From Polaribacter butkevichii (lineage in GTDB: Bacteria > Bacteroidota > Bacteroidia > Flavobacteriales > Flavobacteriaceae), in contig NZ_CP150661.1 of assembly GCF_038024105.1 (NCBI RefSeq), positions 3,067,501-3,131,500 on the forward strand: 64,000 nucleotides of DNA, given 5' to 3'. The notes under the pieces were generated by a model that was given only the letters and a program-made list of their open reading frames with translations, did not search any database and had not been told where the DNA came from. The position numbers were made by a program, and so were the translations under genes. This document shows positions 1 through 64,000 of this stretch, in pieces; the first letter of the stretch is position 1; the number at the start of each line of letters is the position of its first letter.

Positions 1-324
1 CTTATTAAGAATTATAAGTTGTTTGCCCTTTATTTGAATTTTTTTTAATGTTAGTTTTTCTAAAATATTTTAATGTTCTGTTTTAATATAAAAGGTTATT
101 ATTAATTGTTCTATTTAATGAACTTAATGTATTATGAAAAGGTATTTATTTGATTTTATAACTTCTTTATATTATAAAATTACATATAATTTTTTGTTAA
201 TTAATATAGTTTTTTATAAAGTTAAATATAGATTTATTGACATTATTTTAATGTGACTTTTTTCTATGTTTTTTTATAGGTTGTTTATTATTAGGTGTTT
301 AATTTAATTTTTTTATAAAAAACG
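1..324. other. AT-rich non-coding stretch upstream of the PUL
   Basis: I see no credible gene here. The only structured signal is a TATTAGGT octamer at 289-296, which matches the right arm of the palindrome at 325-358 and could be an accessory half-site for the GntR regulator. Confidence 0.5.
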
Positions 325-358
325 ACCTAATATGGTATTTTAGAATACCCTATTAGGT
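325..358. promoter_or_regulatory. 34-bp near-palindrome, putative GntR operator
   Basis: The left arm ACCTAATA-n-GGTATT and the right arm AATACC-n-TATTAGGT are inverted copies around a short centre. The right end overlaps a promoter-like box (TATATTTT, 358-365) of the type used in Bacteroidota, so a bound protein would block RNA polymerase. GntR-family repressors usually bind such palindromes and often control their own gene. That this is the operator of the gene starting near 431 is inference from position and symmetry. Confidence 0.55.
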
Positions 359-430
359 ATATTTTAACTCCTTACAGCATTTAAATTACACTCACTAATT
401 TTTATTAATCAATACTAAAGCGTGAGTCTT

Positions 431-1477
431 ATGGAAGTTTTAAATTATATGCAAATTCGCGAAAATTCGAGAGTGCCAAAGTATAAGCAAATTATAGATT
501 CTATAATTAATAATATTTCGATTGGTAATATTGAAATCAATCAAAAATTACCTTCTATTAATATGTTAAGTGAGGAGTTTTATCTTTCTCGTGATACGGT
601 AGAAAAAGCTTATAATATTTTAAAGGAGCGTAATATTATTGTATCTATTCCTAGAAGGGGTAATTATGTGGCTAAAGTAGAAGCTAAACCAAAGTTAAAT
701 ATTTTACTTTTAGTGAATAAATTGAGTGCCTATAAGATGAGCATTTATCATTCTTTTATAAAATGTATTGGTGATAAGGCTAATATTGATTTACAAGTAT
801 ATCACTGTAACGAATTATTGTTTTTAAATTCTTTAAAAAATGCTAAGGTAAATTATGATTATTTTGTTGTTATGCCTCATTTTAAAACTCAAAACTTTGG
901 TCATGCATGTTATACTGATGAAGTGTATAAAGTTTTAGATGAAATTCCTAGAAAACAATTGATAGTATTAGATAATTTACTACCGAATATAAATGAAAGT
1001 GTTAGTACGGTTTATCAAGAGTTTGATAAAGATATTTATGATGCTCTAAGTAAAGGTATAGATAGAATTAAAAAATATTGTAAAGTAGTTTTGGTTTATC
1101 CAGAAAAATCTTTTTATCCTTACCCCAAAAGAATTTTATTAGGATTTAGAAGGTTTTGTGTTGAAAAAGATTTAGACTTTGAAATTATAAATGAGGTGGG
1201 TGTGGATATGGTATTAAAAAAAGGGACTCTTTTTATTACTATTGAGGAGTCTGATTTAGTTAATTATATTACTATAGCTAGAGAAAACAACTTACAATTG
1301 GGTACAGATGTTGGAATTATATCTTATAATGATACACCTCTTAAAGAATTATTAGGCATTACCGTAATGTCTACCGATTTTACTGAGATGGGTAAATATG
1401 CTGCTCAAATAATTTTAGATAATAAACATGCTAGTATAAAAGTTCCTTTTAACTTAATTGATAGAAATTCTTTTTAA
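431..1477 (+). CDS. GntR-family regulator with LacI-like sugar-binding domain
   Basis: The N-terminal third is a GntR winged helix: PKYKQIIDSI, then KLPSINMLSEEFYLSRDTVE and a wing ending in RRGNYV. The remaining 250 or so residues resemble a periplasmic-binding-protein/LacI effector fold (LNILLLVNKLSAYK near the start, VGIISYNDTPLKELLGIT near the end), as in the sugar-responsive GntR regulators FucR and AraR of Bacteroidota. The reading frame opens at GTG 422; I prefer ATG 431, and ATG 449 is also possible. The gene heads the PUL and lies directly behind a palindrome, so a cytoplasmic regulator responding to a released monosaccharide is likely. The ligand is unknown; rhamnose would fit the enzymes. 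Confidence 0.85.
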   Translation: MEVLNYMQIRENSRVPKYKQIIDSIINNISIGNIEINQKLPSINMLSEEFYLSRDTVEKAYNILKERNIIVSIPRRGNYVAKVEAKPKLNILLLVNKLSAYKMSIYHSFIKCIGDKANIDLQVYHCNELLFLNSLKNAKVNYDYFVVMPHFKTQNFGHACYTDEVYKVLDEIPRKQLIVLDNLLPNINESVSTVYQEFDKDIYDALSKGIDRIKKYCKVVLVYPEKSFYPYPKRILLGFRRFCVEKDLDFEIINEVGVDMVLKKGTLFITIEESDLVNYITIARENNLQLGTDVGIISYNDTPLKELLGITVMSTDFTEMGKYAAQIILDNKHASIKVPFNLIDRNSF

Positions 1478-1550
1478 TAGAAATTTATGGATTTATTTAA
1501 GCTTAGTTTTGTGTTATAGCATTTATCCGTATAATTTAAAATTTTATAAT

Positions 1551-1558
1551 TATTTTTG
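1551..1558 (+). promoter_or_regulatory. Putative -7 box for the HTCS gene
   Basis: TATTTTTG is a perfect TAnnTTTG match about 55 bases before the HTCS start. No clear -33 TTG lies at the normal distance, and the CAGGACA element found before the other PUL units is absent, so the sensor gene appears to be expressed independently of itself. Confidence 0.4.
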
Positions 1559-1613
1559 ATCTTTATGGTTTTATTATCTTTAATCTTTTGAATACAAAAA
1601 TCCTATTTATTTA

Positions 1614-4600
1614 ATGTTTAGAATAGTTGTTTTATGTTTTATACTTCTTTTTTTTAGAGTTGGGTTTTCACAAAGTGAAACTTATAAATTTACTCATATA
1701 ACAACAGCAGATGGTTTGTCTCAAAGTTCTGTTATTGTTATACGTCAAGATAATTTAGGGCAAATTTGGGTTGGTACTAGGGATGGTTTAAATAAGTACG
1801 ACGGTACAGATTTTACAGTTTATAGATATGATAAAAATAATCCGTATTCTATAAGTAATAATGATATTCTTTCTATTGAACAAGACAGTGATGGTTTTAT
1901 TTGGGTAGGAACTAACTTAGGTTTAAATAAATACAATCCTCAAAAGAATACCTTTAAAACCTATTTTAGTAATAAAAATAATTATTCTTTAAAAGATAAT
2001 TCTGTAGGTGTTATAAAAGAACTTTCTAATAAAGAAATATGGATTGGTACCAATCAAGGAATTTCTATTTATGATAAATCAAAAGATTCTTTTAAGAAAA
2101 ATTTAATTTATGGTCAAGTATTATCTATTCTTGAAACTAACAAAGGAGATGTTTTTGTGGGTACTACTTCTGGTTTATGGAAATTAGTAGATACAACAAA
2201 TAATGATTATCAATTTGAATTAATAAAAGGTACTAATAACCTTATCATTCAATGCATCATTGAAAACAAAAATGGTAATTTATTAATAGGTACTAGAAAA
2301 GAAAGTGTTTTAGAATTTAATGTAGATACTAATAATATAACAGCTTATTTTAAAGAAGAAACTTTAGAAAATAAAAACAGAAATGTTAGACAGCTTCTTT
2401 TAGATGGTGATAGTAAGTTATGGATTGGAACATACAATGGAATTCAGATTGCAGATAAAAGTAAAAATATACAGCTTTTAACCAGTAATATTAATGACAA
2501 TGAATCTATAAATGATAATTTTATAAAGGCACTTTTTAAAGATAAAAATGGTTCTATATGGGTAGGTACCTATCACGGAGGTATTAATGTGTGGGATGAG
2601 TCTAATATAAACTTTATCAATATCACTCAAAAACCGGGTAATATAGGCTTAGGTTATAAAGTTGTAAGCTCTATTGTATCTCATAAAAATTTTATTTTTT
2701 TGGGTACAGAAGGTGGCGGTATTTCTGTAATTAATACAAATACAAAAAAAATTAATTATATAACAGCAAAAAACACTTTAGCACTTAGAAGTAACAATGT
2801 AAAATCTTTATATTTATCTAGAGAAAACCTTCTTTGGATAGGTACTTTTACTAATGGTTTTGCTGTCTATAATATAGAAACTAAACGTTTTATAAATATG
2901 CAACTTCCTAAAACTTTAAGGGAGTACATGGGCAATGTAGGTATATATGATATTAAACAAGATAATAATGGAAACATGTTATTAGGTACTAATGGTAAAG
3001 GGCTTATTAAATACAATATTAACGATAAATCATATAAAATATTTGCCAATAATAAAAAATCAAATTCATTATCAAACATTATTATACGAACTATTAAGGT
3101 AGACACAAAAAATAATATTTGGTTAGGTACTCCAAAAGGTTTAAACTACATTGATGATACCACAGGTAGTATTAAAAAATATTTTTTTGACAGTGAGTTA
3201 AAAACTGGGTATGCTATAACGTCTGTTTATGAAGACAGTAAAGGTGTAATATGGGTAGGTACAATTGCTAATGGACTTTTTAAATTAGTTGATAATACTT
3301 TTACATCCATAGATTTAAAGAGTAATACAACTACTATAGCAGGCATACGTAGTATGATTGAAGATGATAATGGTAGTTTTTGGATTAGTAGTGTAAATCA
3401 AGGTATTATTAATTACAACCCAACCAATAATAGTATTGTTGCCCATTATACACAAAAAGAAGGATTAGCAAGCAATCAGTTTAATAACAATGCTAGTTTA
3501 CGTATTGGTGATAATTTGTTTTTTGGAGGACCAGCAGGAGCCGTTTTTTTTAACCCTAAAAATTTATTAAAAAATAATTATGTTCCACAAGTTATAATTA
3601 CAGATTTAAAAATTAAAAATAAATCTATTTCCGTAGATGATGACAGTCAATTACTTTCACGCACTATATCGTATACAAAAAACATAGAGCTTTCTCATGA
3701 AGAAGGAAATTTTAATATTTCGTTTTCAATTCCTAATTTTATAAACTCAAGTAGTAATCGATATAAGTATAGGTTAAAAGGGCTAGAAAATGATTGGATT
3801 GAAACCGACGAGCATTCTGCATCTTATACCATTCAAAATCCAGGTAACTATATTTTTGAAGTTAAAGGTATTAATAGTGATGGTATTTCTAATGATGTAG
3901 CTACCTCATTAAACATTAAAGTACATCCTGCCCCATGGAGAACTTGGTGGGCTTTTATATTATACGGAATAGTTCTTTTTGCAATATTTTATTACTTACT
4001 TAATATTTTAAAATCTAGAACAAAACTAAAGCATCAATTAGATTTAGAACACTTAGAAGTAGAACAAACCAAACAAACCAATATTGCTAAATTAGAATTC
4101 TTTACAAACATTTCTCACGAATTTAGAACACCTTTAACTTTAATTTTAGGTCCATTAAATCAAATACTAGAAAATTATAAGGGAAGCAGTTTAATGTATA
4201 AAAAATTAAAAGTAATAGAGAGTAGTGCTAACCATTTACTACAACTTATCAATCGTTTAATGGATTTTAGAAAATTAGAAAGCAACCTTATTAAACTAGA
4301 AACAGCAGAAGGAAATATTGTTAAGTTTTTAAAAGAAATTTACTTGTCTTTTTCTGAATATGCTAAAGATGGAAATTACGACTATAGTTTTCACTCTCCA
4401 TCAGATGAAATTTATGTTTACTATGATCGATATAAGTTAGAGCGGGTATTTTATAATTTAATTTCTAATGCATTTAGATATACTCCTAAAAATGGTAAAA
4501 TAGTTTTAAGAGTTATACAAAAGCCTCATAAAATAATTCTTCAGGTAGAAGATTCTGGTGTTGGAGTGGCAAAAGAATATCAAGATAAAATTTTTGAACG

Positions 4601-5669
4601 CTTCTTTGAGTTATCTCTAAACAATAAACCAGATAATGATTATAATAAAGGAACAGGTATCGGTTTATCTATAGTAAAAAACATTATAGATTTACATAAA
4701 GGTGAAATTAAGGTTAGAAATAATGAAAATAATAAAGGGTCTATTTTTTCGGTAGAATTACTTTTAGGTAGAGATCATATAAATGATGATGAGATTATAG
4801 AAGATTTTAAGTTTAGTGATGATTTATCTCAGTATGTAAATCAATTAGATGAAACTCCAGTAATTCTTGAAGAAAATAATATTCTTGATCACGTTTCAGA
4901 AGAAAAATTAACCATTCTGTTAGTAGAAGATAATAAACCTTTGCGAAAGTTTATGAGAACTTTATTAGCAAAAGAGTATAATATTTTAGAAGCAGAAAAC
5001 GGTAAGGTAGCATACAAAATAGCTATTAAAGAGAAAATAGACATAATTGTAAGTGATGTTGTTATGCCGATAATGACAGGTACAGAGTTGTGCTCTTTGG
5101 TAAAAAAGGATATTAAAACAAGCCATATACCTATAATATTATTAACATCTCGTTCTTCTTTAATTTATAAATTAGAAGGTTTAGAAACTGGTGCAGATGA
5201 TTATATAAGTAAGCCATTTAACATAAATGAATTTAAACTACGTATTAAAAATATTTTAAGTTCTATAGCTCGTTTAAAACAAAAAATAAATTCAATTAAT
5301 ACTGTACAATCAGATGAACTTATTTTACCATCTTTAGATGAAAAACTTTATAAAAAAGCACTAAAACTTGTAGAAAAAAATATAAGTAATGAAGAGTTTG
5401 ATATTTATTATTTCTGCTCAGAATTAGGTGTTAGTAGAACTGTTTTGTTTAGAAAAGTAAAAGCATGGACAGATTTTACACCAAAAGACTTTATACAACA
5501 TATAAGGTTAAAAAAAGGTGCAGAACTTCTAGAACAAAATAAAATGAATATTGCACAAGTTAGCTACAAAGTAGGTTTTAAAAATCCCAAATATTTTAGT
5601 AAATGTTTTCGAAAAAAGTTTGGAAAAACTCCCACAGAATACATAAAAACTTTTTGTGAGTATGAATAA
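1614..5669 (+). CDS. Hybrid two-component system regulator (HTCS), PUL sensor
   Basis: This single polypeptide joins sensor kinase and response regulator. A signal peptide (about 1-20) is followed by many propeller repeats with IWVGT-type motifs (about 25-680), a Y_Y_Y domain (about 700-765) and one membrane segment (about 779-798). The cytoplasmic part has a histidine kinase with phospho-acceptor His835 (ISHEFRTP), an ATPase domain (N-box NLISNAFRYTP; GTGIGLS from Gly1013), a receiver with Asp1148 (VSDVVMP) and KPF, and a C-terminal AraC-type double helix-turn-helix (about 1250-1351). HTCS proteins sense oligosaccharides in the periplasm and activate the adjacent PUL. All key catalytic residues are present. 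The likely target is the CAGGACA element repeated before the downstream units. Confidence 0.96.
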   Translation: MFRIVVLCFILLFFRVGFSQSETYKFTHITTADGLSQSSVIVIRQDNLGQIWVGTRDGLNKYDGTDFTVYRYDKNNPYSISNNDILSIEQDSDGFIWVGTNLGLNKYNPQKNTFKTYFSNKNNYSLKDNSVGVIKELSNKEIWIGTNQGISIYDKSKDSFKKNLIYGQVLSILETNKGDVFVGTTSGLWKLVDTTNNDYQFELIKGTNNLIIQCIIENKNGNLLIGTRKESVLEFNVDTNNITAYFKEETLENKNRNVRQLLLDGDSKLWIGTYNGIQIADKSKNIQLLTSNINDNESINDNFIKALFKDKNGSIWVGTYHGGINVWDESNINFINITQKPGNIGLGYKVVSSIVSHKNFIFLGTEGGGISVINTNTKKINYITAKNTLALRSNNVKSLYLSRENLLWIGTFTNGFAVYNIETKRFINMQLPKTLREYMGNVGIYDIKQDNNGNMLLGTNGKGLIKYNINDKSYKIFANNKKSNSLSNIIIRTIKVDTKNNIWLGTPKGLNYIDDTTGSIKKYFFDSELKTGYAITSVYEDSKGVIWVGTIANGLFKLVDNTFTSIDLKSNTTTIAGIRSMIEDDNGSFWISSVNQGIINYNPTNNSIVAHYTQKEGLASNQFNNNASLRIGDNLFFGGPAGAVFFNPKNLLKNNYVPQVIITDLKIKNKSISVDDDSQLLSRTISYTKNIELSHEEGNFNISFSIPNFINSSSNRYKYRLKGLENDWIETDEHSASYTIQNPGNYIFEVKGINSDGISNDVATSLNIKVHPAPWRTWWAFILYGIVLFAIFYYLLNILKSRTKLKHQLDLEHLEVEQTKQTNIAKLEFFTNISHEFRTPLTLILGPLNQILENYKGSSLMYKKLKVIESSANHLLQLINRLMDFRKLESNLIKLETAEGNIVKFLKEIYLSFSEYAKDGNYDYSFHSPSDEIYVYYDRYKLERVFYNLISNAFRYTPKNGKIVLRVIQKPHKIILQVEDSGVGVAKEYQDKIFERFFELSLNNKPDNDYNKGTGIGLSIVKNIIDLHKGEIKVRNNENNKGSIFSVELLLGRDHINDDEIIEDFKFSDDLSQYVNQLDETPVILEENNILDHVSEEKLTILLVEDNKPLRKFMRTLLAKEYNILEAENGKVAYKIAIKEKIDIIVSDVVMPIMTGTELCSLVKKDIKTSHIPIILLTSRSSLIYKLEGLETGADDYISKPFNINEFKLRIKNILSSIARLKQKINSINTVQSDELILPSLDEKLYKKALKLVEKNISNEEFDIYYFCSELGVSRTVLFRKVKAWTDFTPKDFIQHIRLKKGAELLEQNKMNIAQVSYKVGFKNPKYFSKCFRKKFGKTPTEYIKTFCEYE

Positions 5670-5754
5670 TACGCTATAATTGGTTTAAATAATTTTATAA
5701 TTCTTTTTCTTTTTTAAAATTAAGTAATAGGTACTTTTTAACCCCTATTGAGAA

Positions 5755-5784
5755 TTTTTGTGCCCTAATTTTAAGATATTTTTG
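5755..5784 (+). promoter_or_regulatory. Promoter for the 30-residue ORF
   Basis: TTG at 5758-5760, 16 bp, then a perfect TAnnTTTG box (TATTTTTG, 5777-5784) predicts transcription starting about 15 bases before ATG 5806. Just upstream, TAATAGGT (5725-5732) and CCCTATTG (5743-5750) form a loose inverted repeat resembling the GntR half-site TATTAGGT; a link is speculative. Confidence 0.5.
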
Positions 5785-5805
5785 ACAAAAATTATTGGTA
5801 AAACT

Positions 5806-5898
5806 ATGAAAAATAAACAATTAAAATTTTTAGAATTTGTAATGCTATTTGTTGTTGTAGTACTGTTTTTATTGATTTTTTACCTTATTCCCATTTAA
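5806..5898 (+). CDS. Small single-span membrane peptide ORF (30 aa)
   Basis: This short ORF starts MKNKQLKFLEF and continues as an almost uninterrupted hydrophobic run (VMLFVVVVLFLLIFYLIPI) to the stop codon. The charge pattern (four lysines first, then hydrophobic residues) is that of a single transmembrane helix with its N terminus inside. It lies alone between the HTCS gene and the SusC promoter and has its own well-formed promoter 20-50 bases upstream. I recognise no family. It could be a chance ORF in AT-rich DNA, but promoter, start codon and membrane-like composition agree. A small regulator of the TonB-dependent transporter or of the HTCS is conceivable but unsupported. Confidence 0.45.
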   Translation: MKNKQLKFLEFVMLFVVVVLFLLIFYLIPI

Positions 5899-5933
5899 TT
5901 TTAAGTACTTAAAAATCAGTAGTAAAAAACGGT

Positions 5934-5979
5934 ACCGTACAAGACAGGACAGAAACAAATTTGATAGATTGTAAAATTG
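5934..5979 (+). promoter_or_regulatory. Putative HTCS operator and promoter, susC unit (site A)
   Basis: ACAGGACA (5944-5951), 20 bp, then TAAAATTG (5972-5979), a TAnnTTTG-like box. A partial second copy, ACCGTACA (5934-5941), lies 10 bp upstream of the first, matching it at 6 of 8 positions. The same arrangement with identical spacing occurs before four other PUL units. The operator sits where a -33 box would be, as expected for an activator-dependent promoter. Confidence 0.7.
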
Positions 5980-6049
5980 TGAGTCTATTGATTTTTGAAA
6001 GCATTTAGGTGTTAATCGAATTAATAAAAATAATTAATAAGCGAATTAT

Positions 6050-9000
6050 ATGTTAAAATTAAAACGAAAAATGAAACAAAATTTAAAAAAGGAAAGATCT
6101 GTTAAAGGATTTTTGCTATTGTTATTGCTGGTCTTTTCCGCTTTCACAAACACTAATTTACACGCTCAGCAGCCGATATCAGGAGTAGTTGCAGATACAG
6201 GAGGTCTTCCTGTTCCAGGCGTTAGTATTATACAAAAAGGAACTACAAATGGTGTGGTAACAGATTTTGATGGTAAATATTCATTAAAATTAATAGCAGG
6301 TGCAAAAACCCTTGTGTTTTCTTATTTAGGTTTTGAAACTCAAGAAGTAGTTGTTGGATCTAAAAGTACTATTGATGTTACTCTTAAGGATTCTGCCGAA
6401 AGTTTAGACGAAATTGTAATTATTGGCTATGCTCCAGTAAGTAGAAAAAAAGTATTAGGTTCTGTTGCAACTGTAAAGTCGGCAGAAGTTGTACAAGCTA
6501 CTCCTGTAGGTGCATTTGATGCTGTACAAGGAAAACTAGCAGGTGTACAAATTTTATCAAATGGTGGCCCTGGTGGAGGTTTCGATATTCGTGTTCGTGG
6601 TGTATCTACATTTAGTTCTGGTGGTACTACTCCATTATATGTTGTGGATGGTCAGCAATTAGATGATATTGATAATATCGATCCAAATGATATAGAGTCT
6701 TTAGAAGTGTTAAAAGATGGAGCTACGGCTGCGGTTTATGGTTCTAAAGCCGCAAATGGGGTTGTGTTAATTACAACTAAATCAGGTAAAAATGGAGAGT
6801 TAAAAGTAGATATTACAAATGTAACAGGTATAAATAGCCTTGTAGGAGATTTACGTTTAGCAAATGCTAATCAAAGAATAGATTATGATAAAGCAAGTGC
6901 AAGTAATACAATAGCGTTGTCTTATAACGAGAGAGATTCTTTAAGTTTAATTAATAGAAATTCTTTTGATGTTCAAAAAATGATTACTAGACCAGCCGTA
7001 AGACAACAAACAAATGTTGCTGTTAGTGGTGGTGGAGATAAATTAAAGTTTTATTGGAATACTGGTTTTCTAAAAGAAAACGGAATTGTTATTAACAGTG
7101 GTTATAAGAGAATTAATACTCTTTTAAAAGGAGATATGACTTTTTCTAAAAAATTAAAAGTTGGTGTTAAAGTAAATTTATCTTTCGAAGAAAAGTTTGG
7201 TTTAAGTGAAGGTAGTGTGTTTACACATTTAGTACAACGTATACCATATTATCCTATTTTTGAGCCAAATGGAGAATATTCTCCAGAAATTTTTGGTCGT
7301 CAAAATCCATTAGCAGAAACCTTAATAGAAAATAAAACAAGAGATTATAGAACTCAGTTTTTTGGTTATGCTCAATTAGAATTGTTTCCTAAATTAACTC
7401 TAAAATCTACTTTTGGTATTAATAATAGGTTAAGAAAGTTTAACGGTTATGTACCTTTTATAGCCATCAACCCTAACTCATCAATACCATTTCCTCAGGT
7501 TAGAGAAACATTTACAAACAGTTATGATATTCAACAAGAAAACTTTTTAAATTATAGTAATAGTTGGGGAGACCATTCTTTAGGTGCTTTTGCAGGTGTA
7601 TCAACACAAAGATATAGTGGAGAAAATTTAGATTTAGAAGCATACCTTCTTTCAGATGCAGTTCAATCTTTAAATAATATAGATGTTGCAAGTTTAAGCG
7701 TTAGAAGAGGTGCCGCAGAAAATAGTAGACATGCTTTATATGGTATGTTTGCTGGTTTTAATTATGATTATAAAAATAGATATTTATTATCAGCAACTTA
7801 TAGACGAGATGGATCTTCTAGATTTGGTGAAAATAATAAATTTGGAGATTTTCCATCACTAAGTGTTGGTTGGAGAGTAAGTAATGAAGAGTTTTTAAAA
7901 GATAACAACCTTATTAGCGATTTAAAGTTAAAAGCTAGTTATGGTGTTGTAGGTAATGAGCGTATTAGTAATTACGATTTTACAGGAGCCTTAACCCCTG
8001 GTTATGTTTATAACAACATAAACGGTGTTGCGCCAACAAGATTAGGAAATCCTGATTTAAAATGGGAAGAAACTACATCTTTAAATTTAGGTTTCGAATT
8101 AGGAATGTTTAAAAATAGATTCAATTTAAATGTAGATTTATGGGAAAAGAAAACAACAGACCTACTTGCTAACCTACCGTTACCAGAAGAATCTGGTTTT
8201 AGTTCAATTAGAACAAATGTTGGGGCTATAAATAATAGAGGTATAGATGTTGCCTTAAGTGGTACAATTATAAAGAAAAAGAATTTTAGTTGGAACAGTA
8301 GTTTTAACATCTCTTATTTAGAAAACGAAGTTGTAAAACTATCTGGTGGTACTCCTTTCTTTTCAGGAAAAGGTAACTCTACTTATATTGAAGAAGGGCA
8401 GCCTCTTGGAAACATTAATGGATGGAAAAATTTAGGTGTTTTTCAATATGATGAATCTAATGCATACACACCAGAAGGAGTAAGATTAAACCCTAATTTT
8501 GATGAAACAGGTTCTTTTGTAAATTATACTTTAAATGGTGCTGAGTATACAGGTACAGTAGCGCAAATGAAAAACGCAGGTAAAGTATTATTAGGTGGAG
8601 ATATTATTTGGGAAGACTTAAATAATGATTTTGATATTACTGCTGATGATAGGCAAACTATAGGAAACGGACTTGCTAATGTATTTGGTGGTTTTACAAA
8701 TAATTTTAAATATAAAAATTTCGGATTTAGTTTCTTATTTGATTATAGTTTTGGTAATGATATTTATAGATACTGGGATGAAGACAGAAATGATTTAAAT
8801 ACCGGTGGAGAAACTCCTGGTCCAGATAGAATAGAAGGAGCATGGAGAAATCAAGGAGATGTTACTGTGTATCCTAGATTAACAAGAAGCCATACTCAAA
8901 ATAGAGAAAGACCAAATAGCTTTTTTGTAACAGAAGGAGATTATATTAAATTAAGATATATTAGACTTAATTATGATGTGCCAAATACTGTAATGAGTAA

Positions 9001-9184
9001 GATTAAAGGTGTTAGTAAAATTTCTTTAAACCTAGCAGTAAATAATGTTTTAACTTGGACAAACTACATAGGGTTTAACCCAGAATTAGGTAGTAGAGGT
9101 AATCCTTTAGCACCTGGTATCGATGAATTAAGATACCCTAATGATCGTGAAATTATTCTTGGTTTAAAAATTCAATTAAAATAA
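6050..9184 (+). CDS. SusC-like TonB-dependent outer-membrane transporter
   Basis: This is the outer-membrane channel importing oligosaccharides with energy from TonB. After a signal peptide (cleavage near Ala39 in LHA-QQ) comes a carboxypeptidase-regulatory-like domain (about 43-118, GVSIIQKGTTNGVVTDFDGKY), then the plug (about 124-245, with GKLAGVQILSNGGPGG, IRVRGVSTF and PLYVVDG) and a long beta-barrel ending LGLKIQLK. The length of 1044 residues is normal for SusC proteins. The next gene, SusD, starts 6 bp downstream, the usual SusCD arrangement. An internal ATG at 6071 is an alternative start. Expression is probably driven from site A. Confidence 0.97.
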   Translation: MLKLKRKMKQNLKKERSVKGFLLLLLLVFSAFTNTNLHAQQPISGVVADTGGLPVPGVSIIQKGTTNGVVTDFDGKYSLKLIAGAKTLVFSYLGFETQEVVVGSKSTIDVTLKDSAESLDEIVIIGYAPVSRKKVLGSVATVKSAEVVQATPVGAFDAVQGKLAGVQILSNGGPGGGFDIRVRGVSTFSSGGTTPLYVVDGQQLDDIDNIDPNDIESLEVLKDGATAAVYGSKAANGVVLITTKSGKNGELKVDITNVTGINSLVGDLRLANANQRIDYDKASASNTIALSYNERDSLSLINRNSFDVQKMITRPAVRQQTNVAVSGGGDKLKFYWNTGFLKENGIVINSGYKRINTLLKGDMTFSKKLKVGVKVNLSFEEKFGLSEGSVFTHLVQRIPYYPIFEPNGEYSPEIFGRQNPLAETLIENKTRDYRTQFFGYAQLELFPKLTLKSTFGINNRLRKFNGYVPFIAINPNSSIPFPQVRETFTNSYDIQQENFLNYSNSWGDHSLGAFAGVSTQRYSGENLDLEAYLLSDAVQSLNNIDVASLSVRRGAAENSRHALYGMFAGFNYDYKNRYLLSATYRRDGSSRFGENNKFGDFPSLSVGWRVSNEEFLKDNNLISDLKLKASYGVVGNERISNYDFTGALTPGYVYNNINGVAPTRLGNPDLKWEETTSLNLGFELGMFKNRFNLNVDLWEKKTTDLLANLPLPEESGFSSIRTNVGAINNRGIDVALSGTIIKKKNFSWNSSFNISYLENEVVKLSGGTPFFSGKGNSTYIEEGQPLGNINGWKNLGVFQYDESNAYTPEGVRLNPNFDETGSFVNYTLNGAEYTGTVAQMKNAGKVLLGGDIIWEDLNNDFDITADDRQTIGNGLANVFGGFTNNFKYKNFGFSFLFDYSFGNDIYRYWDEDRNDLNTGGETPGPDRIEGAWRNQGDVTVYPRLTRSHTQNRERPNSFFVTEGDYIKLRYIRLNYDVPNTVMSKIKGVSKISLNLAVNNVLTWTNYIGFNPELGSRGNPLAPGIDELRYPNDREIILGLKIQLK

Positions 9185-9190
9185 AAAAAA

Positions 9191-10774
9191 ATGATAAAAT
9201 TTAGAAAAATAAAGATATCAACTTTAATATTGTCTTTGTTGCTGGGAGCAGTCTCTTGTGATAGCGTATTAGATGAACAACCTATTAGTGAGATAGGTAC
9301 AGAAAATTTTTGGAATAGTAATGCAGATGCAGAGGCAGGAGTTGCAGCTATTTACGATGCGTTTCAATCTACTTACAGTGAAAAATATTTTTACTGGGGA
9401 GAATTTAGATCAGATAATTTTGTTGCTGGTGGAAACCCAAATAATGATAATATAGAAATTGTTACGCAAAGTTTAACCGAAGATAATGGAACTTTAAAAT
9501 GGAATTTGTTTTATCAAATTATAAATAGAGCCAATAGTGCCATTAAAAATATACCAACAATATCTGGTTATGATAAAAATTTATTGGCAGAAGCTTATGC
9601 TTTAAGAGCGTATGTTTATTTTGATGCTGTTCGTGTTTGGGGGGCTGTGCCATTGTTTGTAGAGCCAACTAAAAGTATTGATGATGCATTTAAGCCTAAA
9701 ACGGATGGAGATACAATTTTAAACGATGTAGTACTTGCAGATTTAAAGGAAGCAGAAAGATTAATGGAGGCTTCAAATAGAGATTTTAGATTTTCTAGAG
9801 CAAGTATTTTTTGCTTAAAAGCAGAAATCAATATGTACCTTCAAAACTATACAGAAGCAAGAAAAGCTTTATATGATATGATTGCTGTAGGAGGGCATGA
9901 TTTAGTAAACACACCAGATGATTGGATTGATTTATTTTACAACAACCCATCTACAAATAGTAACCTAGGTGGTAGAGGTAAAATACAAGAAGGAGACGAG
10001 TTAATATTCTCAATACGTTACAACGCCAGTGAAGATAGAGATAACCCAGGTGTTACTAGAGCTAATAGATCTGGTATTATGTCTTTGTTTTTTGCGGGGG
10101 TTCCTTTATATTCAATATCACCTGTATTAGAAAGAAAATGGCAAGACAAATTTCCTATAGACTCTGCTGGTTGGGTAGATAAATATCCTAATGTTAAACC
10201 CTTTATTGAAAGACAAGTAGAGTATTTAGATGAAAATGGAGAAGTTAAAGATTCTATTGCTCCAGTTTACGGAGATTGGCGTTATTTTGCATGTAGAGAA
10301 GGTGGTTACCAATCTTTTGGATCTAGAGCTATAGGAGAAGCACGTATGTCTAAATGGCAAGAAACAAATTACGATAGAAATAATGATGATACAGATATTG
10401 TAATTTATCGTTATGCAGGTATGTTATTGTTATTAGCAGAAGCAGAAAATCAATTAGATAACCAAACAGTTGCACTAGATTTGGTAAATCAAGTTCGTAG
10501 AGCTAGAGTATTGCCAGAGGTTACTGAAGCAGAATTTGGAGATACAAAAGAAGCTAGAGAAAACTATATACTAGATGAAAGACAATTAGAACTTTTAGGA
10601 GAAGCTAAAAGATGGTGGGATTTAAGAAGAACAAAGAAAGCAATAGAAGTTTTAAATCCAATTTTAGATACCATACCAGGAGCAACTCAATTAAATGAAC
10701 AAAGATTATTATTTCCTATTCATATAGATCATTTAACTGAAAACCCTAATTTAACACAAACACTAGGATATTAA
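9191..10774 (+). CDS. SusD/RagB-family surface glycan-binding lipoprotein
   Basis: The lipid-anchored lid of the SusC channel captures glycan at the cell surface. A signal peptide ends in the lipobox GAVSC (Cys23), followed by SVLDEQP, a typical SusD opening. TPR-like helices (AEAYALRAYVYFDAVRVWG, with the YALRAY and FDAVR motifs common to the family) and a C-terminal RagB/SusD part with ERQLELLGEAKRWWDLRRT confirm the assignment. The length of 527 residues is normal. Cotranscribed with susC and with the fasciclin-type lipoprotein 15 bp downstream. Confidence 0.97.
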   Translation: MIKFRKIKISTLILSLLLGAVSCDSVLDEQPISEIGTENFWNSNADAEAGVAAIYDAFQSTYSEKYFYWGEFRSDNFVAGGNPNNDNIEIVTQSLTEDNGTLKWNLFYQIINRANSAIKNIPTISGYDKNLLAEAYALRAYVYFDAVRVWGAVPLFVEPTKSIDDAFKPKTDGDTILNDVVLADLKEAERLMEASNRDFRFSRASIFCLKAEINMYLQNYTEARKALYDMIAVGGHDLVNTPDDWIDLFYNNPSTNSNLGGRGKIQEGDELIFSIRYNASEDRDNPGVTRANRSGIMSLFFAGVPLYSISPVLERKWQDKFPIDSAGWVDKYPNVKPFIERQVEYLDENGEVKDSIAPVYGDWRYFACREGGYQSFGSRAIGEARMSKWQETNYDRNNDDTDIVIYRYAGMLLLLAEAENQLDNQTVALDLVNQVRRARVLPEVTEAEFGDTKEARENYILDERQLELLGEAKRWWDLRRTKKAIEVLNPILDTIPGATQLNEQRLLFPIHIDHLTENPNLTQTLGY

Positions 10775-10789
10775 TCTAAAAGATAAAAA

Positions 10790-11536
10790 ATGATGAATAA
10801 AATAAAATATTTAGGATTATTATTGATGGTAGTTTTAGTATCATCTTGTGATTTGGGACTTCAAGAAACCTTTGATTTTCAGCCAGAAGTAGATTTAACA
10901 GACCCACATGGAAATAAAACAGCATGGGAATATATACAATCTGCAAATAAATTAAGTGAAGACGGTACCTTTGATGGTGAAATGTTTAATTTTTTAGCCG
11001 CTGCAATTCAAAAAGCAAATATGGTAGACTTGTTTAACCAAACAAGTACTTCAAATAGAACTTATTTGTTGTTAAACAACAATGCTTTTACAGGTAGAGG
11101 AGATGTAATAGATATTATTACGGGTTCCCAATCTACCAGTATTACAGAAGATGTTAATGGCGTACCAACTACTAGGCAAGCAACTGCAGAAGAAGTTATG
11201 GAACGAGTAGATACCCCAGAAAAATTAGAAAAGTTAAAGAATATATTAAAATATCATATTGTTACATCGTATGTACAACAGGTGCCAACGTTGTTCGAGG
11301 CAGAAGTTTGGTATACTTTTCAAACTTTAATTCCTGGAGAAGACGGGCTTATTGCCTTTTTAAGAGAAAATAGATGGAGGATTTTTGTAAACGGAAAAAA
11401 CAGAACCAATACACCAGCATCTCCTTTACCAGAAACTGCTTTTAATGAATATGAAGCAGTAAGAAGTCATAATTACGTGTTTAATAATGGTGTAGGTCAC
11501 ATTCTTGCAGATCCTGTTAGAAATAAACCTTATTAA
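10790..11536 (+). CDS. Fasciclin (FAS1)-type lipoprotein of the SusCD operon
   Basis: A short signal peptide ends in a lipobox (VSSC, Cys20). The rest looks like one FAS1 domain: FLAAAIQKANMVDLFNQ then TYLLLNNNAF at the first conserved block, LKNILKYHIV at the second and NNGVGHILADPV at the end. A long insertion carrying TRQATAEEVMERVDTP interrupts the centre. As third gene of the susC-susD unit it is probably an outer-membrane, surface-exposed accessory glycan-binding or adhesion protein. FAS1 proteins are frequent in flavobacterial PULs, but a direct binding role here is inference. Confidence 0.75.
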   Translation: MMNKIKYLGLLLMVVLVSSCDLGLQETFDFQPEVDLTDPHGNKTAWEYIQSANKLSEDGTFDGEMFNFLAAAIQKANMVDLFNQTSTSNRTYLLLNNNAFTGRGDVIDIITGSQSTSITEDVNGVPTTRQATAEEVMERVDTPEKLEKLKNILKYHIVTSYVQQVPTLFEAEVWYTFQTLIPGEDGLIAFLRENRWRIFVNGKNRTNTPASPLPETAFNEYEAVRSHNYVFNNGVGHILADPVRNKPY

Positions 11537-11558
11537 AAAAAGTATATTTAATAATATA

Positions 11559-11597
11559 ATCCTCTCTAGTAAAGAAAACCTGGAGAGGATTTTTTTA
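11559..11597 (+). terminator. Rho-independent terminator of the susC operon
   Basis: ATCCTCTC and GAGAGGAT form a stem around an A-rich loop, followed by a run of seven T. It ends the susC-susD-FAS1 unit and sits just before operator B. Confidence 0.88.
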
Positions 11598-11603
11598 TTT
11601 TAA

Positions 11604-11649
11604 ACCTCATAATACAGGACACCTTTAAAGTTGTTAAAGAATACCTTTA
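11604..11649 (+). promoter_or_regulatory. Putative HTCS operator and promoter, first sulfatase (site B)
   Basis: ACAGGACA (11614-11621), 20 bp, then TACCTTTA (11642-11649). The upstream half-copy (11604-11611) is weak, matching at 4 of 8. The site lies directly after the susC operon terminator, giving the sulfatase gene its own copy of the control element. Confidence 0.66.
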
Positions 11650-11694
11650 TAGGATTAATAATTTTAAGTGATACATCTCTTTTAAATAGTAAAA

Positions 11695-13620
11695 ATGATG
11701 AAAATTAAATTTTTAATAATTGTTTTATTAGTCTCTTTTAGTTTAACTTCTTGCAAACCGAAAGCACAAGAAAGACCAAATGTACTTTGGATTACTTGTG
11801 AAGATATAAGTCCGTATATAGGCAGTTATGGTTTTGAGCAAGCACTTACCCCTAATTTAGATAAGCTTGCAGAAAAAGGAATTAGATTTACAAATGCGTA
11901 TTCTAACGCACCTGTTTGCGGAGTTGCACGTACAACCTTATTAACCGGTATGTATGCACCCACAACAGGTACACATAATTTTAGAACCAATACACAGTTA
12001 CCTATAGATATCCCTGCGTATCCTAAGATATTAAGAGAGGCTGGTTATTATTGTACAAATAACTATAAAAAAGATTATAATTCTAGTTATGAAACAGATA
12101 GAAGTTTATGGGATGTTTCTAGTAAAAAAGCACACTATAAAACTAGAAAAGAGGGGCAGCCTTTTTTTGCTGTTTTTAATCTTATTGAAACCCATGAAAG
12201 CCAACTAGCAACAGAAAAAATTAAAAAATATGTGGCAGATGGAGATATTCCTAAAAAACCTAGAATTAACCCTGCAGATATAGAGTTACCACCATATCAC
12301 CCAGATGTGCCAGAAATTAGAGAAGACTGGGCTAGATTACATGATTTAATTACTTTAATGGACAAAAAAGTAGGCAACCTTTTAAAAGAATTAAAAGATA
12401 ATAATTTAGAAGATAACACTATTGTGTTTTTTTGTTCTGACCACGGAGGTATGTTGTCTAGATCTAAGCGATTTTTATATAATGTTGGTACTCAGGTGCC
12501 TGTTATTGCTTATTTTCCTGAAAAATGGAAGCATTTAGCGTCTTATAAACCAGGTAGTGTAGAGGATGGTTTGGTTAGTTTTGTAGATTTTCCTAAAACC
12601 TTTTTATCAATATTAGATTGCCCAGTTCCTCAAAAAATGCAGGGTAAAATATTTCTAGGAAAACACAAAGAAGAAAAACCAAATTATGTTCACTTTTACA
12701 GAGATCGTATGTCTGAACGTTATGATTTTAATAGAGCAGTTACAGATGGAAGATATTATTTAATTCAAAATTTTGTACCACATAGACCAAGAGGTCGCTC
12801 TACTAGATATGGGTATACAGTGCAACAAAACTGGAGAGCAAATGAAGAAAGTTATCAAAACGGAACCTCTAATGCCATTCAATCGCAATTTTATCAACCT
12901 AAAAAAATAGTAGAATTATTCGATACTAAGACAGATCCTTGGCATGTGAATAGTATTGCTGATAAAGAAAAAAATGCAACAAAATTAAACGAATTATCTA
13001 AAGAACTAGATCGATGGATGCTAGAAGTAAAAGATATTGGTTTAATTCCAGAACCTATGTTTTATGATTTGGTAGGAGACGGTAAAAAGTACGCTACTAT
13101 TTATGAATATGCACAAAGTACAGATTATAAAATTGAAAGAATTTTGCCCATAGCTAAATTAGCCGCAAAAGGAAAAATAGAAAATAAAACAGATTATTTA
13201 AGTTTTATAAACGACCAAAATCCAATAATTAGATATTGGGGATTTTATGGTATTTTTAGAATTGCTCAAAATGATAAAGAACTTCAAAAAATATTAATTA
13301 AGAGTATCAAACAAGAAGAAATACCAGTTAATAGACTTATCGCAGCGCAAGCATTAGCACTATCTGGAGATGATAAATTAGCCTTTGAATATTTAGATAA
13401 CGAAACTAAAAACGCAAGAGATGGTTACGTGTTTTTATTTGGCTTAAATGCTTTACAATACTCACATACAGATAAATATTTAACAAAAAAAGATTGGTTG
13501 GCTTTTAAAAAACAACAATTTAATACCGATGATAAAATAGACAGATTTGGTAAAGAGTATAGCAAACGTATTATTAATGATGCTTTAAATCTTTGGCCAG
13601 AGAGGAGAATTGTAGATTAA
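11695..13620 (+). CDS. S1-family sulfatase lipoprotein with unusual active-site motif
   Basis: The N terminus carries a lipoprotein signal (LTSC, Cys20), placing the enzyme in the periplasm or outer membrane. The alkaline-phosphatase-type sulfatase core includes metal-site residues in ITCEDISPY and SDHGGML and a nucleophile region NAPVCGVARTTLLTG. Cys75 would be converted to formylglycine, but the motif is C-G-V-A-R, not the usual C-x-[P/A]-S-R. The last 150 or so residues form helical HEAT-like repeats (NRLIAAQALALSGDDKLAF), as in some long Bacteroidota sulfatases. It probably removes sulfate from the PUL glycan. Its single-gene unit is preceded by operator B. Confidence 0.88.
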   Translation: MMKIKFLIIVLLVSFSLTSCKPKAQERPNVLWITCEDISPYIGSYGFEQALTPNLDKLAEKGIRFTNAYSNAPVCGVARTTLLTGMYAPTTGTHNFRTNTQLPIDIPAYPKILREAGYYCTNNYKKDYNSSYETDRSLWDVSSKKAHYKTRKEGQPFFAVFNLIETHESQLATEKIKKYVADGDIPKKPRINPADIELPPYHPDVPEIREDWARLHDLITLMDKKVGNLLKELKDNNLEDNTIVFFCSDHGGMLSRSKRFLYNVGTQVPVIAYFPEKWKHLASYKPGSVEDGLVSFVDFPKTFLSILDCPVPQKMQGKIFLGKHKEEKPNYVHFYRDRMSERYDFNRAVTDGRYYLIQNFVPHRPRGRSTRYGYTVQQNWRANEESYQNGTSNAIQSQFYQPKKIVELFDTKTDPWHVNSIADKEKNATKLNELSKELDRWMLEVKDIGLIPEPMFYDLVGDGKKYATIYEYAQSTDYKIERILPIAKLAAKGKIENKTDYLSFINDQNPIIRYWGFYGIFRIAQNDKELQKILIKSIKQEEIPVNRLIAAQALALSGDDKLAFEYLDNETKNARDGYVFLFGLNALQYSHTDKYLTKKDWLAFKKQQFNTDDKIDRFGKEYSKRIINDALNLWPERRIVD

Positions 13621-13689
13621 TTTTTTTTTACATAAAAATCTGATTATTAATTTTGTGGATTGTTTTTTACTATGAATTTATATGATTTC

Positions 13690-13735
13690 ACAAGGCAAAG
13701 CAGGACAGACCACAACGAATGTTTATTTAATATTG
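13690..13735 (+). promoter_or_regulatory. Putative HTCS operator and promoter, GH2-sulfatase-GH78 unit (site C)
   Basis: GCAGGACA (13700-13707), 20 bp, then TAATATTG (13728-13735). A second copy, ACAAGGCA (13690-13697), lies 10 bp upstream, matching at 5 of 8 positions. It drives the three-gene unit that starts at 13780. Confidence 0.68.
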
Positions 13736-13779
13736 ATTTTTGTAAAATTATTTTAGATAACTAAAAAATAAATAGTATA

Positions 13780-16377
13780 ATGAGTAAAGTTTTAACCTTC
13801 GTTCTGTTAAGTTTTGTATTTGTTGTTAATGCCCAAAACGTAAGACATATTGAAACAATTAATGATTTATGGAATTTTCATAAAGGAACTATTGAAAAGC
13901 CATTTTCTAATAATGGTACGATTGGTTGGGAAAAAGTAGACCTACCACATTCTTGGAATAAATTAGATATTCTAGATGATGAGGATGGATATTATAGAGG
14001 TGATGGATGGTATAAAAAATCATTAAATATTCCTGAAATTTATAAAGACCAACAAGTGTTTTTACTTTTAGAAGGTGCAAATCAGGTTACCTCTTTGTAT
14101 GTAAACGGTAAAAAAGTAGGCAAAGATCATATTGGTGGTTATACTGCATTTACGCATGATATTACTTCGGTTTTACAACCTGGGGCAAATGATATTATGA
14201 TAAAAGTAAACAATGCACATAATGATGAAATTGTTCCTCAAGCGGCAGACTTTTCTTTTTATGGAGGTATTTATAGAGATATTCAATTAATTATTACCAA
14301 ACCAATACATTTTGAAGTTGCTAATTTAGGTGCAAATGCTGTTTTTGTAACAACACCTAAAGTTTCTAAAACTTTGGCTACCGTTAATGTAAAATCAAAG
14401 TTAATAAGACCCAAAAAAGGAAAATATTTGGTAAGACAAACGTTGTATGATGCTAAGAATACAATTGTAAAACAAACAGTAGATAAATCGTCTTTTGGTA
14501 AAGAAATAATAAGTGAATTTACGTTAAGTAATCCTAATTTATGGTCTCCAGAAACCCCATATTTATACAAATTAGTATCAGAAATTATAGATAAAAAAGA
14601 AACTGTTTTAGATAGAGTAGAAAATCCGGTTGGTTTTAGATGGTTTCATTTCGATGCTAACAAAGGGTTTTTTATCAACGGTAAACAAACAAAACTGATT
14701 GGTACAAACAGACATCAAGATTTTTACAAAAAAGCAAATGCTGTTAGCGATGAAATTCATAGAAATGATATGAAATTGCTAAAAGAAATGGGAATTAATT
14801 TTTTAAGAATAGCCCATTATCCGCAAGATCCAGCCATATTAGAAATGTGTAATAAATATGGTTTTGTAGCAACATTAGAAATTCCTTTTGTAGACAAAGC
14901 AGCGGCAAACGAAGCAGGTAAGCAAAACAGTATTAACATGCTAAAAGAAGCCATTCGTTTTAATTATAACAACCCTGCAATTGTAGCATGGAATTTAGGG
15001 AATGAGACTACCATGAAAGCTCCAGAAAGTTTTGGCGAAGCGTATGTAAAACATTTTATAGATACTCATAAATCTTTAGCAGCTACTATTAAAGCAGAAG
15101 ATCCTACACGTGCCTCTTATTCTGTATTTTTTAGAGAGCCTGCTTATCAAGATCAATTTGGTATACGCGTAACCGATATTGTTGGATATAATAAATATTA
15201 CGGTTGGTATTTAAATGAATTGGATGAAATAGAAGGAGAATTAAGAAAGCTAGTAAAAGCTTCTTTAGATTTAAACCCTGATAAAGCTTTTATTTTAAGT
15301 GAATATGGTGGAGGTGCAGACCCAAGAATTCGTTCTTACAACCCTACTAGGTTTGATTTTAGTGTAGAATACCAGTTTTTTTTACATAAAGAATATATGA
15401 AAGCAATACTAAAGATACCAGAAATTGTAGGTGCCAATGTTTGGAATTATGCAGATTTTCAGGTAGAACACCGTAAAGATGCAGTACCACATATTAATAA
15501 CAAAGGGTTGCTTACCGCAGACAGAAAGAAAAAAGATGCTTACTATTTATACAAAGCATTATTAAATAAAAAGCCTTTTGTTGCTATCGCTTCTAAAGGA
15601 TGGAAAAATAGAGCGGGTATTGCAGATAGCGAAACAGCACTTGTTGCTACCCAACCATTTACCATTGTAGGTAATTCTAAAGATGTAGAATTATTTGTTA
15701 ACGGAAAATCTTTAGGAACTAAAACATTCGATTTTTCTACAACAACTTTTGAGGTGCCTTTAAAAAATGGAATTAATTTAATTGAAGTTATTTCTACTCA
15801 GAACGGAAAAATTTTAAAAGATTTTGCTTCTATAGAATTTACACTACAGCCTAAAAAATTAAAAAGTACAGAAAATTTGTTTAAAGAAATTGCAATAAAT
15901 GTAGGTTCTAATTGTTATTTTATTGAAGCAGATAATATGGATTATTTATGGATGCCAGATCAGGCTTATGTAGCAGGAAGTTTTGGTTATGTAGGTGGTG
16001 AGTTTTTAAGAAATTTAAGTAAGAAAAAAAATACTATAGGTACAGATGTTAGTGTAAAAGGTACAGATAATGATCCTATTTATCAAACACAATTAATTGG
16101 TATTGATGCTTATAAATTTGATGTACCAAACGGAACTTACGAACTATCGTTACTTTTAGCAGAATTAAAAACTAAAGAAGACAATATTATGGATGTTAAA
16201 GTAAACGGAGAGAATATTTGGTCTAATTTAAACCTTAAGGCTCAGTATGGTGATGATAGAGGTGTTGCCAAACGTTTTTTAGTTACCGTAGAGAATGATA
16301 ATGGTATTACTGTAGACTTTAAGGCTTCAAAAGGAAAAACAAGATTAAGCGGAATTAAATTAAGAAAAGTAAACTAA
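13780..16377 (+). CDS. Glycoside hydrolase family 2 enzyme with C-terminal malectin-like domain
   Basis: A signal peptide (cleavage near VVNA-QN) leads into the GH2 order: sugar-binding jelly roll (about 25-180, DLPHSWNK, YRGDGWYKK), immunoglobulin-like domain (about 185-290) and TIM barrel (about 290-600). The acid/base is Glu409 in NLGNET and the nucleophile Glu508 in LSEYGGG. A malectin-like domain (about 706-863) closes the protein. The family covers beta-galactosidases, beta-glucuronidases and others. The sugar cleaved cannot be read from the sequence, but a uronidase or galactosidase acting on a rhamnose-containing oligosaccharide fits the neighbours. It is first in a tight three-gene unit (gaps of 10 and 9 bp). 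Confidence 0.93.
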   Translation: MSKVLTFVLLSFVFVVNAQNVRHIETINDLWNFHKGTIEKPFSNNGTIGWEKVDLPHSWNKLDILDDEDGYYRGDGWYKKSLNIPEIYKDQQVFLLLEGANQVTSLYVNGKKVGKDHIGGYTAFTHDITSVLQPGANDIMIKVNNAHNDEIVPQAADFSFYGGIYRDIQLIITKPIHFEVANLGANAVFVTTPKVSKTLATVNVKSKLIRPKKGKYLVRQTLYDAKNTIVKQTVDKSSFGKEIISEFTLSNPNLWSPETPYLYKLVSEIIDKKETVLDRVENPVGFRWFHFDANKGFFINGKQTKLIGTNRHQDFYKKANAVSDEIHRNDMKLLKEMGINFLRIAHYPQDPAILEMCNKYGFVATLEIPFVDKAAANEAGKQNSINMLKEAIRFNYNNPAIVAWNLGNETTMKAPESFGEAYVKHFIDTHKSLAATIKAEDPTRASYSVFFREPAYQDQFGIRVTDIVGYNKYYGWYLNELDEIEGELRKLVKASLDLNPDKAFILSEYGGGADPRIRSYNPTRFDFSVEYQFFLHKEYMKAILKIPEIVGANVWNYADFQVEHRKDAVPHINNKGLLTADRKKKDAYYLYKALLNKKPFVAIASKGWKNRAGIADSETALVATQPFTIVGNSKDVELFVNGKSLGTKTFDFSTTTFEVPLKNGINLIEVISTQNGKILKDFASIEFTLQPKKLKSTENLFKEIAINVGSNCYFIEADNMDYLWMPDQAYVAGSFGYVGGEFLRNLSKKKNTIGTDVSVKGTDNDPIYQTQLIGIDAYKFDVPNGTYELSLLLAELKTKEDNIMDVKVNGENIWSNLNLKAQYGDDRGVAKRFLVTVENDNGITVDFKASKGKTRLSGIKLRKVN

Positions 16378-16387
16378 ATAAAAGCAA

Positions 16388-17854
16388 ATGAAAACAATTT
16401 TAAGAACACTTAGTATATTATCAATATGTATTTGTTTCTCATGCAGTAATGCAAAGAAAAATGATAAAACAATAGCAAATGCAGATACAAATAGCATAAA
16501 AAAACCAAATGTTCTTATCATTTTAACAGACCAATTAAGAACTCAAGCCACAGGCTATGGGGGCGACCCAAATATTAAAACACCACACATAGATAAATTA
16601 GCCTCTATGAGTGCTAATTTTAAAAATGCCGTTTCTGGTATGCCTGTTTGTACACCTTTTAAAGCATCGTTAATAACAGGGCAAAGACCATTAACAAATG
16701 GTATGTTTATGAACGATGTGCAATTAGATACCAATGCGGTTTCTATGGGTAAAATATATACTAATGCTGGTTATAATACAGGTTTTATTGGTAAATGGCA
16801 TATGGATGGTCATGGTAGGTTACGTTTTATTCCGCCAGGAAATAGAAGACAAGGTTTTCAGTTTTGGAAAGCGAATGAATGTACGCATAATTATAACGGT
16901 TCTGTTTATTTTGATAATAATGATCCTACACCAAAGAAATGGGAAGGGTACGATACTTTTTCGCAAACCGATGCTGCTATAGATTTTATGAGTGCTAAAA
17001 AAGATGATAACAATCCGTTTTTACTGGTGTTATCTTGGGGAACACCACATGCACCGTATCATTCTGCTCCAAAAAAATATAAAGATATGTTTTTGCCAGA
17101 TAGTTTAGAGCTTAGACCAAATATTCCTAAAAATATGGAAAAGAAAGTGCGTAAAGATTTAGCAGGGTATTACGCGCATGTTGCAGCTATTGATGATATG
17201 ATTGCTAAAATAATGGAAACTCTAAAAAAGAATAATCAATTAGATAATACCATTATTGTTTTTACCTCAGATCATGGAGATCTATTAGGGTCTCACGGAG
17301 CGTATAAAAAGCAACAACCGTATGATGAATCTATAAGAACGCCTATGTTATTTTATATTCCAGAATCTTTAGGTATAAAAGCAGGTAATAGAAATGCTGT
17401 TTTTAATTCAGAAGATATTCTGCCTACATTATTAGGCTTATCAAATATGCCTATTCCAGAAAGTGTTGAAGGAATAAACTATACAGCTTATTTAGAAGGA
17501 AAAGACGATACGGTTGGTAAAGAAACCATTATTACTTGTGTACAACCATTTGGGCAATGGAATAGACCAAAACGCCATGGTAAAGAGTATAGAGGTTTAG
17601 TTACTCAAAAGTATACGTATGTAAAAGATTTAGAAGGGCCTTGGTTGTTGTTTGATAATGATGCCGACCCTTACCAAATGAATAATTTAGTAAATAATAA
17701 AGAATATACAGACATACAGTCAGATTTAGAAAGCCGTTTGATAAAACGTTTAAAAGCGAATGGAGATGAATTTTTACCAGGGGCGCATTATCTAGAAAAA
17801 TGGAATATTAAAGTAAATGAAGAAGGAACCGTACCATACAGACATCTAAATTAG
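16388..17854 (+). CDS. S1-family sulfatase lipoprotein with CTPFK active-site motif
   Basis: The lipoprotein signal ends at FSC (Cys19). The sulfatase core shows NVLIILTDQ, the nucleophile region MPVCTPFKASLITGQRP, a GKWHMDGHG block and SDHGDLLGSHG, all in the usual order. Cys88 is the formylglycine site. The motif reads C-T-P-F-K with Lys92 where nearly all sulfatases have Arg, the residue contacted by the maturation enzyme and also structural in the active site. Otherwise metal-site residues look intact and length (488 aa) is normal. It sits between GH2 and GH78 and probably desulfates oligosaccharides before glycosidase action. Confidence 0.9.
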   Translation: MKTILRTLSILSICICFSCSNAKKNDKTIANADTNSIKKPNVLIILTDQLRTQATGYGGDPNIKTPHIDKLASMSANFKNAVSGMPVCTPFKASLITGQRPLTNGMFMNDVQLDTNAVSMGKIYTNAGYNTGFIGKWHMDGHGRLRFIPPGNRRQGFQFWKANECTHNYNGSVYFDNNDPTPKKWEGYDTFSQTDAAIDFMSAKKDDNNPFLLVLSWGTPHAPYHSAPKKYKDMFLPDSLELRPNIPKNMEKKVRKDLAGYYAHVAAIDDMIAKIMETLKKNNQLDNTIIVFTSDHGDLLGSHGAYKKQQPYDESIRTPMLFYIPESLGIKAGNRNAVFNSEDILPTLLGLSNMPIPESVEGINYTAYLEGKDDTVGKETIITCVQPFGQWNRPKRHGKEYRGLVTQKYTYVKDLEGPWLLFDNDADPYQMNNLVNNKEYTDIQSDLESRLIKRLKANGDEFLPGAHYLEKWNIKVNEEGTVPYRHLN

Positions 17855-17863
17855 ATTAACATA

Positions 17864-20614
17864 ATGAATAAATTGTTTTTAACATTTTTAGTAGCTTTTG
17901 TTACATTATCAGGGGCTGCACAAATAACAGTAACAAATCTACAGTTAGAATATCGTAACAATCCAGAAGGTGTTGATGTTGTAAAACCAAGGTTTTTTTG
18001 GAAATTAGAATCAAACCAAGCAGCGCAATATCAAACAGCTTATCAGCTTTTAGTGGCAACATCAAAAGAAAATTTAGATAAAAATATAGGTGATGCGTAC
18101 GATTCTAAAAAAGTAAAAAGTTCGCAAACTACGCAGGTAGTATACAAAGGTAAAAACTTAACTGCAACCTCTCAGTATTACTGGAAAGTAAAGGTTTGGG
18201 ATAAAAATAATAAAGCTTCTAATTGGAGTGCGTCTGCTTATTTTTCTACTGGATTATATCAAAAAGAAGATTGGAAAGGAGCGCAATGGATTGCATGGAA
18301 AAATCAAGAGGAATGGGCAGAAAAGTGGTGGAGTAATAAAGAGATAGAATCTAAAGCATTGCAATTTCAGTTGCCAAGTTACTTTGGGTCTAGTATGACG
18401 TTGTGGGAGCGTTATCAATTTCATCATGATAGCCCGTATGATGCAGCTCCTTTGTTACGAAAAGATTTTAAAGTAACTAAAAAAGTAAAAACAGCAAAAG
18501 CATACATTAGTGGTATTGGGTATTACGAGTTGTTTATCAACGGAAAAAGAATTGGAAATCAAGTTTTAGATCCGGGATGGACAGATTACAGAAAAACAAT
18601 TTTATATGCTACTCACGATATTACTAACGAGGTACAAGACGGAGCAAACCTTGCTGGCGTTATGTTGGGGCGTGGTAATTATGGGCAATTAGCTTATGAT
18701 CATTGGGGGTTTTATAAAAAGGATGGTTACATAGGTCAGCCTAAATTAATGTGCCGAATAAGAGTAGAATATGAAGATGGTACCGAAGAAAATGTAATTA
18801 GCGATTTAAGCTGGAAAATTACAGGAGGACCCATTATTTATGATGGTCCACACATGGGAGAAATTTACGACGCAACAAAAGAAATTCCGAATTGGAATTT
18901 AGCCAACTTTGATGCTTCTAGTTGGGAAACAGTAAAACCATCTCCACATCCAGGAGGTGAGTTGGTGTCGCAAATGTGTCAACCTATTCGTGTTACAGAA
19001 ACGTTTAAACCTATAGAAATTAAGTCTAAAGGAAACTATGGGCAATGGATTGATACCGGTACAAATAGTTCTGGTTGGATAAAGCTTCGTCTTAAAAACT
19101 TAAAAAAAGGACAGCAAGTTTTAATTTTTTATGGAGAACATGAAGACCCAACTTCTAGTGGTCAACCAGGTCGTTGGCAACAAATGGGATACATCGGTAA
19201 AGGAGAAAAAGAAGAATTTGCAGAGTGTCGTTTTTCATATAAAGGATATCGTTACGTACAGGTTAAAGGGTACAAAACCAAAATAACTAAAGATGACGTT
19301 GAGGTAAAAATTGTACATTCTGATGTGCCAAGAGTTGGGCATTTTGAATCTTCGGATAAAGTAGTAAACGCGGTTGATGATATTTGTAGAAAATCTTTAA
19401 TTTTTAATTTACATAGTATTGCTACCGACTGCCCAAACAGAGAAAAAAACGGATGGTTAGGAGACGTAGTTACAGGTATGGAATTTGGTATGGCAAACTA
19501 TGATTTGGCAGCATTAATGACCAAGTTTACTCGTGATATTTGGGATACTCAAAATGAAGCAGGAGGAATGGCAGCCATTGCACCAGCAAATGATTATAGA
19601 ACAGGTAGGTCTTCTTTATGGTCTTCGGCAGGTGTGCATGTGCCTTGGTATATGTATACATATTATGGAGATACTAGGTTGTTTGATGAATATTGGCAAA
19701 AAATGATGTTGTGGGTAGATTATTCTTGGAAACATAACAATTTGGCAGAAAAAGACGGCATGTTTACAGAAATGTATAACGACTGGGTAACCCCTTATGA
19801 TAGAACTTATAAAGGAGGAGGTAAACCAGGAGGAAATGAGGTAATAGCTTCTATGAATTTTTATTTAGTTTTAAAACGTTTGGCTATTATGGCAGACAAA
19901 CTAGATAAGAAAAAAGATAAAAAACGTTTAGAACAACAAGTAAAACGTATCCATGCAGGAATTCAGAAATGGGCTTTTGATGAAGAAAAAGTAGAATACG
20001 CAGGGTTAAAACCGTTTAATGAATTTTTACCTGTAGTTAATATTCTTGCGCTTAATTATGGTATTGTTCCAGAAAAATATAAAGCACAACTAGAAAAAAA
20101 GGTGGTAGACAATATTGTAAAAGATAAAAATTACCACGTTTGGGGTGGTGTGTTTACAGTACACTCTGCTTACGAGTATTTACCAAAAAATGGTTATGCA
20201 GATATGATGCATAAAGTTGTTGTAGATGAAGAATGGCCCTCTTTTGGTTGGTTAATTAAAGAAGGCGCAACTACATTGCCAGAAGGCTATAATTTTGCAT
20301 CGTCAGACATCCATCATTTTATGGGAGCTGTAGATAATTTCTTTTATCGCCATATGGTTGGTATAAATTTCGATGAAAATAACCCAGGGTTTAAGCAAAT
20401 TATTTTAAAACCAAACTTTATTAAAGCAATGGATTTTGCAAAGGCAAGCTACAATTCTATTCACGGAGAAATTAAAGCTGAATGGAAAAAAACAGCTAAT
20501 GGTACCTATGAATATTCAGGAACTATTCCTGTAAATTGCGAAGCAGAAGTTGTGCTTCCAAACAAAACTGTACATGTAAAATCGGGTAGTTTTAAGTTTA
20601 CGGTAGCTATTTAA
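17864..20614 (+). CDS. GH78 alpha-L-rhamnosidase
   Basis: A signal peptide (to about GAA-Q20) is followed by the GH78 opening LQLEYRNNPEGVDVVKPRFF, a fibronectin-like domain, two beta-sandwich domains (LDPGWTDYRKTI, GRGNYG) and an alpha/alpha barrel. The GH78 signature is present as ATDCPNREKNGWLGD, with Asp522, Glu527 and Asp534 at the positions of the usual catalytic cluster. The C-terminal sandwich has NNPGFKQIILKP, a family hallmark. It releases terminal alpha-L-rhamnose, probably in the periplasm. It is last in the GH2-sulfatase-GH78 unit and starts 9 bp after the sulfatase stop. Confidence 0.95.
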   Translation: MNKLFLTFLVAFVTLSGAAQITVTNLQLEYRNNPEGVDVVKPRFFWKLESNQAAQYQTAYQLLVATSKENLDKNIGDAYDSKKVKSSQTTQVVYKGKNLTATSQYYWKVKVWDKNNKASNWSASAYFSTGLYQKEDWKGAQWIAWKNQEEWAEKWWSNKEIESKALQFQLPSYFGSSMTLWERYQFHHDSPYDAAPLLRKDFKVTKKVKTAKAYISGIGYYELFINGKRIGNQVLDPGWTDYRKTILYATHDITNEVQDGANLAGVMLGRGNYGQLAYDHWGFYKKDGYIGQPKLMCRIRVEYEDGTEENVISDLSWKITGGPIIYDGPHMGEIYDATKEIPNWNLANFDASSWETVKPSPHPGGELVSQMCQPIRVTETFKPIEIKSKGNYGQWIDTGTNSSGWIKLRLKNLKKGQQVLIFYGEHEDPTSSGQPGRWQQMGYIGKGEKEEFAECRFSYKGYRYVQVKGYKTKITKDDVEVKIVHSDVPRVGHFESSDKVVNAVDDICRKSLIFNLHSIATDCPNREKNGWLGDVVTGMEFGMANYDLAALMTKFTRDIWDTQNEAGGMAAIAPANDYRTGRSSLWSSAGVHVPWYMYTYYGDTRLFDEYWQKMMLWVDYSWKHNNLAEKDGMFTEMYNDWVTPYDRTYKGGGKPGGNEVIASMNFYLVLKRLAIMADKLDKKKDKKRLEQQVKRIHAGIQKWAFDEEKVEYAGLKPFNEFLPVVNILALNYGIVPEKYKAQLEKKVVDNIVKDKNYHVWGGVFTVHSAYEYLPKNGYADMMHKVVVDEEWPSFGWLIKEGATTLPEGYNFASSDIHHFMGAVDNFFYRHMVGINFDENNPGFKQIILKPNFIKAMDFAKASYNSIHGEIKAEWKKTANGTYEYSGTIPVNCEAEVVLPNKTVHVKSGSFKFTVAI

Positions 20615-20649
20615 TTAGTCTTACTAAAACAATAACTTTAACATATAAT

Positions 20650-20695
20650 TTCCGATAGAACAGGACAGGGAATATTGTTTTGTAATATAGTTTTA
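20650..20695 (+). promoter_or_regulatory. Putative HTCS operator and promoter, lyase-like gene (site D)
   Basis: ACAGGACA (20660-20667), 20 bp, then TAGTTTTA (20688-20695). The upstream half-copy (20650-20657) is poor, matching at 3 of 8. Confidence 0.66.
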
Positions 20696-20786
20696 CTCTT
20701 CTTACTTTTTAGCGTGTTTGTGTATAATACATACTACAAATACGCTAAAAAAGTATAGTGTATATTATGTTCTAAACAATTTTAAA

Positions 20787-23700
20787 ATGATAAAAAAGGT
20801 ACTTTTATTTTCAGTAATATTTTTTTTTACAATTTCTTCGAGTGCACAGGTAGAAATCTTTAAGCAAGATTTTAATGAATCTACAGTACGTGCAGACTAT
20901 ACTAGTGATAACCCGAGTTCTAGTCAGTTTACAAAAATTAGCAACAGTTCTTCAGTTTTATCAAGTATAACAAACGGAGCTTTACGTTTTACTAAAACAG
21001 GAAGTTCTTCTGCTTATTTTTATAGAAATATTAACACAGATCTTACACAAGAACCAACTTTAATGAAAATGAAGTTTGATTTTGCTGTTGCAGGTCAAAA
21101 TGAAGACCATCCAGATGATAGAAGGGCTATGTCTTTTTATTTTGGTCCTAGTTTTGCAAGAGTTGGTACTTCAATAGCAGATGTTCATAGTAGATTTGGG
21201 TTAGGGATTAGTGAAACTACAGGAAGTTTTTTTTTACAAGTATTAGATAATGGTAGTGCCAAATCAGTAGATTTTTCTGGCAAACAAACCATTACCTTTA
21301 TGGTTAATAATAGTGGTAGTACACAAACATATTTAGCACCAGATAATTCTACAGAAAGTATTGCAGATGATACTTGGGAAATTTGGGTAGGTACAACAAA
21401 AGTATTTAATGATATTGCTTCTAGAAATAAAGATTTAAGTTTAGGTAGTTTTAAATTACAATACAATTCTTTTTTACCAAAAGGAATTTTAGATTTTGAT
21501 AATTTTGAATTTATAGATTTATTAAATCAAGAAATTGTTAAAACACAATCATTAGAACATCCGCACATTTTAGTAAGTAATGCTGATAAACAAAAAATAT
21601 TAGACAATATTGCTTATTATGATTGGGCTAGTAGTATGTTTAATCAACTAATGGAAAGACAATCTTTGTACGAAGAAATTCATGTTTCCGACCCTAAGTT
21701 TATATTAAAATCGATACCAGGTATACCAGGTGATAGAAGTACACATAGAACTATTTTAAACAGAGCAGTAGAATGTGGTATTATTTATTATTTAACAGGT
21801 AATGAAGGTTATGCGCAATTATCTGCAGATATTTTACATCATTATGTAAAAATGATTAGTGTACAAGATCCTTTAAACTTTAAGTTTTATTCAAGTAGTT
21901 TTAATCATTTAATTCAAACTAGAGAGCATTTTCCACGTGTAGGAATTGCTTATGATTTTATTCATTCTTTTATTTCTAAAGAAACTACTACTGTTTTTGA
22001 TTATGAAACAGAAACACGTATTCCTTTTAATTTTGATACATCTCAAAAAGCCTTTGAGGTAATGGCAGAAAATGTTTTAAAAGTTGGGGGTACAAACTCA
22101 AACCATCCTGTTTTAGAATTAACGGGTGCTTTATACAATGTAATGTGTATGGAAGATGATGCTACGAGAGAGCGTTATTTTCAAAGACTTTGGAATGGAG
22201 ATTCTAATCAAAACGGAATTACATGGATGTTAAACCACTTTACCAAAGAAGAAAGTATGTGGCCAGAAGCTGTAGGGTATAGTAAATTTACACACGCTAT
22301 TGTTTTGAAAGTTATGAATGTTTTAGACAGATATAAACCAGAACTAAAAATAATAGAGAATAATTTAAACCTATTAGACGGTATTTTTATTTTTGATAAT
22401 TTTTATTATCCAAATGGGTCTACTATTGCCTACGGAGATATAGGTAGAACGTTTACAGGTGATAACCATGTTTATAGAAACGTACTTGCTATGGGAGATC
22501 GTTTAGGGTTGGCAGCATATAAAGAAAAAGCTGCAATTACTCTTAAAAAACGATACAATGATGAAGGTGGTTACAAACCTGTTATAGAAACTCAATCTTT
22601 AGAATGGAATAACCCACTGCAATTATTATGGGGTGTAAATATAGATGATGCAGTAGTTAGTACAGGTACACCTTTATATAATACAGTTACTGCAAAATAT
22701 GCAGGTATGGTTATGCAACGTAATTTTGTAGAGGAAAATAATGTAGATAATGGTTTAATGTATTATACCGGTGGTGGTAGTTATGTGCATGCACATGCTA
22801 CAGGTTTAGATATGGAACTTTATGGAGCAGGTTATATTATGGGACCAGATTATGGTAATGATGATTATGGTAGCGATATTCATGAAACTTATGCCGTTTC
22901 TCATGCAGCACACAATACAGTTATTGTAAATGGAGCTACTAAAAGAGGTGTTTCTAGTTCTGGTACTTGGTTAAATATTGTAGATCCTATTGTTTTAGAA
23001 GCAAGTGAGCCAGAGGCATATGCGAATCCAATTTCAGATAACTTTGGGTTTTCAACTCAATTTTTAGAAGATCGTAATAATAATTTAGATCAACAACGTA
23101 CAAATAGTATTGTTAGAACAAGTGCTACAACTGGTTATTATGTAGATGTATTTAGATCTATTTCTAAAGATGTAAATAACTATCACGATTACCTTTTTCA
23201 TGGTTTGGGAGATGTAATGCAAATGAAAACCGGAGAAATTGCACTTAATTTAACAGCTACACCAGAAAGATATAATAATGATTTAGGTGATAGTAGAAAA
23301 CAACCGGGATGGAGATGGTATACAGATGCAAAAACATCTCAATTAACAGCCGATGCTATTTCAGCGAGATTCGATTTACAATTTGATAACAAATATTTAC
23401 ACGTAAATGTTCCTGGAGGAATCGAAAAGGAGTACTCATCCGCTTTAGCGCCTGCAACTAAATATGTTAGAAATGGATATTCTAATAAAAAGACGCAAAT
23501 GTTTATGATGCGTAAATATGGTGAAGCATGGAATAAACCCTTTGTAACAATATATGAACCTTCTAGTAGTGCCATAAGTAGTGTTAAGTCTACGTCTAAT
23601 ATTATTAATAATAATAAAGTTGTTGGTGTAAAAGTTATATCTGAAGTTAATGGACAAAAAATAACAGATTTTATTCTAACGAATGATAGCGAAGAAGCAA

Positions 23701-24152
23701 TTCAATTAAGCGATTTAAATATAGCCTTTACAGGTAGATTTGGAATTGTACGTACCATAGAAAAAGCGACAAATACAGATGTTTCATTATATATTGGTAA
23801 AGGAAGTCAGCTTACTTTTTTAGATGAAACAATTACTGGTGACGCATCTGGAAAAGCATTTTTAGAATACACATTAGATTATACATTATCAACCTTAGAT
23901 TTTAACAATTTAGAGAAACGTGTTACTGTATTTCCTAATCCGTCGGAAGGATTATTTGAAATAAATTTACCTTTAAATGTTAAAAATATAAAATTACAAG
24001 TTTATAATATTCAAGGGCAATTAGTAGTTTCTAAAAAACAACCTGTAAACGGAGGTAATGCTAAATTAGATATTAGAAATCAAGCAAAAGGAATCTATTT
24101 TGTTAAAGTAAATTTAGAGACTCCTGTTTTTATTAAAGTAATTAAAAAGTAA
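20787..24152 (+). CDS. Heparinase II/III-like polysaccharide lyase, T9SS-secreted
   Basis: The frame opens at 20718, but the signal peptide (MIKKVLLFSVIFF to SSAQ) begins at ATG 20787, so I use that start (1121 aa). Regions in order: a beta-sandwich-like domain (about 20-240), a helical toroid (about 255-590, RAVECGIIYYLTG, NHPVLELTGALYN, MWPEAVGY), a heparinase II/III-type beta-sandwich (about 610-960) with the histidine motif YVHAHATG (His668, His670) and ELYGAGYIMGPDYG, and a type A T9SS sorting domain (about 1045-1121, FPNPSEGLFEI to GIYFVKV). A lyase cleaving uronate-containing backbone at the cell surface is likely. The exact PL family is not decidable by eye; ulvan-type lyases are among the relatives to test. 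Confidence 0.8.
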   Translation: MIKKVLLFSVIFFFTISSSAQVEIFKQDFNESTVRADYTSDNPSSSQFTKISNSSSVLSSITNGALRFTKTGSSSAYFYRNINTDLTQEPTLMKMKFDFAVAGQNEDHPDDRRAMSFYFGPSFARVGTSIADVHSRFGLGISETTGSFFLQVLDNGSAKSVDFSGKQTITFMVNNSGSTQTYLAPDNSTESIADDTWEIWVGTTKVFNDIASRNKDLSLGSFKLQYNSFLPKGILDFDNFEFIDLLNQEIVKTQSLEHPHILVSNADKQKILDNIAYYDWASSMFNQLMERQSLYEEIHVSDPKFILKSIPGIPGDRSTHRTILNRAVECGIIYYLTGNEGYAQLSADILHHYVKMISVQDPLNFKFYSSSFNHLIQTREHFPRVGIAYDFIHSFISKETTTVFDYETETRIPFNFDTSQKAFEVMAENVLKVGGTNSNHPVLELTGALYNVMCMEDDATRERYFQRLWNGDSNQNGITWMLNHFTKEESMWPEAVGYSKFTHAIVLKVMNVLDRYKPELKIIENNLNLLDGIFIFDNFYYPNGSTIAYGDIGRTFTGDNHVYRNVLAMGDRLGLAAYKEKAAITLKKRYNDEGGYKPVIETQSLEWNNPLQLLWGVNIDDAVVSTGTPLYNTVTAKYAGMVMQRNFVEENNVDNGLMYYTGGGSYVHAHATGLDMELYGAGYIMGPDYGNDDYGSDIHETYAVSHAAHNTVIVNGATKRGVSSSGTWLNIVDPIVLEASEPEAYANPISDNFGFSTQFLEDRNNNLDQQRTNSIVRTSATTGYYVDVFRSISKDVNNYHDYLFHGLGDVMQMKTGEIALNLTATPERYNNDLGDSRKQPGWRWYTDAKTSQLTADAISARFDLQFDNKYLHVNVPGGIEKEYSSALAPATKYVRNGYSNKKTQMFMMRKYGEAWNKPFVTIYEPSSSAISSVKSTSNIINNNKVVGVKVISEVNGQKITDFILTNDSEEAIQLSDLNIAFTGRFGIVRTIEKATNTDVSLYIGKGSQLTFLDETITGDASGKAFLEYTLDYTLSTLDFNNLEKRVTVFPNPSEGLFEINLPLNVKNIKLQVYNIQGQLVVSKKQPVNGGNAKLDIRNQAKGIYFVKVNLETPVFIKVIKK

Positions 24153-24182
24153 TTTATAAATATATTTTTATATAATAAATTC

Positions 24183-24218
24183 ATCCCCCCATGGCATAGC
24201 TTTTGGGGGGATTTTTTT
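24183..24218 (+). terminator. Rho-independent terminator after the lyase gene
   Basis: ATCCCCCC and GGGGGGAT form a strong stem, followed by seven or more T. It separates the lyase unit from the GH106 gene. Confidence 0.92.
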
Positions 24219-24293
24219 AGATTAAAAGGGATGTTAATTCATGAAATGAAATAAATTATTTATTTTTAGTAAATTATTTATAAATTATTTTAA

Positions 24294-27200
24294 ATGAAAA
24301 ATCTCTTTTTTTTATTATACTTAATACTATTTATACAATGTAAATCTACCGAAAATGATTTAACGGAAGATTTTAAAACGTTAAGTGATGGTTTTGTTTC
24401 TCCAGTTAAACAATATCGACCGGAAACATGGTTTCATATCAACGGAAACAATATTAGTAAAGTAGGCCTTACTAAAGATTTAGAAGCAATAAAATCTGCA
24501 GGATTGCAAGGAATTCAGCTCTTTAATAAAAGCGGAAGACCATATCCTGAGGTGAATCAAATAAAAATTTTATCTCCCGAATGGGAAGATATGATTCGTC
24601 ATGCAGCAGAAGAATGTAAACGTCTTGGTTTAAAATTTACAATGCAAAATTGTCCTGGTTGGTCTATGACAGGAGGTCCTTGGGTACCTGTAGAAGAAGC
24701 ACAGCGCGAAGTGGTTGAATCTGTGTATCATGTATCCGGAGGGAAAAAATATAATGAAATTCTAAAATTAGATTCATTATATAAAACATCAGATTATAAT
24801 TATAAAGATATTCAAGTTTTAGCTTTTCCTACTCCAGAAGGAGATCATTTAGACCCTTTTAATCCATCAGAAGTTGAAAGTAATAATCAAGTTATTCCTT
24901 GGGTAGATATTTTTAACCCCAACTCAAAACTTATAGTTACTCGTAAAAGTACTCAATTAGATAAACCTTTAAAAGAGTATAGAGCTCAGGGAATTTCTAA
25001 AATAAACAATGAGGATACTTGGGTTAAAACTAAGTTTGATACAGTGGTAACACTGCGTTCTATTATTTTTCCGCAATCTAGACATATGATTATGGGAACA
25101 GAATATCCTAAGATAGATGTTGCTGTTAAAGTTGAAGCCTTAATTAATGATGAATTTAGAGAAATAACAACTGTTAACGTACCCGATGCGAATTGGAATG
25201 ATAGAAGAAAGTACTTAACCTTAGCAATTCCAGAAACTACCGCTAAGGTGTTTAAATTTACTTTTAAAGGAAATCATACTATTGCTCCAGAAACTATACG
25301 TTTAAGCGCTAAACCTCAAAACCATAATTTTGAAGCCAAAGCAGCCAAAGTATTAAGGCGTTTGGAAAAAGATGTACACTATAAATATGCAGAAAATACT
25401 ATTGTAAAAAGGAATTCTATTATTAATCTAACTGATAAAATGACTTCTGATGGAAAACTAACTTGGAGTATTCCAAAAGGAAATTGGACGGTAGTTCGTT
25501 TTGGTCATATCAATATGCGATTAACCAATAAACCTGCAGTTCCAGAAGCAACGGGTTGGGAGTCTAGCAAATTAGATAAAAAAGCCATAGAAAATCATCT
25601 TAAAAAAGGGATGATAGGAAATTTAATTAAAGATGGAGGTCCAATAGGAAACGGAAAATTACAAGGCTTGTTAATAGATAGTTGGGAAAGTCATGTACCC
25701 ACTTGGACCATGAATTCCGATGATATGTTTAAGGAATTTAAACACAGAAGAGGTTATGATTTGGTAAAATATCTGCCCGCAACTATGGGGTATATTGTAG
25801 ATAGCCCAGAAGTAACAACTAAATTTTTACGAGATCTACGTCAAACAATGGATGATTTATTTATCGAAAATTTCTTTGAACATTTTGCAACTATCGCTCA
25901 TGAAATGGGAGCAGAGGTATATACCGAAGGTGCCGGAGGAGAAGTTTTACCTATAGACCCTATGCGTTATTATGGAGTAAGTGATATTCCAATGACAGAG
26001 TTTTGGTACCCTAAAGCACCGTCTAATCAAAACGAATTTGCCAAACCTATTCTATCAGCAGCTTCAGCTACGCACTTATACAATAAGCCTGTTTTAGCAG
26101 CAGAAGCTTGTACGCAAGTTGGGGTAAAATGGAATGAACACCCATTTAGTGTAAAGTATTTAATAGATTATAATTTTACAAAAGGAGTAAATCATTTGGT
26201 TTTTCATACGTTTTCTCATACACCTCAAACCAACGTCTATCCCGGGTCTAGTTTTGGAGGTAATATAGGGTTTCCTTTTGTTAGAGCGCAAACTTGGTGG
26301 AAATACATGCCAGATTGGATTGATTATTTAACTCGTAATCAATATGTATTACAGCAAGGAGAATTTGCAGCTGATGTACTTTGGTATTATGGCGATCATT
26401 TTGAGCGTCCGCCTTTTGATTTAAATGATTTTCCAAAAGGCTATAAATATGATTATTTAAATGAAGAAATATTACAGCAAAAATTAACTGTTAAAAACGA
26501 GAAAATTAATGTTAAAGATGCTGGAGATTATCGTGTTATTCTTTTAAGAGATTCTAAAAATATGCTATTGTCTACAGCCAAGAAACTAAAAGAGTTAGTA
26601 TTAAATGGAGCTGTAATTGTGGGGGATAAACCTACAGATTCCCCTAGTTTAATGGATGATGAAAATGATGTACAAACGCTATTAGCAATTTCTAATGAAT
26701 TATGGGGAAATGCTAAAAGTGGAGTAAAAAAAGTAGGGAAAGGAAAAGTATATTGGGGTACATCTATAGAAGAAGTGTTAAAAAATGAAACTATTATGCC
26801 AGATGTAATAGTTCCACAAAATGCCGATGTACAATGGATTCATCGTAAAACCGATGCTGCTGATATTTATTTTGTGTCTACTAAGAGTGAAAAACCGACA
26901 GATGTATCAATAAGCTTTAGAGTTAAAAATGCTTATCCTCAATTTTGGGATGCTTTTACAGGAAAACAATATGATGCCACTGTTTGGAACAAAACAAAAG
27001 ATAGAATTAATGTGGCTGTATCTTTTGATGCTAGCGGAAGTGCAATTGTTGTTTTTCCTAAAGGAAATAAAACGCCGTATGCAACAAAAGTGGAATTTGA
27101 AGGGGAACCGGTATTAAGTTCAGAAATTGGTTGGTATCGTACCCATAAAAATGATGATTTAGTTCGTGTTAAAATAGAAAACAAGAAGATAAAAGCATCT

Positions 27201-27737
27201 ACATCTGGAGTTTACAAAGTTTATAATACAGAAGGAGTCTCATCAATAAAAGTTGATGTAAAAGAAATTTCTATTCAGAATAATTGGAAGGTGGCTTTTG
27301 AACCAGGATGGGATACTCCAGAGTCGGTTAAGGTTTCTCAATTAAAATCACTTACAGAGTTTGATAACAAAGCCATACAACACTATTCAGGAACAGTTAC
27401 TTATACTAAAGAAATAGAAATTGATGATCTTGAAAAAAATACGATTCTAGATTTAGGGCACGTAGCCAATATAGCTGAATTGTGGTGCAACGGCAAAAAA
27501 GTAGGTACACGTTGGGCTCCACCATATAAATTTGAGATAGGTAATGTACTTAAAAAGGGAAAAAATAAAATTGAAATAAAAGTAACCAACACGTGGCGAA
27601 ATCAATTAATTTATGATAATACCCGTGCCAAAGGCAAAAAGAAAACATGGACAACAAGCCCTCCTAAAAAAGAAGAAACTGAATTAGATATTTCTGGTTT
27701 AGTAGGGCCTGTTAAATATATAGCGTTTTCTTATTAA
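24294..27737 (+). CDS. GH106-like alpha-L-rhamnosidase lipoprotein
   Basis: A short signal ends in IQC (Cys16), a weak lipobox. The family opening is clear: PETWFHINGNNISKVGLTKD, then GLQGIQLFNKSG and KFTMQNCPGWSMTGGPWV. The barrel continues with IDSWESHVPTWTMN, EVYTEGAGGE and AAEACTQVGVKW, acidic positions expected to hold the catalytic residues. A C-terminal jelly roll (about 1040-1140, LGHVANIAELWCNGKKVGTRWAPPY) is typical. GH106 enzymes are inverting alpha-L-rhamnosidases. The gene lies after a strong terminator and lacks the CAGGACA element of the other PUL units; TATTTTTA at 24261-24268 is its only promoter-like box. It may be controlled separately or by readthrough. Confidence 0.87.
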   Translation: MKNLFFLLYLILFIQCKSTENDLTEDFKTLSDGFVSPVKQYRPETWFHINGNNISKVGLTKDLEAIKSAGLQGIQLFNKSGRPYPEVNQIKILSPEWEDMIRHAAEECKRLGLKFTMQNCPGWSMTGGPWVPVEEAQREVVESVYHVSGGKKYNEILKLDSLYKTSDYNYKDIQVLAFPTPEGDHLDPFNPSEVESNNQVIPWVDIFNPNSKLIVTRKSTQLDKPLKEYRAQGISKINNEDTWVKTKFDTVVTLRSIIFPQSRHMIMGTEYPKIDVAVKVEALINDEFREITTVNVPDANWNDRRKYLTLAIPETTAKVFKFTFKGNHTIAPETIRLSAKPQNHNFEAKAAKVLRRLEKDVHYKYAENTIVKRNSIINLTDKMTSDGKLTWSIPKGNWTVVRFGHINMRLTNKPAVPEATGWESSKLDKKAIENHLKKGMIGNLIKDGGPIGNGKLQGLLIDSWESHVPTWTMNSDDMFKEFKHRRGYDLVKYLPATMGYIVDSPEVTTKFLRDLRQTMDDLFIENFFEHFATIAHEMGAEVYTEGAGGEVLPIDPMRYYGVSDIPMTEFWYPKAPSNQNEFAKPILSAASATHLYNKPVLAAEACTQVGVKWNEHPFSVKYLIDYNFTKGVNHLVFHTFSHTPQTNVYPGSSFGGNIGFPFVRAQTWWKYMPDWIDYLTRNQYVLQQGEFAADVLWYYGDHFERPPFDLNDFPKGYKYDYLNEEILQQKLTVKNEKINVKDAGDYRVILLRDSKNMLLSTAKKLKELVLNGAVIVGDKPTDSPSLMDDENDVQTLLAISNELWGNAKSGVKKVGKGKVYWGTSIEEVLKNETIMPDVIVPQNADVQWIHRKTDAADIYFVSTKSEKPTDVSISFRVKNAYPQFWDAFTGKQYDATVWNKTKDRINVAVSFDASGSAIVVFPKGNKTPYATKVEFEGEPVLSSEIGWYRTHKNDDLVRVKIENKKIKASTSGVYKVYNTEGVSSIKVDVKEISIQNNWKVAFEPGWDTPESVKVSQLKSLTEFDNKAIQHYSGTVTYTKEIEIDDLEKNTILDLGHVANIAELWCNGKKVGTRWAPPYKFEIGNVLKKGKNKIEIKVTNTWRNQLIYDNTRAKGKKKTWTTSPPKKEETELDISGLVGPVKYIAFSY

Positions 27738-27819
27738 AATTGTAAAAAAAAGAGAGAGTTAATTATTTGATGCATAGTGCTTAATATTTAAAGGTGATTA
27801 GTTTTATTTAAAAATTAAC

Positions 27820-27865
27820 ACAGGGCAAAACAGGACAAGAATTATAATGTTGAGGTTTAGCTTTG
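27820..27865 (+). promoter_or_regulatory. Putative HTCS operator and promoter, last PUL gene (site E)
   Basis: ACAGGACA (27830-27837), 20 bp, then TAGCTTTG (27858-27865), a perfect TAnnTTTG box. The upstream copy ACAGGGCA (27820-27827) matches at 7 of 8, making this the clearest 10-bp-spaced direct repeat of the five sites. Confidence 0.72.
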
Positions 27866-27921
27866 TGTATATCCAAAATATGTATTTGGAAATTTTAAAC
27901 TTTTAACTAAAATATTATATT

Positions 27922-28812
27922 ATGCAAAAAATTACATTTAAAAACATTGTCTTTTTATTGTCTTGCTTTGTTGCCTTTCAAGTATCTGCTCAAGAAAGTT
28001 TTCCTGGAGAAGGTAATTATAGAATACAACTTTTAACGGAAGGTTTGTATCCTACAATTCCTAGTACTTATAATACAAATAAAGATGGCAATAACCCAGA
28101 TAGTATTCCTTTAGAAGAATTGGCAGATACAGATAATTCTCAAATATTTACTTTTAAAGAAGCAGGAGGCTTCTTTTCATTTGCAGGAGAAGCGTATAGA
28201 ACGTACACCATTGCAAGTGCTCAATTATCTCCTCTAACCTATTTGCACTTAAGAAATGCAGAATATACAGGTTCTGGAAGTAGAATGACTTTGCGTGAAC
28301 TTGATGATCCACAGATGCCAAAGGTAGAACATAGAACTTTTATAGTAATACCAAGAGCATTACCAGATGAAGAAGGAGGAGATACTTATTTTCAAATTAG
28401 ATCTATTGTTACTCCAGATGATGACGGTTCTGGAGAAATAACTGGTTATAATAACAATAATGTATATATGGTATCTACAAATGGACGTGATTTTGTAAAC
28501 CACGCAGGTCCTTATAATGCTACTTCTAGATGGTTGTTAGAACCAGCTACAGTTGTATTAAGTACTAAAACCGTAGGTTTTGAAACCGTTGCTATTTCAA
28601 ACCCTGTAAAAGACCAATTAACAATTAAAGGTTTAAGTGCAGCTATTAAAGATATTAGTGTTTATAATTTACTAGGTAATCAAGTTATAACAAGCAAAGT
28701 GAATGGAAAATCTTTAGTAGAGATAAATTTAAACACACTTGCAAGCGGTGTTTATATTGTTAAGTTAAGTGGTGACAATGCTACTTTTAGTAAAAAAATA
28801 ATTAAGGAGTAA
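27922..28812 (+). CDS. T9SS-secreted protein of unknown function, possibly lectin-like
   Basis: A signal peptide (cleavage near VSA-Q24) precedes a domain of about 190 residues, beginning EGNYRIQLLTEG and ending SRWLLEPA, that I do not firmly recognise. The spacing of aromatic and hydrophobic residues is compatible with a ricin-type beta-trefoil, which would make it a glycan-binding protein. A type A T9SS sorting domain follows (about 222-296, AISNPVKDQLTIKG to LASGVYIVKLSG). No catalytic motif is visible. Its promoter carries the best copy of the PUL operator, so it is probably part of the same regulon and may bind the target polysaccharide outside the cell. Confidence 0.7.
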   Translation: MQKITFKNIVFLLSCFVAFQVSAQESFPGEGNYRIQLLTEGLYPTIPSTYNTNKDGNNPDSIPLEELADTDNSQIFTFKEAGGFFSFAGEAYRTYTIASAQLSPLTYLHLRNAEYTGSGSRMTLRELDDPQMPKVEHRTFIVIPRALPDEEGGDTYFQIRSIVTPDDDGSGEITGYNNNNVYMVSTNGRDFVNHAGPYNATSRWLLEPATVVLSTKTVGFETVAISNPVKDQLTIKGLSAAIKDISVYNLLGNQVITSKVNGKSLVEINLNTLASGVYIVKLSGDNATFSKKIIKE

Positions 28813-28840
28813 CTTTTATATAATTTATTTTTAAAAAAAG

Positions 28841-28871
28841 CGCTATCATGTTAAATTGATAGTGTTTTTTT
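28841..28871 (+). terminator. Rho-independent terminator at the PUL end
   Basis: CGCTATCA and TGATAGTG pair (one G-U) around an 8-base loop, followed by seven T. It closes the last PUL gene. Confidence 0.82.
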
Positions 28872-29340
28872 ATGATTTTTTTTAAAGTTTAGTTCACTTT
28901 TTCAAGTATCAATAATTAATACTATTCGTTTTTTAGGGTGTTTTTTTGTTGTGTGTAAGATGTTATTGATATAAAAAAGAAGCTGTTTTTTTTGTTTTTA
29001 TGATTTTTTCTTCTGATTAAAGCACTAGATTACGGATTACCGTAGTCTTTTTTTGTTTTATACCAATAAATTTGAAAAACAATTTTAAAGATTTTCCTTT
29101 GGATATAATTTATAATGTTAATAATACTGTAGAATAGAGAAATGAATAAAAATTATTTCTTATTTAAATAACTTTAATGCAACTTCATTTAATATAATTG
29201 GTTTTTTAAAAATAGTGTTGGGGGGCAGTATTTACAATAGCTACATTATTTTATTTGAGGTTGTTTCTTTTTATCAACTAAATTAATTAGCATACCTTTT
29301 TTATAGAAGAGAATAAATAGTATTAATATTTTTTATCGAA
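28872..29340. other. Non-coding boundary between PUL and T9SS region
   Basis: T-rich DNA with no ORF of note on either strand. It contains one orphan terminator-like hairpin (29028-29054) and otherwise nothing I can assign. Confidence 0.5.
29028..29054 (+). terminator. Orphan terminator-like hairpin
   Basis: GATTACGG and CCGTAGTC pair around ATTA, followed by seven T, so it is oriented for the plus strand. No gene lies between it and the PUL terminator 160 bases upstream. It may be a second terminator for PUL readthrough or the end of an unrecognised small RNA. Confidence 0.6.
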
Positions 29341-30339
29341 TTAAAAGAAAGGAACACATTTATATCTGTTAAGTGCTCTAATGTTAATTTCAAAATCATA
29401 AGAAATAGAAAACTCGTGAATACCACCTGTATTTACTAGTTTAGAAGTACTAAAATCGTACGAGTAACCAAAACGAAACCCTTGCCATCTAACTCCAGCA
29501 AAAGTACTAATAGAACTTAAAGAAGAAGCATTGTTTTCAATTTTCATTGGTGAGGTGGTTGCTGTCATACCAAAAGAAAATTGATCATCAAAAACATATT
29601 GTGCACCTAAATCTAATCTATTAAACTTGCCTTGCATCATAAAGTTAGATAATAGATAAATTTTACTTTTTTTTGCAAACCAGGTGTTATAATTTTCTAA
29701 AAGGGGTAAATAATATTTTGCATGTACAGACCAAAATACATCTAAAGGAGCATTACCTCTATCAGTTAAAGAAATATTGGGTTTGTTTAAATGTTTTACG
29801 GTTAAGCCAAACCAAGAATCATCGTTATTAAATAAAATAGAAGAACTAAAATCGAAGAAATTTCGTTGTTCTCTTAGCAATGCCGGATCAAAGGTAGAGG
29901 TGTTTATAATATTGTTATTTAAATTAATTTGATCTTCTAGTAATAGGTTCTGAAATCCGTAATTTTTCATTCCGAAACCTGTAGAAATACTAGGTCTAAA
30001 ATACCAAGTATCACTAATTTGAAAAGCCATTGCATAGTTTAAATTTACTTGATTAAAAGTATACGAAGAGGCGCTTTCTGTTTGGTTTAAGAAACTTACT
30101 CCAATTCCGGTTTTAAAGCCTTCGAACCAAGTATCAAAAAAAGCATAATTAGAATTTGTTTTAAAGGCACTATTTCTCCATTGAGATCTAAATACAGCAC
30201 CTGCTTTGGTGCTTCTAATAGCTCCTGTAAACGAAGAATTTAATGTTTCTGGGACCAAGAATCCTTGCGAGAATATAACGTCTTGGGTGTATGTTTGTGT
30301 ACTAACTAAAACAAAAAGTAGGAGTATAATTTTCTTCAT
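29341..30339 (-). CDS. PorP/SprF-family T9SS outer-membrane protein
   Basis: A signal peptide (MKKIILLLFVLVSTQTYTQ) precedes DVIFSQGFLVPETLNSSFTGA, the characteristic start of PorP/SprF proteins, then a barrel-like sequence ending in a short hydrophobic-aromatic tail. In Flavobacterium johnsoniae, SprF-like proteins are needed for export or attachment of the type B sorting-domain protein encoded next door. Here the start codon lies one base after the stop of such a gene, so the two are almost certainly cotranslated and work as a pair. Confidence 0.93.
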   Translation of the reverse strand: MKKIILLLFVLVSTQTYTQDVIFSQGFLVPETLNSSFTGAIRSTKAGAVFRSQWRNSAFKTNSNYAFFDTWFEGFKTGIGVSFLNQTESASSYTFNQVNLNYAMAFQISDTWYFRPSISTGFGMKNYGFQNLLLEDQINLNNNIINTSTFDPALLREQRNFFDFSSSILFNNDDSWFGLTVKHLNKPNISLTDRGNAPLDVFWSVHAKYYLPLLENYNTWFAKKSKIYLLSNFMMQGKFNRLDLGAQYVFDDQFSFGMTATTSPMKIENNASSLSSISTFAGVRWQGFRFGYSYDFSTSKLVNTGGIHEFSISYDFEINIRALNRYKCVPFF

Positions 30340-30340
30340 C

Positions 30341-33300
30341 TTATTTTATAAGTGTTATAGGTGTTGATGATGTAATTTCTGTATTGTAAAAAGTAAGCCC
30401 TTTAACAAGCATTATGTAATTACCATTTTCTGCGAGTTTTCCTTTTACTGTTCCGTCCCATCCTTTTAGTTCTAGGTTGATGTCTTTTTCATAATAAATT
30501 GCAATTCCCCAAGTATTATAAATAGTCATTTCTATTTCTATTAAGCCTCTATAAGAAGGTCTAATAGTTTCATTATAGCCATCGTTATTAGGTGTAAATG
30601 CTGTTGGATTGACTAAAAGATATCCTTTGGTAATATTTAAAACTCGTTCTTGAATTACTGTACAACCTGGTTCAAAATCTGCTTTTAAGGTAACTGTAAA
30701 AGTACCTACTTTATCATACGTATGTATTGGATTTTCATCTCTTACAATTGGACTTCCATCTCCAAAATCCCAAGATAAATTTGTGTAGTTTCCTGTAGAT
30801 AAATTGGTAAATTGTATGGGGTCTTGCATGGAGAGTAGATTATACTCGTTTAATGTAAAAGAGTTGTAATTAAAATCGATATTTCCTATTGATGGTAAGT
30901 CTATTAAAACAGATTTACTTTCTGTACAACCTTTAGCATCTGTAATGGTTAGGGTGTAAGATCCATTCTGATCAGTAGTCATAATACTGTTCTCTAAGGC
31001 AGAAACAGAACCATCAGACCAAGTATAGGTGTAAGGTAAAAATCCTCCGGTAACCTTTGCTGTGGTTGTTTGACTTACCGTTTTTAGGTCGCAATCTGGT
31101 GTTACGGTTTCTTCAAAGTTGATGCTTAGTGGCGTTTGTCTAAAAATGTTAAAGTATTCTGTGGTACTACAGCCGTTAGTATCTGTAATTTCTACAGAAT
31201 AATCTCCAGCAGAAAGGTTTGTTACATCTTCAGTAGTTTCTCCGTTACTCCATAAAAAAGTATAAGGTGCAACTCCTCCAGCAACATCTAAATCAATGCT
31301 TCCCATACCAATTAGATTACAATCTGTATCGTCTATAACCGTACTAGAAATAGCAATTGCAGGAGGGTCTATGATGGTAAAAGTTCTTTGTATTGGACAA
31401 TTAGCAGGGTTGTTGTCTGTAATATGAACGGTATAGGTACCACCAGAAAGATTATTTCTTTGAATTCCTGCAGTTGCATCATCGTCCCAAGTTACTGTAA
31501 TAGGAGCGATACCACCATTAATATTTAAAGAAATAGCTCCTTTATCTCCATTACAAATAGGGTTTGTAACGGTAGCATTTGCATTAAAATTAGGTTGTGT
31601 TATAATTATGGTTTCTTCTTTTGTACAATTATTGGCATCTGTAATGGTTGCTATATAAGTGCCAGCATCTAAATTAGAGAGTGAGAATCCGTTGGCTAAA
31701 TGATTCCATGATATTGAATATGGAGGTTGTCCTCCACTTGGATTTACTGTAATTTCTCCATAATTTACACCCATACAAGGGTCAATATCTGTTTTTGTAA
31801 CGGCTATCATTATTTCTGTAGATAGTTCATTAATGGTAAAAGATTCGTTTGTAGAACAACCTAGGTTATCCGTAACAGTTACGTTATATGTTCCGGATGT
31901 TAAATTGTTTTGGTCTTCTGCATTTGCAACCAATCCACTTCCATCAGTTGTTGTCCAATTATAAGAATAAGGAGCTGTTCCTCCTGTAATATTAATGTCT
32001 ATAGCTCCTGTTGAATCACCAAAACAAGAAGCAATATCTTGTTTTGAATCTGCTATTTCTAGCCCTTTTATAGGTTGAGAAAGTGTAAAACTTGTTGAGG
32101 TAGTACAATTATTTACATCAATGATTTCTAAGTTATAGGTTCCTGCAGTTAATGTATTTTGGTCTTCTGAGTTTAAAACAATTCCACTTCCGTCTGTAGT
32201 TGTCCAGTTATAAGTATAGGGCGCTGTGCCTCCAGAAACACTAACATTAATAGTACCATCATTTCCATTAAAACAAGAAATATTTTTTTCTAGATCTGTG
32301 GTAATTTTTATAGCTTCTGGTTGTTTTACAGTATATGTTTTAGGGTCTGAAGTTCCGTATTGGTCTTCAACAATTAATGTATAATCTCCTGCTTTTAGAT
32401 TTGTAATTGTTGTTGTATTAGCTGTAAATCCGTTAGGACCTGTCCAAGAAATGTTATAAGCATTTCCTGTAGTAAAAGGAACTCCACCAGAAATAGTAAC
32501 TTCTATTTTACCATCATTAGACTCAAAACAAGTATTATCTGTAATTATTGGATTAGAGCTAATATTAGAGGTAATAATAACCTTTAGTGTAAAAGGAATG
32601 CCAGTACATGTTGCAGTATTTATAGGCGTTATGGTATAGGTAACTGTTACGTTGGCTGTAATGGTATTGTTTAAAGTCTGACTAATTTTGTCTTGTGGTG
32701 TGTTTGCTGCAGAAGCACCTGTAATAGCACCAGAAGGACTAAAAGTAGGGGTAGACCAAGTATATTTTGTATTTGTAGGCACTGTATTGCTTGTTATAAT
32801 ACTTGGATCAAAATTAAATGTATCTCCACTAGAAATACTAATTTCGGCATCAGCAATTGCTGGTGTTTCATTTACAGTTACACTTGCAATATTAGTTGTT
32901 AAAGTAGAAGAGCAAATACCAGGAGGAAAAGTAATTTTTGCATAATAATAAATTATACCTGTATTTGTAACTGTTGGGATATATAGTTTTGAAGTTGCCC
33001 CATTAATTATATTTCCGCCAGTAGTTGTATTGGAAGTATTAGAATACCATTGTATGTTTCCTGCTCCGTTATTGTAGTTAACTTCTAAATTAGTAGGAGC
33101 GTCTCCTAAACAAATAGCATAAGAAGTAGGTTGTGTTGTAATTTCTTGAGATGGATTTACTGTTACAGTAAAATTTACAGGTGTCCCTTCGCAGGGACCT
33201 AATTTAGGAACCGCTGTATAAGTTACGGTGCCTGCACTATTTCCTGAGTTTGTTAGTTTTTCAGCAGGAATTTTGTTTGAAGTTCCACTAGCTGTAAAAC

Positions 33301-35350
33301 CAGAAATATTTGAATTGCTTGCTATTGCTGACCAAGAAAATGTGGTTCTAGGGTCATCAGCCATTAATGTAATTTCTGAAGAGGTCTGTGTAGAGCAAAT
33401 TTCTTGTGTTAAGACTGTGTTTGTAATTACAGGTATTTCATAAACTTCAAAAGTTTTATTAATTGCTGTAACGGTTCCACAAGCACTATTTATTTTTAAC
33501 GTTACTGTATAAACTCCAGGAGTTGCGTAAGTAATGTCTCCAGGGATTAAGCTGGTGGCACTTGCAGGAGAACCTCCTGTAAAAGTCCAATTGTAAGTTA
33601 TTTCACTAGCATCGCTGGTACAGTTTTCTATAGTTGCCGTTGGGGCAATCGTTGTATTTACACAAATATCAGCAATGTCGTTTATATTTACGGTAGGTGG
33701 TTTTTTTACATCAATAATTTTTGTAGCTTTTTCTTTGCCACAAGTGGTTGTAATTTCTTGTGTTAGTGTATATTTTCCAGGAGTTTTGAAATTAAATTGT
33801 GGATTTTCAGAAGTTTCATTTGTACCATTTAGAAATTCCCAATCAGCAGTAATGCCACAATTATCTGCAACATAATTTACCGTCCATAAATAGGTTGGTA
33901 AAACGTTACATACATTAGAAGTATCTGTCTTGTTTGTTGCAGAAATTTTTAAAGGAATACATCCTTCTTCGTTATCTACAATAAAAAGTGGAGTCATTTT
34001 TGGTATTATACATATTTCTTTCTCATATTCATTAGAACCACATGTGCTAGTAACTTTTAAAGTAACCATGTATTTGCCTGGAGAAGTATAAGTATGGGGT
34101 ACGTTTGTTTTGCTAGTTCTGTTTACTATTGGTGTACCATCACCAAAATCCCAAGAAAAATTAGCAGTGCTAGAGCAGCCAATTCCATCACCAACAATTG
34201 TTGTATTTTTAAATGAAATAGAAGTATCAACACAACCTAATTCATCAGCATCAAATTTAGCTTCCGAAGTTTCTAAAACAGAAATATTAGAGATTGAGAA
34301 ATCTGTAGAATCACAGGCATTTTTTACGGTTAGTACAGCTGTAAATTTTCCATCTGGTAGAGAGCAACTCCCTGTTGTATATGCATGAGTTACAGGGTAA
34401 GTAGTTGAGTTTTCTGGATTTGTAGGATTGTAAGAAGGTGAGTTTTTTAAAGTATTATGTGTAAAAGTTTCTACTGTTCCATCTCCAAAATCTACAATAT
34501 ATTCTGTGTCGTCTGAGTTTTCTCCCCAATTAGTAATTCCAAATTCTAATTCAGCAGTTGGGGCACATAAATTACTAGTACTCCCAGGGCTTTCAAAACC
34601 ACCACCTGGGTTAGAGGCATTACTTACTTGATATATTTTTTCGTTTAAACAACCATTAGTTCCCGTTGTTGTTATTTTCATTTGATAACCACCTACTTTG
34701 GTGTATGTATGTGTTATAGGAAATGTAGCGTTGGGTACGCCAGATGTACCATCTCCCCAATCTATAGAGATGTTTGTAATACAGGCATCTGCGTTAATTT
34801 TATCTACTGTTATTTTATATTCTGCACTTGTAGAAGAAGTATTGCCACAATTATTAAAATTATTTAAAGCTAAATCTATAAATTCTACACCCGGCTTTTC
34901 AATTACAGAAACTTTTTGTGGAGTAGATTCAAAAATACCTGTATCATCTGTAACAGTTAGTTTAACTTCAAACTCTCTAAGAGTAATAGCACAACCAAGA
35001 GCTTCAAAAATATGGATAGGGTTTTCTTCATCAGAAGTAATACCATCACCAAAATCCCAACTATACGTTAGGTCTCCTGTTGCTCCAGATACATCGCTTG
35101 TAAATTGTATTTCTTCACCAGAACAAGCATTATTATTTGTAAACGTAAAACTAACTGTTGGTGCTACTGTTGGTTTAATAGTGTTTTTAGTACTGCCATA
35201 AACGGTTGCAGGTACGTTTGCTAAAAAGTCAACTAGTTTAGTATTGCTTAAATCTGCATAGGTATTTAATAGTACACCACAAATCAATAAAAAAGAGATG
35301 TAGTAAATTTTCCTTTTGTGATTAAAGGACAATGGTTTTTTAATTTTCAT
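30341..35350 (-). CDS. Giant PKD/SprB-repeat surface adhesin with type B T9SS signal
   Basis: The frame opens at 35374; ATG 35350 gives a proper N terminus (MKIKKPLSFNHKRKIYYISF and a hydrophobic segment), so I prefer it (1669 aa). The first half has several PKD domains (YSWDFGDG, ISIDWGDG, NFSWDFGDG), the middle has Ig-like domains, and the second half has at least six SprB repeats (SGGTAPYTYNWTTTDGSG, SAGDYSVEITDTNGCS). A last PKD domain (NLSWDFGDGSPIV) is followed by a gliding-type C terminus (NPTAFTPNNDGYNETI to GNYIMLVKG), a type B T9SS signal. It should be a surface or released adhesin related in architecture to SprB of gliding motility. The PorP/SprF partner follows directly. Confidence 0.92.
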   Translation of the reverse strand: MKIKKPLSFNHKRKIYYISFLLICGVLLNTYADLSNTKLVDFLANVPATVYGSTKNTIKPTVAPTVSFTFTNNNACSGEEIQFTSDVSGATGDLTYSWDFGDGITSDEENPIHIFEALGCAITLREFEVKLTVTDDTGIFESTPQKVSVIEKPGVEFIDLALNNFNNCGNTSSTSAEYKITVDKINADACITNISIDWGDGTSGVPNATFPITHTYTKVGGYQMKITTTGTNGCLNEKIYQVSNASNPGGGFESPGSTSNLCAPTAELEFGITNWGENSDDTEYIVDFGDGTVETFTHNTLKNSPSYNPTNPENSTTYPVTHAYTTGSCSLPDGKFTAVLTVKNACDSTDFSISNISVLETSEAKFDADELGCVDTSISFKNTTIVGDGIGCSSTANFSWDFGDGTPIVNRTSKTNVPHTYTSPGKYMVTLKVTSTCGSNEYEKEICIIPKMTPLFIVDNEEGCIPLKISATNKTDTSNVCNVLPTYLWTVNYVADNCGITADWEFLNGTNETSENPQFNFKTPGKYTLTQEITTTCGKEKATKIIDVKKPPTVNINDIADICVNTTIAPTATIENCTSDASEITYNWTFTGGSPASATSLIPGDITYATPGVYTVTLKINSACGTVTAINKTFEVYEIPVITNTVLTQEICSTQTSSEITLMADDPRTTFSWSAIASNSNISGFTASGTSNKIPAEKLTNSGNSAGTVTYTAVPKLGPCEGTPVNFTVTVNPSQEITTQPTSYAICLGDAPTNLEVNYNNGAGNIQWYSNTSNTTTGGNIINGATSKLYIPTVTNTGIIYYYAKITFPPGICSSTLTTNIASVTVNETPAIADAEISISSGDTFNFDPSIITSNTVPTNTKYTWSTPTFSPSGAITGASAANTPQDKISQTLNNTITANVTVTYTITPINTATCTGIPFTLKVIITSNISSNPIITDNTCFESNDGKIEVTISGGVPFTTGNAYNISWTGPNGFTANTTTITNLKAGDYTLIVEDQYGTSDPKTYTVKQPEAIKITTDLEKNISCFNGNDGTINVSVSGGTAPYTYNWTTTDGSGIVLNSEDQNTLTAGTYNLEIIDVNNCTTSTSFTLSQPIKGLEIADSKQDIASCFGDSTGAIDINITGGTAPYSYNWTTTDGSGLVANAEDQNNLTSGTYNVTVTDNLGCSTNESFTINELSTEIMIAVTKTDIDPCMGVNYGEITVNPSGGQPPYSISWNHLANGFSLSNLDAGTYIATITDANNCTKEETIIITQPNFNANATVTNPICNGDKGAISLNINGGIAPITVTWDDDATAGIQRNNLSGGTYTVHITDNNPANCPIQRTFTIIDPPAIAISSTVIDDTDCNLIGMGSIDLDVAGGVAPYTFLWSNGETTEDVTNLSAGDYSVEITDTNGCSTTEYFNIFRQTPLSINFEETVTPDCDLKTVSQTTTAKVTGGFLPYTYTWSDGSVSALENSIMTTDQNGSYTLTITDAKGCTESKSVLIDLPSIGNIDFNYNSFTLNEYNLLSMQDPIQFTNLSTGNYTNLSWDFGDGSPIVRDENPIHTYDKVGTFTVTLKADFEPGCTVIQERVLNITKGYLLVNPTAFTPNNDGYNETIRPSYRGLIEIEMTIYNTWGIAIYYEKDINLELKGWDGTVKGKLAENGNYIMLVKGLTFYNTEITSSTPITLIK

Positions 35351-35374
35351 GCTTGTTTGGTTAAATTCACACAT

Positions 35375-35792
35375 TAAAATCTATAAAATTCGATAAAAAA
35401 ATAGATAAAATCTATTGTAAGGAGGGATTGCAATTTTTTCTTAAAGGGGTCAAATATAGTAAAATCTATGAATTAACCTTTTTAAAATGAATCCTTTTAT
35501 TGGTTTTTTTTGTTTTCTTTTTTTTGAAACCTATTTAACTGTATTTTAGTTTGTTAAGTTGTTCTTTTAATTGATTTTAAAATTGATTATAAATTAGTTT
35601 TATTTGTCTATTGTTTAAGTTTTATAAATTGATTGAGAAATAGAATGTTGTAAAGTTTTATATTTTTTATCCTAAATAATAGTAGTGAATTTACCTTTTT
35701 AGGATATGTTTTGTAAATTTCTATATTTATTAAATTGTTAAAACATTATTATTAAATAAGTAAACAATAATGTTTGCTGATGCTATTTTTTT
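35375..35792. promoter_or_regulatory. Upstream region of the adhesin gene with triple ATAGATTTTA repeat
   Basis: On the minus strand a perfect -7 box TATATTTG lies at 35451-35458, about 100 bases before the adhesin start, without a clear -33 TTG. Three identical minus-strand decamers ATAGATTTTA occur at 35375-35384, 35406-35415 and 35460-35469, two downstream and one just upstream of the box. From 35470 to 35792 I see only AT-rich DNA without a gene. Confidence 0.4.
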
Positions 35793-36713
35793 CTAATAGG
35801 TAATATATATAAGTGAAAAAATAGAGATAAATATCCACAGACTTAAAGCCAATAGTATGGGGTTTATTCCTGTTGATTTTAAATCTTGCGTAGAAATTGT
35901 TGCTCCCACTAAAAATAAGGTTACTACTAATATTCTTTTAGAGTAGAATACAATTTCATTGGTTACTGTAAAAGGAATTATGTGATAGCTGTTTATAAAA
36001 ATAGCGAGTACAAAAAGTAAAATAAAATACGGAATTTTAATTTTATCACCTTTTGTTTTAAACAAAAACATTGATAAAATAGATAAAGGAATAATCCAAA
36101 GTGTTCTAGATAGTTTAACGGTGGTAGCAATTCTTAGCGCATCATCACCATAACTTAAAGCAGCACCAACAACAGAACTCGTATCGTGTATGGCTATTGC
36201 ACACCATAAACCGAATTGTTCTTGACTTAAATGTAAAAAATGACCTATTGCAGGAAAAACAAACAAGGCTACAGAATTTAATAAGAAAACTACGCCTAAA
36301 GCAACACTTATTGGCTTACTGTCTGCTTTTATTACTGGCGCAATGGCAGCAATGGCGCTTCCTCCGCAAATAGAAGTTCCTGAAGTAATTAAATGCCCTA
36401 GTTTTTTATCAATTTTAAATAATTTAGTTAATAACAGCCCTAAACTTACTGTTAAGATAATTGAGAGAAAAGTTAGGCTAAAGGCTTGTTTACTTGTTGT
36501 TAATGTTTCTTTAATTAGCATTCCAAAGCCCAAACCTATAACCGCTACTTTTAAAAGGAGGTGAATTGCTTTATAACTTTTTGTTTTAAAGGGGTTTTTA
36601 AAAATGATAGCAAATACAAAACCTAGTAATAAAGCTGTTGGGCTATTTATTGATCCAAAGAAAGTGATTATAATAATTAAGAGGAAGATAGTTTTAGGTA
36701 CTGTAGTTTTCAT
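35793..36713 (-). CDS. yeiH: YeiH/UPF0324-family putative sulfate exporter
   Basis: About ten hydrophobic segments fill the 306 residues, beginning with TIFLLIIIITFFGSINSPTALLLGFVFA. The conserved loop TSGTSICGGSAIAAIAPVIKA and the motif AIHDTSSVVGAALSYGDDAL are hallmarks of the family (Cons_hypoth698). Members are inner-membrane proteins annotated as putative sulfate exporters; direct biochemical proof is scarce. A LysR-type gene lies 75 bp upstream on the same strand, a usual association. Sulfate released by the nearby sulfatases makes the neighbourhood suggestive, but the genes are separated by a T9SS unit. Confidence 0.9.
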   Translation of the reverse strand: MKTTVPKTIFLLIIIITFFGSINSPTALLLGFVFAIIFKNPFKTKSYKAIHLLLKVAVIGLGFGMLIKETLTTSKQAFSLTFLSIILTVSLGLLLTKLFKIDKKLGHLITSGTSICGGSAIAAIAPVIKADSKPISVALGVVFLLNSVALFVFPAIGHFLHLSQEQFGLWCAIAIHDTSSVVGAALSYGDDALRIATTVKLSRTLWIIPLSILSMFLFKTKGDKIKIPYFILLFVLAIFINSYHIIPFTVTNEIVFYSKRILVVTLFLVGATISTQDLKSTGINPILLALSLWIFISIFSLIYITY

Positions 36714-36788
36714 ATCATTACTAATTGTTGATACAAAACTAGGTACTAAGAATAACTATTAAGCAAATTAAATTATTGTTTGATATAA

Positions 36789-37673
36789 CTAAATGTTATG
36801 GTTGTTTAAAGTGTACTTTTCAAAGTAATTCATTAAGTTAGATTGATATCCTGTTCTTGATACAAAATAAAACCATCGTTCTATAGATAAATCCTTTACA
36901 TCAATTATTTTAAGTTTATTATTCATTAAATCATCTGAAATAGCATGAATGGAGATAAAAGCAAAGTTGTCAGAATTTAAAAGATAGTTTTTAATGGCTT
37001 CTGTGCTGTTTAAAGTTACAACGGTATTTAGTTTTTTAATTTGATGTTTGTCTAAATGCTCAAATACAATTTCTCTTGTTCCAGAGCCCATTTCTCGCAT
37101 AATAAATGGCACTTCTTGCAGTGTTTCTAGATTGATAATTCCTTTTTTAAAAGTATTGTTTTTAGTATTGGTAACCAAAACAATTTCATCCTTTACAAAC
37201 TTATTAAATTGTAGTTTTCGGTTGGTGTTTTTACCTTCTATAATTCCGAAATTTAGTTTTTGGTTTAAGATAAGTTCTTCAATATCATCAGAATTTCCGG
37301 CAGTAATTTCGAATTTTGTTTTTGGAAATTGTACTCTAAATTTTGCAATTATTTTTGGCATTATATAATTTGCCAACGTTGTGCTAACACCAAAGTTTAT
37401 TAAATCTGGATAGGTTTCATTTTTATGCAAAAATTGATTTTCCATTTCGGCATAAATTTCTAAAATTTTATTAGTGTAAATTAAAAAAGCCTTTCCTTCA
37501 TTTGTTAATTCTATGGAGTTTCTTTTTCTTAAAAATAAGGTGGTTTTATAGGTTTCTTCTAAATTTCGAATAGATTTAGAAATGGCAGGCTGAGAGATAA
37601 ATAATTGTTCTGCAGCTTTTGTAAAACTTAGATGGTTTGCAACCGTTTTAAAAATAAGAAGTTTTGTTTTCAT
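36789..37673 (-). CDS. LysR-family transcriptional regulator
   Basis: The N terminus is a classic LysR helix-turn-helix (FKTVANHLSFTKAAEQLFISQ then PAISKSIRNLEE and the wing ELTNEG). Residues from about 88 on form the effector-binding domain (NFGVSTTLANYIMPKI, PFIMREMGSGTREIVFEHL). It is read in the same direction as yeiH, 75 bp upstream, and probably controls it. Its own upstream DNA holds repeated TTTTAG-n-CTAAA palindromes that could be operator sites. Confidence 0.92.
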   Translation of the reverse strand: MKTKLLIFKTVANHLSFTKAAEQLFISQPAISKSIRNLEETYKTTLFLRKRNSIELTNEGKAFLIYTNKILEIYAEMENQFLHKNETYPDLINFGVSTTLANYIMPKIIAKFRVQFPKTKFEITAGNSDDIEELILNQKLNFGIIEGKNTNRKLQFNKFVKDEIVLVTNTKNNTFKKGIINLETLQEVPFIMREMGSGTREIVFEHLDKHQIKKLNTVVTLNSTEAIKNYLLNSDNFAFISIHAISDDLMNNKLKIIDVKDLSIERWFYFVSRTGYQSNLMNYFEKYTLNNHNI

Positions 37674-37679
37674 TAACTA

Positions 37680-37741
37680 TTTTAGGTCTAAAAATAAGCA
37701 CTAACCAATAATTTTATTGGGTGTTTTAGGGTCTAAAGATA
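37680..37741 (-). promoter_or_regulatory. Candidate LysR operator cluster
   Basis: Two near-identical short palindromes, TTTTAGGTCTAAAA (37680-37693) and TTTTAGGGTCTAAA (37724-37737), lie 44 bp apart and flank a second palindrome CCAATAA-TT-TTATTGG (37705-37720). A related sequence, CTAGGTACTAAGAATAA, lies at 36738-36754 before yeiH. Binding by the adjacent LysR protein is inference. Confidence 0.4.
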
Positions 37742-37826
37742 CGTGTAATCTTATTTTATAGGATGCTTTTATTGTAGTTTTTACAGGTAAGTTGTTATCA
37801 ATATTTTTTTTAGAATGGTATGTTGC

Positions 37827-37862
37827 AAAAAAAACTCGATACTAAATTTAGTATCGAGTTTT
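37827..37862 (-). terminator. Terminator with perfect 32-bp palindrome
   Basis: A perfect inverted repeat (37831-37862; minus-strand arm AAAACTCGATACTAAA) is followed on the minus strand by a run of eight T. It ends the beta-propeller/54-residue peptide unit. Confidence 0.88.
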
Positions 37863-37871
37863 AAATTTATT

Positions 37872-38036
37872 TTAGAAATTTGCTCCGGGAGATTCTGGAA
37901 CAGAGGAAGCTTGCGCTTTTTGAGGGCTTAAGATCATGTAAGTACCTAAAGCTGTTAAAGCAGCGTATTTACCATATTTACCTATTTCTTTTAAAGCTTC
38001 TTTTCTATCTATTTTTTTATTGTCTTTAATATTCAT
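37872..38036 (-). CDS. Small exported peptide precursor with Tat-like signal (54 aa)
   Basis: The ORF starts MNIKDNKKIDRKEALKEIG, continues with KYGKYAALTALGTYMILS and ends PQKAQASSVPESPGANF. A basic region, a hydrophobic core and an AQA cleavage-like site give a signal-peptide layout that would leave about eleven residues. DRKEALK resembles the twin-arginine consensus S/T-R-R-x-F-L-K with Lys for the second Arg. The start lies 15 bp after the stop of the beta-propeller gene, and a strong terminator follows, so the two genes are probably one unit. I recall similar short ORFs in other flavobacteria but cannot confirm; function is unknown. Confidence 0.7.
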   Translation of the reverse strand: MNIKDNKKIDRKEALKEIGKYGKYAALTALGTYMILSPQKAQASSVPESPGANF

Positions 38037-38051
38037 GATGATGATTAATAG

Positions 38052-41000
38052 TTAGTTTATAATTATTTTTTTAGAAACCGATTTTCCTTCAGAAGTAACT
38101 TTTACAAGATATACTCCTCTAGAAAAACCATTTAAATCTACGGGACTAAATTTGTTAGAAGTTTGGTTTTGATTAAAAATACGTTTACCGTTAATGTCAA
38201 ATAAATCAATTTTTAGATGACCAGTTGTTCCGTTAATTTGTAATAAATTATTTGTATTATAAATTTCAATTTTTGTTACATCACTTGTAGCAACACTTAA
38301 TACTTTTGTAGAAAAGTGTGCGTAAAAACGACCAAAACCACTTGTATCACTAGCTAAAGTTAATGTGTAGTTTTTAGTTTCACTTAACTCGTAAGTATTA
38401 CCGGTTTCTTTGTCTTCTAAAAAGATTTTCATTCCATCAGGTAAATTACTATTTAATGCAGAAAAAGTAATTTTTTCGTTGGCTTTACCTTTTAGATTTA
38501 AAGGAATCACTTGGTTTTCATAATCATCACTTGGTATAGATTGAAGTGTATAATCTTTATTAGAAGAGTTGTCTAATAATTTTGTTGTTAAATCAAATTC
38601 TGAAGAATTAAAATTGATAATATCTTTTCCAGCATCAAAACCTATTGTTGCTTCTTTAGAAAATATAATATCTGTATTTACCTTTAATTGTCCATTTGAA
38701 ATAAATAATTTAACATAAGGTTTTGTTTCAGAACTTTTATTAAAAACAGAGTTCCCTGTAAGTGATGATTTGGTGCCTATATATTGATTATTAAAAGCAA
38801 CCATTTCATCAGTACCAGAAGCTTTCATTTTTATAAAAAATCCTTGACCAGGAGCTAATACTTTAGCTTCAATAGATTCATCTGAATATGAAACATATTT
38901 ACCTTGGTTATTGTCCCAAACATACACAGAAGGTGCGTCAGATGCTAGTTTAGAGGTGTTTTCTGTTACAAAATCTCCAGAAGTTCCCTTGTTTGCTGGG
39001 TAATAGGCTGTAAAAGGATTACCTACTGCCACCCATTTATCATGCGTAGCATTTACGTTTAAAGAGCTTGTTTGTATGGTACCTGTAAAGTTGACTTCCC
39101 CATCGGTATTTCTAGATATAGAGTATCCAGCACCTTTTTCAAACTCTACGTCTGTAGCAACGTTTACGTCAAAATATTCCCATTTTTCACCAGTTGCATT
39201 TGCGTCATTATATTTAGCAATTGCAAATCTATTTGGATCAGTACCTGTATTTGTGTTTTTTCTGATGTCGTTATCAACTTTTTCAGCAAAATCTTTTATA
39301 GCTTGTCCTGCAACAGGAGGAGTAACAAGACTCCATTTTGATGCTAATAAACCACCTCTAACATAAGTAATATTACCTGTACTGTTTCCTTTTACAATTA
39401 AGGTTCCACTATCCGTTGCATCAGAATAGATATTTACACCACTATTTGCAGAATTAGAATCAAAATTATTTTCAATGGTTAAATCGGCATTTTTTTCAAT
39501 ATATAAAAAACCATTATCGGCAATTTCTACAGATTTTGCAACTGCACCGTTAAAATCTAATGTTACTTCTTCGCCTGCTTTTATAAAAACATCATCTGTA
39601 GTTGTAGGTAAAGTTTTACCTTCCCAACTAGTTACGTCTGACCAATATACGTTTTCAGGAGTGGTGTTGTCAAAGTATTTTTGATCATCATATACCCACA
39701 TTCCTCTACCAAAAGTACCTATATAAACGTTTCCATTATTTTTGCTAACTTTAATGTCAGTAACTATAACGTTTGGTAAACCTGTGCCTAGTTTTTTCCA
39801 ACTTGTTGTACTATTGTCTGTATAGTATAAGCCTAACTCTGTAGCTACGTATATAGTTTCATTATTTTTATTAGGATCTAAAATAATTTTTTTCATAATG
39901 ATGTTATCCATATCACCACTAATATTGGTCCAAGTATCACCATTATTTGTACTTTTATAGACTTTATTACCAGCACTGTAACTAGAGGCTGTTGCGTAAA
40001 CTACGTTTGTATTTGGTACTGCATATACACTGTTTATTTTTACACCAGCAGGACTTGCTATTGTAGTCCAATTAACACCATCGTCTATACTTCTTCTAAG
40101 TGTAGACTCATCAGAGATGTTTCCAATTGCAAAGATTCTAATAACCGAATTGTTAAGAGAAACATCTAAAAAAGAAGTTTGTGTTAATCCCGAGTTAAGC
40201 GCTGTAAAAGTATCAGAAACTCCGGCATTATATTCAAGGTCAACACTACCTCCTTTATCTGTAGATTTTTTTACATCTCCATGACCTACATAAACAATAT
40301 TTGCATTTGTTGGGTGCAAGGCGAGAGGTGAAATAAATTCTGCATTTGCTGCATCAGACCTAAGAATTTTGATAGCAGAATCATACCCATTTGCATATCC
40401 ATTATTAGTTCTATTTAATTGGCCACTTGTACCTCCTAAATATCTAATAGTAGGATCTACAATATCTATAGCTGTTCCTGTTCCATCACCTGCTACAGCG
40501 GCAACCCATTGCTGCTTTCCGTCTTTCCATACTTTAGAAAAACCATCATTATCTTGGTTTGCCATCATGTAATCGTCGCCATTTAAACCATGTGTGATGG
40601 CAATATTATAGATTTGCGTAATAATTAACCCACTAGAAATGTCTGGAAAATCTTCATCAGAAGTTGGTGAAAAAGATCCCATTCTAAGACCTGCATCATT
40701 TCCGTTAATAATATGAGAATCATCGGTAAATAATAAAAAGTGATGATCTGCATGTACATGAATTTGACCACTAGGTAGTGGATTAGAATATGCATTTAAA
40801 ATAGGAGTAAAATTATCTCCGTTATCTGTAGATTTCCATCCTTGTACACCACCCACCATTAAGTTGTTTGCGTTTGTAGGCGAAATAGCGATACATTGTA
40901 TGTATCCATCTTGAGAATTAAATGGGGTAGGTGTGCCATTAATATCTGCTGTTACATCTGTAGATTTAATTAAATCTGCAGCATCTTCCGTAAAGGCAAA

Positions 41001-42095
41001 ACGATATTTTTGAAAAGTACCATCTTGATTTATTCCGTAAAAATGATCATTATCTGCGGGTGTTGCAGTAATTCTTAATATTTTTTGATTGTTACCACCT
41101 TGATAAACATCATGTAGTTTAAAACTGTTACCACCATTAGTTGAGTAATAAATACCACCATAATAATCTGAAACAACTATTTTATTTCCATCATTTGGGT
41201 CAAAAACCATTGATTGGAATTTTTCTTGAAATGGACTAAAAGTATAGCTAACAGGAATATTTGACCAATTAGCTGCACTATCTGTAGATCTTTTAATTTC
41301 CTCATTTGTTAAAGCAAAGATAGTTGTAGAAACTATTGCTCCAGCAGGAGTTCTTCCAAAAGAAATATCTCTAATGTATTCGTTTTGAGATAATGAAAAA
41401 GTAAGACCCGTTGGTGCCCAAGTTTCTCCGGCATCTGTAGATTTAAATAAACCAATAGAACTAATGTAAGAACTATCTCTATCTCCCGTTGCCATATATA
41501 AAATATCTGTATTATTTGGGTCTAATAAGATATCTGTAACTCCCAAACCTGCTAAATGATCTGTTTTTGGAGTCCAAGTAGCACCAGCATCTGTAGTTTT
41601 CCATAATCCACCAGAAGTTGTACCGATATACATTATATCAGAATTTCCTGGGTCTACAACCACAACATCAACTCTACCTGGGCCTGGGTAATCAAAATTA
41701 CCGTTTTTATTTACAATGGCAGTTGGACCTATTTGTGTCCAAGGTTTTGTAGTAGAAGAAGATCTAGCTTGTGTTTTGGTGTTGTTTTCTAATAAGTTTA
41801 AGTATTCTTCTTTATTAACTTGTTTTTGTGGAAAAGTTCCATCTGGGTTTATTCTATCTTTCCAAATCCAAACCCAACGTTCAAATAATTTCTTTTCTTT
41901 TTTGTCTAAAATAGTTTCTACACTTTTCGAATGTAATTTTTTATTTATAAATTGTTGCCTAGTCTTTTTTACTATTTCGTAAAAATTACTATTTTCCTTT
42001 AGTGCTTCTTTTTTATAATTTATTGTTTGCGCATTTAATTGTGCGCAAACAAAAAGCAATAATGTAAAATAAACGATGTGTAATAATTTTTTCAT
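38052..42095 (-). CDS. Sortilin-like beta-propeller protein, T9SS-secreted
   Basis: The frame opens at 42194, but the signal peptide (MKKLLHIVYFTLLLFVCAQLNAQ) starts at ATG 42095, giving 1347 residues. A short helical region (ERWVWIWKDRINPDGTFP) is followed by two blocks of VPS10/BNR-type propeller with Asp-box motifs (GGLWKTTDAGATWTP, KSTDAGETWAP, STNNGDTWTN, to about residue 800). A region with repeated beta-helix-like strands (KAGEEVTLDFNG) and beta-sandwiches comes next, then a type A T9SS sorting domain (about 1270-1347, LFDINGKRIFN to GVYLVKVTSEG). It is probably an extracellular binding or processing-related protein; no catalytic residues were recognised. The 54-residue peptide gene follows 15 bp later. 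Confidence 0.88.
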   Translation of the reverse strand: MKKLLHIVYFTLLLFVCAQLNAQTINYKKEALKENSNFYEIVKKTRQQFINKKLHSKSVETILDKKEKKLFERWVWIWKDRINPDGTFPQKQVNKEEYLNLLENNTKTQARSSSTTKPWTQIGPTAIVNKNGNFDYPGPGRVDVVVVDPGNSDIMYIGTTSGGLWKTTDAGATWTPKTDHLAGLGVTDILLDPNNTDILYMATGDRDSSYISSIGLFKSTDAGETWAPTGLTFSLSQNEYIRDISFGRTPAGAIVSTTIFALTNEEIKRSTDSAANWSNIPVSYTFSPFQEKFQSMVFDPNDGNKIVVSDYYGGIYYSTNGGNSFKLHDVYQGGNNQKILRITATPADNDHFYGINQDGTFQKYRFAFTEDAADLIKSTDVTADINGTPTPFNSQDGYIQCIAISPTNANNLMVGGVQGWKSTDNGDNFTPILNAYSNPLPSGQIHVHADHHFLLFTDDSHIINGNDAGLRMGSFSPTSDEDFPDISSGLIITQIYNIAITHGLNGDDYMMANQDNDGFSKVWKDGKQQWVAAVAGDGTGTAIDIVDPTIRYLGGTSGQLNRTNNGYANGYDSAIKILRSDAANAEFISPLALHPTNANIVYVGHGDVKKSTDKGGSVDLEYNAGVSDTFTALNSGLTQTSFLDVSLNNSVIRIFAIGNISDESTLRRSIDDGVNWTTIASPAGVKINSVYAVPNTNVVYATASSYSAGNKVYKSTNNGDTWTNISGDMDNIIMKKIILDPNKNNETIYVATELGLYYTDNSTTSWKKLGTGLPNVIVTDIKVSKNNGNVYIGTFGRGMWVYDDQKYFDNTTPENVYWSDVTSWEGKTLPTTTDDVFIKAGEEVTLDFNGAVAKSVEIADNGFLYIEKNADLTIENNFDSNSANSGVNIYSDATDSGTLIVKGNSTGNITYVRGGLLASKWSLVTPPVAGQAIKDFAEKVDNDIRKNTNTGTDPNRFAIAKYNDANATGEKWEYFDVNVATDVEFEKGAGYSISRNTDGEVNFTGTIQTSSLNVNATHDKWVAVGNPFTAYYPANKGTSGDFVTENTSKLASDAPSVYVWDNNQGKYVSYSDESIEAKVLAPGQGFFIKMKASGTDEMVAFNNQYIGTKSSLTGNSVFNKSSETKPYVKLFISNGQLKVNTDIIFSKEATIGFDAGKDIINFNSSEFDLTTKLLDNSSNKDYTLQSIPSDDYENQVIPLNLKGKANEKITFSALNSNLPDGMKIFLEDKETGNTYELSETKNYTLTLASDTSGFGRFYAHFSTKVLSVATSDVTKIEIYNTNNLLQINGTTGHLKIDLFDINGKRIFNQNQTSNKFSPVDLNGFSRGVYLVKVTSEGKSVSKKIIIN

Positions 42096-42125
42096 GTTCT
42101 TTTTATATTGAGAATGTGTTATATA

Positions 42126-42152
42126 CAAATGTATTATTTTTTTAAATTCAAA
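42126..42152 (-). promoter_or_regulatory. Promoter of the beta-propeller gene
   Basis: On the minus strand TTTG (42149-42152), 15 bp, then a perfect TACATTTG box (42126-42133). The predicted start lies about 25 bases before ATG 42095 and supports that start over 42194, which lies upstream of the promoter. Confidence 0.6.
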
Positions 42153-42360
42153 GACTATTGTAGAAATAAATAGCACTACGCATAAACTACTCAATTAATA
42201 TTTTTCTTTTACTAGCCTGTGTTTATGACTTTTTTTTAAAATTAAAAAGAGGTGTATGTTTTAAACGGGAATGTTATAAGTAATTATAGCTTGTCTTTTA
42301 TTTTTGCTTTTGTATTTTTGTTTTAGTGTGATTTTTTTTAATAGTTTTAATATATTTTTT

Positions 42361-43950
42361 GTGTCAAAATTTTTCCGATTCTTTTTTAAGTTATCCATCT
42401 TTTTTTTTAGTGTGTTTTTTTATACGCAAGAAGCTACAGAAAAATATTTAAAATATTTAGATGCTGCCAACACTAGTGTAGATAATTCACCTAAAATAGC
42501 AGAGAAATTTTTAGATTCAATCCCTAAGCCTTTAGAAAGTTCTATTAATGGTAGAATAGCAGAGTATTATCACCTAAAGGCTGTTTTAAGTAGTTATTTA
42601 AGTCGTCAGGCAGAAATTTATCATTATAATATTCTTTGTCTAAAATATGCGGAAAAAGAAAAAAACTATGATCTAGCTGGGGCGGCAAGTATGGAGTTGT
42701 TTTATAACATGTACATTGTAAAAAAGGACACCACTGCTTTAAATTATTTAAAAAAATCGGAGAAATATTACACTATAGACAATAATAAATTGGGCCTTGT
42801 AGATGTTATGCAAATGCAGGCATATATTAAATTTTATAATAAAAAATATGAAGAAAGTAACCTTCTAATTCTTCCTAAGTTAGCTTATTATAAGTCTATA
42901 AAAGAAGATTCTTTTTATTATATGTATGCGCTTTTTATACTTACCTCTAATTATATCTATTTAAAAGATGAGGAGAATGTTAATAGATATTATAACCATT
43001 TTAAAGAGCTAGAAAAAGACACTACAATATCAACTTTATTATATAAAATTCATGATGTTTCGTTAAATATTAGTCTTACAGAAATGTGTTTAAATAATAA
43101 GCAATTAGATTCGGTTTCTTTTTATTTAGCTAAAGTAGATCGTATGCATAGTGCTATGAACAACTCTGATAAAGAAAATCATTTTAAGAACTATGTTGCC
43201 TATTTTGATGCATTGAACGATGAAAAGAGTAAAAATAATTATTTAGATTCTCTTAAATTTCTTCATGAAAACCTTATCAAAGAAAATATAGATGCTAGTT
43301 TTAGTATTAATGAGTCTTTTCTTGAAAGCACAAAAATTTTAGAGGCTGAAACAGCTAAAAAGGATGTTAATAGAAATTGGATTATCTTTTTAGTGAGTTT
43401 ACTAGTTGGTATTTTAACTTTTGTGATTGTGAAGTATAAAAGTGTAAAAAAGATGCTTTTAGATTTATCTAAACGAACAAATGAATATTCCTTTCTTCAA
43501 AATAACCACGATAAATTAAAATTAAAAGTTAAAGGTTTAGAAAATTATATTGCCGAGTTAAAAAAAGAAATTAAGACTATTTCATCCATTACAAATATTG
43601 ATGATCAAAAAAGTAGGATTAAAGAGTTACATAAAGAAATTCATCATAGTTCGTCTGTTTTATTAGATAAAGGAGAAGATCATTTAGATTTAATAAATAA
43701 TCTTAATGTAGAGTTTTTTAATCAAATATTAACAAAGCATCCTGAGTTAAATTCTTCTGAAGTGATTATTTGTTATTATCTATTTATGGGGTTTAAGAAC
43801 AAAGAAATAGGTGCTTTTATAAATACATCTGTTAGGTCTGTAGAAAGTAAAAGATATAGGATTACTAATAAGTTAGGAATTAAAGAGAAGGGTGTTAAGT
43901 TGGTAGATTATTTAACAGAAACCTTTAAGCAAACCTCTAACTTTGTATAA
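42361..43950 (+). CDS. Membrane-anchored TPR and LuxR-type HTH regulator
   Basis: No ATG precedes the conserved part. The frame opens at TTG 42304, and GTG 42361 gives a good signal peptide (SKFFRFFFKLSIFFFSVFFYTQE), so I choose it (529 aa). Helical TPR-like repeats fill about 25-330 (AEYYHLKAVLSSYLSRQAEI, LNYLKKSEKYYTIDN), followed by one membrane span (about 341-360, IIFLVSLLVGILTFVIV), a coiled coil and a LuxR-type helix-turn-helix (about 462-515, FKNKEIGAFINTSVRSVESKRYRI). Such proteins sense signals in the periplasm and regulate transcription from the membrane. It diverges from the beta-propeller gene, its most likely target, but this is inference. Confidence 0.84.
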   Translation: MSKFFRFFFKLSIFFFSVFFYTQEATEKYLKYLDAANTSVDNSPKIAEKFLDSIPKPLESSINGRIAEYYHLKAVLSSYLSRQAEIYHYNILCLKYAEKEKNYDLAGAASMELFYNMYIVKKDTTALNYLKKSEKYYTIDNNKLGLVDVMQMQAYIKFYNKKYEESNLLILPKLAYYKSIKEDSFYYMYALFILTSNYIYLKDEENVNRYYNHFKELEKDTTISTLLYKIHDVSLNISLTEMCLNNKQLDSVSFYLAKVDRMHSAMNNSDKENHFKNYVAYFDALNDEKSKNNYLDSLKFLHENLIKENIDASFSINESFLESTKILEAETAKKDVNRNWIIFLVSLLVGILTFVIVKYKSVKKMLLDLSKRTNEYSFLQNNHDKLKLKVKGLENYIAELKKEIKTISSITNIDDQKSRIKELHKEIHHSSSVLLDKGEDHLDLINNLNVEFFNQILTKHPELNSSEVIICYYLFMGFKNKEIGAFINTSVRSVESKRYRITNKLGIKEKGVKLVDYLTETFKQTSNFV

Positions 43951-44287
43951 AGTGTAATGCTTGATATTAATTACAGCTTTTTAATAACTACTTTATGTAA
44001 TTACAAACTGTTTGTTATGGTTGTTAATGTTTTTTGATGCTGATAACTTGGCTTATTAGAAGGGGTATTTGGGTAACTATTTCTAATAGAAGAGCAGTGA
44101 TTACTTTATTGAATCTTTAATTTGTAAATAAATAACTATAAAGAAAAGGGTTTCAAACGTTGGGACGAATTGGAGAATTATAGAAGAGCTAAAATTTTCT
44201 AAAAAAATACTCTTGCTAACCTTTTCTTTATAGATTTTAATTAAGAGTTTACCTCTTTTGTAAAATAAAAGAGGTGAACTCTAGTTG
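43951..44287. other. Convergent intergenic region
   Basis: It separates the plus-strand TPR-HTH gene from the 3' end of the minus-strand giant gene. It contains a TAATTACA/TGTAATTA inverted repeat (43968-44003) and the stronger hairpin at 44244-44282. No credible gene was found. Confidence 0.5.
44244..44282 (-). terminator. Strong hairpin after the giant TSP3 gene
   Basis: The arms AGAGTT-n-ACCTCTTTT and AAAAGAGGT-n-AACTCT form a long stem six bases after the stop codon. No good T-run follows on either strand, so it is a probable but not classical terminator. Confidence 0.55.
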
Positions 44288-47200
44288 TTATTCAATTACT
44301 ATTTTCTTATTCATAATACCTTTATCTGTATTTAATTTTACAATGTAGACACCTGTTGGTATTTGTTTTTTGATTTCTAATTGGTATGTTTCTTTTTGAT
44401 CTTTAATAGACCAAAGGATTACTTTTTTACCAAGTATATCATATAACTCTACATTATTTATATTTACTTCTTGGTTTTTAGAAATAACAATGTTATGGTT
44501 TTTATTATCAGCAAAAATACTTGTTTGTTTCGCTAGTATATCATCTTCTAAACTTAGGGCACTTTCTTCAGCTGTAAAGGCTAAAACAAATCGATCTGTA
44601 TAAGTACCTGTTTTTAATTGAAAACTAGCACTTGTGTTGTTAATTTGCTGTGTTCTACCTGTAAGTTTGTCTTTTATAAATATGTTTTGATTGATGTTGT
44701 TAATTTCATCAATAACAATGGTAATAACACTATTTTTACTTACAACAACCTCTAAAGGCACTTCTAAGTTTTTAGATATTTCTTGTACACCAGCAATAAC
44801 ATAACTAGTGTCGTCATTAGGAAATTTCCAGTAAAAGTCTGTTGGGTTTATACCATACATTTGAGAATCGAATTCTTTTTCATAAGCAAAAGAGTTTCCT
44901 TTATAAAAAGAGATTCCTATTTGACGATGTAAAGTACTTCCTATAGTATTTGAGTAATTCATACCAAGTTTTAAAATAGGTAACTCGGTATTAAATGACT
45001 TTTCTTTAGATACTTTTTTGTTACTTCTTAAAAAGATAGATTTACCTTCTCCTTCTGTTTTATATTCTCTTTGACTGTTGTTAAAAACAATTTTACCTGT
45101 GTTGTGTCCTACTACAAAAAATCCTTGAGCAATTGCAATATAAGGTTCAGGAGTTTTGTATTTACTATCGTATTCATGACCACCAGTGTTTGGTGTACAA
45201 GCAGTTTGCCCATCTTCATCTTTTAAGATGATGTTGTCTATAAAAATAGGGTTTAAAGAATTAGAGCTAGAAGTTAATTTAATTTCACTACCCGCTTCTA
45301 TACACATGGCTAATTTTATTTCTTTATAAGGTACTAATAATCCATTGGCGGTACTTGGAAAAGTAAATTCACCTTTTTCTATATTATTAATTTTTATTTT
45401 TAAATTTTTATTTCCAAGTGCTCTATATTTAATTCTTAAAGAGTCTACTCCGCTAGGTACATTAGAGAACGTTATTTGGTCATTAAAATTCATAGAAACC
45501 TCATATTTACCAGTGCCAATTCCTATAGGAAGTATAATACCTGTAACTTCACTAGCGTCTTCTGCTTCTAGCGTACTATTTACGGGTTGTCCCTTGCCAT
45601 AATTTGCTGCGGTAGCCATTGTTGTGTTTTGGGTTGCATAGCCACCAATATAGCCACCAAAGTTATGACCAGCTAGTCCTGAAGCATTGGTTTCTGCTAC
45701 ATGTTGCCAGAAGTAAAGTGTTGAGATAGTGCTGTTGTTATCGTCAATAAATTTTCTTGCATTTAAAGCAGATGGAAAAGGGTTTCCGATTAAATAAGAT
45801 TGTCCTGCGTTTATTTGAGAATTTGTGTAAAATTCACCATCGTTTGGCGTACCTGTAAAAGTATAATTTTGCTCTTTTCCAGGTCCTTTAAAAGTGTAAC
45901 CATCACCTTTATGTATGGTTCCGCTTCTATATTTATGTATCCAATTAGATCTGTTGTTACTATCTGCTGCATAGGTGTAAATCCAGTAATCTGCTAAAGA
46001 AATACCGTTTGTACCAGCACTACCATCATATCCTGTAACAAATTTAATGTCTTTTGGATTGTTAGGTATTGTACCGTCTTTTAGCACTGTAGCTATAGAG
46101 TAGGTGTCTTTACCTACAGTAGTAACAGGTGAGCTCATGTAGTTGTATCGGTATTTGCTATCTACTTCTGAGTTTTGATCTACAAATAATTTTCCATCAC
46201 CGCTTACTTTACTAGCGCTTTTATGTGTTTGTATTAATTGAGAAGTTGAACCTGTTAATCGGATATCTCCATTTAATACAATATCATTTGTAACAACTAA
46301 TAAATTATCAGTTACTCGTAATTCTTTACCTTTTTTTACCTCTAATTTTCGAGCACTTAATCTACTATTAGAATGATTGTAGTTTTCATCAACTACAACA
46401 GAACGAGACCTATCTGGAAAACCATTATCCCAACTACCATCTACATTTGTAGTTGTTTTATCAACTTTATGTAAACCTAGCAAAGTGTTTGCTTTTAAAT
46501 CAGAAGTTGTTATTTCTGAGATTAAAGGATCTTGAGAGTGTCTTTTAGGGTCAGCATCTGCTATGTTGTAGCCAGATTGATATGTTTCTATAGCATCGTC
46601 TATAAAGTTAATCCATTTACTAGCATTATAGTTTTTATTTGGTGTTGTTGCATCATCAATTCTAACTACAGAAGTGTTGTTTGCAATATTAGAAGCCACA
46701 TCGTATCTATTTGCCCATGAATAAATTCCTCTAGCAGATGAAAGTGTAAGTACATCATTTGCTCCATCAAAATCTGTTAATTGATTATCTTCTATTATGG
46801 TTGCAGTTCCTAAATGAGTAATTTTATTTTTGTTATTTTTAAATAAAATAGATTCACCTGCTTTCAATTCAGAATCTACAAGACCTTCTGCGTCTGGATT
46901 TACATTTGTTAGCGCATCTATTTGACCTATCGTTTTATCTTTGTACAATTGTACATTAATAGTGTTTGCAGGGATTGTTGAATCTCCAATGTTGGTGATT
47001 TCTATCCATCTTTCTGTGCCAAATTGATATACTTGTGTAATCATTGCATTTGCAGCGGTAGGCACATCTCTATAATCAAGATTACCAGTTGCAGGGTTAT
47101 TTGGGTCGAAATCATTATCTGTATCTCCAAAAGAGTTTCTTAATGATAATAAATCTTCTACTGTTTTATTAGGTGTTAAACCATCATTTACAGTAAAGCC

Positions 47201-50200
47201 ATTATTAGAATTATCTAAATTATCATCGAAGGCATCATTTAAACCATCTCCATCAGTATCTTTTAATTTACCAGCATTTATTAGAAGAGTATCTTGTGGG
47301 TCACCATTTTCAGCAATATCAGGAATACCATCATTATCCGTATCTGTATCTAAATAGTCCGGTAGATAGTTGGCATCTGCATCACCATCGGTGTTTTCTG
47401 GTATTAAGCCAATAATTGCACCAGATTCGTAATTATCATCTATACCATTATGGTTGTTATCTATAATTGCGTTGCCAACCCCAGATGGTTTTTTGTAGGC
47501 ACTGGTTGTTTGTCCTTCTATATTATCAGGAATACCATCATCATCAGCATCAATGTCTATAAAGTTTGGTTTTCCATCACTATCTGCGTCTCCTTTAACA
47601 TAAGAGTTTGGTTTGCCATCAGAATCTGTATCTGGTCCTGTAATTAATAAAGGTGTATTCTTAACATTGTCGTCAAAACCATCATTGTCTGTGTCTGCTA
47701 ACAATTTGCCATTCGCATTAATGTTATCTGTTTTACCATCTCTATTAGCATCTGTACCGCCAGCTTCAATAAGATCTACAATACCGTCGTTATCTGAATC
47801 TAAATCTACATGATTAGGGATGCCGTCTTTATCGCTATCTCCTGTGTCATAGGAGTTTGGTTTGCCATCATTGTCAGTATCTGTACCTGTTACTATTAAT
47901 GCATTGTCTTTATTGTTAGAAGTACCGGTAACTTTACCGTCTACAGCATCATCAAAACCATCATTATCAGTATCGTTTGATAATTTTCCGTTACTTGTAA
48001 TGTTATCTACCATTCCATTTCCATCAGTATCTATTCCGCCAGCTTCTATTAAATCTGGAATACCATCGTTGTCTGCATCTAGGTCTAGGTTGTCTAATAT
48101 ACCATCATTGTCTGTATCTCCATTTGGATATGTATTTGGTTTACCATCTCCGTTTGTGTCTGCACCAGTAACTATTAAAGCATTATTTTGATTATTAGTA
48201 CCGTTAACATTACCATCTATAGCATCATCAAAACCATCATTATCGATGTCATTTATTAATGTACCATTAGGTTGAATGTTGTCTACGATTCCATTTCCGT
48301 CGGTATCAATACCACCAGCTTCTACTAAATCTGGAATACCATCATTATCTGAATCTAGATCTATGTGATTAGGAATGCTATCACCGTCTGTATCTCCAGT
48401 AGTGTACGTGTCTGGTTTGCCATCATTATTAGCGTCTGTACTTCCTGTAATAATTAAAGCATTGTCTTTGTTATTAGGTGTACCAAGTTGGCCTACATCA
48501 CCATCAACAAGATCATCAAAGCCATCGTTATCTGTATCATTTTTTAGAGAACCATCAGTATTAATGTTGTCTACTTTACCGTCTCCATTGGTATCTGTAC
48601 CACCAGCTTCTACAAGGTCTGGAATACCATCGTTATCTGCATCTAAATCTTGAGTATTAGGGATGCCATCACCATCTGAATCTGGGTTTGTAATGGCATT
48701 TCCATTAGTACCACCTGTTACATTAGTGTCGTAACGATCATCTAAACCGTCTTTATCTTTATCGTTAATTAAAGTTCCATTGGTGTTAATGTCATCTACT
48801 TTTCCGTTTCCGTCACTATCAATACCACCTGCTTCTATAATATCTGGAATGCCATCGTTGTCTGAGTCTAAATCAAAATGATTAGGAATGCCATCTCCAT
48901 CATTATCATATACATCTGGAATACCATTACCATCATTATCTGTATAGTTTGTGGTAGTACCATCTCCATTACCATCATCATGAGTATCTAAATAATTTGG
49001 AATACCATCACCATCTTCATCGCCTTCTGCAATGTTTCCTCCATTTTCAAGAGTATCTGGTATGCCATCGTTATCGTCATCTAAATCGATACTGTCTGCA
49101 ATACCATCTTTGTCGTTGTCTCTAATATCTCTATAATCTAAATTACCAGTAGAAGGGTTGTTTGGGTTAAAGTCGTTATCTTCATCTCCAAATGAGTTTT
49201 CTAAAGTAAATAAGTTTGTTACTTTATTATATGGACTTACACCATCATTTATAGTAAACCCTGTATTAGGATTGTCGTTGTTGTCATCAAAAGCATCATC
49301 TAAACCATCACCATCGGTGTCTATTGTAGATACAACATTTTGTGGGTCTCCATTTTCAGCAATATCAAGAATGCCATCATTGTCTGAGTCTGGATCTAAG
49401 TAATCTGGTATTTTATCACCATCGGTATCTACTGGGATAAAAACTTTACCAGCTACTTCAAAATTATCATCAATACCATTGTTATTATTATCAGTTATAG
49501 CAGTACCAACACCACTTGGAGCGATATAATTTGCGGTAGTTTGTACTTCTATGTTGTCTGGAATACCGTCATTATCTGCATCTATATCTATATAATCTGG
49601 TATTCCATCATTATCTGTAGATGTTAGTGGGTTACCAGTGTTTGCAGTATTTGGAATTCCGTTTGTAGATGGAGTATTACCTACTGATCCGTCAGCCATT
49701 CCATCATGATTATTATCTATACCACCAGTTTCTATAACGTCTGGAATACCATCGTTATCTGAGTCTAAATCTAAACTGTTAGGAATACCATCTCCATCTG
49801 AATCGGTATTACATAATTGTCTTACTAAAATGTCATCTATAGCTAAATCGTTTCCATCTGTTGCTTTTGTATTATTTCTAATAATTACGGTAATATCGCT
49901 GCTATTTAATGTTTTTAATGGAGCAATTGTTTTATAATATTTCCAAGCAGTACTACTGCCAGCTTTTTCACGTGTAATATTTCCTGTATTTACCGCAGGG
50001 CCTAAAAGAGCTCCGTTTTGCCAAAGTTCTATTTGTATGTTAGGTAAAACTCTTTTCGGATCATCATTAATTGCATTATCTACATCTAAATTTAGTACCC
50101 AAAAAGATACGTCTAAAAGTGCATCTGTGGCAACACCTGTTATTGTTCTCTGATAAATAATATCTAGCGTTTTACCTGCATTTACCATTAGCATATTATC

Positions 50201-52048
50201 TCTGGTAGGTGTAAGGCTACCGCTAGTGTGGTCTCCTATAGTTTGCCATTTTTCATTAGCCCAACTTGCTGATGCAGGTATGTTGTTAAAAACAGCGTAA
50301 AAATCATCTTGTAAATCGCGAGTTGTGTCATTACTACGTGGATTTTTTTGTTCTAAATAAGTGTAGTTTGTAGAGGCTCCAACGGGTAAAGGGCTACTAG
50401 TGGTAGCATTACCTACTCCAAAATCTTCTATAAGCAAAGGAGTACCACTATTACCACAGATATTTTCATCAACATCTAAAATACCATCATTGTCATCATC
50501 TAAATCACAAATATCGCTAATACCATCTCCATCAGTGTCTAAATTGCCAGAAGAAAGTGCGTCACAACGGTTACCTACCGTAATATCTTCGTCTGAGTTG
50601 CTACCATCATAGTTAGTAATAACGGTGTCACTTGGGCTTGAAACAGAGGCGGTTGCTGTATTGTGATAGGTTCCAATAGGTTCGGTATCAGAAACAGTTA
50701 CATCAAAAATAATTGTTACACTTCCTTTTCCGTTAATATCAAAAGTACCCCAATTAAGTGTTGTATCTCCTTTAGATGGAGTTGTTGTAGCTGTTTGTGT
50801 TGCCTTATTTAAAACTAAGTTTGCTGTAGCTGCATACGTAAAACCAGTGGGTAAAATATCTTGAGCCGTAATTCCTTTTAAATCTACATTAGTTGTATTT
50901 GTTAGCGTAATTTCATAGGTACCGTTTTCGCCTATATTAACATTAGGAGTGGTGGTTTTTTTAGTTACTACTAATCCTCCGGTAGGTATTTTTAATACAA
51001 ATAAATCAAATAGAATAAGGTCTCCTGTAGAACCAGCGCTTAATTCTAAGCTTGTAGTTCCTGGAGTAAAATTACTGTTTACAACATCAATATCCCATCC
51101 TCCATAAGGGCTTCCTGCAATAGCATTTGTACCAGGTGCAGGGTTTGAAACTCCTCCTGAATTTGCGAAATCTGGAGGAAAAGAACCAAATGCTGCATCT
51201 GAAGAATTTATAAACTCTCCATTCAAATTAGGAGATCCTTGCAAAGAAGCTACAGAGATGCTACCAGCGGTATCTCCGGAATGTACTTTGTAACCATCTA
51301 CTGGTATTTTTATAGTTTCTCCTAAGAAGCCTTTTAAACCATCATATAGATATACTTGGTTGATACCACCCTCATCTGTTGGGGATTCATATACTACAAC
51401 CATTTGCCAAGCTCTTACATTTTCTTGAGCGTAGGCACATGCTCCTTTTAAAGCATCATAATCATTGTTTAAGATAATGTCTGCAGTATAGGTTCCTGCA
51501 GGGTTTGATAGTGCTAAAACATCGGCTGTGATATCTGCTAAATACCCTTCATATTTTAAGTCTAAACCAATAAAAGGAACCGATTCTCTATAGCTTTTAA
51601 TTTTATTTATGGTTTTTTTAGTTCCGTTAGGAAAAGTAACTGGAATAGAGGTTTTTAGCGGAGCATAACTTGTTATGTTAGGGTTGGTTCTACCATGTTT
51701 TACAAGGGCAAACCATTGTATGTAGGCTGCTTTTATTACGGCATCTGCAGGTAGTGCTAAATTAGCGCTTGTGGCTGCTCCGTTGTTTTTAGCACATATA
51801 GAAAAATCGGTGCTATTTATATTGTATTTAATTTCACTATTACCTATTTGTTTATAAGTAAGGTTGGCACCAGAGAATTTCTTATAAAAACTAATGTTGT
51901 CATTCGTGTCTGCCGGTACCACTTGTGCATTCACAATAAATGAGGAGGTAAATAGCAGTGCTACAAGTAGTAACGTGCTTTTTGTTTTGTTTTTTAATAG
52001 GCGTTGAATTTCCCCAAATTCACATACCTGAAAAGTAGTTTTTTTCAT
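44288..52048 (-). CDS. Giant thrombospondin type 3 repeat protein, T9SS-secreted
   Basis: The frame opens at 52177; ATG 52048 starts a good signal sequence (MKKTTFQVCEFGEIQ then a hydrophobic run ending FIVNAQ), giving 2586 aa. Parts in order: an N-terminal beta-rich domain, a DUF11-type repeat (about 365-475, VVTKKTTTPNVNIGENGTYE), and a very long Asp/Asn/Gly-rich run of thrombospondin type 3 repeats (about 496-1630, DNDGIPD and DTDGDGI motifs) interrupted by a galactose-binding-like domain. A lamin-tail-like domain (MITQVYQFGTERWIEITNIG), further beta domains and a type A T9SS sorting domain (VYIVKLNTDKG) follow. The repeats should bind many calcium ions and act as a rigid spacer. Role probably adhesive; no enzyme domain seen. 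Confidence 0.9.
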   Translation of the reverse strand: MKKTTFQVCEFGEIQRLLKNKTKSTLLLVALLFTSSFIVNAQVVPADTNDNISFYKKFSGANLTYKQIGNSEIKYNINSTDFSICAKNNGAATSANLALPADAVIKAAYIQWFALVKHGRTNPNITSYAPLKTSIPVTFPNGTKKTINKIKSYRESVPFIGLDLKYEGYLADITADVLALSNPAGTYTADIILNNDYDALKGACAYAQENVRAWQMVVVYESPTDEGGINQVYLYDGLKGFLGETIKIPVDGYKVHSGDTAGSISVASLQGSPNLNGEFINSSDAAFGSFPPDFANSGGVSNPAPGTNAIAGSPYGGWDIDVVNSNFTPGTTSLELSAGSTGDLILFDLFVLKIPTGGLVVTKKTTTPNVNIGENGTYEITLTNTTNVDLKGITAQDILPTGFTYAATANLVLNKATQTATTTPSKGDTTLNWGTFDINGKGSVTIIFDVTVSDTEPIGTYHNTATASVSSPSDTVITNYDGSNSDEDITVGNRCDALSSGNLDTDGDGISDICDLDDDNDGILDVDENICGNSGTPLLIEDFGVGNATTSSPLPVGASTNYTYLEQKNPRSNDTTRDLQDDFYAVFNNIPASASWANEKWQTIGDHTSGSLTPTRDNMLMVNAGKTLDIIYQRTITGVATDALLDVSFWVLNLDVDNAINDDPKRVLPNIQIELWQNGALLGPAVNTGNITREKAGSSTAWKYYKTIAPLKTLNSSDITVIIRNNTKATDGNDLAIDDILVRQLCNTDSDGDGIPNSLDLDSDNDGIPDVIETGGIDNNHDGMADGSVGNTPSTNGIPNTANTGNPLTSTDNDGIPDYIDIDADNDGIPDNIEVQTTANYIAPSGVGTAITDNNNNGIDDNFEVAGKVFIPVDTDGDKIPDYLDPDSDNDGILDIAENGDPQNVVSTIDTDGDGLDDAFDDNNDNPNTGFTINDGVSPYNKVTNLFTLENSFGDEDNDFNPNNPSTGNLDYRDIRDNDKDGIADSIDLDDDNDGIPDTLENGGNIAEGDEDGDGIPNYLDTHDDGNGDGTTTNYTDNDGNGIPDVYDNDGDGIPNHFDLDSDNDGIPDIIEAGGIDSDGNGKVDDINTNGTLINDKDKDGLDDRYDTNVTGGTNGNAITNPDSDGDGIPNTQDLDADNDGIPDLVEAGGTDTNGDGKVDNINTDGSLKNDTDNDGFDDLVDGDVGQLGTPNNKDNALIITGSTDANNDGKPDTYTTGDTDGDSIPNHIDLDSDNDGIPDLVEAGGIDTDGNGIVDNIQPNGTLINDIDNDGFDDAIDGNVNGTNNQNNALIVTGADTNGDGKPNTYPNGDTDNDGILDNLDLDADNDGIPDLIEAGGIDTDGNGMVDNITSNGKLSNDTDNDGFDDAVDGKVTGTSNNKDNALIVTGTDTDNDGKPNSYDTGDSDKDGIPNHVDLDSDNDGIVDLIEAGGTDANRDGKTDNINANGKLLADTDNDGFDDNVKNTPLLITGPDTDSDGKPNSYVKGDADSDGKPNFIDIDADDDGIPDNIEGQTTSAYKKPSGVGNAIIDNNHNGIDDNYESGAIIGLIPENTDGDADANYLPDYLDTDTDNDGIPDIAENGDPQDTLLINAGKLKDTDGDGLNDAFDDNLDNSNNGFTVNDGLTPNKTVEDLLSLRNSFGDTDNDFDPNNPATGNLDYRDVPTAANAMITQVYQFGTERWIEITNIGDSTIPANTINVQLYKDKTIGQIDALTNVNPDAEGLVDSELKAGESILFKNNKNKITHLGTATIIEDNQLTDFDGANDVLTLSSARGIYSWANRYDVASNIANNTSVVRIDDATTPNKNYNASKWINFIDDAIETYQSGYNIADADPKRHSQDPLISEITTSDLKANTLLGLHKVDKTTTNVDGSWDNGFPDRSRSVVVDENYNHSNSRLSARKLEVKKGKELRVTDNLLVVTNDIVLNGDIRLTGSTSQLIQTHKSASKVSGDGKLFVDQNSEVDSKYRYNYMSSPVTTVGKDTYSIATVLKDGTIPNNPKDIKFVTGYDGSAGTNGISLADYWIYTYAADSNNRSNWIHKYRSGTIHKGDGYTFKGPGKEQNYTFTGTPNDGEFYTNSQINAGQSYLIGNPFPSALNARKFIDDNNSTISTLYFWQHVAETNASGLAGHNFGGYIGGYATQNTTMATAANYGKGQPVNSTLEAEDASEVTGIILPIGIGTGKYEVSMNFNDQITFSNVPSGVDSLRIKYRALGNKNLKIKINNIEKGEFTFPSTANGLLVPYKEIKLAMCIEAGSEIKLTSSSNSLNPIFIDNIILKDEDGQTACTPNTGGHEYDSKYKTPEPYIAIAQGFFVVGHNTGKIVFNNSQREYKTEGEGKSIFLRSNKKVSKEKSFNTELPILKLGMNYSNTIGSTLHRQIGISFYKGNSFAYEKEFDSQMYGINPTDFYWKFPNDDTSYVIAGVQEISKNLEVPLEVVVSKNSVITIVIDEINNINQNIFIKDKLTGRTQQINNTSASFQLKTGTYTDRFVLAFTAEESALSLEDDILAKQTSIFADNKNHNIVISKNQEVNINNVELYDILGKKVILWSIKDQKETYQLEIKKQIPTGVYIVKLNTDKGIMNKKIVIE
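47540..48880 (-). repeat. Five tandem coding modules in the TSP3 protein
   Basis: Five consecutive modules of about 75-95 residues share the order LD[SA]DNDGIPDL[VI]EAGG, D.NGDGK.DNI..NG.L, D.DNDGFDD, NALI[VI]TG.D and DGKPN.Y..GD. They run from high to low coordinates. Repeats differ at many synonymous positions, so they are old duplications. The last copy is shortened. Confidence 0.8.
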
Positions 52049-52102
52049 GGTTTCTTTTTTTGAAAATGATTTTGGGGGAAGCGATAAATGTTTAAGGGGG
52101 GT

Positions 52103-52157
52103 GTTAAGATGAATCTTCTTAACGCTCGCAAATATACAAATAATTTGTTTTAAACAA
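52103..52157 (-). promoter_or_regulatory. Promoter and leader hairpin of the giant TSP3 gene
   Basis: On the minus strand TTG (52155-52157), 18 bp, then a perfect TATATTTG box (52129-52136). The transcript would begin almost exactly at a GTTAAGA/TCTTAAC hairpin (52103-52123) at its 5' end and carry a leader of about 70 bases, which may protect the RNA. It also rules out the upstream start at 52177. Confidence 0.72.
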
Positions 52158-52298
52158 TAAAAAATAAAAAAAATCACATTTATTTTTTGTGAATTTTAAA
52201 CTGTGTTTTTTTTTATTTGTTGTTTGAATTATAAGTGTAAGAAATGCTACTCTTTTGTTAAAATCTACTTTCGTTAAACTTAGTATTCTCTAATTATT

Positions 52299-52306
52299 TA
52301 TCTTTG
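52299..52306 (+). promoter_or_regulatory. Putative -7 box for the dsbD-like gene
   Basis: TATCTTTG is a perfect TAnnTTTG match about 67 bases before ATG 52373. No clear TTG lies at the normal distance upstream. Confidence 0.45.
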
Positions 52307-52372
52307 ATAAGTGAAAGAAATTAAAGTAGGTCAGTATCCTTTTAATCAGCCCTTTTATTATTGTTTTAATTT

Positions 52373-54808
52373 ATGAAGAATATATTTATTTTTTTATTTC
52401 TAACATTTAGTTTAGGAATATTCTCTCAAATAGAAGATCCTGTAAAATGGTCTACGTCTGTAAAAAAAGTTTCTGATACAGAGTTTATTTTAATTTCAGA
52501 AGCTACTATAGAAAAGGGGTGGCATTTGTACTCACAAGATGTTCCGGATGATGGTCCAATACCAACAACATTTACCTATGATGTATCTAAAGGAGGTTTT
52601 TCTTTAGATGGAAATACAATAGAAGAAGAAGGGCATACAATAGACGATCCTATTTTTGGTATGAGGATTAAGTTCTTTGAAAATTCAGCTGTTTTTAAAC
52701 AAAAAATTAAAACAACTTCTGATGCTAGTACAATTAACGGAGTTGTAGAATTTATGGTGTGTGATGATTCTAAATGTTTAGCACCAACAGAAATTGATTT
52801 AGTATTTAATATACCTGAAAAAGTAAATAATACGTTCGGTAATCAAAATGAGATGTTAAGTCCGGTTAAATGGAAAACATCTATAGAAAAAATTTCTAAA
52901 AATGAATACGACTTAATTATAAATGCCGAATTAATGGAAGATTGGCATTTGTATTCTCAATATACAGAAGACGGTGGTGCATTACCAATTATAATTACAA
53001 AAGCGGATAAAAATAAGGGGTATCAATTAGTAGGTAAAGCAATAGAAAGTGCTACTGTTAAAAAGTTTAGTGAAATTTTTAAAGTAGAAGAAACTTTTTT
53101 TGAGAAAAAAGGAGTTTTAAAACAAAGAATAAAATTAAATAAAGAATTGTCTTCGGTTACTTTAAATTTAACCGGACAAGTTTGTAAAGAAGCCTGCATA
53201 CAAATTGATGAGAATTTTACGTTTTCTTTAAATGGGGAAAAAGTAAATTCGGTAGCTAAATCAAAAATAGATAATGCCGTTACAAATAGTCTTCTCTATG
53301 GTATTAATACAGACGATTTAAAGTTTTCAACCATAAAATGTGATAGTGAAGTAAGTAGTAGTTCAAACCAAATACAACAAGGAGGTAAAACTTTATGGAG
53401 TATTTTTGGACTCGGTTTTTTAGGTGGATTGTTAGCTTTATTAACGCCTTGTGTTTTTCCGATGATTCCTTTAACCGTTAGTTTTTTTACAAAGAAAAAC
53501 GGACAAAATAAAAGCGGTGGCGTTTCTAAAGCATTGCTATACGGTTTCTTTATTTTTGCAGTTTACATTATTTTAAGCATTCCTTTTCATTTGTTAGATT
53601 CTGTAAATCCAGATATTTTAAATGAAATCTCTACCAACATCTGGTTAAACATTATTTTCTTTGTCATTTTTGTGTTTTTTGCTTTTTCTTTCTTCGGATA
53701 TTATGAGTTAACACTTCCTGCAAGTTGGACAAATAAAACCACACAAGGAGAAAGTTCTGGTGGTATTATCGGAATCTTTTTTATGGCATTAACCTTAGCT
53801 ATTGTTTCTTTTTCTTGTACAGGACCTATTTTAGGATCTTTATTAGCGGGTTCTTTAACTGCAGATGGTGGTGCATGGCAATTAACAGCAGGTATGGCAG
53901 GTTTTGGAGTTTCTTTAGGATTGCCTTTTGCTCTTTTTGCAATGTTTCCTAATATGATGAATGCCTTGCCAAAATCTGGCGGATGGTTAAATACAACCAA
54001 AGTAATTTTAGGATTTTTAGAGTTGGCTTTAGCTTTTAAATTTTTATCGAATGCAGATTTAGTAGCGCATTGGAATCTTTTAAAAATAGAACCTTTTTTA
54101 GCTCTGTGGATTGTAATTTTTGCAGGTTTGGCACTCTTTTTACTTGGGAAACTAAAGTTTCCACATGATTCTCCTATTAAAAAATTATCTTTTCCTAGAA
54201 TTGCAGGAGGTGTTTTAGTGATAGCCTTTGTAATTTATTTAGCCTCTGGTTTTATGGTGAATAAAGAAACAAAAACCTATACACCTTTAACATTATTAAG
54301 TGGTTTGGCTCCGCCAGTGGGGTATAGTTTTTTATACCCAAATGATTGTCCTAATAATTTAGATTGTTTTAAAGATTTAAAAACAGGAATTGAATATGCT
54401 AAAAAAGTAAATAAACCAATTATTTTAGATTTTACAGGATATGCTTGTGTAAATTGTAGAAAAATGGAAGAGCATGTTTGGCCTGATGCGAAAATTGATA
54501 ACTATTTAAGAAATGAGTATGTTTTAATATCACTTTATGTAGATGATAAAAAAGCATTGCCAAAAGAAGAGCAAATTTTAGTAAACCGTATTAACGGAGG
54601 AACTAGAAGGCTTGATAATTACGGTCATAAATGGGCTAACTTTCAAACGCAGTTTTTTAAAACAAATTCGCAACCTTATTATGTGTTATTAAATTCTGAT
54701 GGAACAAAAATATTAAATCAAGCAGTTGGTTATACGCCAGATAAAGAGGGTTATGCACAGTTTTTAGAATGTGGATTAGAAGTTTTTAAAACGAGTAATA
54801 AAGAGTAA
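52373..54808 (+). CDS. dsbD: DsbD-type thiol:disulfide interchange protein
   Basis: The protein carries electrons from cytoplasmic thioredoxin across the inner membrane to reduce periplasmic disulfides. A signal peptide is followed by two copies of the DsbD-alpha-like domain (about 23-146 and 163-285, both with PVKW.TS and WHLYSQ), a CcdA-like membrane part (about 340-620, with LLTPCVFPMIPLTVSFFTKK and FSCTGPILGS) and a C-terminal thioredoxin domain with Cys692-V-N-Cys695. All four transmembrane/thioredoxin cysteines expected for relay are visible. The duplicated N-terminal domain makes it longer (811 aa) than the E. coli protein. A class V aminotransferase gene follows after 20 bp. Confidence 0.93.
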   Translation: MKNIFIFLFLTFSLGIFSQIEDPVKWSTSVKKVSDTEFILISEATIEKGWHLYSQDVPDDGPIPTTFTYDVSKGGFSLDGNTIEEEGHTIDDPIFGMRIKFFENSAVFKQKIKTTSDASTINGVVEFMVCDDSKCLAPTEIDLVFNIPEKVNNTFGNQNEMLSPVKWKTSIEKISKNEYDLIINAELMEDWHLYSQYTEDGGALPIIITKADKNKGYQLVGKAIESATVKKFSEIFKVEETFFEKKGVLKQRIKLNKELSSVTLNLTGQVCKEACIQIDENFTFSLNGEKVNSVAKSKIDNAVTNSLLYGINTDDLKFSTIKCDSEVSSSSNQIQQGGKTLWSIFGLGFLGGLLALLTPCVFPMIPLTVSFFTKKNGQNKSGGVSKALLYGFFIFAVYIILSIPFHLLDSVNPDILNEISTNIWLNIIFFVIFVFFAFSFFGYYELTLPASWTNKTTQGESSGGIIGIFFMALTLAIVSFSCTGPILGSLLAGSLTADGGAWQLTAGMAGFGVSLGLPFALFAMFPNMMNALPKSGGWLNTTKVILGFLELALAFKFLSNADLVAHWNLLKIEPFLALWIVIFAGLALFLLGKLKFPHDSPIKKLSFPRIAGGVLVIAFVIYLASGFMVNKETKTYTPLTLLSGLAPPVGYSFLYPNDCPNNLDCFKDLKTGIEYAKKVNKPIILDFTGYACVNCRKMEEHVWPDAKIDNYLRNEYVLISLYVDDKKALPKEEQILVNRINGGTRRLDNYGHKWANFQTQFFKTNSQPYYVLLNSDGTKILNQAVGYTPDKEGYAQFLECGLEVFKTSNKE

Positions 54809-54828
54809 AATTGAAACTTTTATAAGGT

Positions 54829-56325
54829 ATGATATCATCAAAAGAAAATATAGGGAAGTCAGATTTAGATCAGTATTTTAATCAATTTAGAGAAAATATT
54901 GTAGGTATCGATCAGACGTTCCTTTCTCCTTATGGAGAGCAGCAGTTGATTTATACAGATTGGACAGCAAGTGGTAGACTCTATGCGCCAATTGAAGATA
55001 AAATGCTGCATCAATTTGGCCCTTTTGTTGCAAATACCCATACAGAAACATCTACCTCAGGAGCAGCCATGACTTTGGCGTATCATGAAGCTAGAAATAT
55101 TATTAAGCAACATGTAAATGCAACAAAAAATGATGTTTTAATTACTACAGGTACGGGAATGACAGGTGCGGTTAATAAATTTCAACGTATTCTAGGATTA
55201 AAGGTTTCAGAAAATTTAAAGAATTATACAGAGATTCCAGAAGATTTAAAACCCATTGTTTTTGTTTCTCACATGGAGCATCATTCTAACCAGACTTCTT
55301 GGTTAGAAACCATTGCCGATGTTGAGGTTGTGCCTTGTAATAATGAAGGTTTGTTGTGTTTAAAAGAGTTTGAAAAGTGTTTTCAAAAACATCAAGATAG
55401 AAAAATAAAAATAGTTTCTATAACCTCTTGTTCTAATGTAACAGGTATAGAAACTCCTTATCACGAAGTTGCAAAACTGATACATAGTTATAACGGATTG
55501 TGTTTTGTAGATTTTGCGTGTTGTGCACCTTATGTTAATATTAATATGCATCCAGAAGATGAAGAAGAATATTTAGATGCCATATTTTTTTCTCCTCATA
55601 AATTTTTAGGTGGACCAGGAAGTTCTGGTGTGTTAATTTTTAATAAGAAATTATACAAAAATACCATTCCCGATAATCCAGGTGGCGGTACCGTAAGTTA
55701 TACAAACCCTTGGGGGCAACATGATTATTTTGATGATGTAGAGACCAGAGAAGATGGCGGTACACCTGGTTTTTTACAAACCATTAGAATAGCACTTTCT
55801 ATTCAGTTAAAAGAAAAAATGGGCGTTGCAAACATCAAAAGAAGAGAAGAAGAGATTAACGAAATTCTTTTTGATACTCTAGAAAGTCTACCTGGAGTTA
55901 AAATTCTAGCACCAAACCATAAAGAGCGATTGAGTATCTTTTCTTTCTATTTTGAAAAATATCATTTTAATTTAGTTGTAAAGCTTTTAAATGACAGATT
56001 CGGAATTCAAACAAGAGGAGGTTGCTCTTGCGCAGGAACCTATGGACATTTTTTATTAAATGTAGATCATGAAACTTCTAATAGAATTAAAGATGAAATT
56101 TTACACGGCTGCAATACTCAAAAACCAGGTTGGGTACGTTTGTCTGTACACCCAACAATTACTACTGAAGAATTAAATTTTATCTGTGCTTCTTTAAAAG
56201 AGCTTTCAGTAAATATTAAAGAATGGTCTAAAGACTATCAATATGAAGCCATTAAAAACGATTATAGCCATAAAACGGTTGCTCCAATAGAGAAAGAATT
56301 GGTAAAAGAGTGGTTTCAGATTTAG
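54829..56325 (+). CDS. Class V PLP-dependent aminotransferase (cysteine desulfurase-like)
   Basis: The fold type I sequence shows YTDWTASGRLYAPIE near the start, HMEHHSNQTSWLE, FVDFACCAPYV and the PLP-binding lysine Lys258 in FFSPHKFLGGPGSSGVL. A later GGCSCAGTYGH segment contains cysteines near the place where cysteine desulfurases carry their catalytic residue. The length (498 aa) exceeds SufS or IscS, matching a distinct group often annotated only as aminotransferase class V. Substrate unknown; no suf genes are adjacent. Confidence 0.82.
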   Translation: MISSKENIGKSDLDQYFNQFRENIVGIDQTFLSPYGEQQLIYTDWTASGRLYAPIEDKMLHQFGPFVANTHTETSTSGAAMTLAYHEARNIIKQHVNATKNDVLITTGTGMTGAVNKFQRILGLKVSENLKNYTEIPEDLKPIVFVSHMEHHSNQTSWLETIADVEVVPCNNEGLLCLKEFEKCFQKHQDRKIKIVSITSCSNVTGIETPYHEVAKLIHSYNGLCFVDFACCAPYVNINMHPEDEEEYLDAIFFSPHKFLGGPGSSGVLIFNKKLYKNTIPDNPGGGTVSYTNPWGQHDYFDDVETREDGGTPGFLQTIRIALSIQLKEKMGVANIKRREEEINEILFDTLESLPGVKILAPNHKERLSIFSFYFEKYHFNLVVKLLNDRFGIQTRGGCSCAGTYGHFLLNVDHETSNRIKDEILHGCNTQKPGWVRLSVHPTITTEELNFICASLKELSVNIKEWSKDYQYEAIKNDYSHKTVAPIEKELVKEWFQI

Positions 56326-56432
56326 AATATTGTTTCTAAATCCTTTTTCGTTAAAGAATTTCATAATAGAACCCTTACATTTTATGTAGTTTTTAATAAT
56401 TTATCAAAATTGTTATAAAAAATGCTATTTAA

Positions 56433-56463
56433 TTTGTTTGTTTCAATTTAATCTTTAGATTTG
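56433..56463 (+). promoter_or_regulatory. Promoter of the Phe/Tyr operon
   Basis: TTTG (56433-56436), 19 bp, then TAGATTTG (56456-56463), a near-ideal Bacteroidota promoter. The predicted start, about 56470, is 18 or so bases before the leader-peptide ATG. Confidence 0.78.
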
Positions 56464-56487
56464 TTCCTTTAAACAAAGAGAATACAA

Positions 56488-56568
56488 ATGTTAAATAACA
56501 ATTATACTCGTTTCTATTTTTACTTTTACTTTTTTAGTAAGAGAGGAGACTTTGTATCATGTTGTTAA
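56488..56568 (+). CDS. pheL: Phe/Tyr-rich leader peptide of the pheA operon (26 aa)
   Basis: The ORF MLNNNYTRFYFYFYFFSK runs to a stop at 56566-56568. Nine of residues 6-16 or nearby are Phe or Tyr, with eight consecutive codons (56512-56535) reading Phe-Tyr-Phe-Tyr-Phe-Tyr-Phe-Phe. It follows a strong promoter and precedes an antiterminator/terminator pair and the genes for Phe and Tyr synthesis. This is what ribosome-mediated attenuation requires: when charged tRNA-Phe or tRNA-Tyr is scarce, the ribosome stalls there. The symbol is given by analogy with the enterobacterial leader; the peptide is not homologous. Confidence 0.88.
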   Translation: MLNNNYTRFYFYFYFFSKRGDFVSCC

Positions 56569-56619
56569 CTAACATTCATATCATATAAAGTCTCGAATTT
56601 CATTCGAGGCTTTTTTTTT
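56546..56619 (+). promoter_or_regulatory. Transcription attenuator of the pheA operon
   Basis: Segment 2 (GAGACTTTGTAT, 56546-56557) pairs with segment 3 (ATATAAAGTCTC, 56583-56594), 11 Watson-Crick pairs and one G-U. Segment 3 alternatively contributes AGTCTCGAA (56589-56597) to a terminator stem with TTCGAGGCT (56603-56611), followed by nine T. Segment 2 begins 10 bases after the Phe/Tyr codons and lies inside the leader ORF. Stalling therefore exposes it and allows antitermination; completing the leader covers it and allows termination. Confidence 0.9.
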
Positions 56620-56636
56620 GACATTATTTGAAATTA

Positions 56637-57461
56637 ATGAATAAAATTATAGCCATACAGGGAGCCGAAGGCTCAAACCACCATAAAGTTGCACGCGATT
56701 TTTATGGAACATCAATAGACTTAAAAGAATGCATGTCTTTTGATGTCTTGGTAGATAGTTTGTTAGACAACTCTGCAGATTTGGGTATTATGGCTTTAGA
56801 GAACACTATTGCAGGTTCTATTATACCTAATTATGCTTTAATAGATCAAAATAATCTTCATATTATAGGAGAAGAATATTTAAATATTCATCACCATTTA
56901 ATGGCTTTAAAAGGTCAGGGAATAGAAGGCATAAAAGAAGTTTGGTCGCATCCAATGGCATTGTTGCAATGTAAAGAGTTCTTTAAAAAACATCCGCATA
57001 TTAAATTAGTAGAAGATGTAGATACGGCAGAAGTTGCCAAAAGAATATCTAAAGAAAACTTAATAGGTATTGCAGCAATTGCACCAAAAATTGCGGCAGA
57101 AATTTTTAATTTAGAAGTGATAGAAGATAAACTTCAAACCATTAAAGATAACTCTACTCGTTTTGTAATAGTACAAACAGAAGAGCCAGCAGTTAATGAA
57201 GCTGTTAATAAAGCATCCTTAAAATTTCAATTGAGTCATAAAAGAGGAAGTTTAGCCACAATCTTAAATGTAATGAGCGATTGCAAGCTAAACTTAACCA
57301 AAATACAATCTTTACCAGTTATAGAAACACCTTGGAAATATTCCTTTTTTGTAGATGTAACTTTTGAAGCATATAAAGATTACGAAAAAGCACAAGCTAT
57401 TATAGAAATAATGGCAGAAGAGTTCAAGATTTTAGGAACTTATAAAAACGGTAGAAAATAA
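56637..57461 (+). CDS. pheA: Prephenate dehydratase
   Basis: The enzyme converts prephenate to phenylpyruvate for phenylalanine synthesis. The frame opens at TTG 56628; ATG 56637 (MNKIIAIQGAEGS) is the better start. The catalytic domain shows ALENTIAGSI and the essential STRFVIV block, and the C-terminal ACT domain has KRGSLATILNVM and TKIQSLP where enterobacterial enzymes have GALV and ESRP, a common variation in Bacteroidota. It is a stand-alone dehydratase without a chorismate mutase part, that activity being encoded three genes downstream. First gene after the attenuator. Confidence 0.95.
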   Translation: MNKIIAIQGAEGSNHHKVARDFYGTSIDLKECMSFDVLVDSLLDNSADLGIMALENTIAGSIIPNYALIDQNNLHIIGEEYLNIHHHLMALKGQGIEGIKEVWSHPMALLQCKEFFKKHPHIKLVEDVDTAEVAKRISKENLIGIAAIAPKIAAEIFNLEVIEDKLQTIKDNSTRFVIVQTEEPAVNEAVNKASLKFQLSHKRGSLATILNVMSDCKLNLTKIQSLPVIETPWKYSFFVDVTFEAYKDYEKAQAIIEIMAEEFKILGTYKNGRK

Positions 57462-57471
57462 CACAGTTATT

Positions 57472-58614
57472 ATGATTAAACCAGCCAAAAGATTAGATAC
57501 AGTTCAAGAATACTATTTCTCTAAAAAATTAAGAGAAGTAAGGGGTTTAGCAGCAGCAGGAAAACCAATTATCAATATGGGAATTGGGTCTCCAGATTTG
57601 CAACCACCAACTACGGTTTTAGAAGCAATTCAGGGTAGTTTAGGAGATGCCAGTGCGCATAAATATCAATCTTATCAAGGATTGCCAGAATTAAGAAATG
57701 CTATTGCTGCTTTTTACAAAAACAAGTTTTCTGTAGAGTCAAATCCAGAAAATGAAGTATTGCCTTTAATGGGAAGTAAAGAAGGGATTATGCATATATC
57801 TATGGCTTTTTTAAACGAAGGCGATAAAGTATTAATTCCGAATCCTGGGTATCCAACCTATACTTCTGTAACGAAGTTGGTGGGCGCAGAACCACTTTTT
57901 TATAATTTAAGTGATGCAACTAATTGGCAACCAAATTTTGAAGAATTAGAAGCACAAGATTTAACAGATGTAAAAATTATGTGGGTAAATTATCCGCACA
58001 TGCCAACAGGTACAAACGCAACTTTAGAAACATTTAAAAAGTTGATTGCTTTTGGGAAAAAGCATCATATTTTAATTATTAATGACAATCCGTATAGTTT
58101 TATTTTAAACGATAATCCTATTAGTATTTTACAAGTAGAAGGTGCAAAAGACATTGCTTTAGAACTAAATTCTTTAAGTAAGACTTTTAATATGGCAGGT
58201 TGGAGAGTTGGAATGGTTATCGGAAAAGAATCTTACATCAACGAGATCTTAAAAGTAAAATCTAATATGGATTCTGGTATGTTTTACGGAATTCAAAAAG
58301 GAGCCATAGAAGCATTACAATTATCAGACGATTGGTTTTTAGCACAAAATAAAATATACCAAGAACGTAGAAACTTAATTTGGCAATTGGCTGACAAATT
58401 AGATGCTGTTTATAATAAAAACTCCACAGGATTGTTTGTTTGGGCAAAAATACCAGCAGGTAAAAAATCTGAAGAAGTAACAGATTCAGTTTTATACGAT
58501 TATGATATTTTTATTACACCAGGAACCATTTTTGGTTCTCAAGGAGAAGGATACATTCGTTTTTCATTATGTGTAACAACAGATATTATTAAAGAAGCAA
58601 TTTCAAGGCTATAA
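57472..58614 (+). CDS. Class I/II PLP aminotransferase, probable aromatic aminotransferase
   Basis: Fold type I features are all visible: NMGIGSPDLQPP, YQSYQGLPELRNAI, NPGYPTYTS, MWVNYPHMPTG, INDNPYSFI and PLP-lysine Lys237 in LSKTFNMAGWRVG. The position between pheA and tyrA suggests transamination of phenylpyruvate and hydroxyphenylpyruvate, the last steps to Phe and Tyr. Aspartate aminotransferase-like activity cannot be ruled out. Starts 10 bp after pheA. Confidence 0.88.
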   Translation: MIKPAKRLDTVQEYYFSKKLREVRGLAAAGKPIINMGIGSPDLQPPTTVLEAIQGSLGDASAHKYQSYQGLPELRNAIAAFYKNKFSVESNPENEVLPLMGSKEGIMHISMAFLNEGDKVLIPNPGYPTYTSVTKLVGAEPLFYNLSDATNWQPNFEELEAQDLTDVKIMWVNYPHMPTGTNATLETFKKLIAFGKKHHILIINDNPYSFILNDNPISILQVEGAKDIALELNSLSKTFNMAGWRVGMVIGKESYINEILKVKSNMDSGMFYGIQKGAIEALQLSDDWFLAQNKIYQERRNLIWQLADKLDAVYNKNSTGLFVWAKIPAGKKSEEVTDSVLYDYDIFITPGTIFGSQGEGYIRFSLCVTTDIIKEAISRL

Positions 58615-58676
58615 GCTATAAGCAATAAGCTTTAAACTCTGGGCATAAAGCCTAAAGCATAAGGCATAAAGCAAAA
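58609..58676 (+). repeat. Degenerate ATAAAGC-type short repeat
   Basis: Six imperfect copies of the unit [TAC]ATAA[AG]GC or TAAAGC run through the 66-bp gap between the aminotransferase gene and tyrA, starting at the stop codon. No ORF or terminator accompanies them. Confidence 0.5.
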
Positions 58677-58680
58677 ATAA

Positions 58681-59532
58681 ATGAAAAATATATACATGAT
58701 TGGTATTGGTTTAATAGGCGGTAGTTTTGCTATCGATATTAAAAAAAACAATCCAGATGTTGTAATTCACGGAATTAGTAGAAAAGACGAAACCTTAAAT
58801 AAGGCATTAGAATTAAACCTAATTGATAAGAAGGCAACTTTAGACGATATCGAAAATGCAGACTTGGTAATTGTGTCTATTCCGGTAGATGCTACCGTAA
58901 AATTATTGCCAACAATTTTAGATAAAATTTCTGATGATGGTTTGGTAATTGATGCTGGATCCACAAAAGAAGAAATTTGTAAGGTGGTTGAACATCATCC
59001 AAAAAGAAGAAATTTTTTAGCATGTCATCCTATTGCAGGAACAGAAAATTCTGGGCCAACAGCGGCTATATCCGGCTTATACGTTGGAAAAACGAACATT
59101 ATCTGCGAAGTAGAAAAGACAACTTTTAAATTGCAAGAAAAAGCATTAAAGCTTTTTATGGACATTGGAATGCGTATTCGTTACATGGATCCGGTTTCTC
59201 ATGACAAGCATATTGCGTATGTTTCGCACCTATCTCACATAAGTTCATTTATGTTAGGTAAAACAGTAATAAATAAAGCAAAAAATGAACGCGATATTTT
59301 CGATATGGCAGGTTCTGGTTTTGCATCCACAGTTCGTTTGGCAAAAAGTTCGCCGGCAATGTGGACACCAATTTTTAAACAAAATAAAGAAAACGTAATA
59401 GAAACGTTAGAAGAATACATCAACAATTTACAACAATTTAAAGAGTTGATGCAAAAAGATGATTTCTCTGAAATTTTTAACGAAATGGAGAACACAAATT
59501 ATATAAAACAAATTTTAAACGGCATAAAATAA
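58681..59532 (+). CDS. tyrA: Prephenate dehydrogenase
   Basis: This enzyme makes 4-hydroxyphenylpyruvate from prephenate. The nucleotide-binding motif GIGLIGGSFA opens the protein. SIPVDAT, DAGSTKEEI, CHPIAGTENSGP and the catalytic-region histidine block SHDKHIAYVSHLSH follow in the order of the family. The length (283 aa) is that of a monofunctional, non-fused enzyme. Part of the attenuated Phe/Tyr operon. Confidence 0.94.
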   Translation: MKNIYMIGIGLIGGSFAIDIKKNNPDVVIHGISRKDETLNKALELNLIDKKATLDDIENADLVIVSIPVDATVKLLPTILDKISDDGLVIDAGSTKEEICKVVEHHPKRRNFLACHPIAGTENSGPTAAISGLYVGKTNIICEVEKTTFKLQEKALKLFMDIGMRIRYMDPVSHDKHIAYVSHLSHISSFMLGKTVINKAKNERDIFDMAGSGFASTVRLAKSSPAMWTPIFKQNKENVIETLEEYINNLQQFKELMQKDDFSEIFNEMENTNYIKQILNGIK

Positions 59533-59553
59533 TAAGCCACAACAAGTAGAAAA

Positions 59554-60636
59554 ATGGAGAATACAAAAGAATTAAGAACATGGTTGGACGATATGAAATT
59601 AAATCATCCACTAGTAATAGCAGGGCCTTGTAGTGCAGAAACCGAAGAACAGGTTTTAAAAATTGCACACGAACTAAAAGATTCTGATGTAAGCTATTTT
59701 AGAGCTGGAATATGGAAACCAAGAACAAGACCAGGAATGTTTGAAGGTGTTGGAGAAATTGGTTTAAGATGGTTAAAGAAAGTAAAAGAAGAAACAGGTA
59801 TGAAAACCTGTACAGAAGTAGCAAACGCTGCACACGTTAAATTAGCAATTGAAAACGATGTTGATTTATTATGGATTGGTGCACGTTCTACAGTATCACC
59901 TTTTATTATGCAAGAAATTGCAGACGCATTAGCAGGTACAGATAAAATTGTATTAGTAAAAAATCCAGTAAATCCAGATTTAGCTTTATGGTTAGGTGGT
60001 ATCGAAAGATTATATACTGCAGGTATTAAAAATCTTGGAGCAATTCACAGAGGATTTTCAACATACGAAAAATCAAAATATAGAAACACACCAGAATGGC
60101 AATTAGCTATTGAGTTTCAAAATAAATTTCCAGATTTACCTTTAATCAACGATCCTTCTCACATTACAGGTAAGAGAGACATGATTTTTGATGTTTGTCA
60201 AACAGCCTTAGATTTAAACTTCGATGGTTTAATGATAGAAACTCATTTCGATCCAGAAAATGCTTGGTCAGATGCTGCACAACAAGTAACGCCAGATGCT
60301 TTAAAGCAAATAATGCAAGACTTAAAAGTTAAAAAGGAAACTGAAACTGCAGTTAGTTACAGAGAGCCTTTAGAAAACTTAAGAGCTCAAATTAATGTAG
60401 TAGACGATCAGTTAATCGATTTATTAGGTAAAAGAATGCAAGTTGCAGACAAAATAGGTCAATTAAAGAAAGATCAAAACGTAGCTGTTTTACAATCACG
60501 TCGTTGGAACGAGATTTTAGGAAACATGGTTATAGAAGGTAGTAGTAAAGGTCTAAGTGAAGAATTTGTTTTAAAAATGTTTAAAGCAATTCACCAAGAA
60601 TCTATCAATCATCAAGAAAAAATTATCAACGCATAA
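59554..60636 (+). CDS. Bifunctional DAHP synthase and chorismate mutase
   Basis: The N-terminal 260 or so residues are a DAHP synthase of the KDPG-aldolase-like type (VIAGPCSAE, FRAGIWKPRTRPG, GARSTVSPF, KNPVNPD, INDPSHITGKR, MIETHFDP). The C-terminal 90 are an AroQ chorismate mutase (LRAQINVVDDQLIDLLGKRM, Arg and Lys at the usual sites). The protein starts and ends the route to prephenate: phosphoenolpyruvate plus erythrose-4-phosphate to DAHP, and chorismate to prephenate. The mutase domain is at the C terminus, unlike the Bacillus arrangement with an N-terminal mutase. Last gene of the operon. Confidence 0.94.
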   Translation: MENTKELRTWLDDMKLNHPLVIAGPCSAETEEQVLKIAHELKDSDVSYFRAGIWKPRTRPGMFEGVGEIGLRWLKKVKEETGMKTCTEVANAAHVKLAIENDVDLLWIGARSTVSPFIMQEIADALAGTDKIVLVKNPVNPDLALWLGGIERLYTAGIKNLGAIHRGFSTYEKSKYRNTPEWQLAIEFQNKFPDLPLINDPSHITGKRDMIFDVCQTALDLNFDGLMIETHFDPENAWSDAAQQVTPDALKQIMQDLKVKKETETAVSYREPLENLRAQINVVDDQLIDLLGKRMQVADKIGQLKKDQNVAVLQSRRWNEILGNMVIEGSSKGLSEEFVLKMFKAIHQESINHQEKIINA

Positions 60637-60662
60637 TTTTTTTAAGCATACATATTTATTTA

Positions 60663-60701
60663 AAATACCTTCAAGTTTTATAATTTGAAGGTATTTTTTT
60701 T
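60663..60701 (+). terminator. Rho-independent terminator of the Phe/Tyr operon
   Basis: AAATACCTTCAA and TTTGAAGGTATTT form a long stem with an 8-10 base loop and run into eight T. Confidence 0.9.
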
Positions 60702-60799
60702 GGGCGTTACCAAGCAAAAAGGCTTGGTCAGGCTTTCGCACTCGCTTTTTTTGTAGAAAAACAAAAAAGAGCTTAAACAATTGCTCAATCCTTAACGCG
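60702..60799. repeat. Structured intergenic repeat element (GGGCGTTA ... TAACGC)
   Basis: The ends GCGTTA (60704-60709) and TAACGC (60793-60798) are complementary and enclose two hairpins, CCAAGC/GCTTGG and a long GC-TTTTTTTGT/ACAAAAAA-GAGC arm, with GGCTTTCGC between them. From memory, elements with the frame GGGCGTTA...GG(T/C)CGGGCT...TAACGC are scattered between genes in many flavobacterial genomes; I cannot verify the match here. It begins directly after the operon terminator. Confidence 0.6.
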
Positions 60800-60852
60800 T
60801 AGTGCAAGCTTAAAAAACATTCTCATTACAAAAAACTTGTCATTATAATCGT

Positions 60853-60942
60853 GTCATTTCGACGATAGGAGAAACCCCATAACAGTGATAAGTCAAACAC
60901 AATCAAACTTTATGTGATTCTTCTTTCTGTGTTTGAAATGAC
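60853..60942. repeat. Second intergenic repeat with GTCATTTC/GAAATGAC ends
   Basis: GTCATTTC (60853-60860) and GAAATGAC (60935-60942) are exact inverted ends about 90 bp apart, and the interior begins GACGATAGGAGAAA. I recall similar GTCATTTCGACGAAGGAGAAATC sequences as common repeats in this family. No transposase or ORF is inside. Confidence 0.5.
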
Positions 60943-61046
60943 AAACTATACATAATCAAAGAAAAAGTAGTTTTTAAATTGATGAACACCTATCAATTTC
61001 AACCCAATTTTTCTTAAATCAATTTTAATTCTGCATCTTTGTACTA

Positions 61047-62012
61047 ATGACAGGAATCGTTTATAAATCTACCGGAAGTTGGTATCAAGTAAAAGCTGAA
61101 AACGGAGAATTTTACAAATGTAGAATTAAAGGAAAATTCAGAATTAAAGACATCAAAAGCACCAACCCAATTGCGGTTGGTGATAAAGTGGTGTTCGATT
61201 TAGAGAAAAAGAATGATGAAGAAACAGGCGTCATTAAAAAGATTTTAGATAGAGATAATTTTATTGTTCGTAAATCTGTAAACCTTTCTAAGCAAACACA
61301 TATTATTGCAGCCAATATAGATCAAGTTTTTTTACTAATTACCATAAATAATCCACCCACTTTTACCACTTTTATAGATCGTTTTTTAGTTGCAACAAGA
61401 GCGTATAGAATAGATACTATATTGGTTTTTAATAAAATAGATTCTTACGAGTTAGAAGAACGTGCAGAGATTCTGTATTTAAAAGATATTTACGAAGCTA
61501 TTGGATATAGATGCGTTGAGGTTTCCTCTACTCAGCATAAAAATGTAGATACTATTAAAGATATGATGATTGGTAAAACCTCTATGTTTGTTGGGCATTC
61601 TGGTGTTGGTAAATCTACTTTAGTAAACGCTATAGAGCCTTCTTTAAATTTAAAAACCAAAGAAATTTCAGATCAACACAACCAAGGAAAACATACTACT
61701 ACCTTTGCAGAAATGTTCGATTTAAGTTTCGATGCAAGAATTATAGATACACCAGGTATTAAAGGTTTTGGAGTTGTAGATATTGATAAATACGAATTAG
61801 GTGATTATTTTCCTGAGTTTTTTGCCTTAAAAGAACATTGTAAATTCAATAACTGTATTCATACCAAAGAACCACAATGTGCTGTAAAAGAAGCCTTAGA
61901 AGAAGAAAAAATTTCTTGGTCTCGTTATAAAAGTTACCTTCAAATTTTAAGTGGAGATGAAGATAAAGAGCATTTTAGAACCGATGTTTGGAACGAAGAA
62001 GATAATGAATAA
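61047..62012 (+). CDS. rsgA: Ribosome small-subunit GTPase A
   Basis: RsgA checks maturation of the 30S ribosomal subunit. An N-terminal OB fold (GDKVVFDLE) is followed by a circularly permuted GTPase: NKID first, then GHSGVGKSTLVNAI (P-loop Lys189) and DTPGIKGFG. A C-terminal zinc site follows, C-x4-C-x-H-x5-C (CKFNNCIHTKEPQC). The length (321 aa) is normal. It is the first of a compact plus-strand group with dtd (3 bp) and a TatD-family gene (5 bp). Confidence 0.96.
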   Translation: MTGIVYKSTGSWYQVKAENGEFYKCRIKGKFRIKDIKSTNPIAVGDKVVFDLEKKNDEETGVIKKILDRDNFIVRKSVNLSKQTHIIAANIDQVFLLITINNPPTFTTFIDRFLVATRAYRIDTILVFNKIDSYELEERAEILYLKDIYEAIGYRCVEVSSTQHKNVDTIKDMMIGKTSMFVGHSGVGKSTLVNAIEPSLNLKTKEISDQHNQGKHTTTFAEMFDLSFDARIIDTPGIKGFGVVDIDKYELGDYFPEFFALKEHCKFNNCIHTKEPQCAVKEALEEEKISWSRYKSYLQILSGDEDKEHFRTDVWNEEDNE

Positions 62013-62015
62013 GTC

Positions 62016-62468
62016 ATGAGAATTGTAATTCAACGTGTATCTGAAGCAAGTGTAAGCATAGAGAACCATAAAGTTGCAGAAATACAAAGCGGACTTTTAG
62101 TTTTATTAGGTATTGTAGAAGATGATGATCAGGAAGACATTAATTACTTGGTAAGAAAAACAGCTAACCTACGCATCTTTAACGATGAAAATGAAGTAAT
62201 GAATAAATCGCTTATAGACATTGCAGGAGAAGTAATTGTAGTAAGTCAGTTTACATTGCAAGCAGCTACCAAAAAAGGAAATAGACCAAGTTATATTAAA
62301 GCCGCAAAACCAGATATTGCCATACCATTGTATACCAATTTTGTACAAACTTTAGAAAAAGAAATTGGTAAAAAAGTACAAACCGGTCAGTTTGGTGCAG
62401 ATATGCAAGTAGCTTTGGTTAATGATGGTCCCGTTACTATTATCATAGATTCTAAAAATAAAGAGTAA
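62016..62468 (+). CDS. dtd: D-aminoacyl-tRNA deacylase
   Basis: It recycles tRNAs mischarged with D-amino acids. MRIVIQRVSEASV at the start, the SQFTL motif in VVSQFTLQA and VNDGPVTI near the end are diagnostic, and 150 residues is the standard length. It lies 3 bp after rsgA, so the two are likely cotranscribed. Confidence 0.97.
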   Translation: MRIVIQRVSEASVSIENHKVAEIQSGLLVLLGIVEDDDQEDINYLVRKTANLRIFNDENEVMNKSLIDIAGEVIVVSQFTLQAATKKGNRPSYIKAAKPDIAIPLYTNFVQTLEKEIGKKVQTGQFGADMQVALVNDGPVTIIIDSKNKE

Positions 62469-62473
62469 CTTTT

Positions 62474-63142
62474 ATGCTTTTTTTAGATGTGCATACACAT
62501 AAAATATATTCTAATGAGAATGTGTTTTCAATAGTAAATACATACCCAAATAGCACTAGTTTTTCCCAACCATTTTCAATCGGAATTCATCCTTGGTTTA
62601 TAAACCAAGAAACTTTAAAAGAAGAACTTTTATTTGTAGAACATCAGCTGCAAAAAGATAACTGTTTTGCCGTTGGCGAATGTGGTTTAGACAAACTATC
62701 AAAAACTGATTTGGACATTCAAAAAGATGTCTTTAAAAAGCAGGTGGCTCTTTCAGAGAAATACCAAAAACCTATAATAATTCATTGTGTAAGAGCACAT
62801 CAAGAAATTATAGCAATTAAAAAAGAGGTAAACCCCAAACAAGTTTGGATTTTACATGGTTTTCATAAAAGTAAACAATTGGCAGAAAACTGTATAAAAA
62901 ACGGATTGATGCTTTCGTTTGGTGCAGCTTTTATCAAAAACAAAAAATTACAAGAAACTTTTTTAGCACTTCCGTTGTCATCAATAGTATTAGAAACAGA
63001 TGATAATGAAATTGATATATCAGAAATTTATAAAAAAGCATCAGAAATAAAAAATATTTCGGTTGAAAATCTTCAACAAAAAATAACACAAAATTTCATC
63101 AATTTGATACCTCAAGCGCAGAGAGGTTTTAATGATTTATAG
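62474..63142 (+). CDS. TatD-family metal-dependent hydrolase
   Basis: The amidohydrolase-like barrel shows DVHTHK at the start (first metal histidines), GECGLDK, FKKQVALSEKYQKPIIIHCVRAH and VLETDDNE near the end, matching TatD proteins, which are metal-dependent DNases or related hydrolases. At 222 residues it is shorter than the usual 255-265, lacking the middle insertions. The last ten residues (PQAQRGFNDL) overlap the left arm of an inverted repeat at 63112-63171, so the C terminus may have been reshaped by that element. Confidence 0.88.
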   Translation: MLFLDVHTHKIYSNENVFSIVNTYPNSTSFSQPFSIGIHPWFINQETLKEELLFVEHQLQKDNCFAVGECGLDKLSKTDLDIQKDVFKKQVALSEKYQKPIIIHCVRAHQEIIAIKKEVNPKQVWILHGFHKSKQLAENCIKNGLMLSFGAAFIKNKKLQETFLALPLSSIVLETDDNEIDISEIYKKASEIKNISVENLQQKITQNFINLIPQAQRGFNDL

Positions 63143-63171
63143 AATTTTAATGAGGTCTCCACTGCGCTTGA
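63112..63171. repeat. Inverted repeat spanning the tatD-like stop codon
   Basis: TCAAGCGCAG (63112-63121) and CTGCGCTTGA (63162-63171) are perfect 10-bp inverted copies 40 bp apart. The left arm is coding and the right arm lies in the gap before tcdA. The right part, GTCTCCACTGCGCTTGACC, resembles part of the GTCATTTC-type intergenic repeat. Confidence 0.5.
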
Positions 63172-63199
63172 CCAGACATAAATAATATATAAAAGTAAT

Positions 63200-63919
63200 A
63201 TGAGTTGGTTAGAACGTACTGAATTATTAGTGCAAAAAGAAGGGTTAGAAAAACTTAAAAAAGCCAATATTTTAGTAGTTGGTTTAGGGGGTGTGGGGTC
63301 TTATGCTGCAGAATTTATTGCAAGAGCAGGAGTACAAAAAATGACGATTGTAGATGGTGATGTTTTTGATGAAACCAATAAAAACCGTCAATTAACAGCT
63401 TTAGATTCTACCATCGGAAAATCGAAAGCAAGGGTTTTGGCAGCAAGGTTAATAGATATAAATCCAGAAATTGAGTTAACAGTTTTAGAAGAGTTTTTAT
63501 CGCCAGAAAGAGCCTTTGAAATTGTAACAAAAGAGTTTGATTATGTTTTAGATTGCATTGATAGTATTACACCTAAAGTAAATTTGATTGTAGCGGCAAG
63601 AAGAAAAAAAGTAAAAATAATTTCTTCTATGGGAGCAGGTGGTAAATTAGATGCTACCAAAGTAAAAATAAAAGACATTGCTAATACTAAAAATTGTACA
63701 ATGGCACGTGTGTTAAGAAAGCGATTAAAAGAACGTAAGGTAAATAAAGGTGTAAAAGCGGTGTATTCTGAAGAAATGCAAATTTCTAAAAGTGTAAAAA
63801 GAACCGACGGAACTCATTTTAAGAAATCGTATTATGGTACTATAAGCTATATGCCAGCACTTTTTGGTCTACAAGCAGCAGCTTTTGTAGTTAATTTTAT
63901 CATAAATAGAAAAAAATAG
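63200..63919 (+). CDS. tcdA: tRNA threonylcarbamoyladenosine dehydratase
   Basis: This E1/ThiF-like enzyme activates t6A37 of tRNA to form cyclic t6A. The nucleotide-binding motif VVGLGGVGSYAAEF, DGDVFDETNKNRQ and DCIDSITPKVNLI are typical, and there is no C-terminal catalytic cysteine segment as in MoeB or ThiF. The length (239 aa) and the SMGAGGKLDATKVKI and GTISYMPALFGLQAA segments point to TcdA rather than HesA/MoeB. Confidence 0.92.
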   Translation: MSWLERTELLVQKEGLEKLKKANILVVGLGGVGSYAAEFIARAGVQKMTIVDGDVFDETNKNRQLTALDSTIGKSKARVLAARLIDINPEIELTVLEEFLSPERAFEIVTKEFDYVLDCIDSITPKVNLIVAARRKKVKIISSMGAGGKLDATKVKIKDIANTKNCTMARVLRKRLKERKVNKGVKAVYSEEMQISKSVKRTDGTHFKKSYYGTISYMPALFGLQAAAFVVNFIINRKK

Positions 63920-63941
63920 TTTCCAAGGAAAATAAATGTTG

Positions 63942-63949
63942 TATATTTG
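63942..63949 (+). promoter_or_regulatory. Putative -7 box for the gene at the window edge
   Basis: TATATTTG, a perfect TAnnTTTG match, lies about 40 bases before ATG 63990. No clear TTG is found at the normal distance upstream. Confidence 0.5.
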
Positions 63950-63989
63950 CCATGGGAAATAAAATAATATCCATTAAATTTAAAATAAC

Positions 63990-64000
63990 ATGAAAAAAAT
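63990..64000 (+). CDS. Start of a truncated gene at the window end
   Basis: ATG AAA AAA AT follows the TATATTTG promoter box and a leader of about 35 bases. Only the first three codons are visible. The Lys-rich start would suit a signal peptide, but the product cannot be named. Confidence 0.45.

What the first reader, a model, noticed from the sequence alone, without database searches (positions are those of the whole stretch)
5934..27865. A shared control element marks five PUL transcription units: CAGGACA, exactly 20 bp, TAnn[T/A]TT[G/A]
Seen directly: [A/G]CAGGACA begins at 5944, 11614, 13700, 20660 and 27830, and a Bacteroidota-type -7 box begins exactly 28 bases later each time (TAAAATTG, TACCTTTA, TAATATTG, TAGTTTTA, TAGCTTTG). 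All five lie in the non-coding DNA before susC, sulfatase 1, the GH2 unit, the lyase and the last secreted protein. The intervening 20 bp are not conserved, so the fixed distance is functional, not inherited by duplication. The element sits where a -33 box would be. Known: HTCS proteins with AraC-type DNA-binding domains activate PUL promoters. Inference: this is the HTCS operator of the gene at 1614. I saw CAGGACA elsewhere only inside genes (minus strand at 39304 and 45801).
Basis: partly seen in the sequence, partly recalled or inferred. Interest (0 to 1): 0.82.

Follow-up and report, generated by a model that had tools for sequence, protein, structure and literature searches.

The report
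Tandem rhamnose-regulon operator, GntR not HTCS

Summary
Observation confirmed: five RCAGGACA-N20-TAnnWTTR sites as stated (shuffle mean 0.007). The genome has ten exact matches, all intergenic. The element is larger than described: a tandem repeat CAGKAYA-GTA-CAGGAYA-S with a 10-bp step, the last copy 20 bp before the -7 box; a few loci carry 3 to 6 copies. The HTCS attribution is not supported. Over 149 family genomes the motif follows the GntR/LacI-type regulator encoded at 422-1477: GntR-only genomes mean 5.0 (n=18), neither 0.99 (n=120), HTCS-only 1 (n=1). GntR is the only gene family found in 11 of 12 motif-region genomes. Of 77 named loci chosen by GntR, 72 carry the operator. The HTCS has its own candidate operator at 5730-5784, a 21-22-bp direct repeat of the published HTCS type. 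Targets include rhaEW, the rhamnose symporter RhaT, susC, a sulfatase, rhamnosidases and ulvan lyases, one of them (PL28) far from both clusters. Best reading: a rhamnose-responsive GntR activator sitting on the -33 region. Binding, effector and sign of action are inferred.

The parts
422..1477 (+). GntR-type regulator: N-terminal winged helix (PF00392) plus LacI-like sugar-binding domain (PF13377); proposed to bind the CAGGAYA operators. Start more likely the ATG at 431, where the aligned relatives begin.
   Evidence: Pfam; alignment; fold and PDB matches to LacI-type repressors; co-occurrence
1614..5669 (+). HTCS (Reg_prop, Y_Y_Y, HisKA, HATPase, receiver, AraC-type HTH); not the likely binder of the CAGGACA element
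   Evidence: Pfam
5730..5784 (+). candidate HTCS operator and promoter: 21-22-bp direct repeat, -7 box TATTTTTG at 5777-5784; the only match in the window with a -7 box at the thresholds used
5806..5898 (+). unannotated hydrophobic 30-aa ORF; similar ORFs follow other HTCS genes
5935..5952 (+). operator 1 (CCGTACA-AGA-CAGGACA-G)
5972..5979 (+). -7 box TAAAATTG of operator 1, before susC
6050..9184 (+). SusC-type TonB-dependent receptor
9191..10774 (+). SusD-type protein
11605..11622 (+). operator 2 (CCTCATA-ATA-CAGGACA-C), -7 box TACCTTTA 11642-11649
11695..13620 (+). sulfatase downstream of operator 2
13691..13708 (+). operator 3 (CAAGGCA-AAG-CAGGACA-G), -7 box TAATATTG 13728-13735
13780..20614 (+). 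GH2 - sulfatase - alpha-L-rhamnosidase unit (13780-16377, 16388-17854, 17864-20614)
20651..20668 (+). operator 4 (TCCGATA-GAA-CAGGACA-G), -7 box TAGTTTTA 20688-20695
20718..24152 (+). secreted protein related to Uly1040 (PDB 9vtk), T9SS tail; true start probably downstream of the TTG at 20718 (inference)
24294..27737 (+). GH106 alpha-L-rhamnosidase, no operator of its own found
27821..27838 (+). operator 5 (CAGGGCA-AAA-CAGGACA-A), -7 box TAGCTTTG 27858-27865
27922..28812 (+). 296-aa protein with T9SS tail

Best explanation
The element is the operator of the GntR/LacI-type regulator encoded at 422-1477 (and its paralogues at about 341-343 kb of the genome), a RhaR-like regulator of L-rhamnose and rhamnose-containing ulvan. 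The operator is a head-to-tail repeat, CAGKAYA-GTA-CAGGAYA-S, one helical turn apart. On the F. johnsoniae numbering (T-12, A-11) the two copies cover about -49 to -43 and -39 to -33, so the protein would sit on the -33 region of a primary-sigma promoter and most likely activates it. Shown by computation: the repeat, its phase to the -7 box, target genes, and co-occurrence with GntR more than with the HTCS. Inferred: that GntR binds it, that rhamnose or a rhamnose intermediate is the effector, and that the action is activation. The HTCS probably acts separately through the 21-22-bp repeat at 5730-5784 in front of the small ORF and susC.
For: Genome counts (own genome included): GntR plus HTCS n=10 mean 9.1, GntR only n=18 mean 5.0 (range 0-12), HTCS only n=1 count 1, neither n=120 mean 0.99; reversed-pattern control means 0.80, 1.44, 1, 0.78; GntR-only against neither p=4e-9; 19 of 20 genomes with at least 5 sites have GntR, 8 of 20 the HTCS. 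GntR is the one family in 11 of 12 motif-region genomes; next rhaM 10, then rhaEW, rhaI and kinase 8 each. Loci chosen by GntR alone: strict pattern in 15 of 30, 18 sites, reversed 0; loci chosen by HTCS: 2 of 16. Named loci chosen by GntR: 72 of 77 with the operator, 103 of 107 hits intergenic, reversed matrix 7 hits. Spacing: 15 own and 63 foreign sites at N20. Of 158 strong intergenic operators, scored without the box, 99 have an exact and 32 a one-mismatch -7 box at N20, against 0.5% and 5% at twelve neighbouring offsets. Arrays of copies end 20 bp before the box. Targets: rhaEW, RhaT, PL28 ulvan lyase, susC.
Against: No binding or expression data. The GntR gene of the window has no operator within about 1.5 kb (L178), and 9 of 30 GntR loci lack one in that range. 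Only 39 of 103 operator hits in the named loci have the strict -7 box at N20; these hits include upstream array copies and a recurrent Flavobacterium rhaT promoter with TTATTTTA there. GntR-family proteins generally bind inverted repeats (PMC5320631). Many characterised GntR sugar regulators are repressors (recalled). Four GntR-positive genomes have 0 to 2 strict matches. The HTCS-only class is a single genome. A regulator encoded elsewhere in these genomes is not excluded.
Confidence: 0.75

Rival explanations
1. One reading: the element is the operator of the HTCS at 1614, bound by its AraC-type domain.
For: The HTCS gene lies directly upstream; a 56%-identical HTCS paralogue lies in the second cluster that shares the element; genomes with both regulators have more sites (mean 9.1 against 5.0).
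Against: 18 genomes with GntR and no close HTCS have a mean of 5.0 sites; the one with HTCS only has 1, as background. HTCS-selected loci rarely have it (2 of 16 strict; 4 of 16 by matrix). The repeat step is 10 bp, not about 21. A separate 21-22-bp repeat with a fixed -7 box follows the HTCS gene in 9 of the 10 loci kept for that motif.
Confidence: 0.07
2. GntR is the binder but acts as a repressor that masks the -33 region and is released by rhamnose.
For: Repression is common for GntR and LacI-type sugar regulators (recalled); the Zobellia alginate GntR regulator is called a repressor in a cited title (reference list).
Against: The copy-to-box distance is strongly fixed at 20 bp, and in the four arrays found extra copies extend upstream with the last copy phased; a repressor would not need this.
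Confidence: 0.2
3. The element is a -33 box read by an alternative sigma factor, and GntR merely shares the pathway.
For: It occupies the -33 region and is phased to the -7 box.
Against: The -7 box is that of the primary sigma factor (PMC6847099). A promoter element would not recur in 10-bp steps upstream, nor track a GntR gene.
Confidence: 0.05

Closest known systems
HTCS operators of Bacteroides thetaiotaomicron (PMC3878776, passages seen)
   Same: direct-repeat DNA sites in glycan loci
   Different: about 21 bp between sites there, 10 bp here; here the site follows a GntR protein. The separate element at 5730 does fit the HTCS type.
RhaR regulators of L-rhamnose (PMC3870299, passages seen)
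   Same: control rhaEW and other rhamnose genes; the DeoR-family RhaR motifs are imperfect direct repeats with a 10-11-bp period
   Different: families named in the passages are LacI, DeoR and AraC; the terms GntR and Flavobacteri have 0 hits in that main text
MocR/PdxR/GabR/TauR regulators (PMC5320631, passages seen)
   Same: GntR-type DNA-binding domain, direct-repeat operators, activators, often divergent from their targets
   Different: they carry an aminotransferase-like domain; this one has a LacI-like sugar-binding domain
Arabinose repressor AraR (PDB 4egy and others)
   Same: GntR DNA-binding domain related in sequence; GntR plus LacI-like architecture is recalled for AraR
   Different: AraR binds a palindrome (recalled); no palindrome here
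FucR BT1272 and ManR BT2103, GntR-family sugar regulators of Bacteroides (PMC3878776, Table 2 passage)
   Same: GntR family, monosaccharide pathways in Bacteroidota
   Different: homology and motif not compared here

Membership tests
HTCS operator | two conserved sites about 21 bp apart in direct repeat | tested here: not met
   10-bp step; no conservation 21 bp upstream of CAGGAYA over 89 sites
HTCS operator | co-occurs with an orthologous HTCS | tested here: not met
   18 GntR-only genomes enriched; the 1 HTCS-only genome at background
HTCS operator | bound by the HTCS AraC domain | not testable with these tools
   needs a binding assay
GntR-family regulator (gene 422-1477) | GntR winged-helix domain | tested here: met
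   PF00392 E=6.1e-12
GntR-family regulator, AraR-like | LacI-type sugar-binding domain | tested here: met
   PF13377 just over its cut-off (27.6 against 26.5 bits); model matches LacI-type repressors
GntR-family regulator, AraR-like | palindromic operator (recalled) | tested here: not met
   consensus is a direct repeat; of 8 GGTACNGTAC in the genome 2 are at operators
MocR subfamily | aminotransferase-like domain | tested here: not met
   only the DNA-binding part matches MocR models and chains
Rhamnose (RhaR) regulon | operator before L-rhamnose catabolic or transport genes | tested here: met
   rhaEW in 31 of 103 hits in named loci; RhaT in Flavobacterium; own genome 343453 before a RhaD_aldol-ADH protein
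Rhamnose (RhaR) regulon | regulator responds to rhamnose | not testable with these tools
   effector not tested

The most novel reading that the evidence does not exclude
A GntR/LacI-type activator that lines up head to tail on 10-bp tandem arrays of 2 to 6 copies, stands in for the -33 promoter element, and joins ulvan depolymerisation, uptake and rhamnose catabolism into one dispersed regulon across Flavobacteriia, with the HTCS as a second, separate input at susC.
Probability: 0.45. Interest if true: 0.7.

Novelty: new variant of a known kind. Interest (0 to 1): 0.55.

Why it matters
PUL regulation in Bacteroidota is usually read through the neighbouring HTCS or SusR gene. Here the shared promoter element points to a less noticed GntR gene and links two gene clusters, rhamnose catabolism and an isolated ulvan lyase in one predicted regulon. 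The consensus is specific enough to suggest ulvan and rhamnose genes in other genomes: in this genome it led to a PL28 ulvan lyase far from either cluster. It would also give a defined example of how a regulator meets the primary promoter of Flavobacteriia, whose -33 element is poorly seen in F. johnsoniae (PMC6847099, passage).

Tried and rejected
Rejected: the palindrome GTACNGTAC seen upstream of the susC and rhaEW sites as the main operator; GGTACNGTAC has 8 matches in the genome against 4 in the control and only two are at operators. Rejected: that CAGGACA against CAGGATA reflects the GntR wing sequence; the nearest named relative carries both forms (the automatic wing extraction in that script returned nothing, so this was judged from the listed sites only). 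Rejected: the one-mismatch site at 46-81 minus; it is not among matches of score 11 or more. Tried without result: a general TTG -33 signal in upstream regions. The AusR paper (PMC7641319) is not held.

Limits of the counts. The HTCS full-length search scored only 4 candidates per genome; the domain search scored up to 31. Five of the 120 'neither' genomes have a weaker GntR match (38-47% identity; mean 1.4 sites). Genome counts are not corrected for relatedness. Of the 77 used, 39 are titled Flavobacterium (36 with the operator) and 38 are others (36 with it); 33 loci share what is probably one orthologous rhaT promoter. The 89 training sites were chosen with a -7 box, and 12 of them come from 10 of the 30 GntR loci rescanned (tally), so that rescan (21 of 30 by matrix, reversed 1) is not independent; the strict-pattern count is. 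For the HTCS motif 12 of 17 gaps were given, 10 were kept after inspection (L105 and L108 dropped). G133 (5 sites, no GntR) stands as an exception; two of its sites are identical copies, and the stretch fetched from it (L290) was not analysed. Of the 11 foreign regions, G011 and G129 were picked at motif sites beside an HTCS, the rest at motif clusters; this favours the HTCS, not GntR.
Full report
Observation. The five sites exist exactly as described and are far beyond chance for the full pattern (mean 0.007 in 300 shuffles). In the whole genome (4.08 Mb, one contig) the exact pattern occurs ten times: five in the window and five elsewhere (209823, 306393, 328557, 353975 minus, 1553449 minus). 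All ten are outside ORFs; for nine a facing ORF starts within about 110 bp, and for 209823 the next listed ORF starts about 330 bp downstream. The relaxed form CAGGAYA-N20-TANNTTTR gives 14 matches and none for the reversed pattern.

Surroundings. The window cluster encodes a GntR regulator, an HTCS, SusC/SusD, two sulfatases, a GH2 enzyme, two alpha-L-rhamnosidase-type enzymes and a lyase-like protein; the last matches Uly1040 in the PDB, a name I recall as an ulvan lyase. Four of the five outside exact sites fall in a block at about 150-355 kb with paralogues of the window genes: HTCS 56% identical, GntR 58 and 53%, SusC 46%. That block also holds a bifunctional rhamnulose-phosphate aldolase/dehydrogenase, a rhamnose-isomerase-like protein (below its model's cut-off), an FGGY kinase and rhamnose mutarotase. 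One isolated relaxed site at 893637 precedes a PL28 ulvan lyase (E=3e-90); the isolated site at 1553449 precedes a protein without family match.

Anatomy. Aligning 17 own sites shows a second copy 10 bp upstream that was not used to choose them. With 89 sites (15 own, 74 foreign) the consensus is CAGKAYAGTACAGGAYAS with sharp edges and an unconserved spacer. The distance to the -7 box is 20 bp in 15 own and 63 foreign cases, with secondary peaks at 30 (6 and 19) from the upstream copy and at most 5 at any other value from 10 to 33. In a motif-blind count of 5-mers before TAnnTTTR, CAGGA at offset 27 ranks first in the own regions (15 observed, 0.19 expected) and in relatives (62 against 0.70); in the named loci, dominated by orthologous promoters, it ranks second (31 against 0.48). 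Scanning 1.46 Mb with the operator matrix, without requiring a -7 box, gives 172 hits at score 14 or more, 158 intergenic although 92% of the DNA is coding. Of the 158, 99 have an exact box at N20, 32 one mismatch and 12 two; at twelve neighbouring offsets the rates are 0.5, 5 and 22%. A matrix trained without own-genome sites finds 6 hits in the window, all at the five promoters, and 39 in the second block, 36 intergenic. Eight 20-kb control stretches of the same genome give none at score 15. Two arrays of 3 and two of 4 or more copies in 10-bp steps were found by the pattern used; the longest, in L233, has six copies counted by eye (the last is CAGGATG); in all four the last copy lies 20 bp before a -7 box.

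Which regulator. The close HTCS clade (56% or more identity in the AraC domain, next hit 49%) is in 11 of 149 family genomes. The GntR clade (48% or more) is in 28. Motif counts follow GntR (figures above). The 11 foreign regions fetched at motif sites contain a GntR orthologue in 10 and an HTCS of the clade in 3; the region without GntR is G129, whose GntR gene lies on another contig. GntR is the only family present in 11 of 12 genomes. In the reverse direction, loci chosen only for GntR carry the strict pattern in 15 of 30 and the operator by matrix in 72 of 77 named loci; loci chosen for HTCS carry the strict pattern in 2 of 16. In the named loci the main targets are the neighbouring rhaEW gene (31 of 103 hits) and, in Flavobacterium, a gene whose product begins MESLLGIIFHSI (33 loci); the one tested, from a F. 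johnsoniae strain (L271), is the L-rhamnose/proton symporter RhaT (541 bits, cut-off 468).

The HTCS. The gap after HTCS genes holds a different conserved element: in 10 kept loci a repeat with best self-match at 21 and 22 bp (1.51 and 1.48, 1.21 or less elsewhere), followed in 9 of 10 by a -7 box at one fixed distance. In the window one such element with a box was found (5730-5784). This fits the published HTCS architecture and gives the HTCS a separate target in front of a 30-aa ORF and susC. Among the closest HTCS relatives the GntR operator lies in the gap after the HTCS gene in L208 but not in L104 and L105.

Mechanism. On the F. johnsoniae numbering the two copies cover about -49 to -43 and -39 to -33 (positions from PMC6847099, passages; arithmetic mine). 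Fixed phase, one face of the helix, occupation of the -33 region and upstream arrays favour activation by contact with polymerase. The model of GntR (mean pLDDT 85.8) has a winged helix and a LacI-type domain, consistent with sugar sensing. Rhamnose as effector is inferred from the regulon.

Literature. Passages, not whole papers, were seen from PMC3878776, PMC3870299, PMC11253607, PMC12125979, PMC5320631, PMC7366714, PMC6847099, PMC5698469 and PMC12323373. Ten full-text searches showed, by title and start of abstract, no paper on a GntR-type rhamnose or ulvan regulator in Flavobacteriia; one search showed 10 of 27 papers and 15 of 40, some listed papers that mention GntR (such as PMC7953866 and PMC9296495) were not opened, and most subscription papers are outside that library.

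Verdict. Real, conserved and informative element; wrong regulator named; a new variant of a known kind of sugar regulon.

Noticed in passing
window 5806-5898: Unannotated, hydrophobic 30-aa ORF directly after the candidate HTCS promoter. By eye, similar 28-32-aa ORFs follow the HTCS gene in 8 of 16 other gaps examined. Could be a small membrane partner of HTCS or SusC.
   Followed up: partly
window 5730-5784; L031 minus strand near genome position 157672; L158, L159, L168, L170: Candidate HTCS promoter element (21-22-bp direct repeat plus phased -7 box); G071 has further copies before other genes.
   Followed up: partly
own genome 893637 (L289): Isolated PL28 ulvan lyase under the same operator, about 540 kb from the second block and over 1.8 Mb from the window.
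   Followed up: yes
L032-L034, genome 172319, 173534, 187878, 196654, 213259: A CAGGATG[GC] subclass of the operator, one copy before the more distant GntR paralogue (187931); perhaps that paralogue's own operator.
   Followed up: no
L233 about 2818-2875 (Maribacter MAG): Six tandem copies in 10-bp steps before a SusC-type gene.
   Followed up: partly
own genome 1553449 (L042): Operator before a 297-aa lipoprotein-like protein without Pfam match, similar to the PL28 protein only in the signal region.
   Followed up: partly
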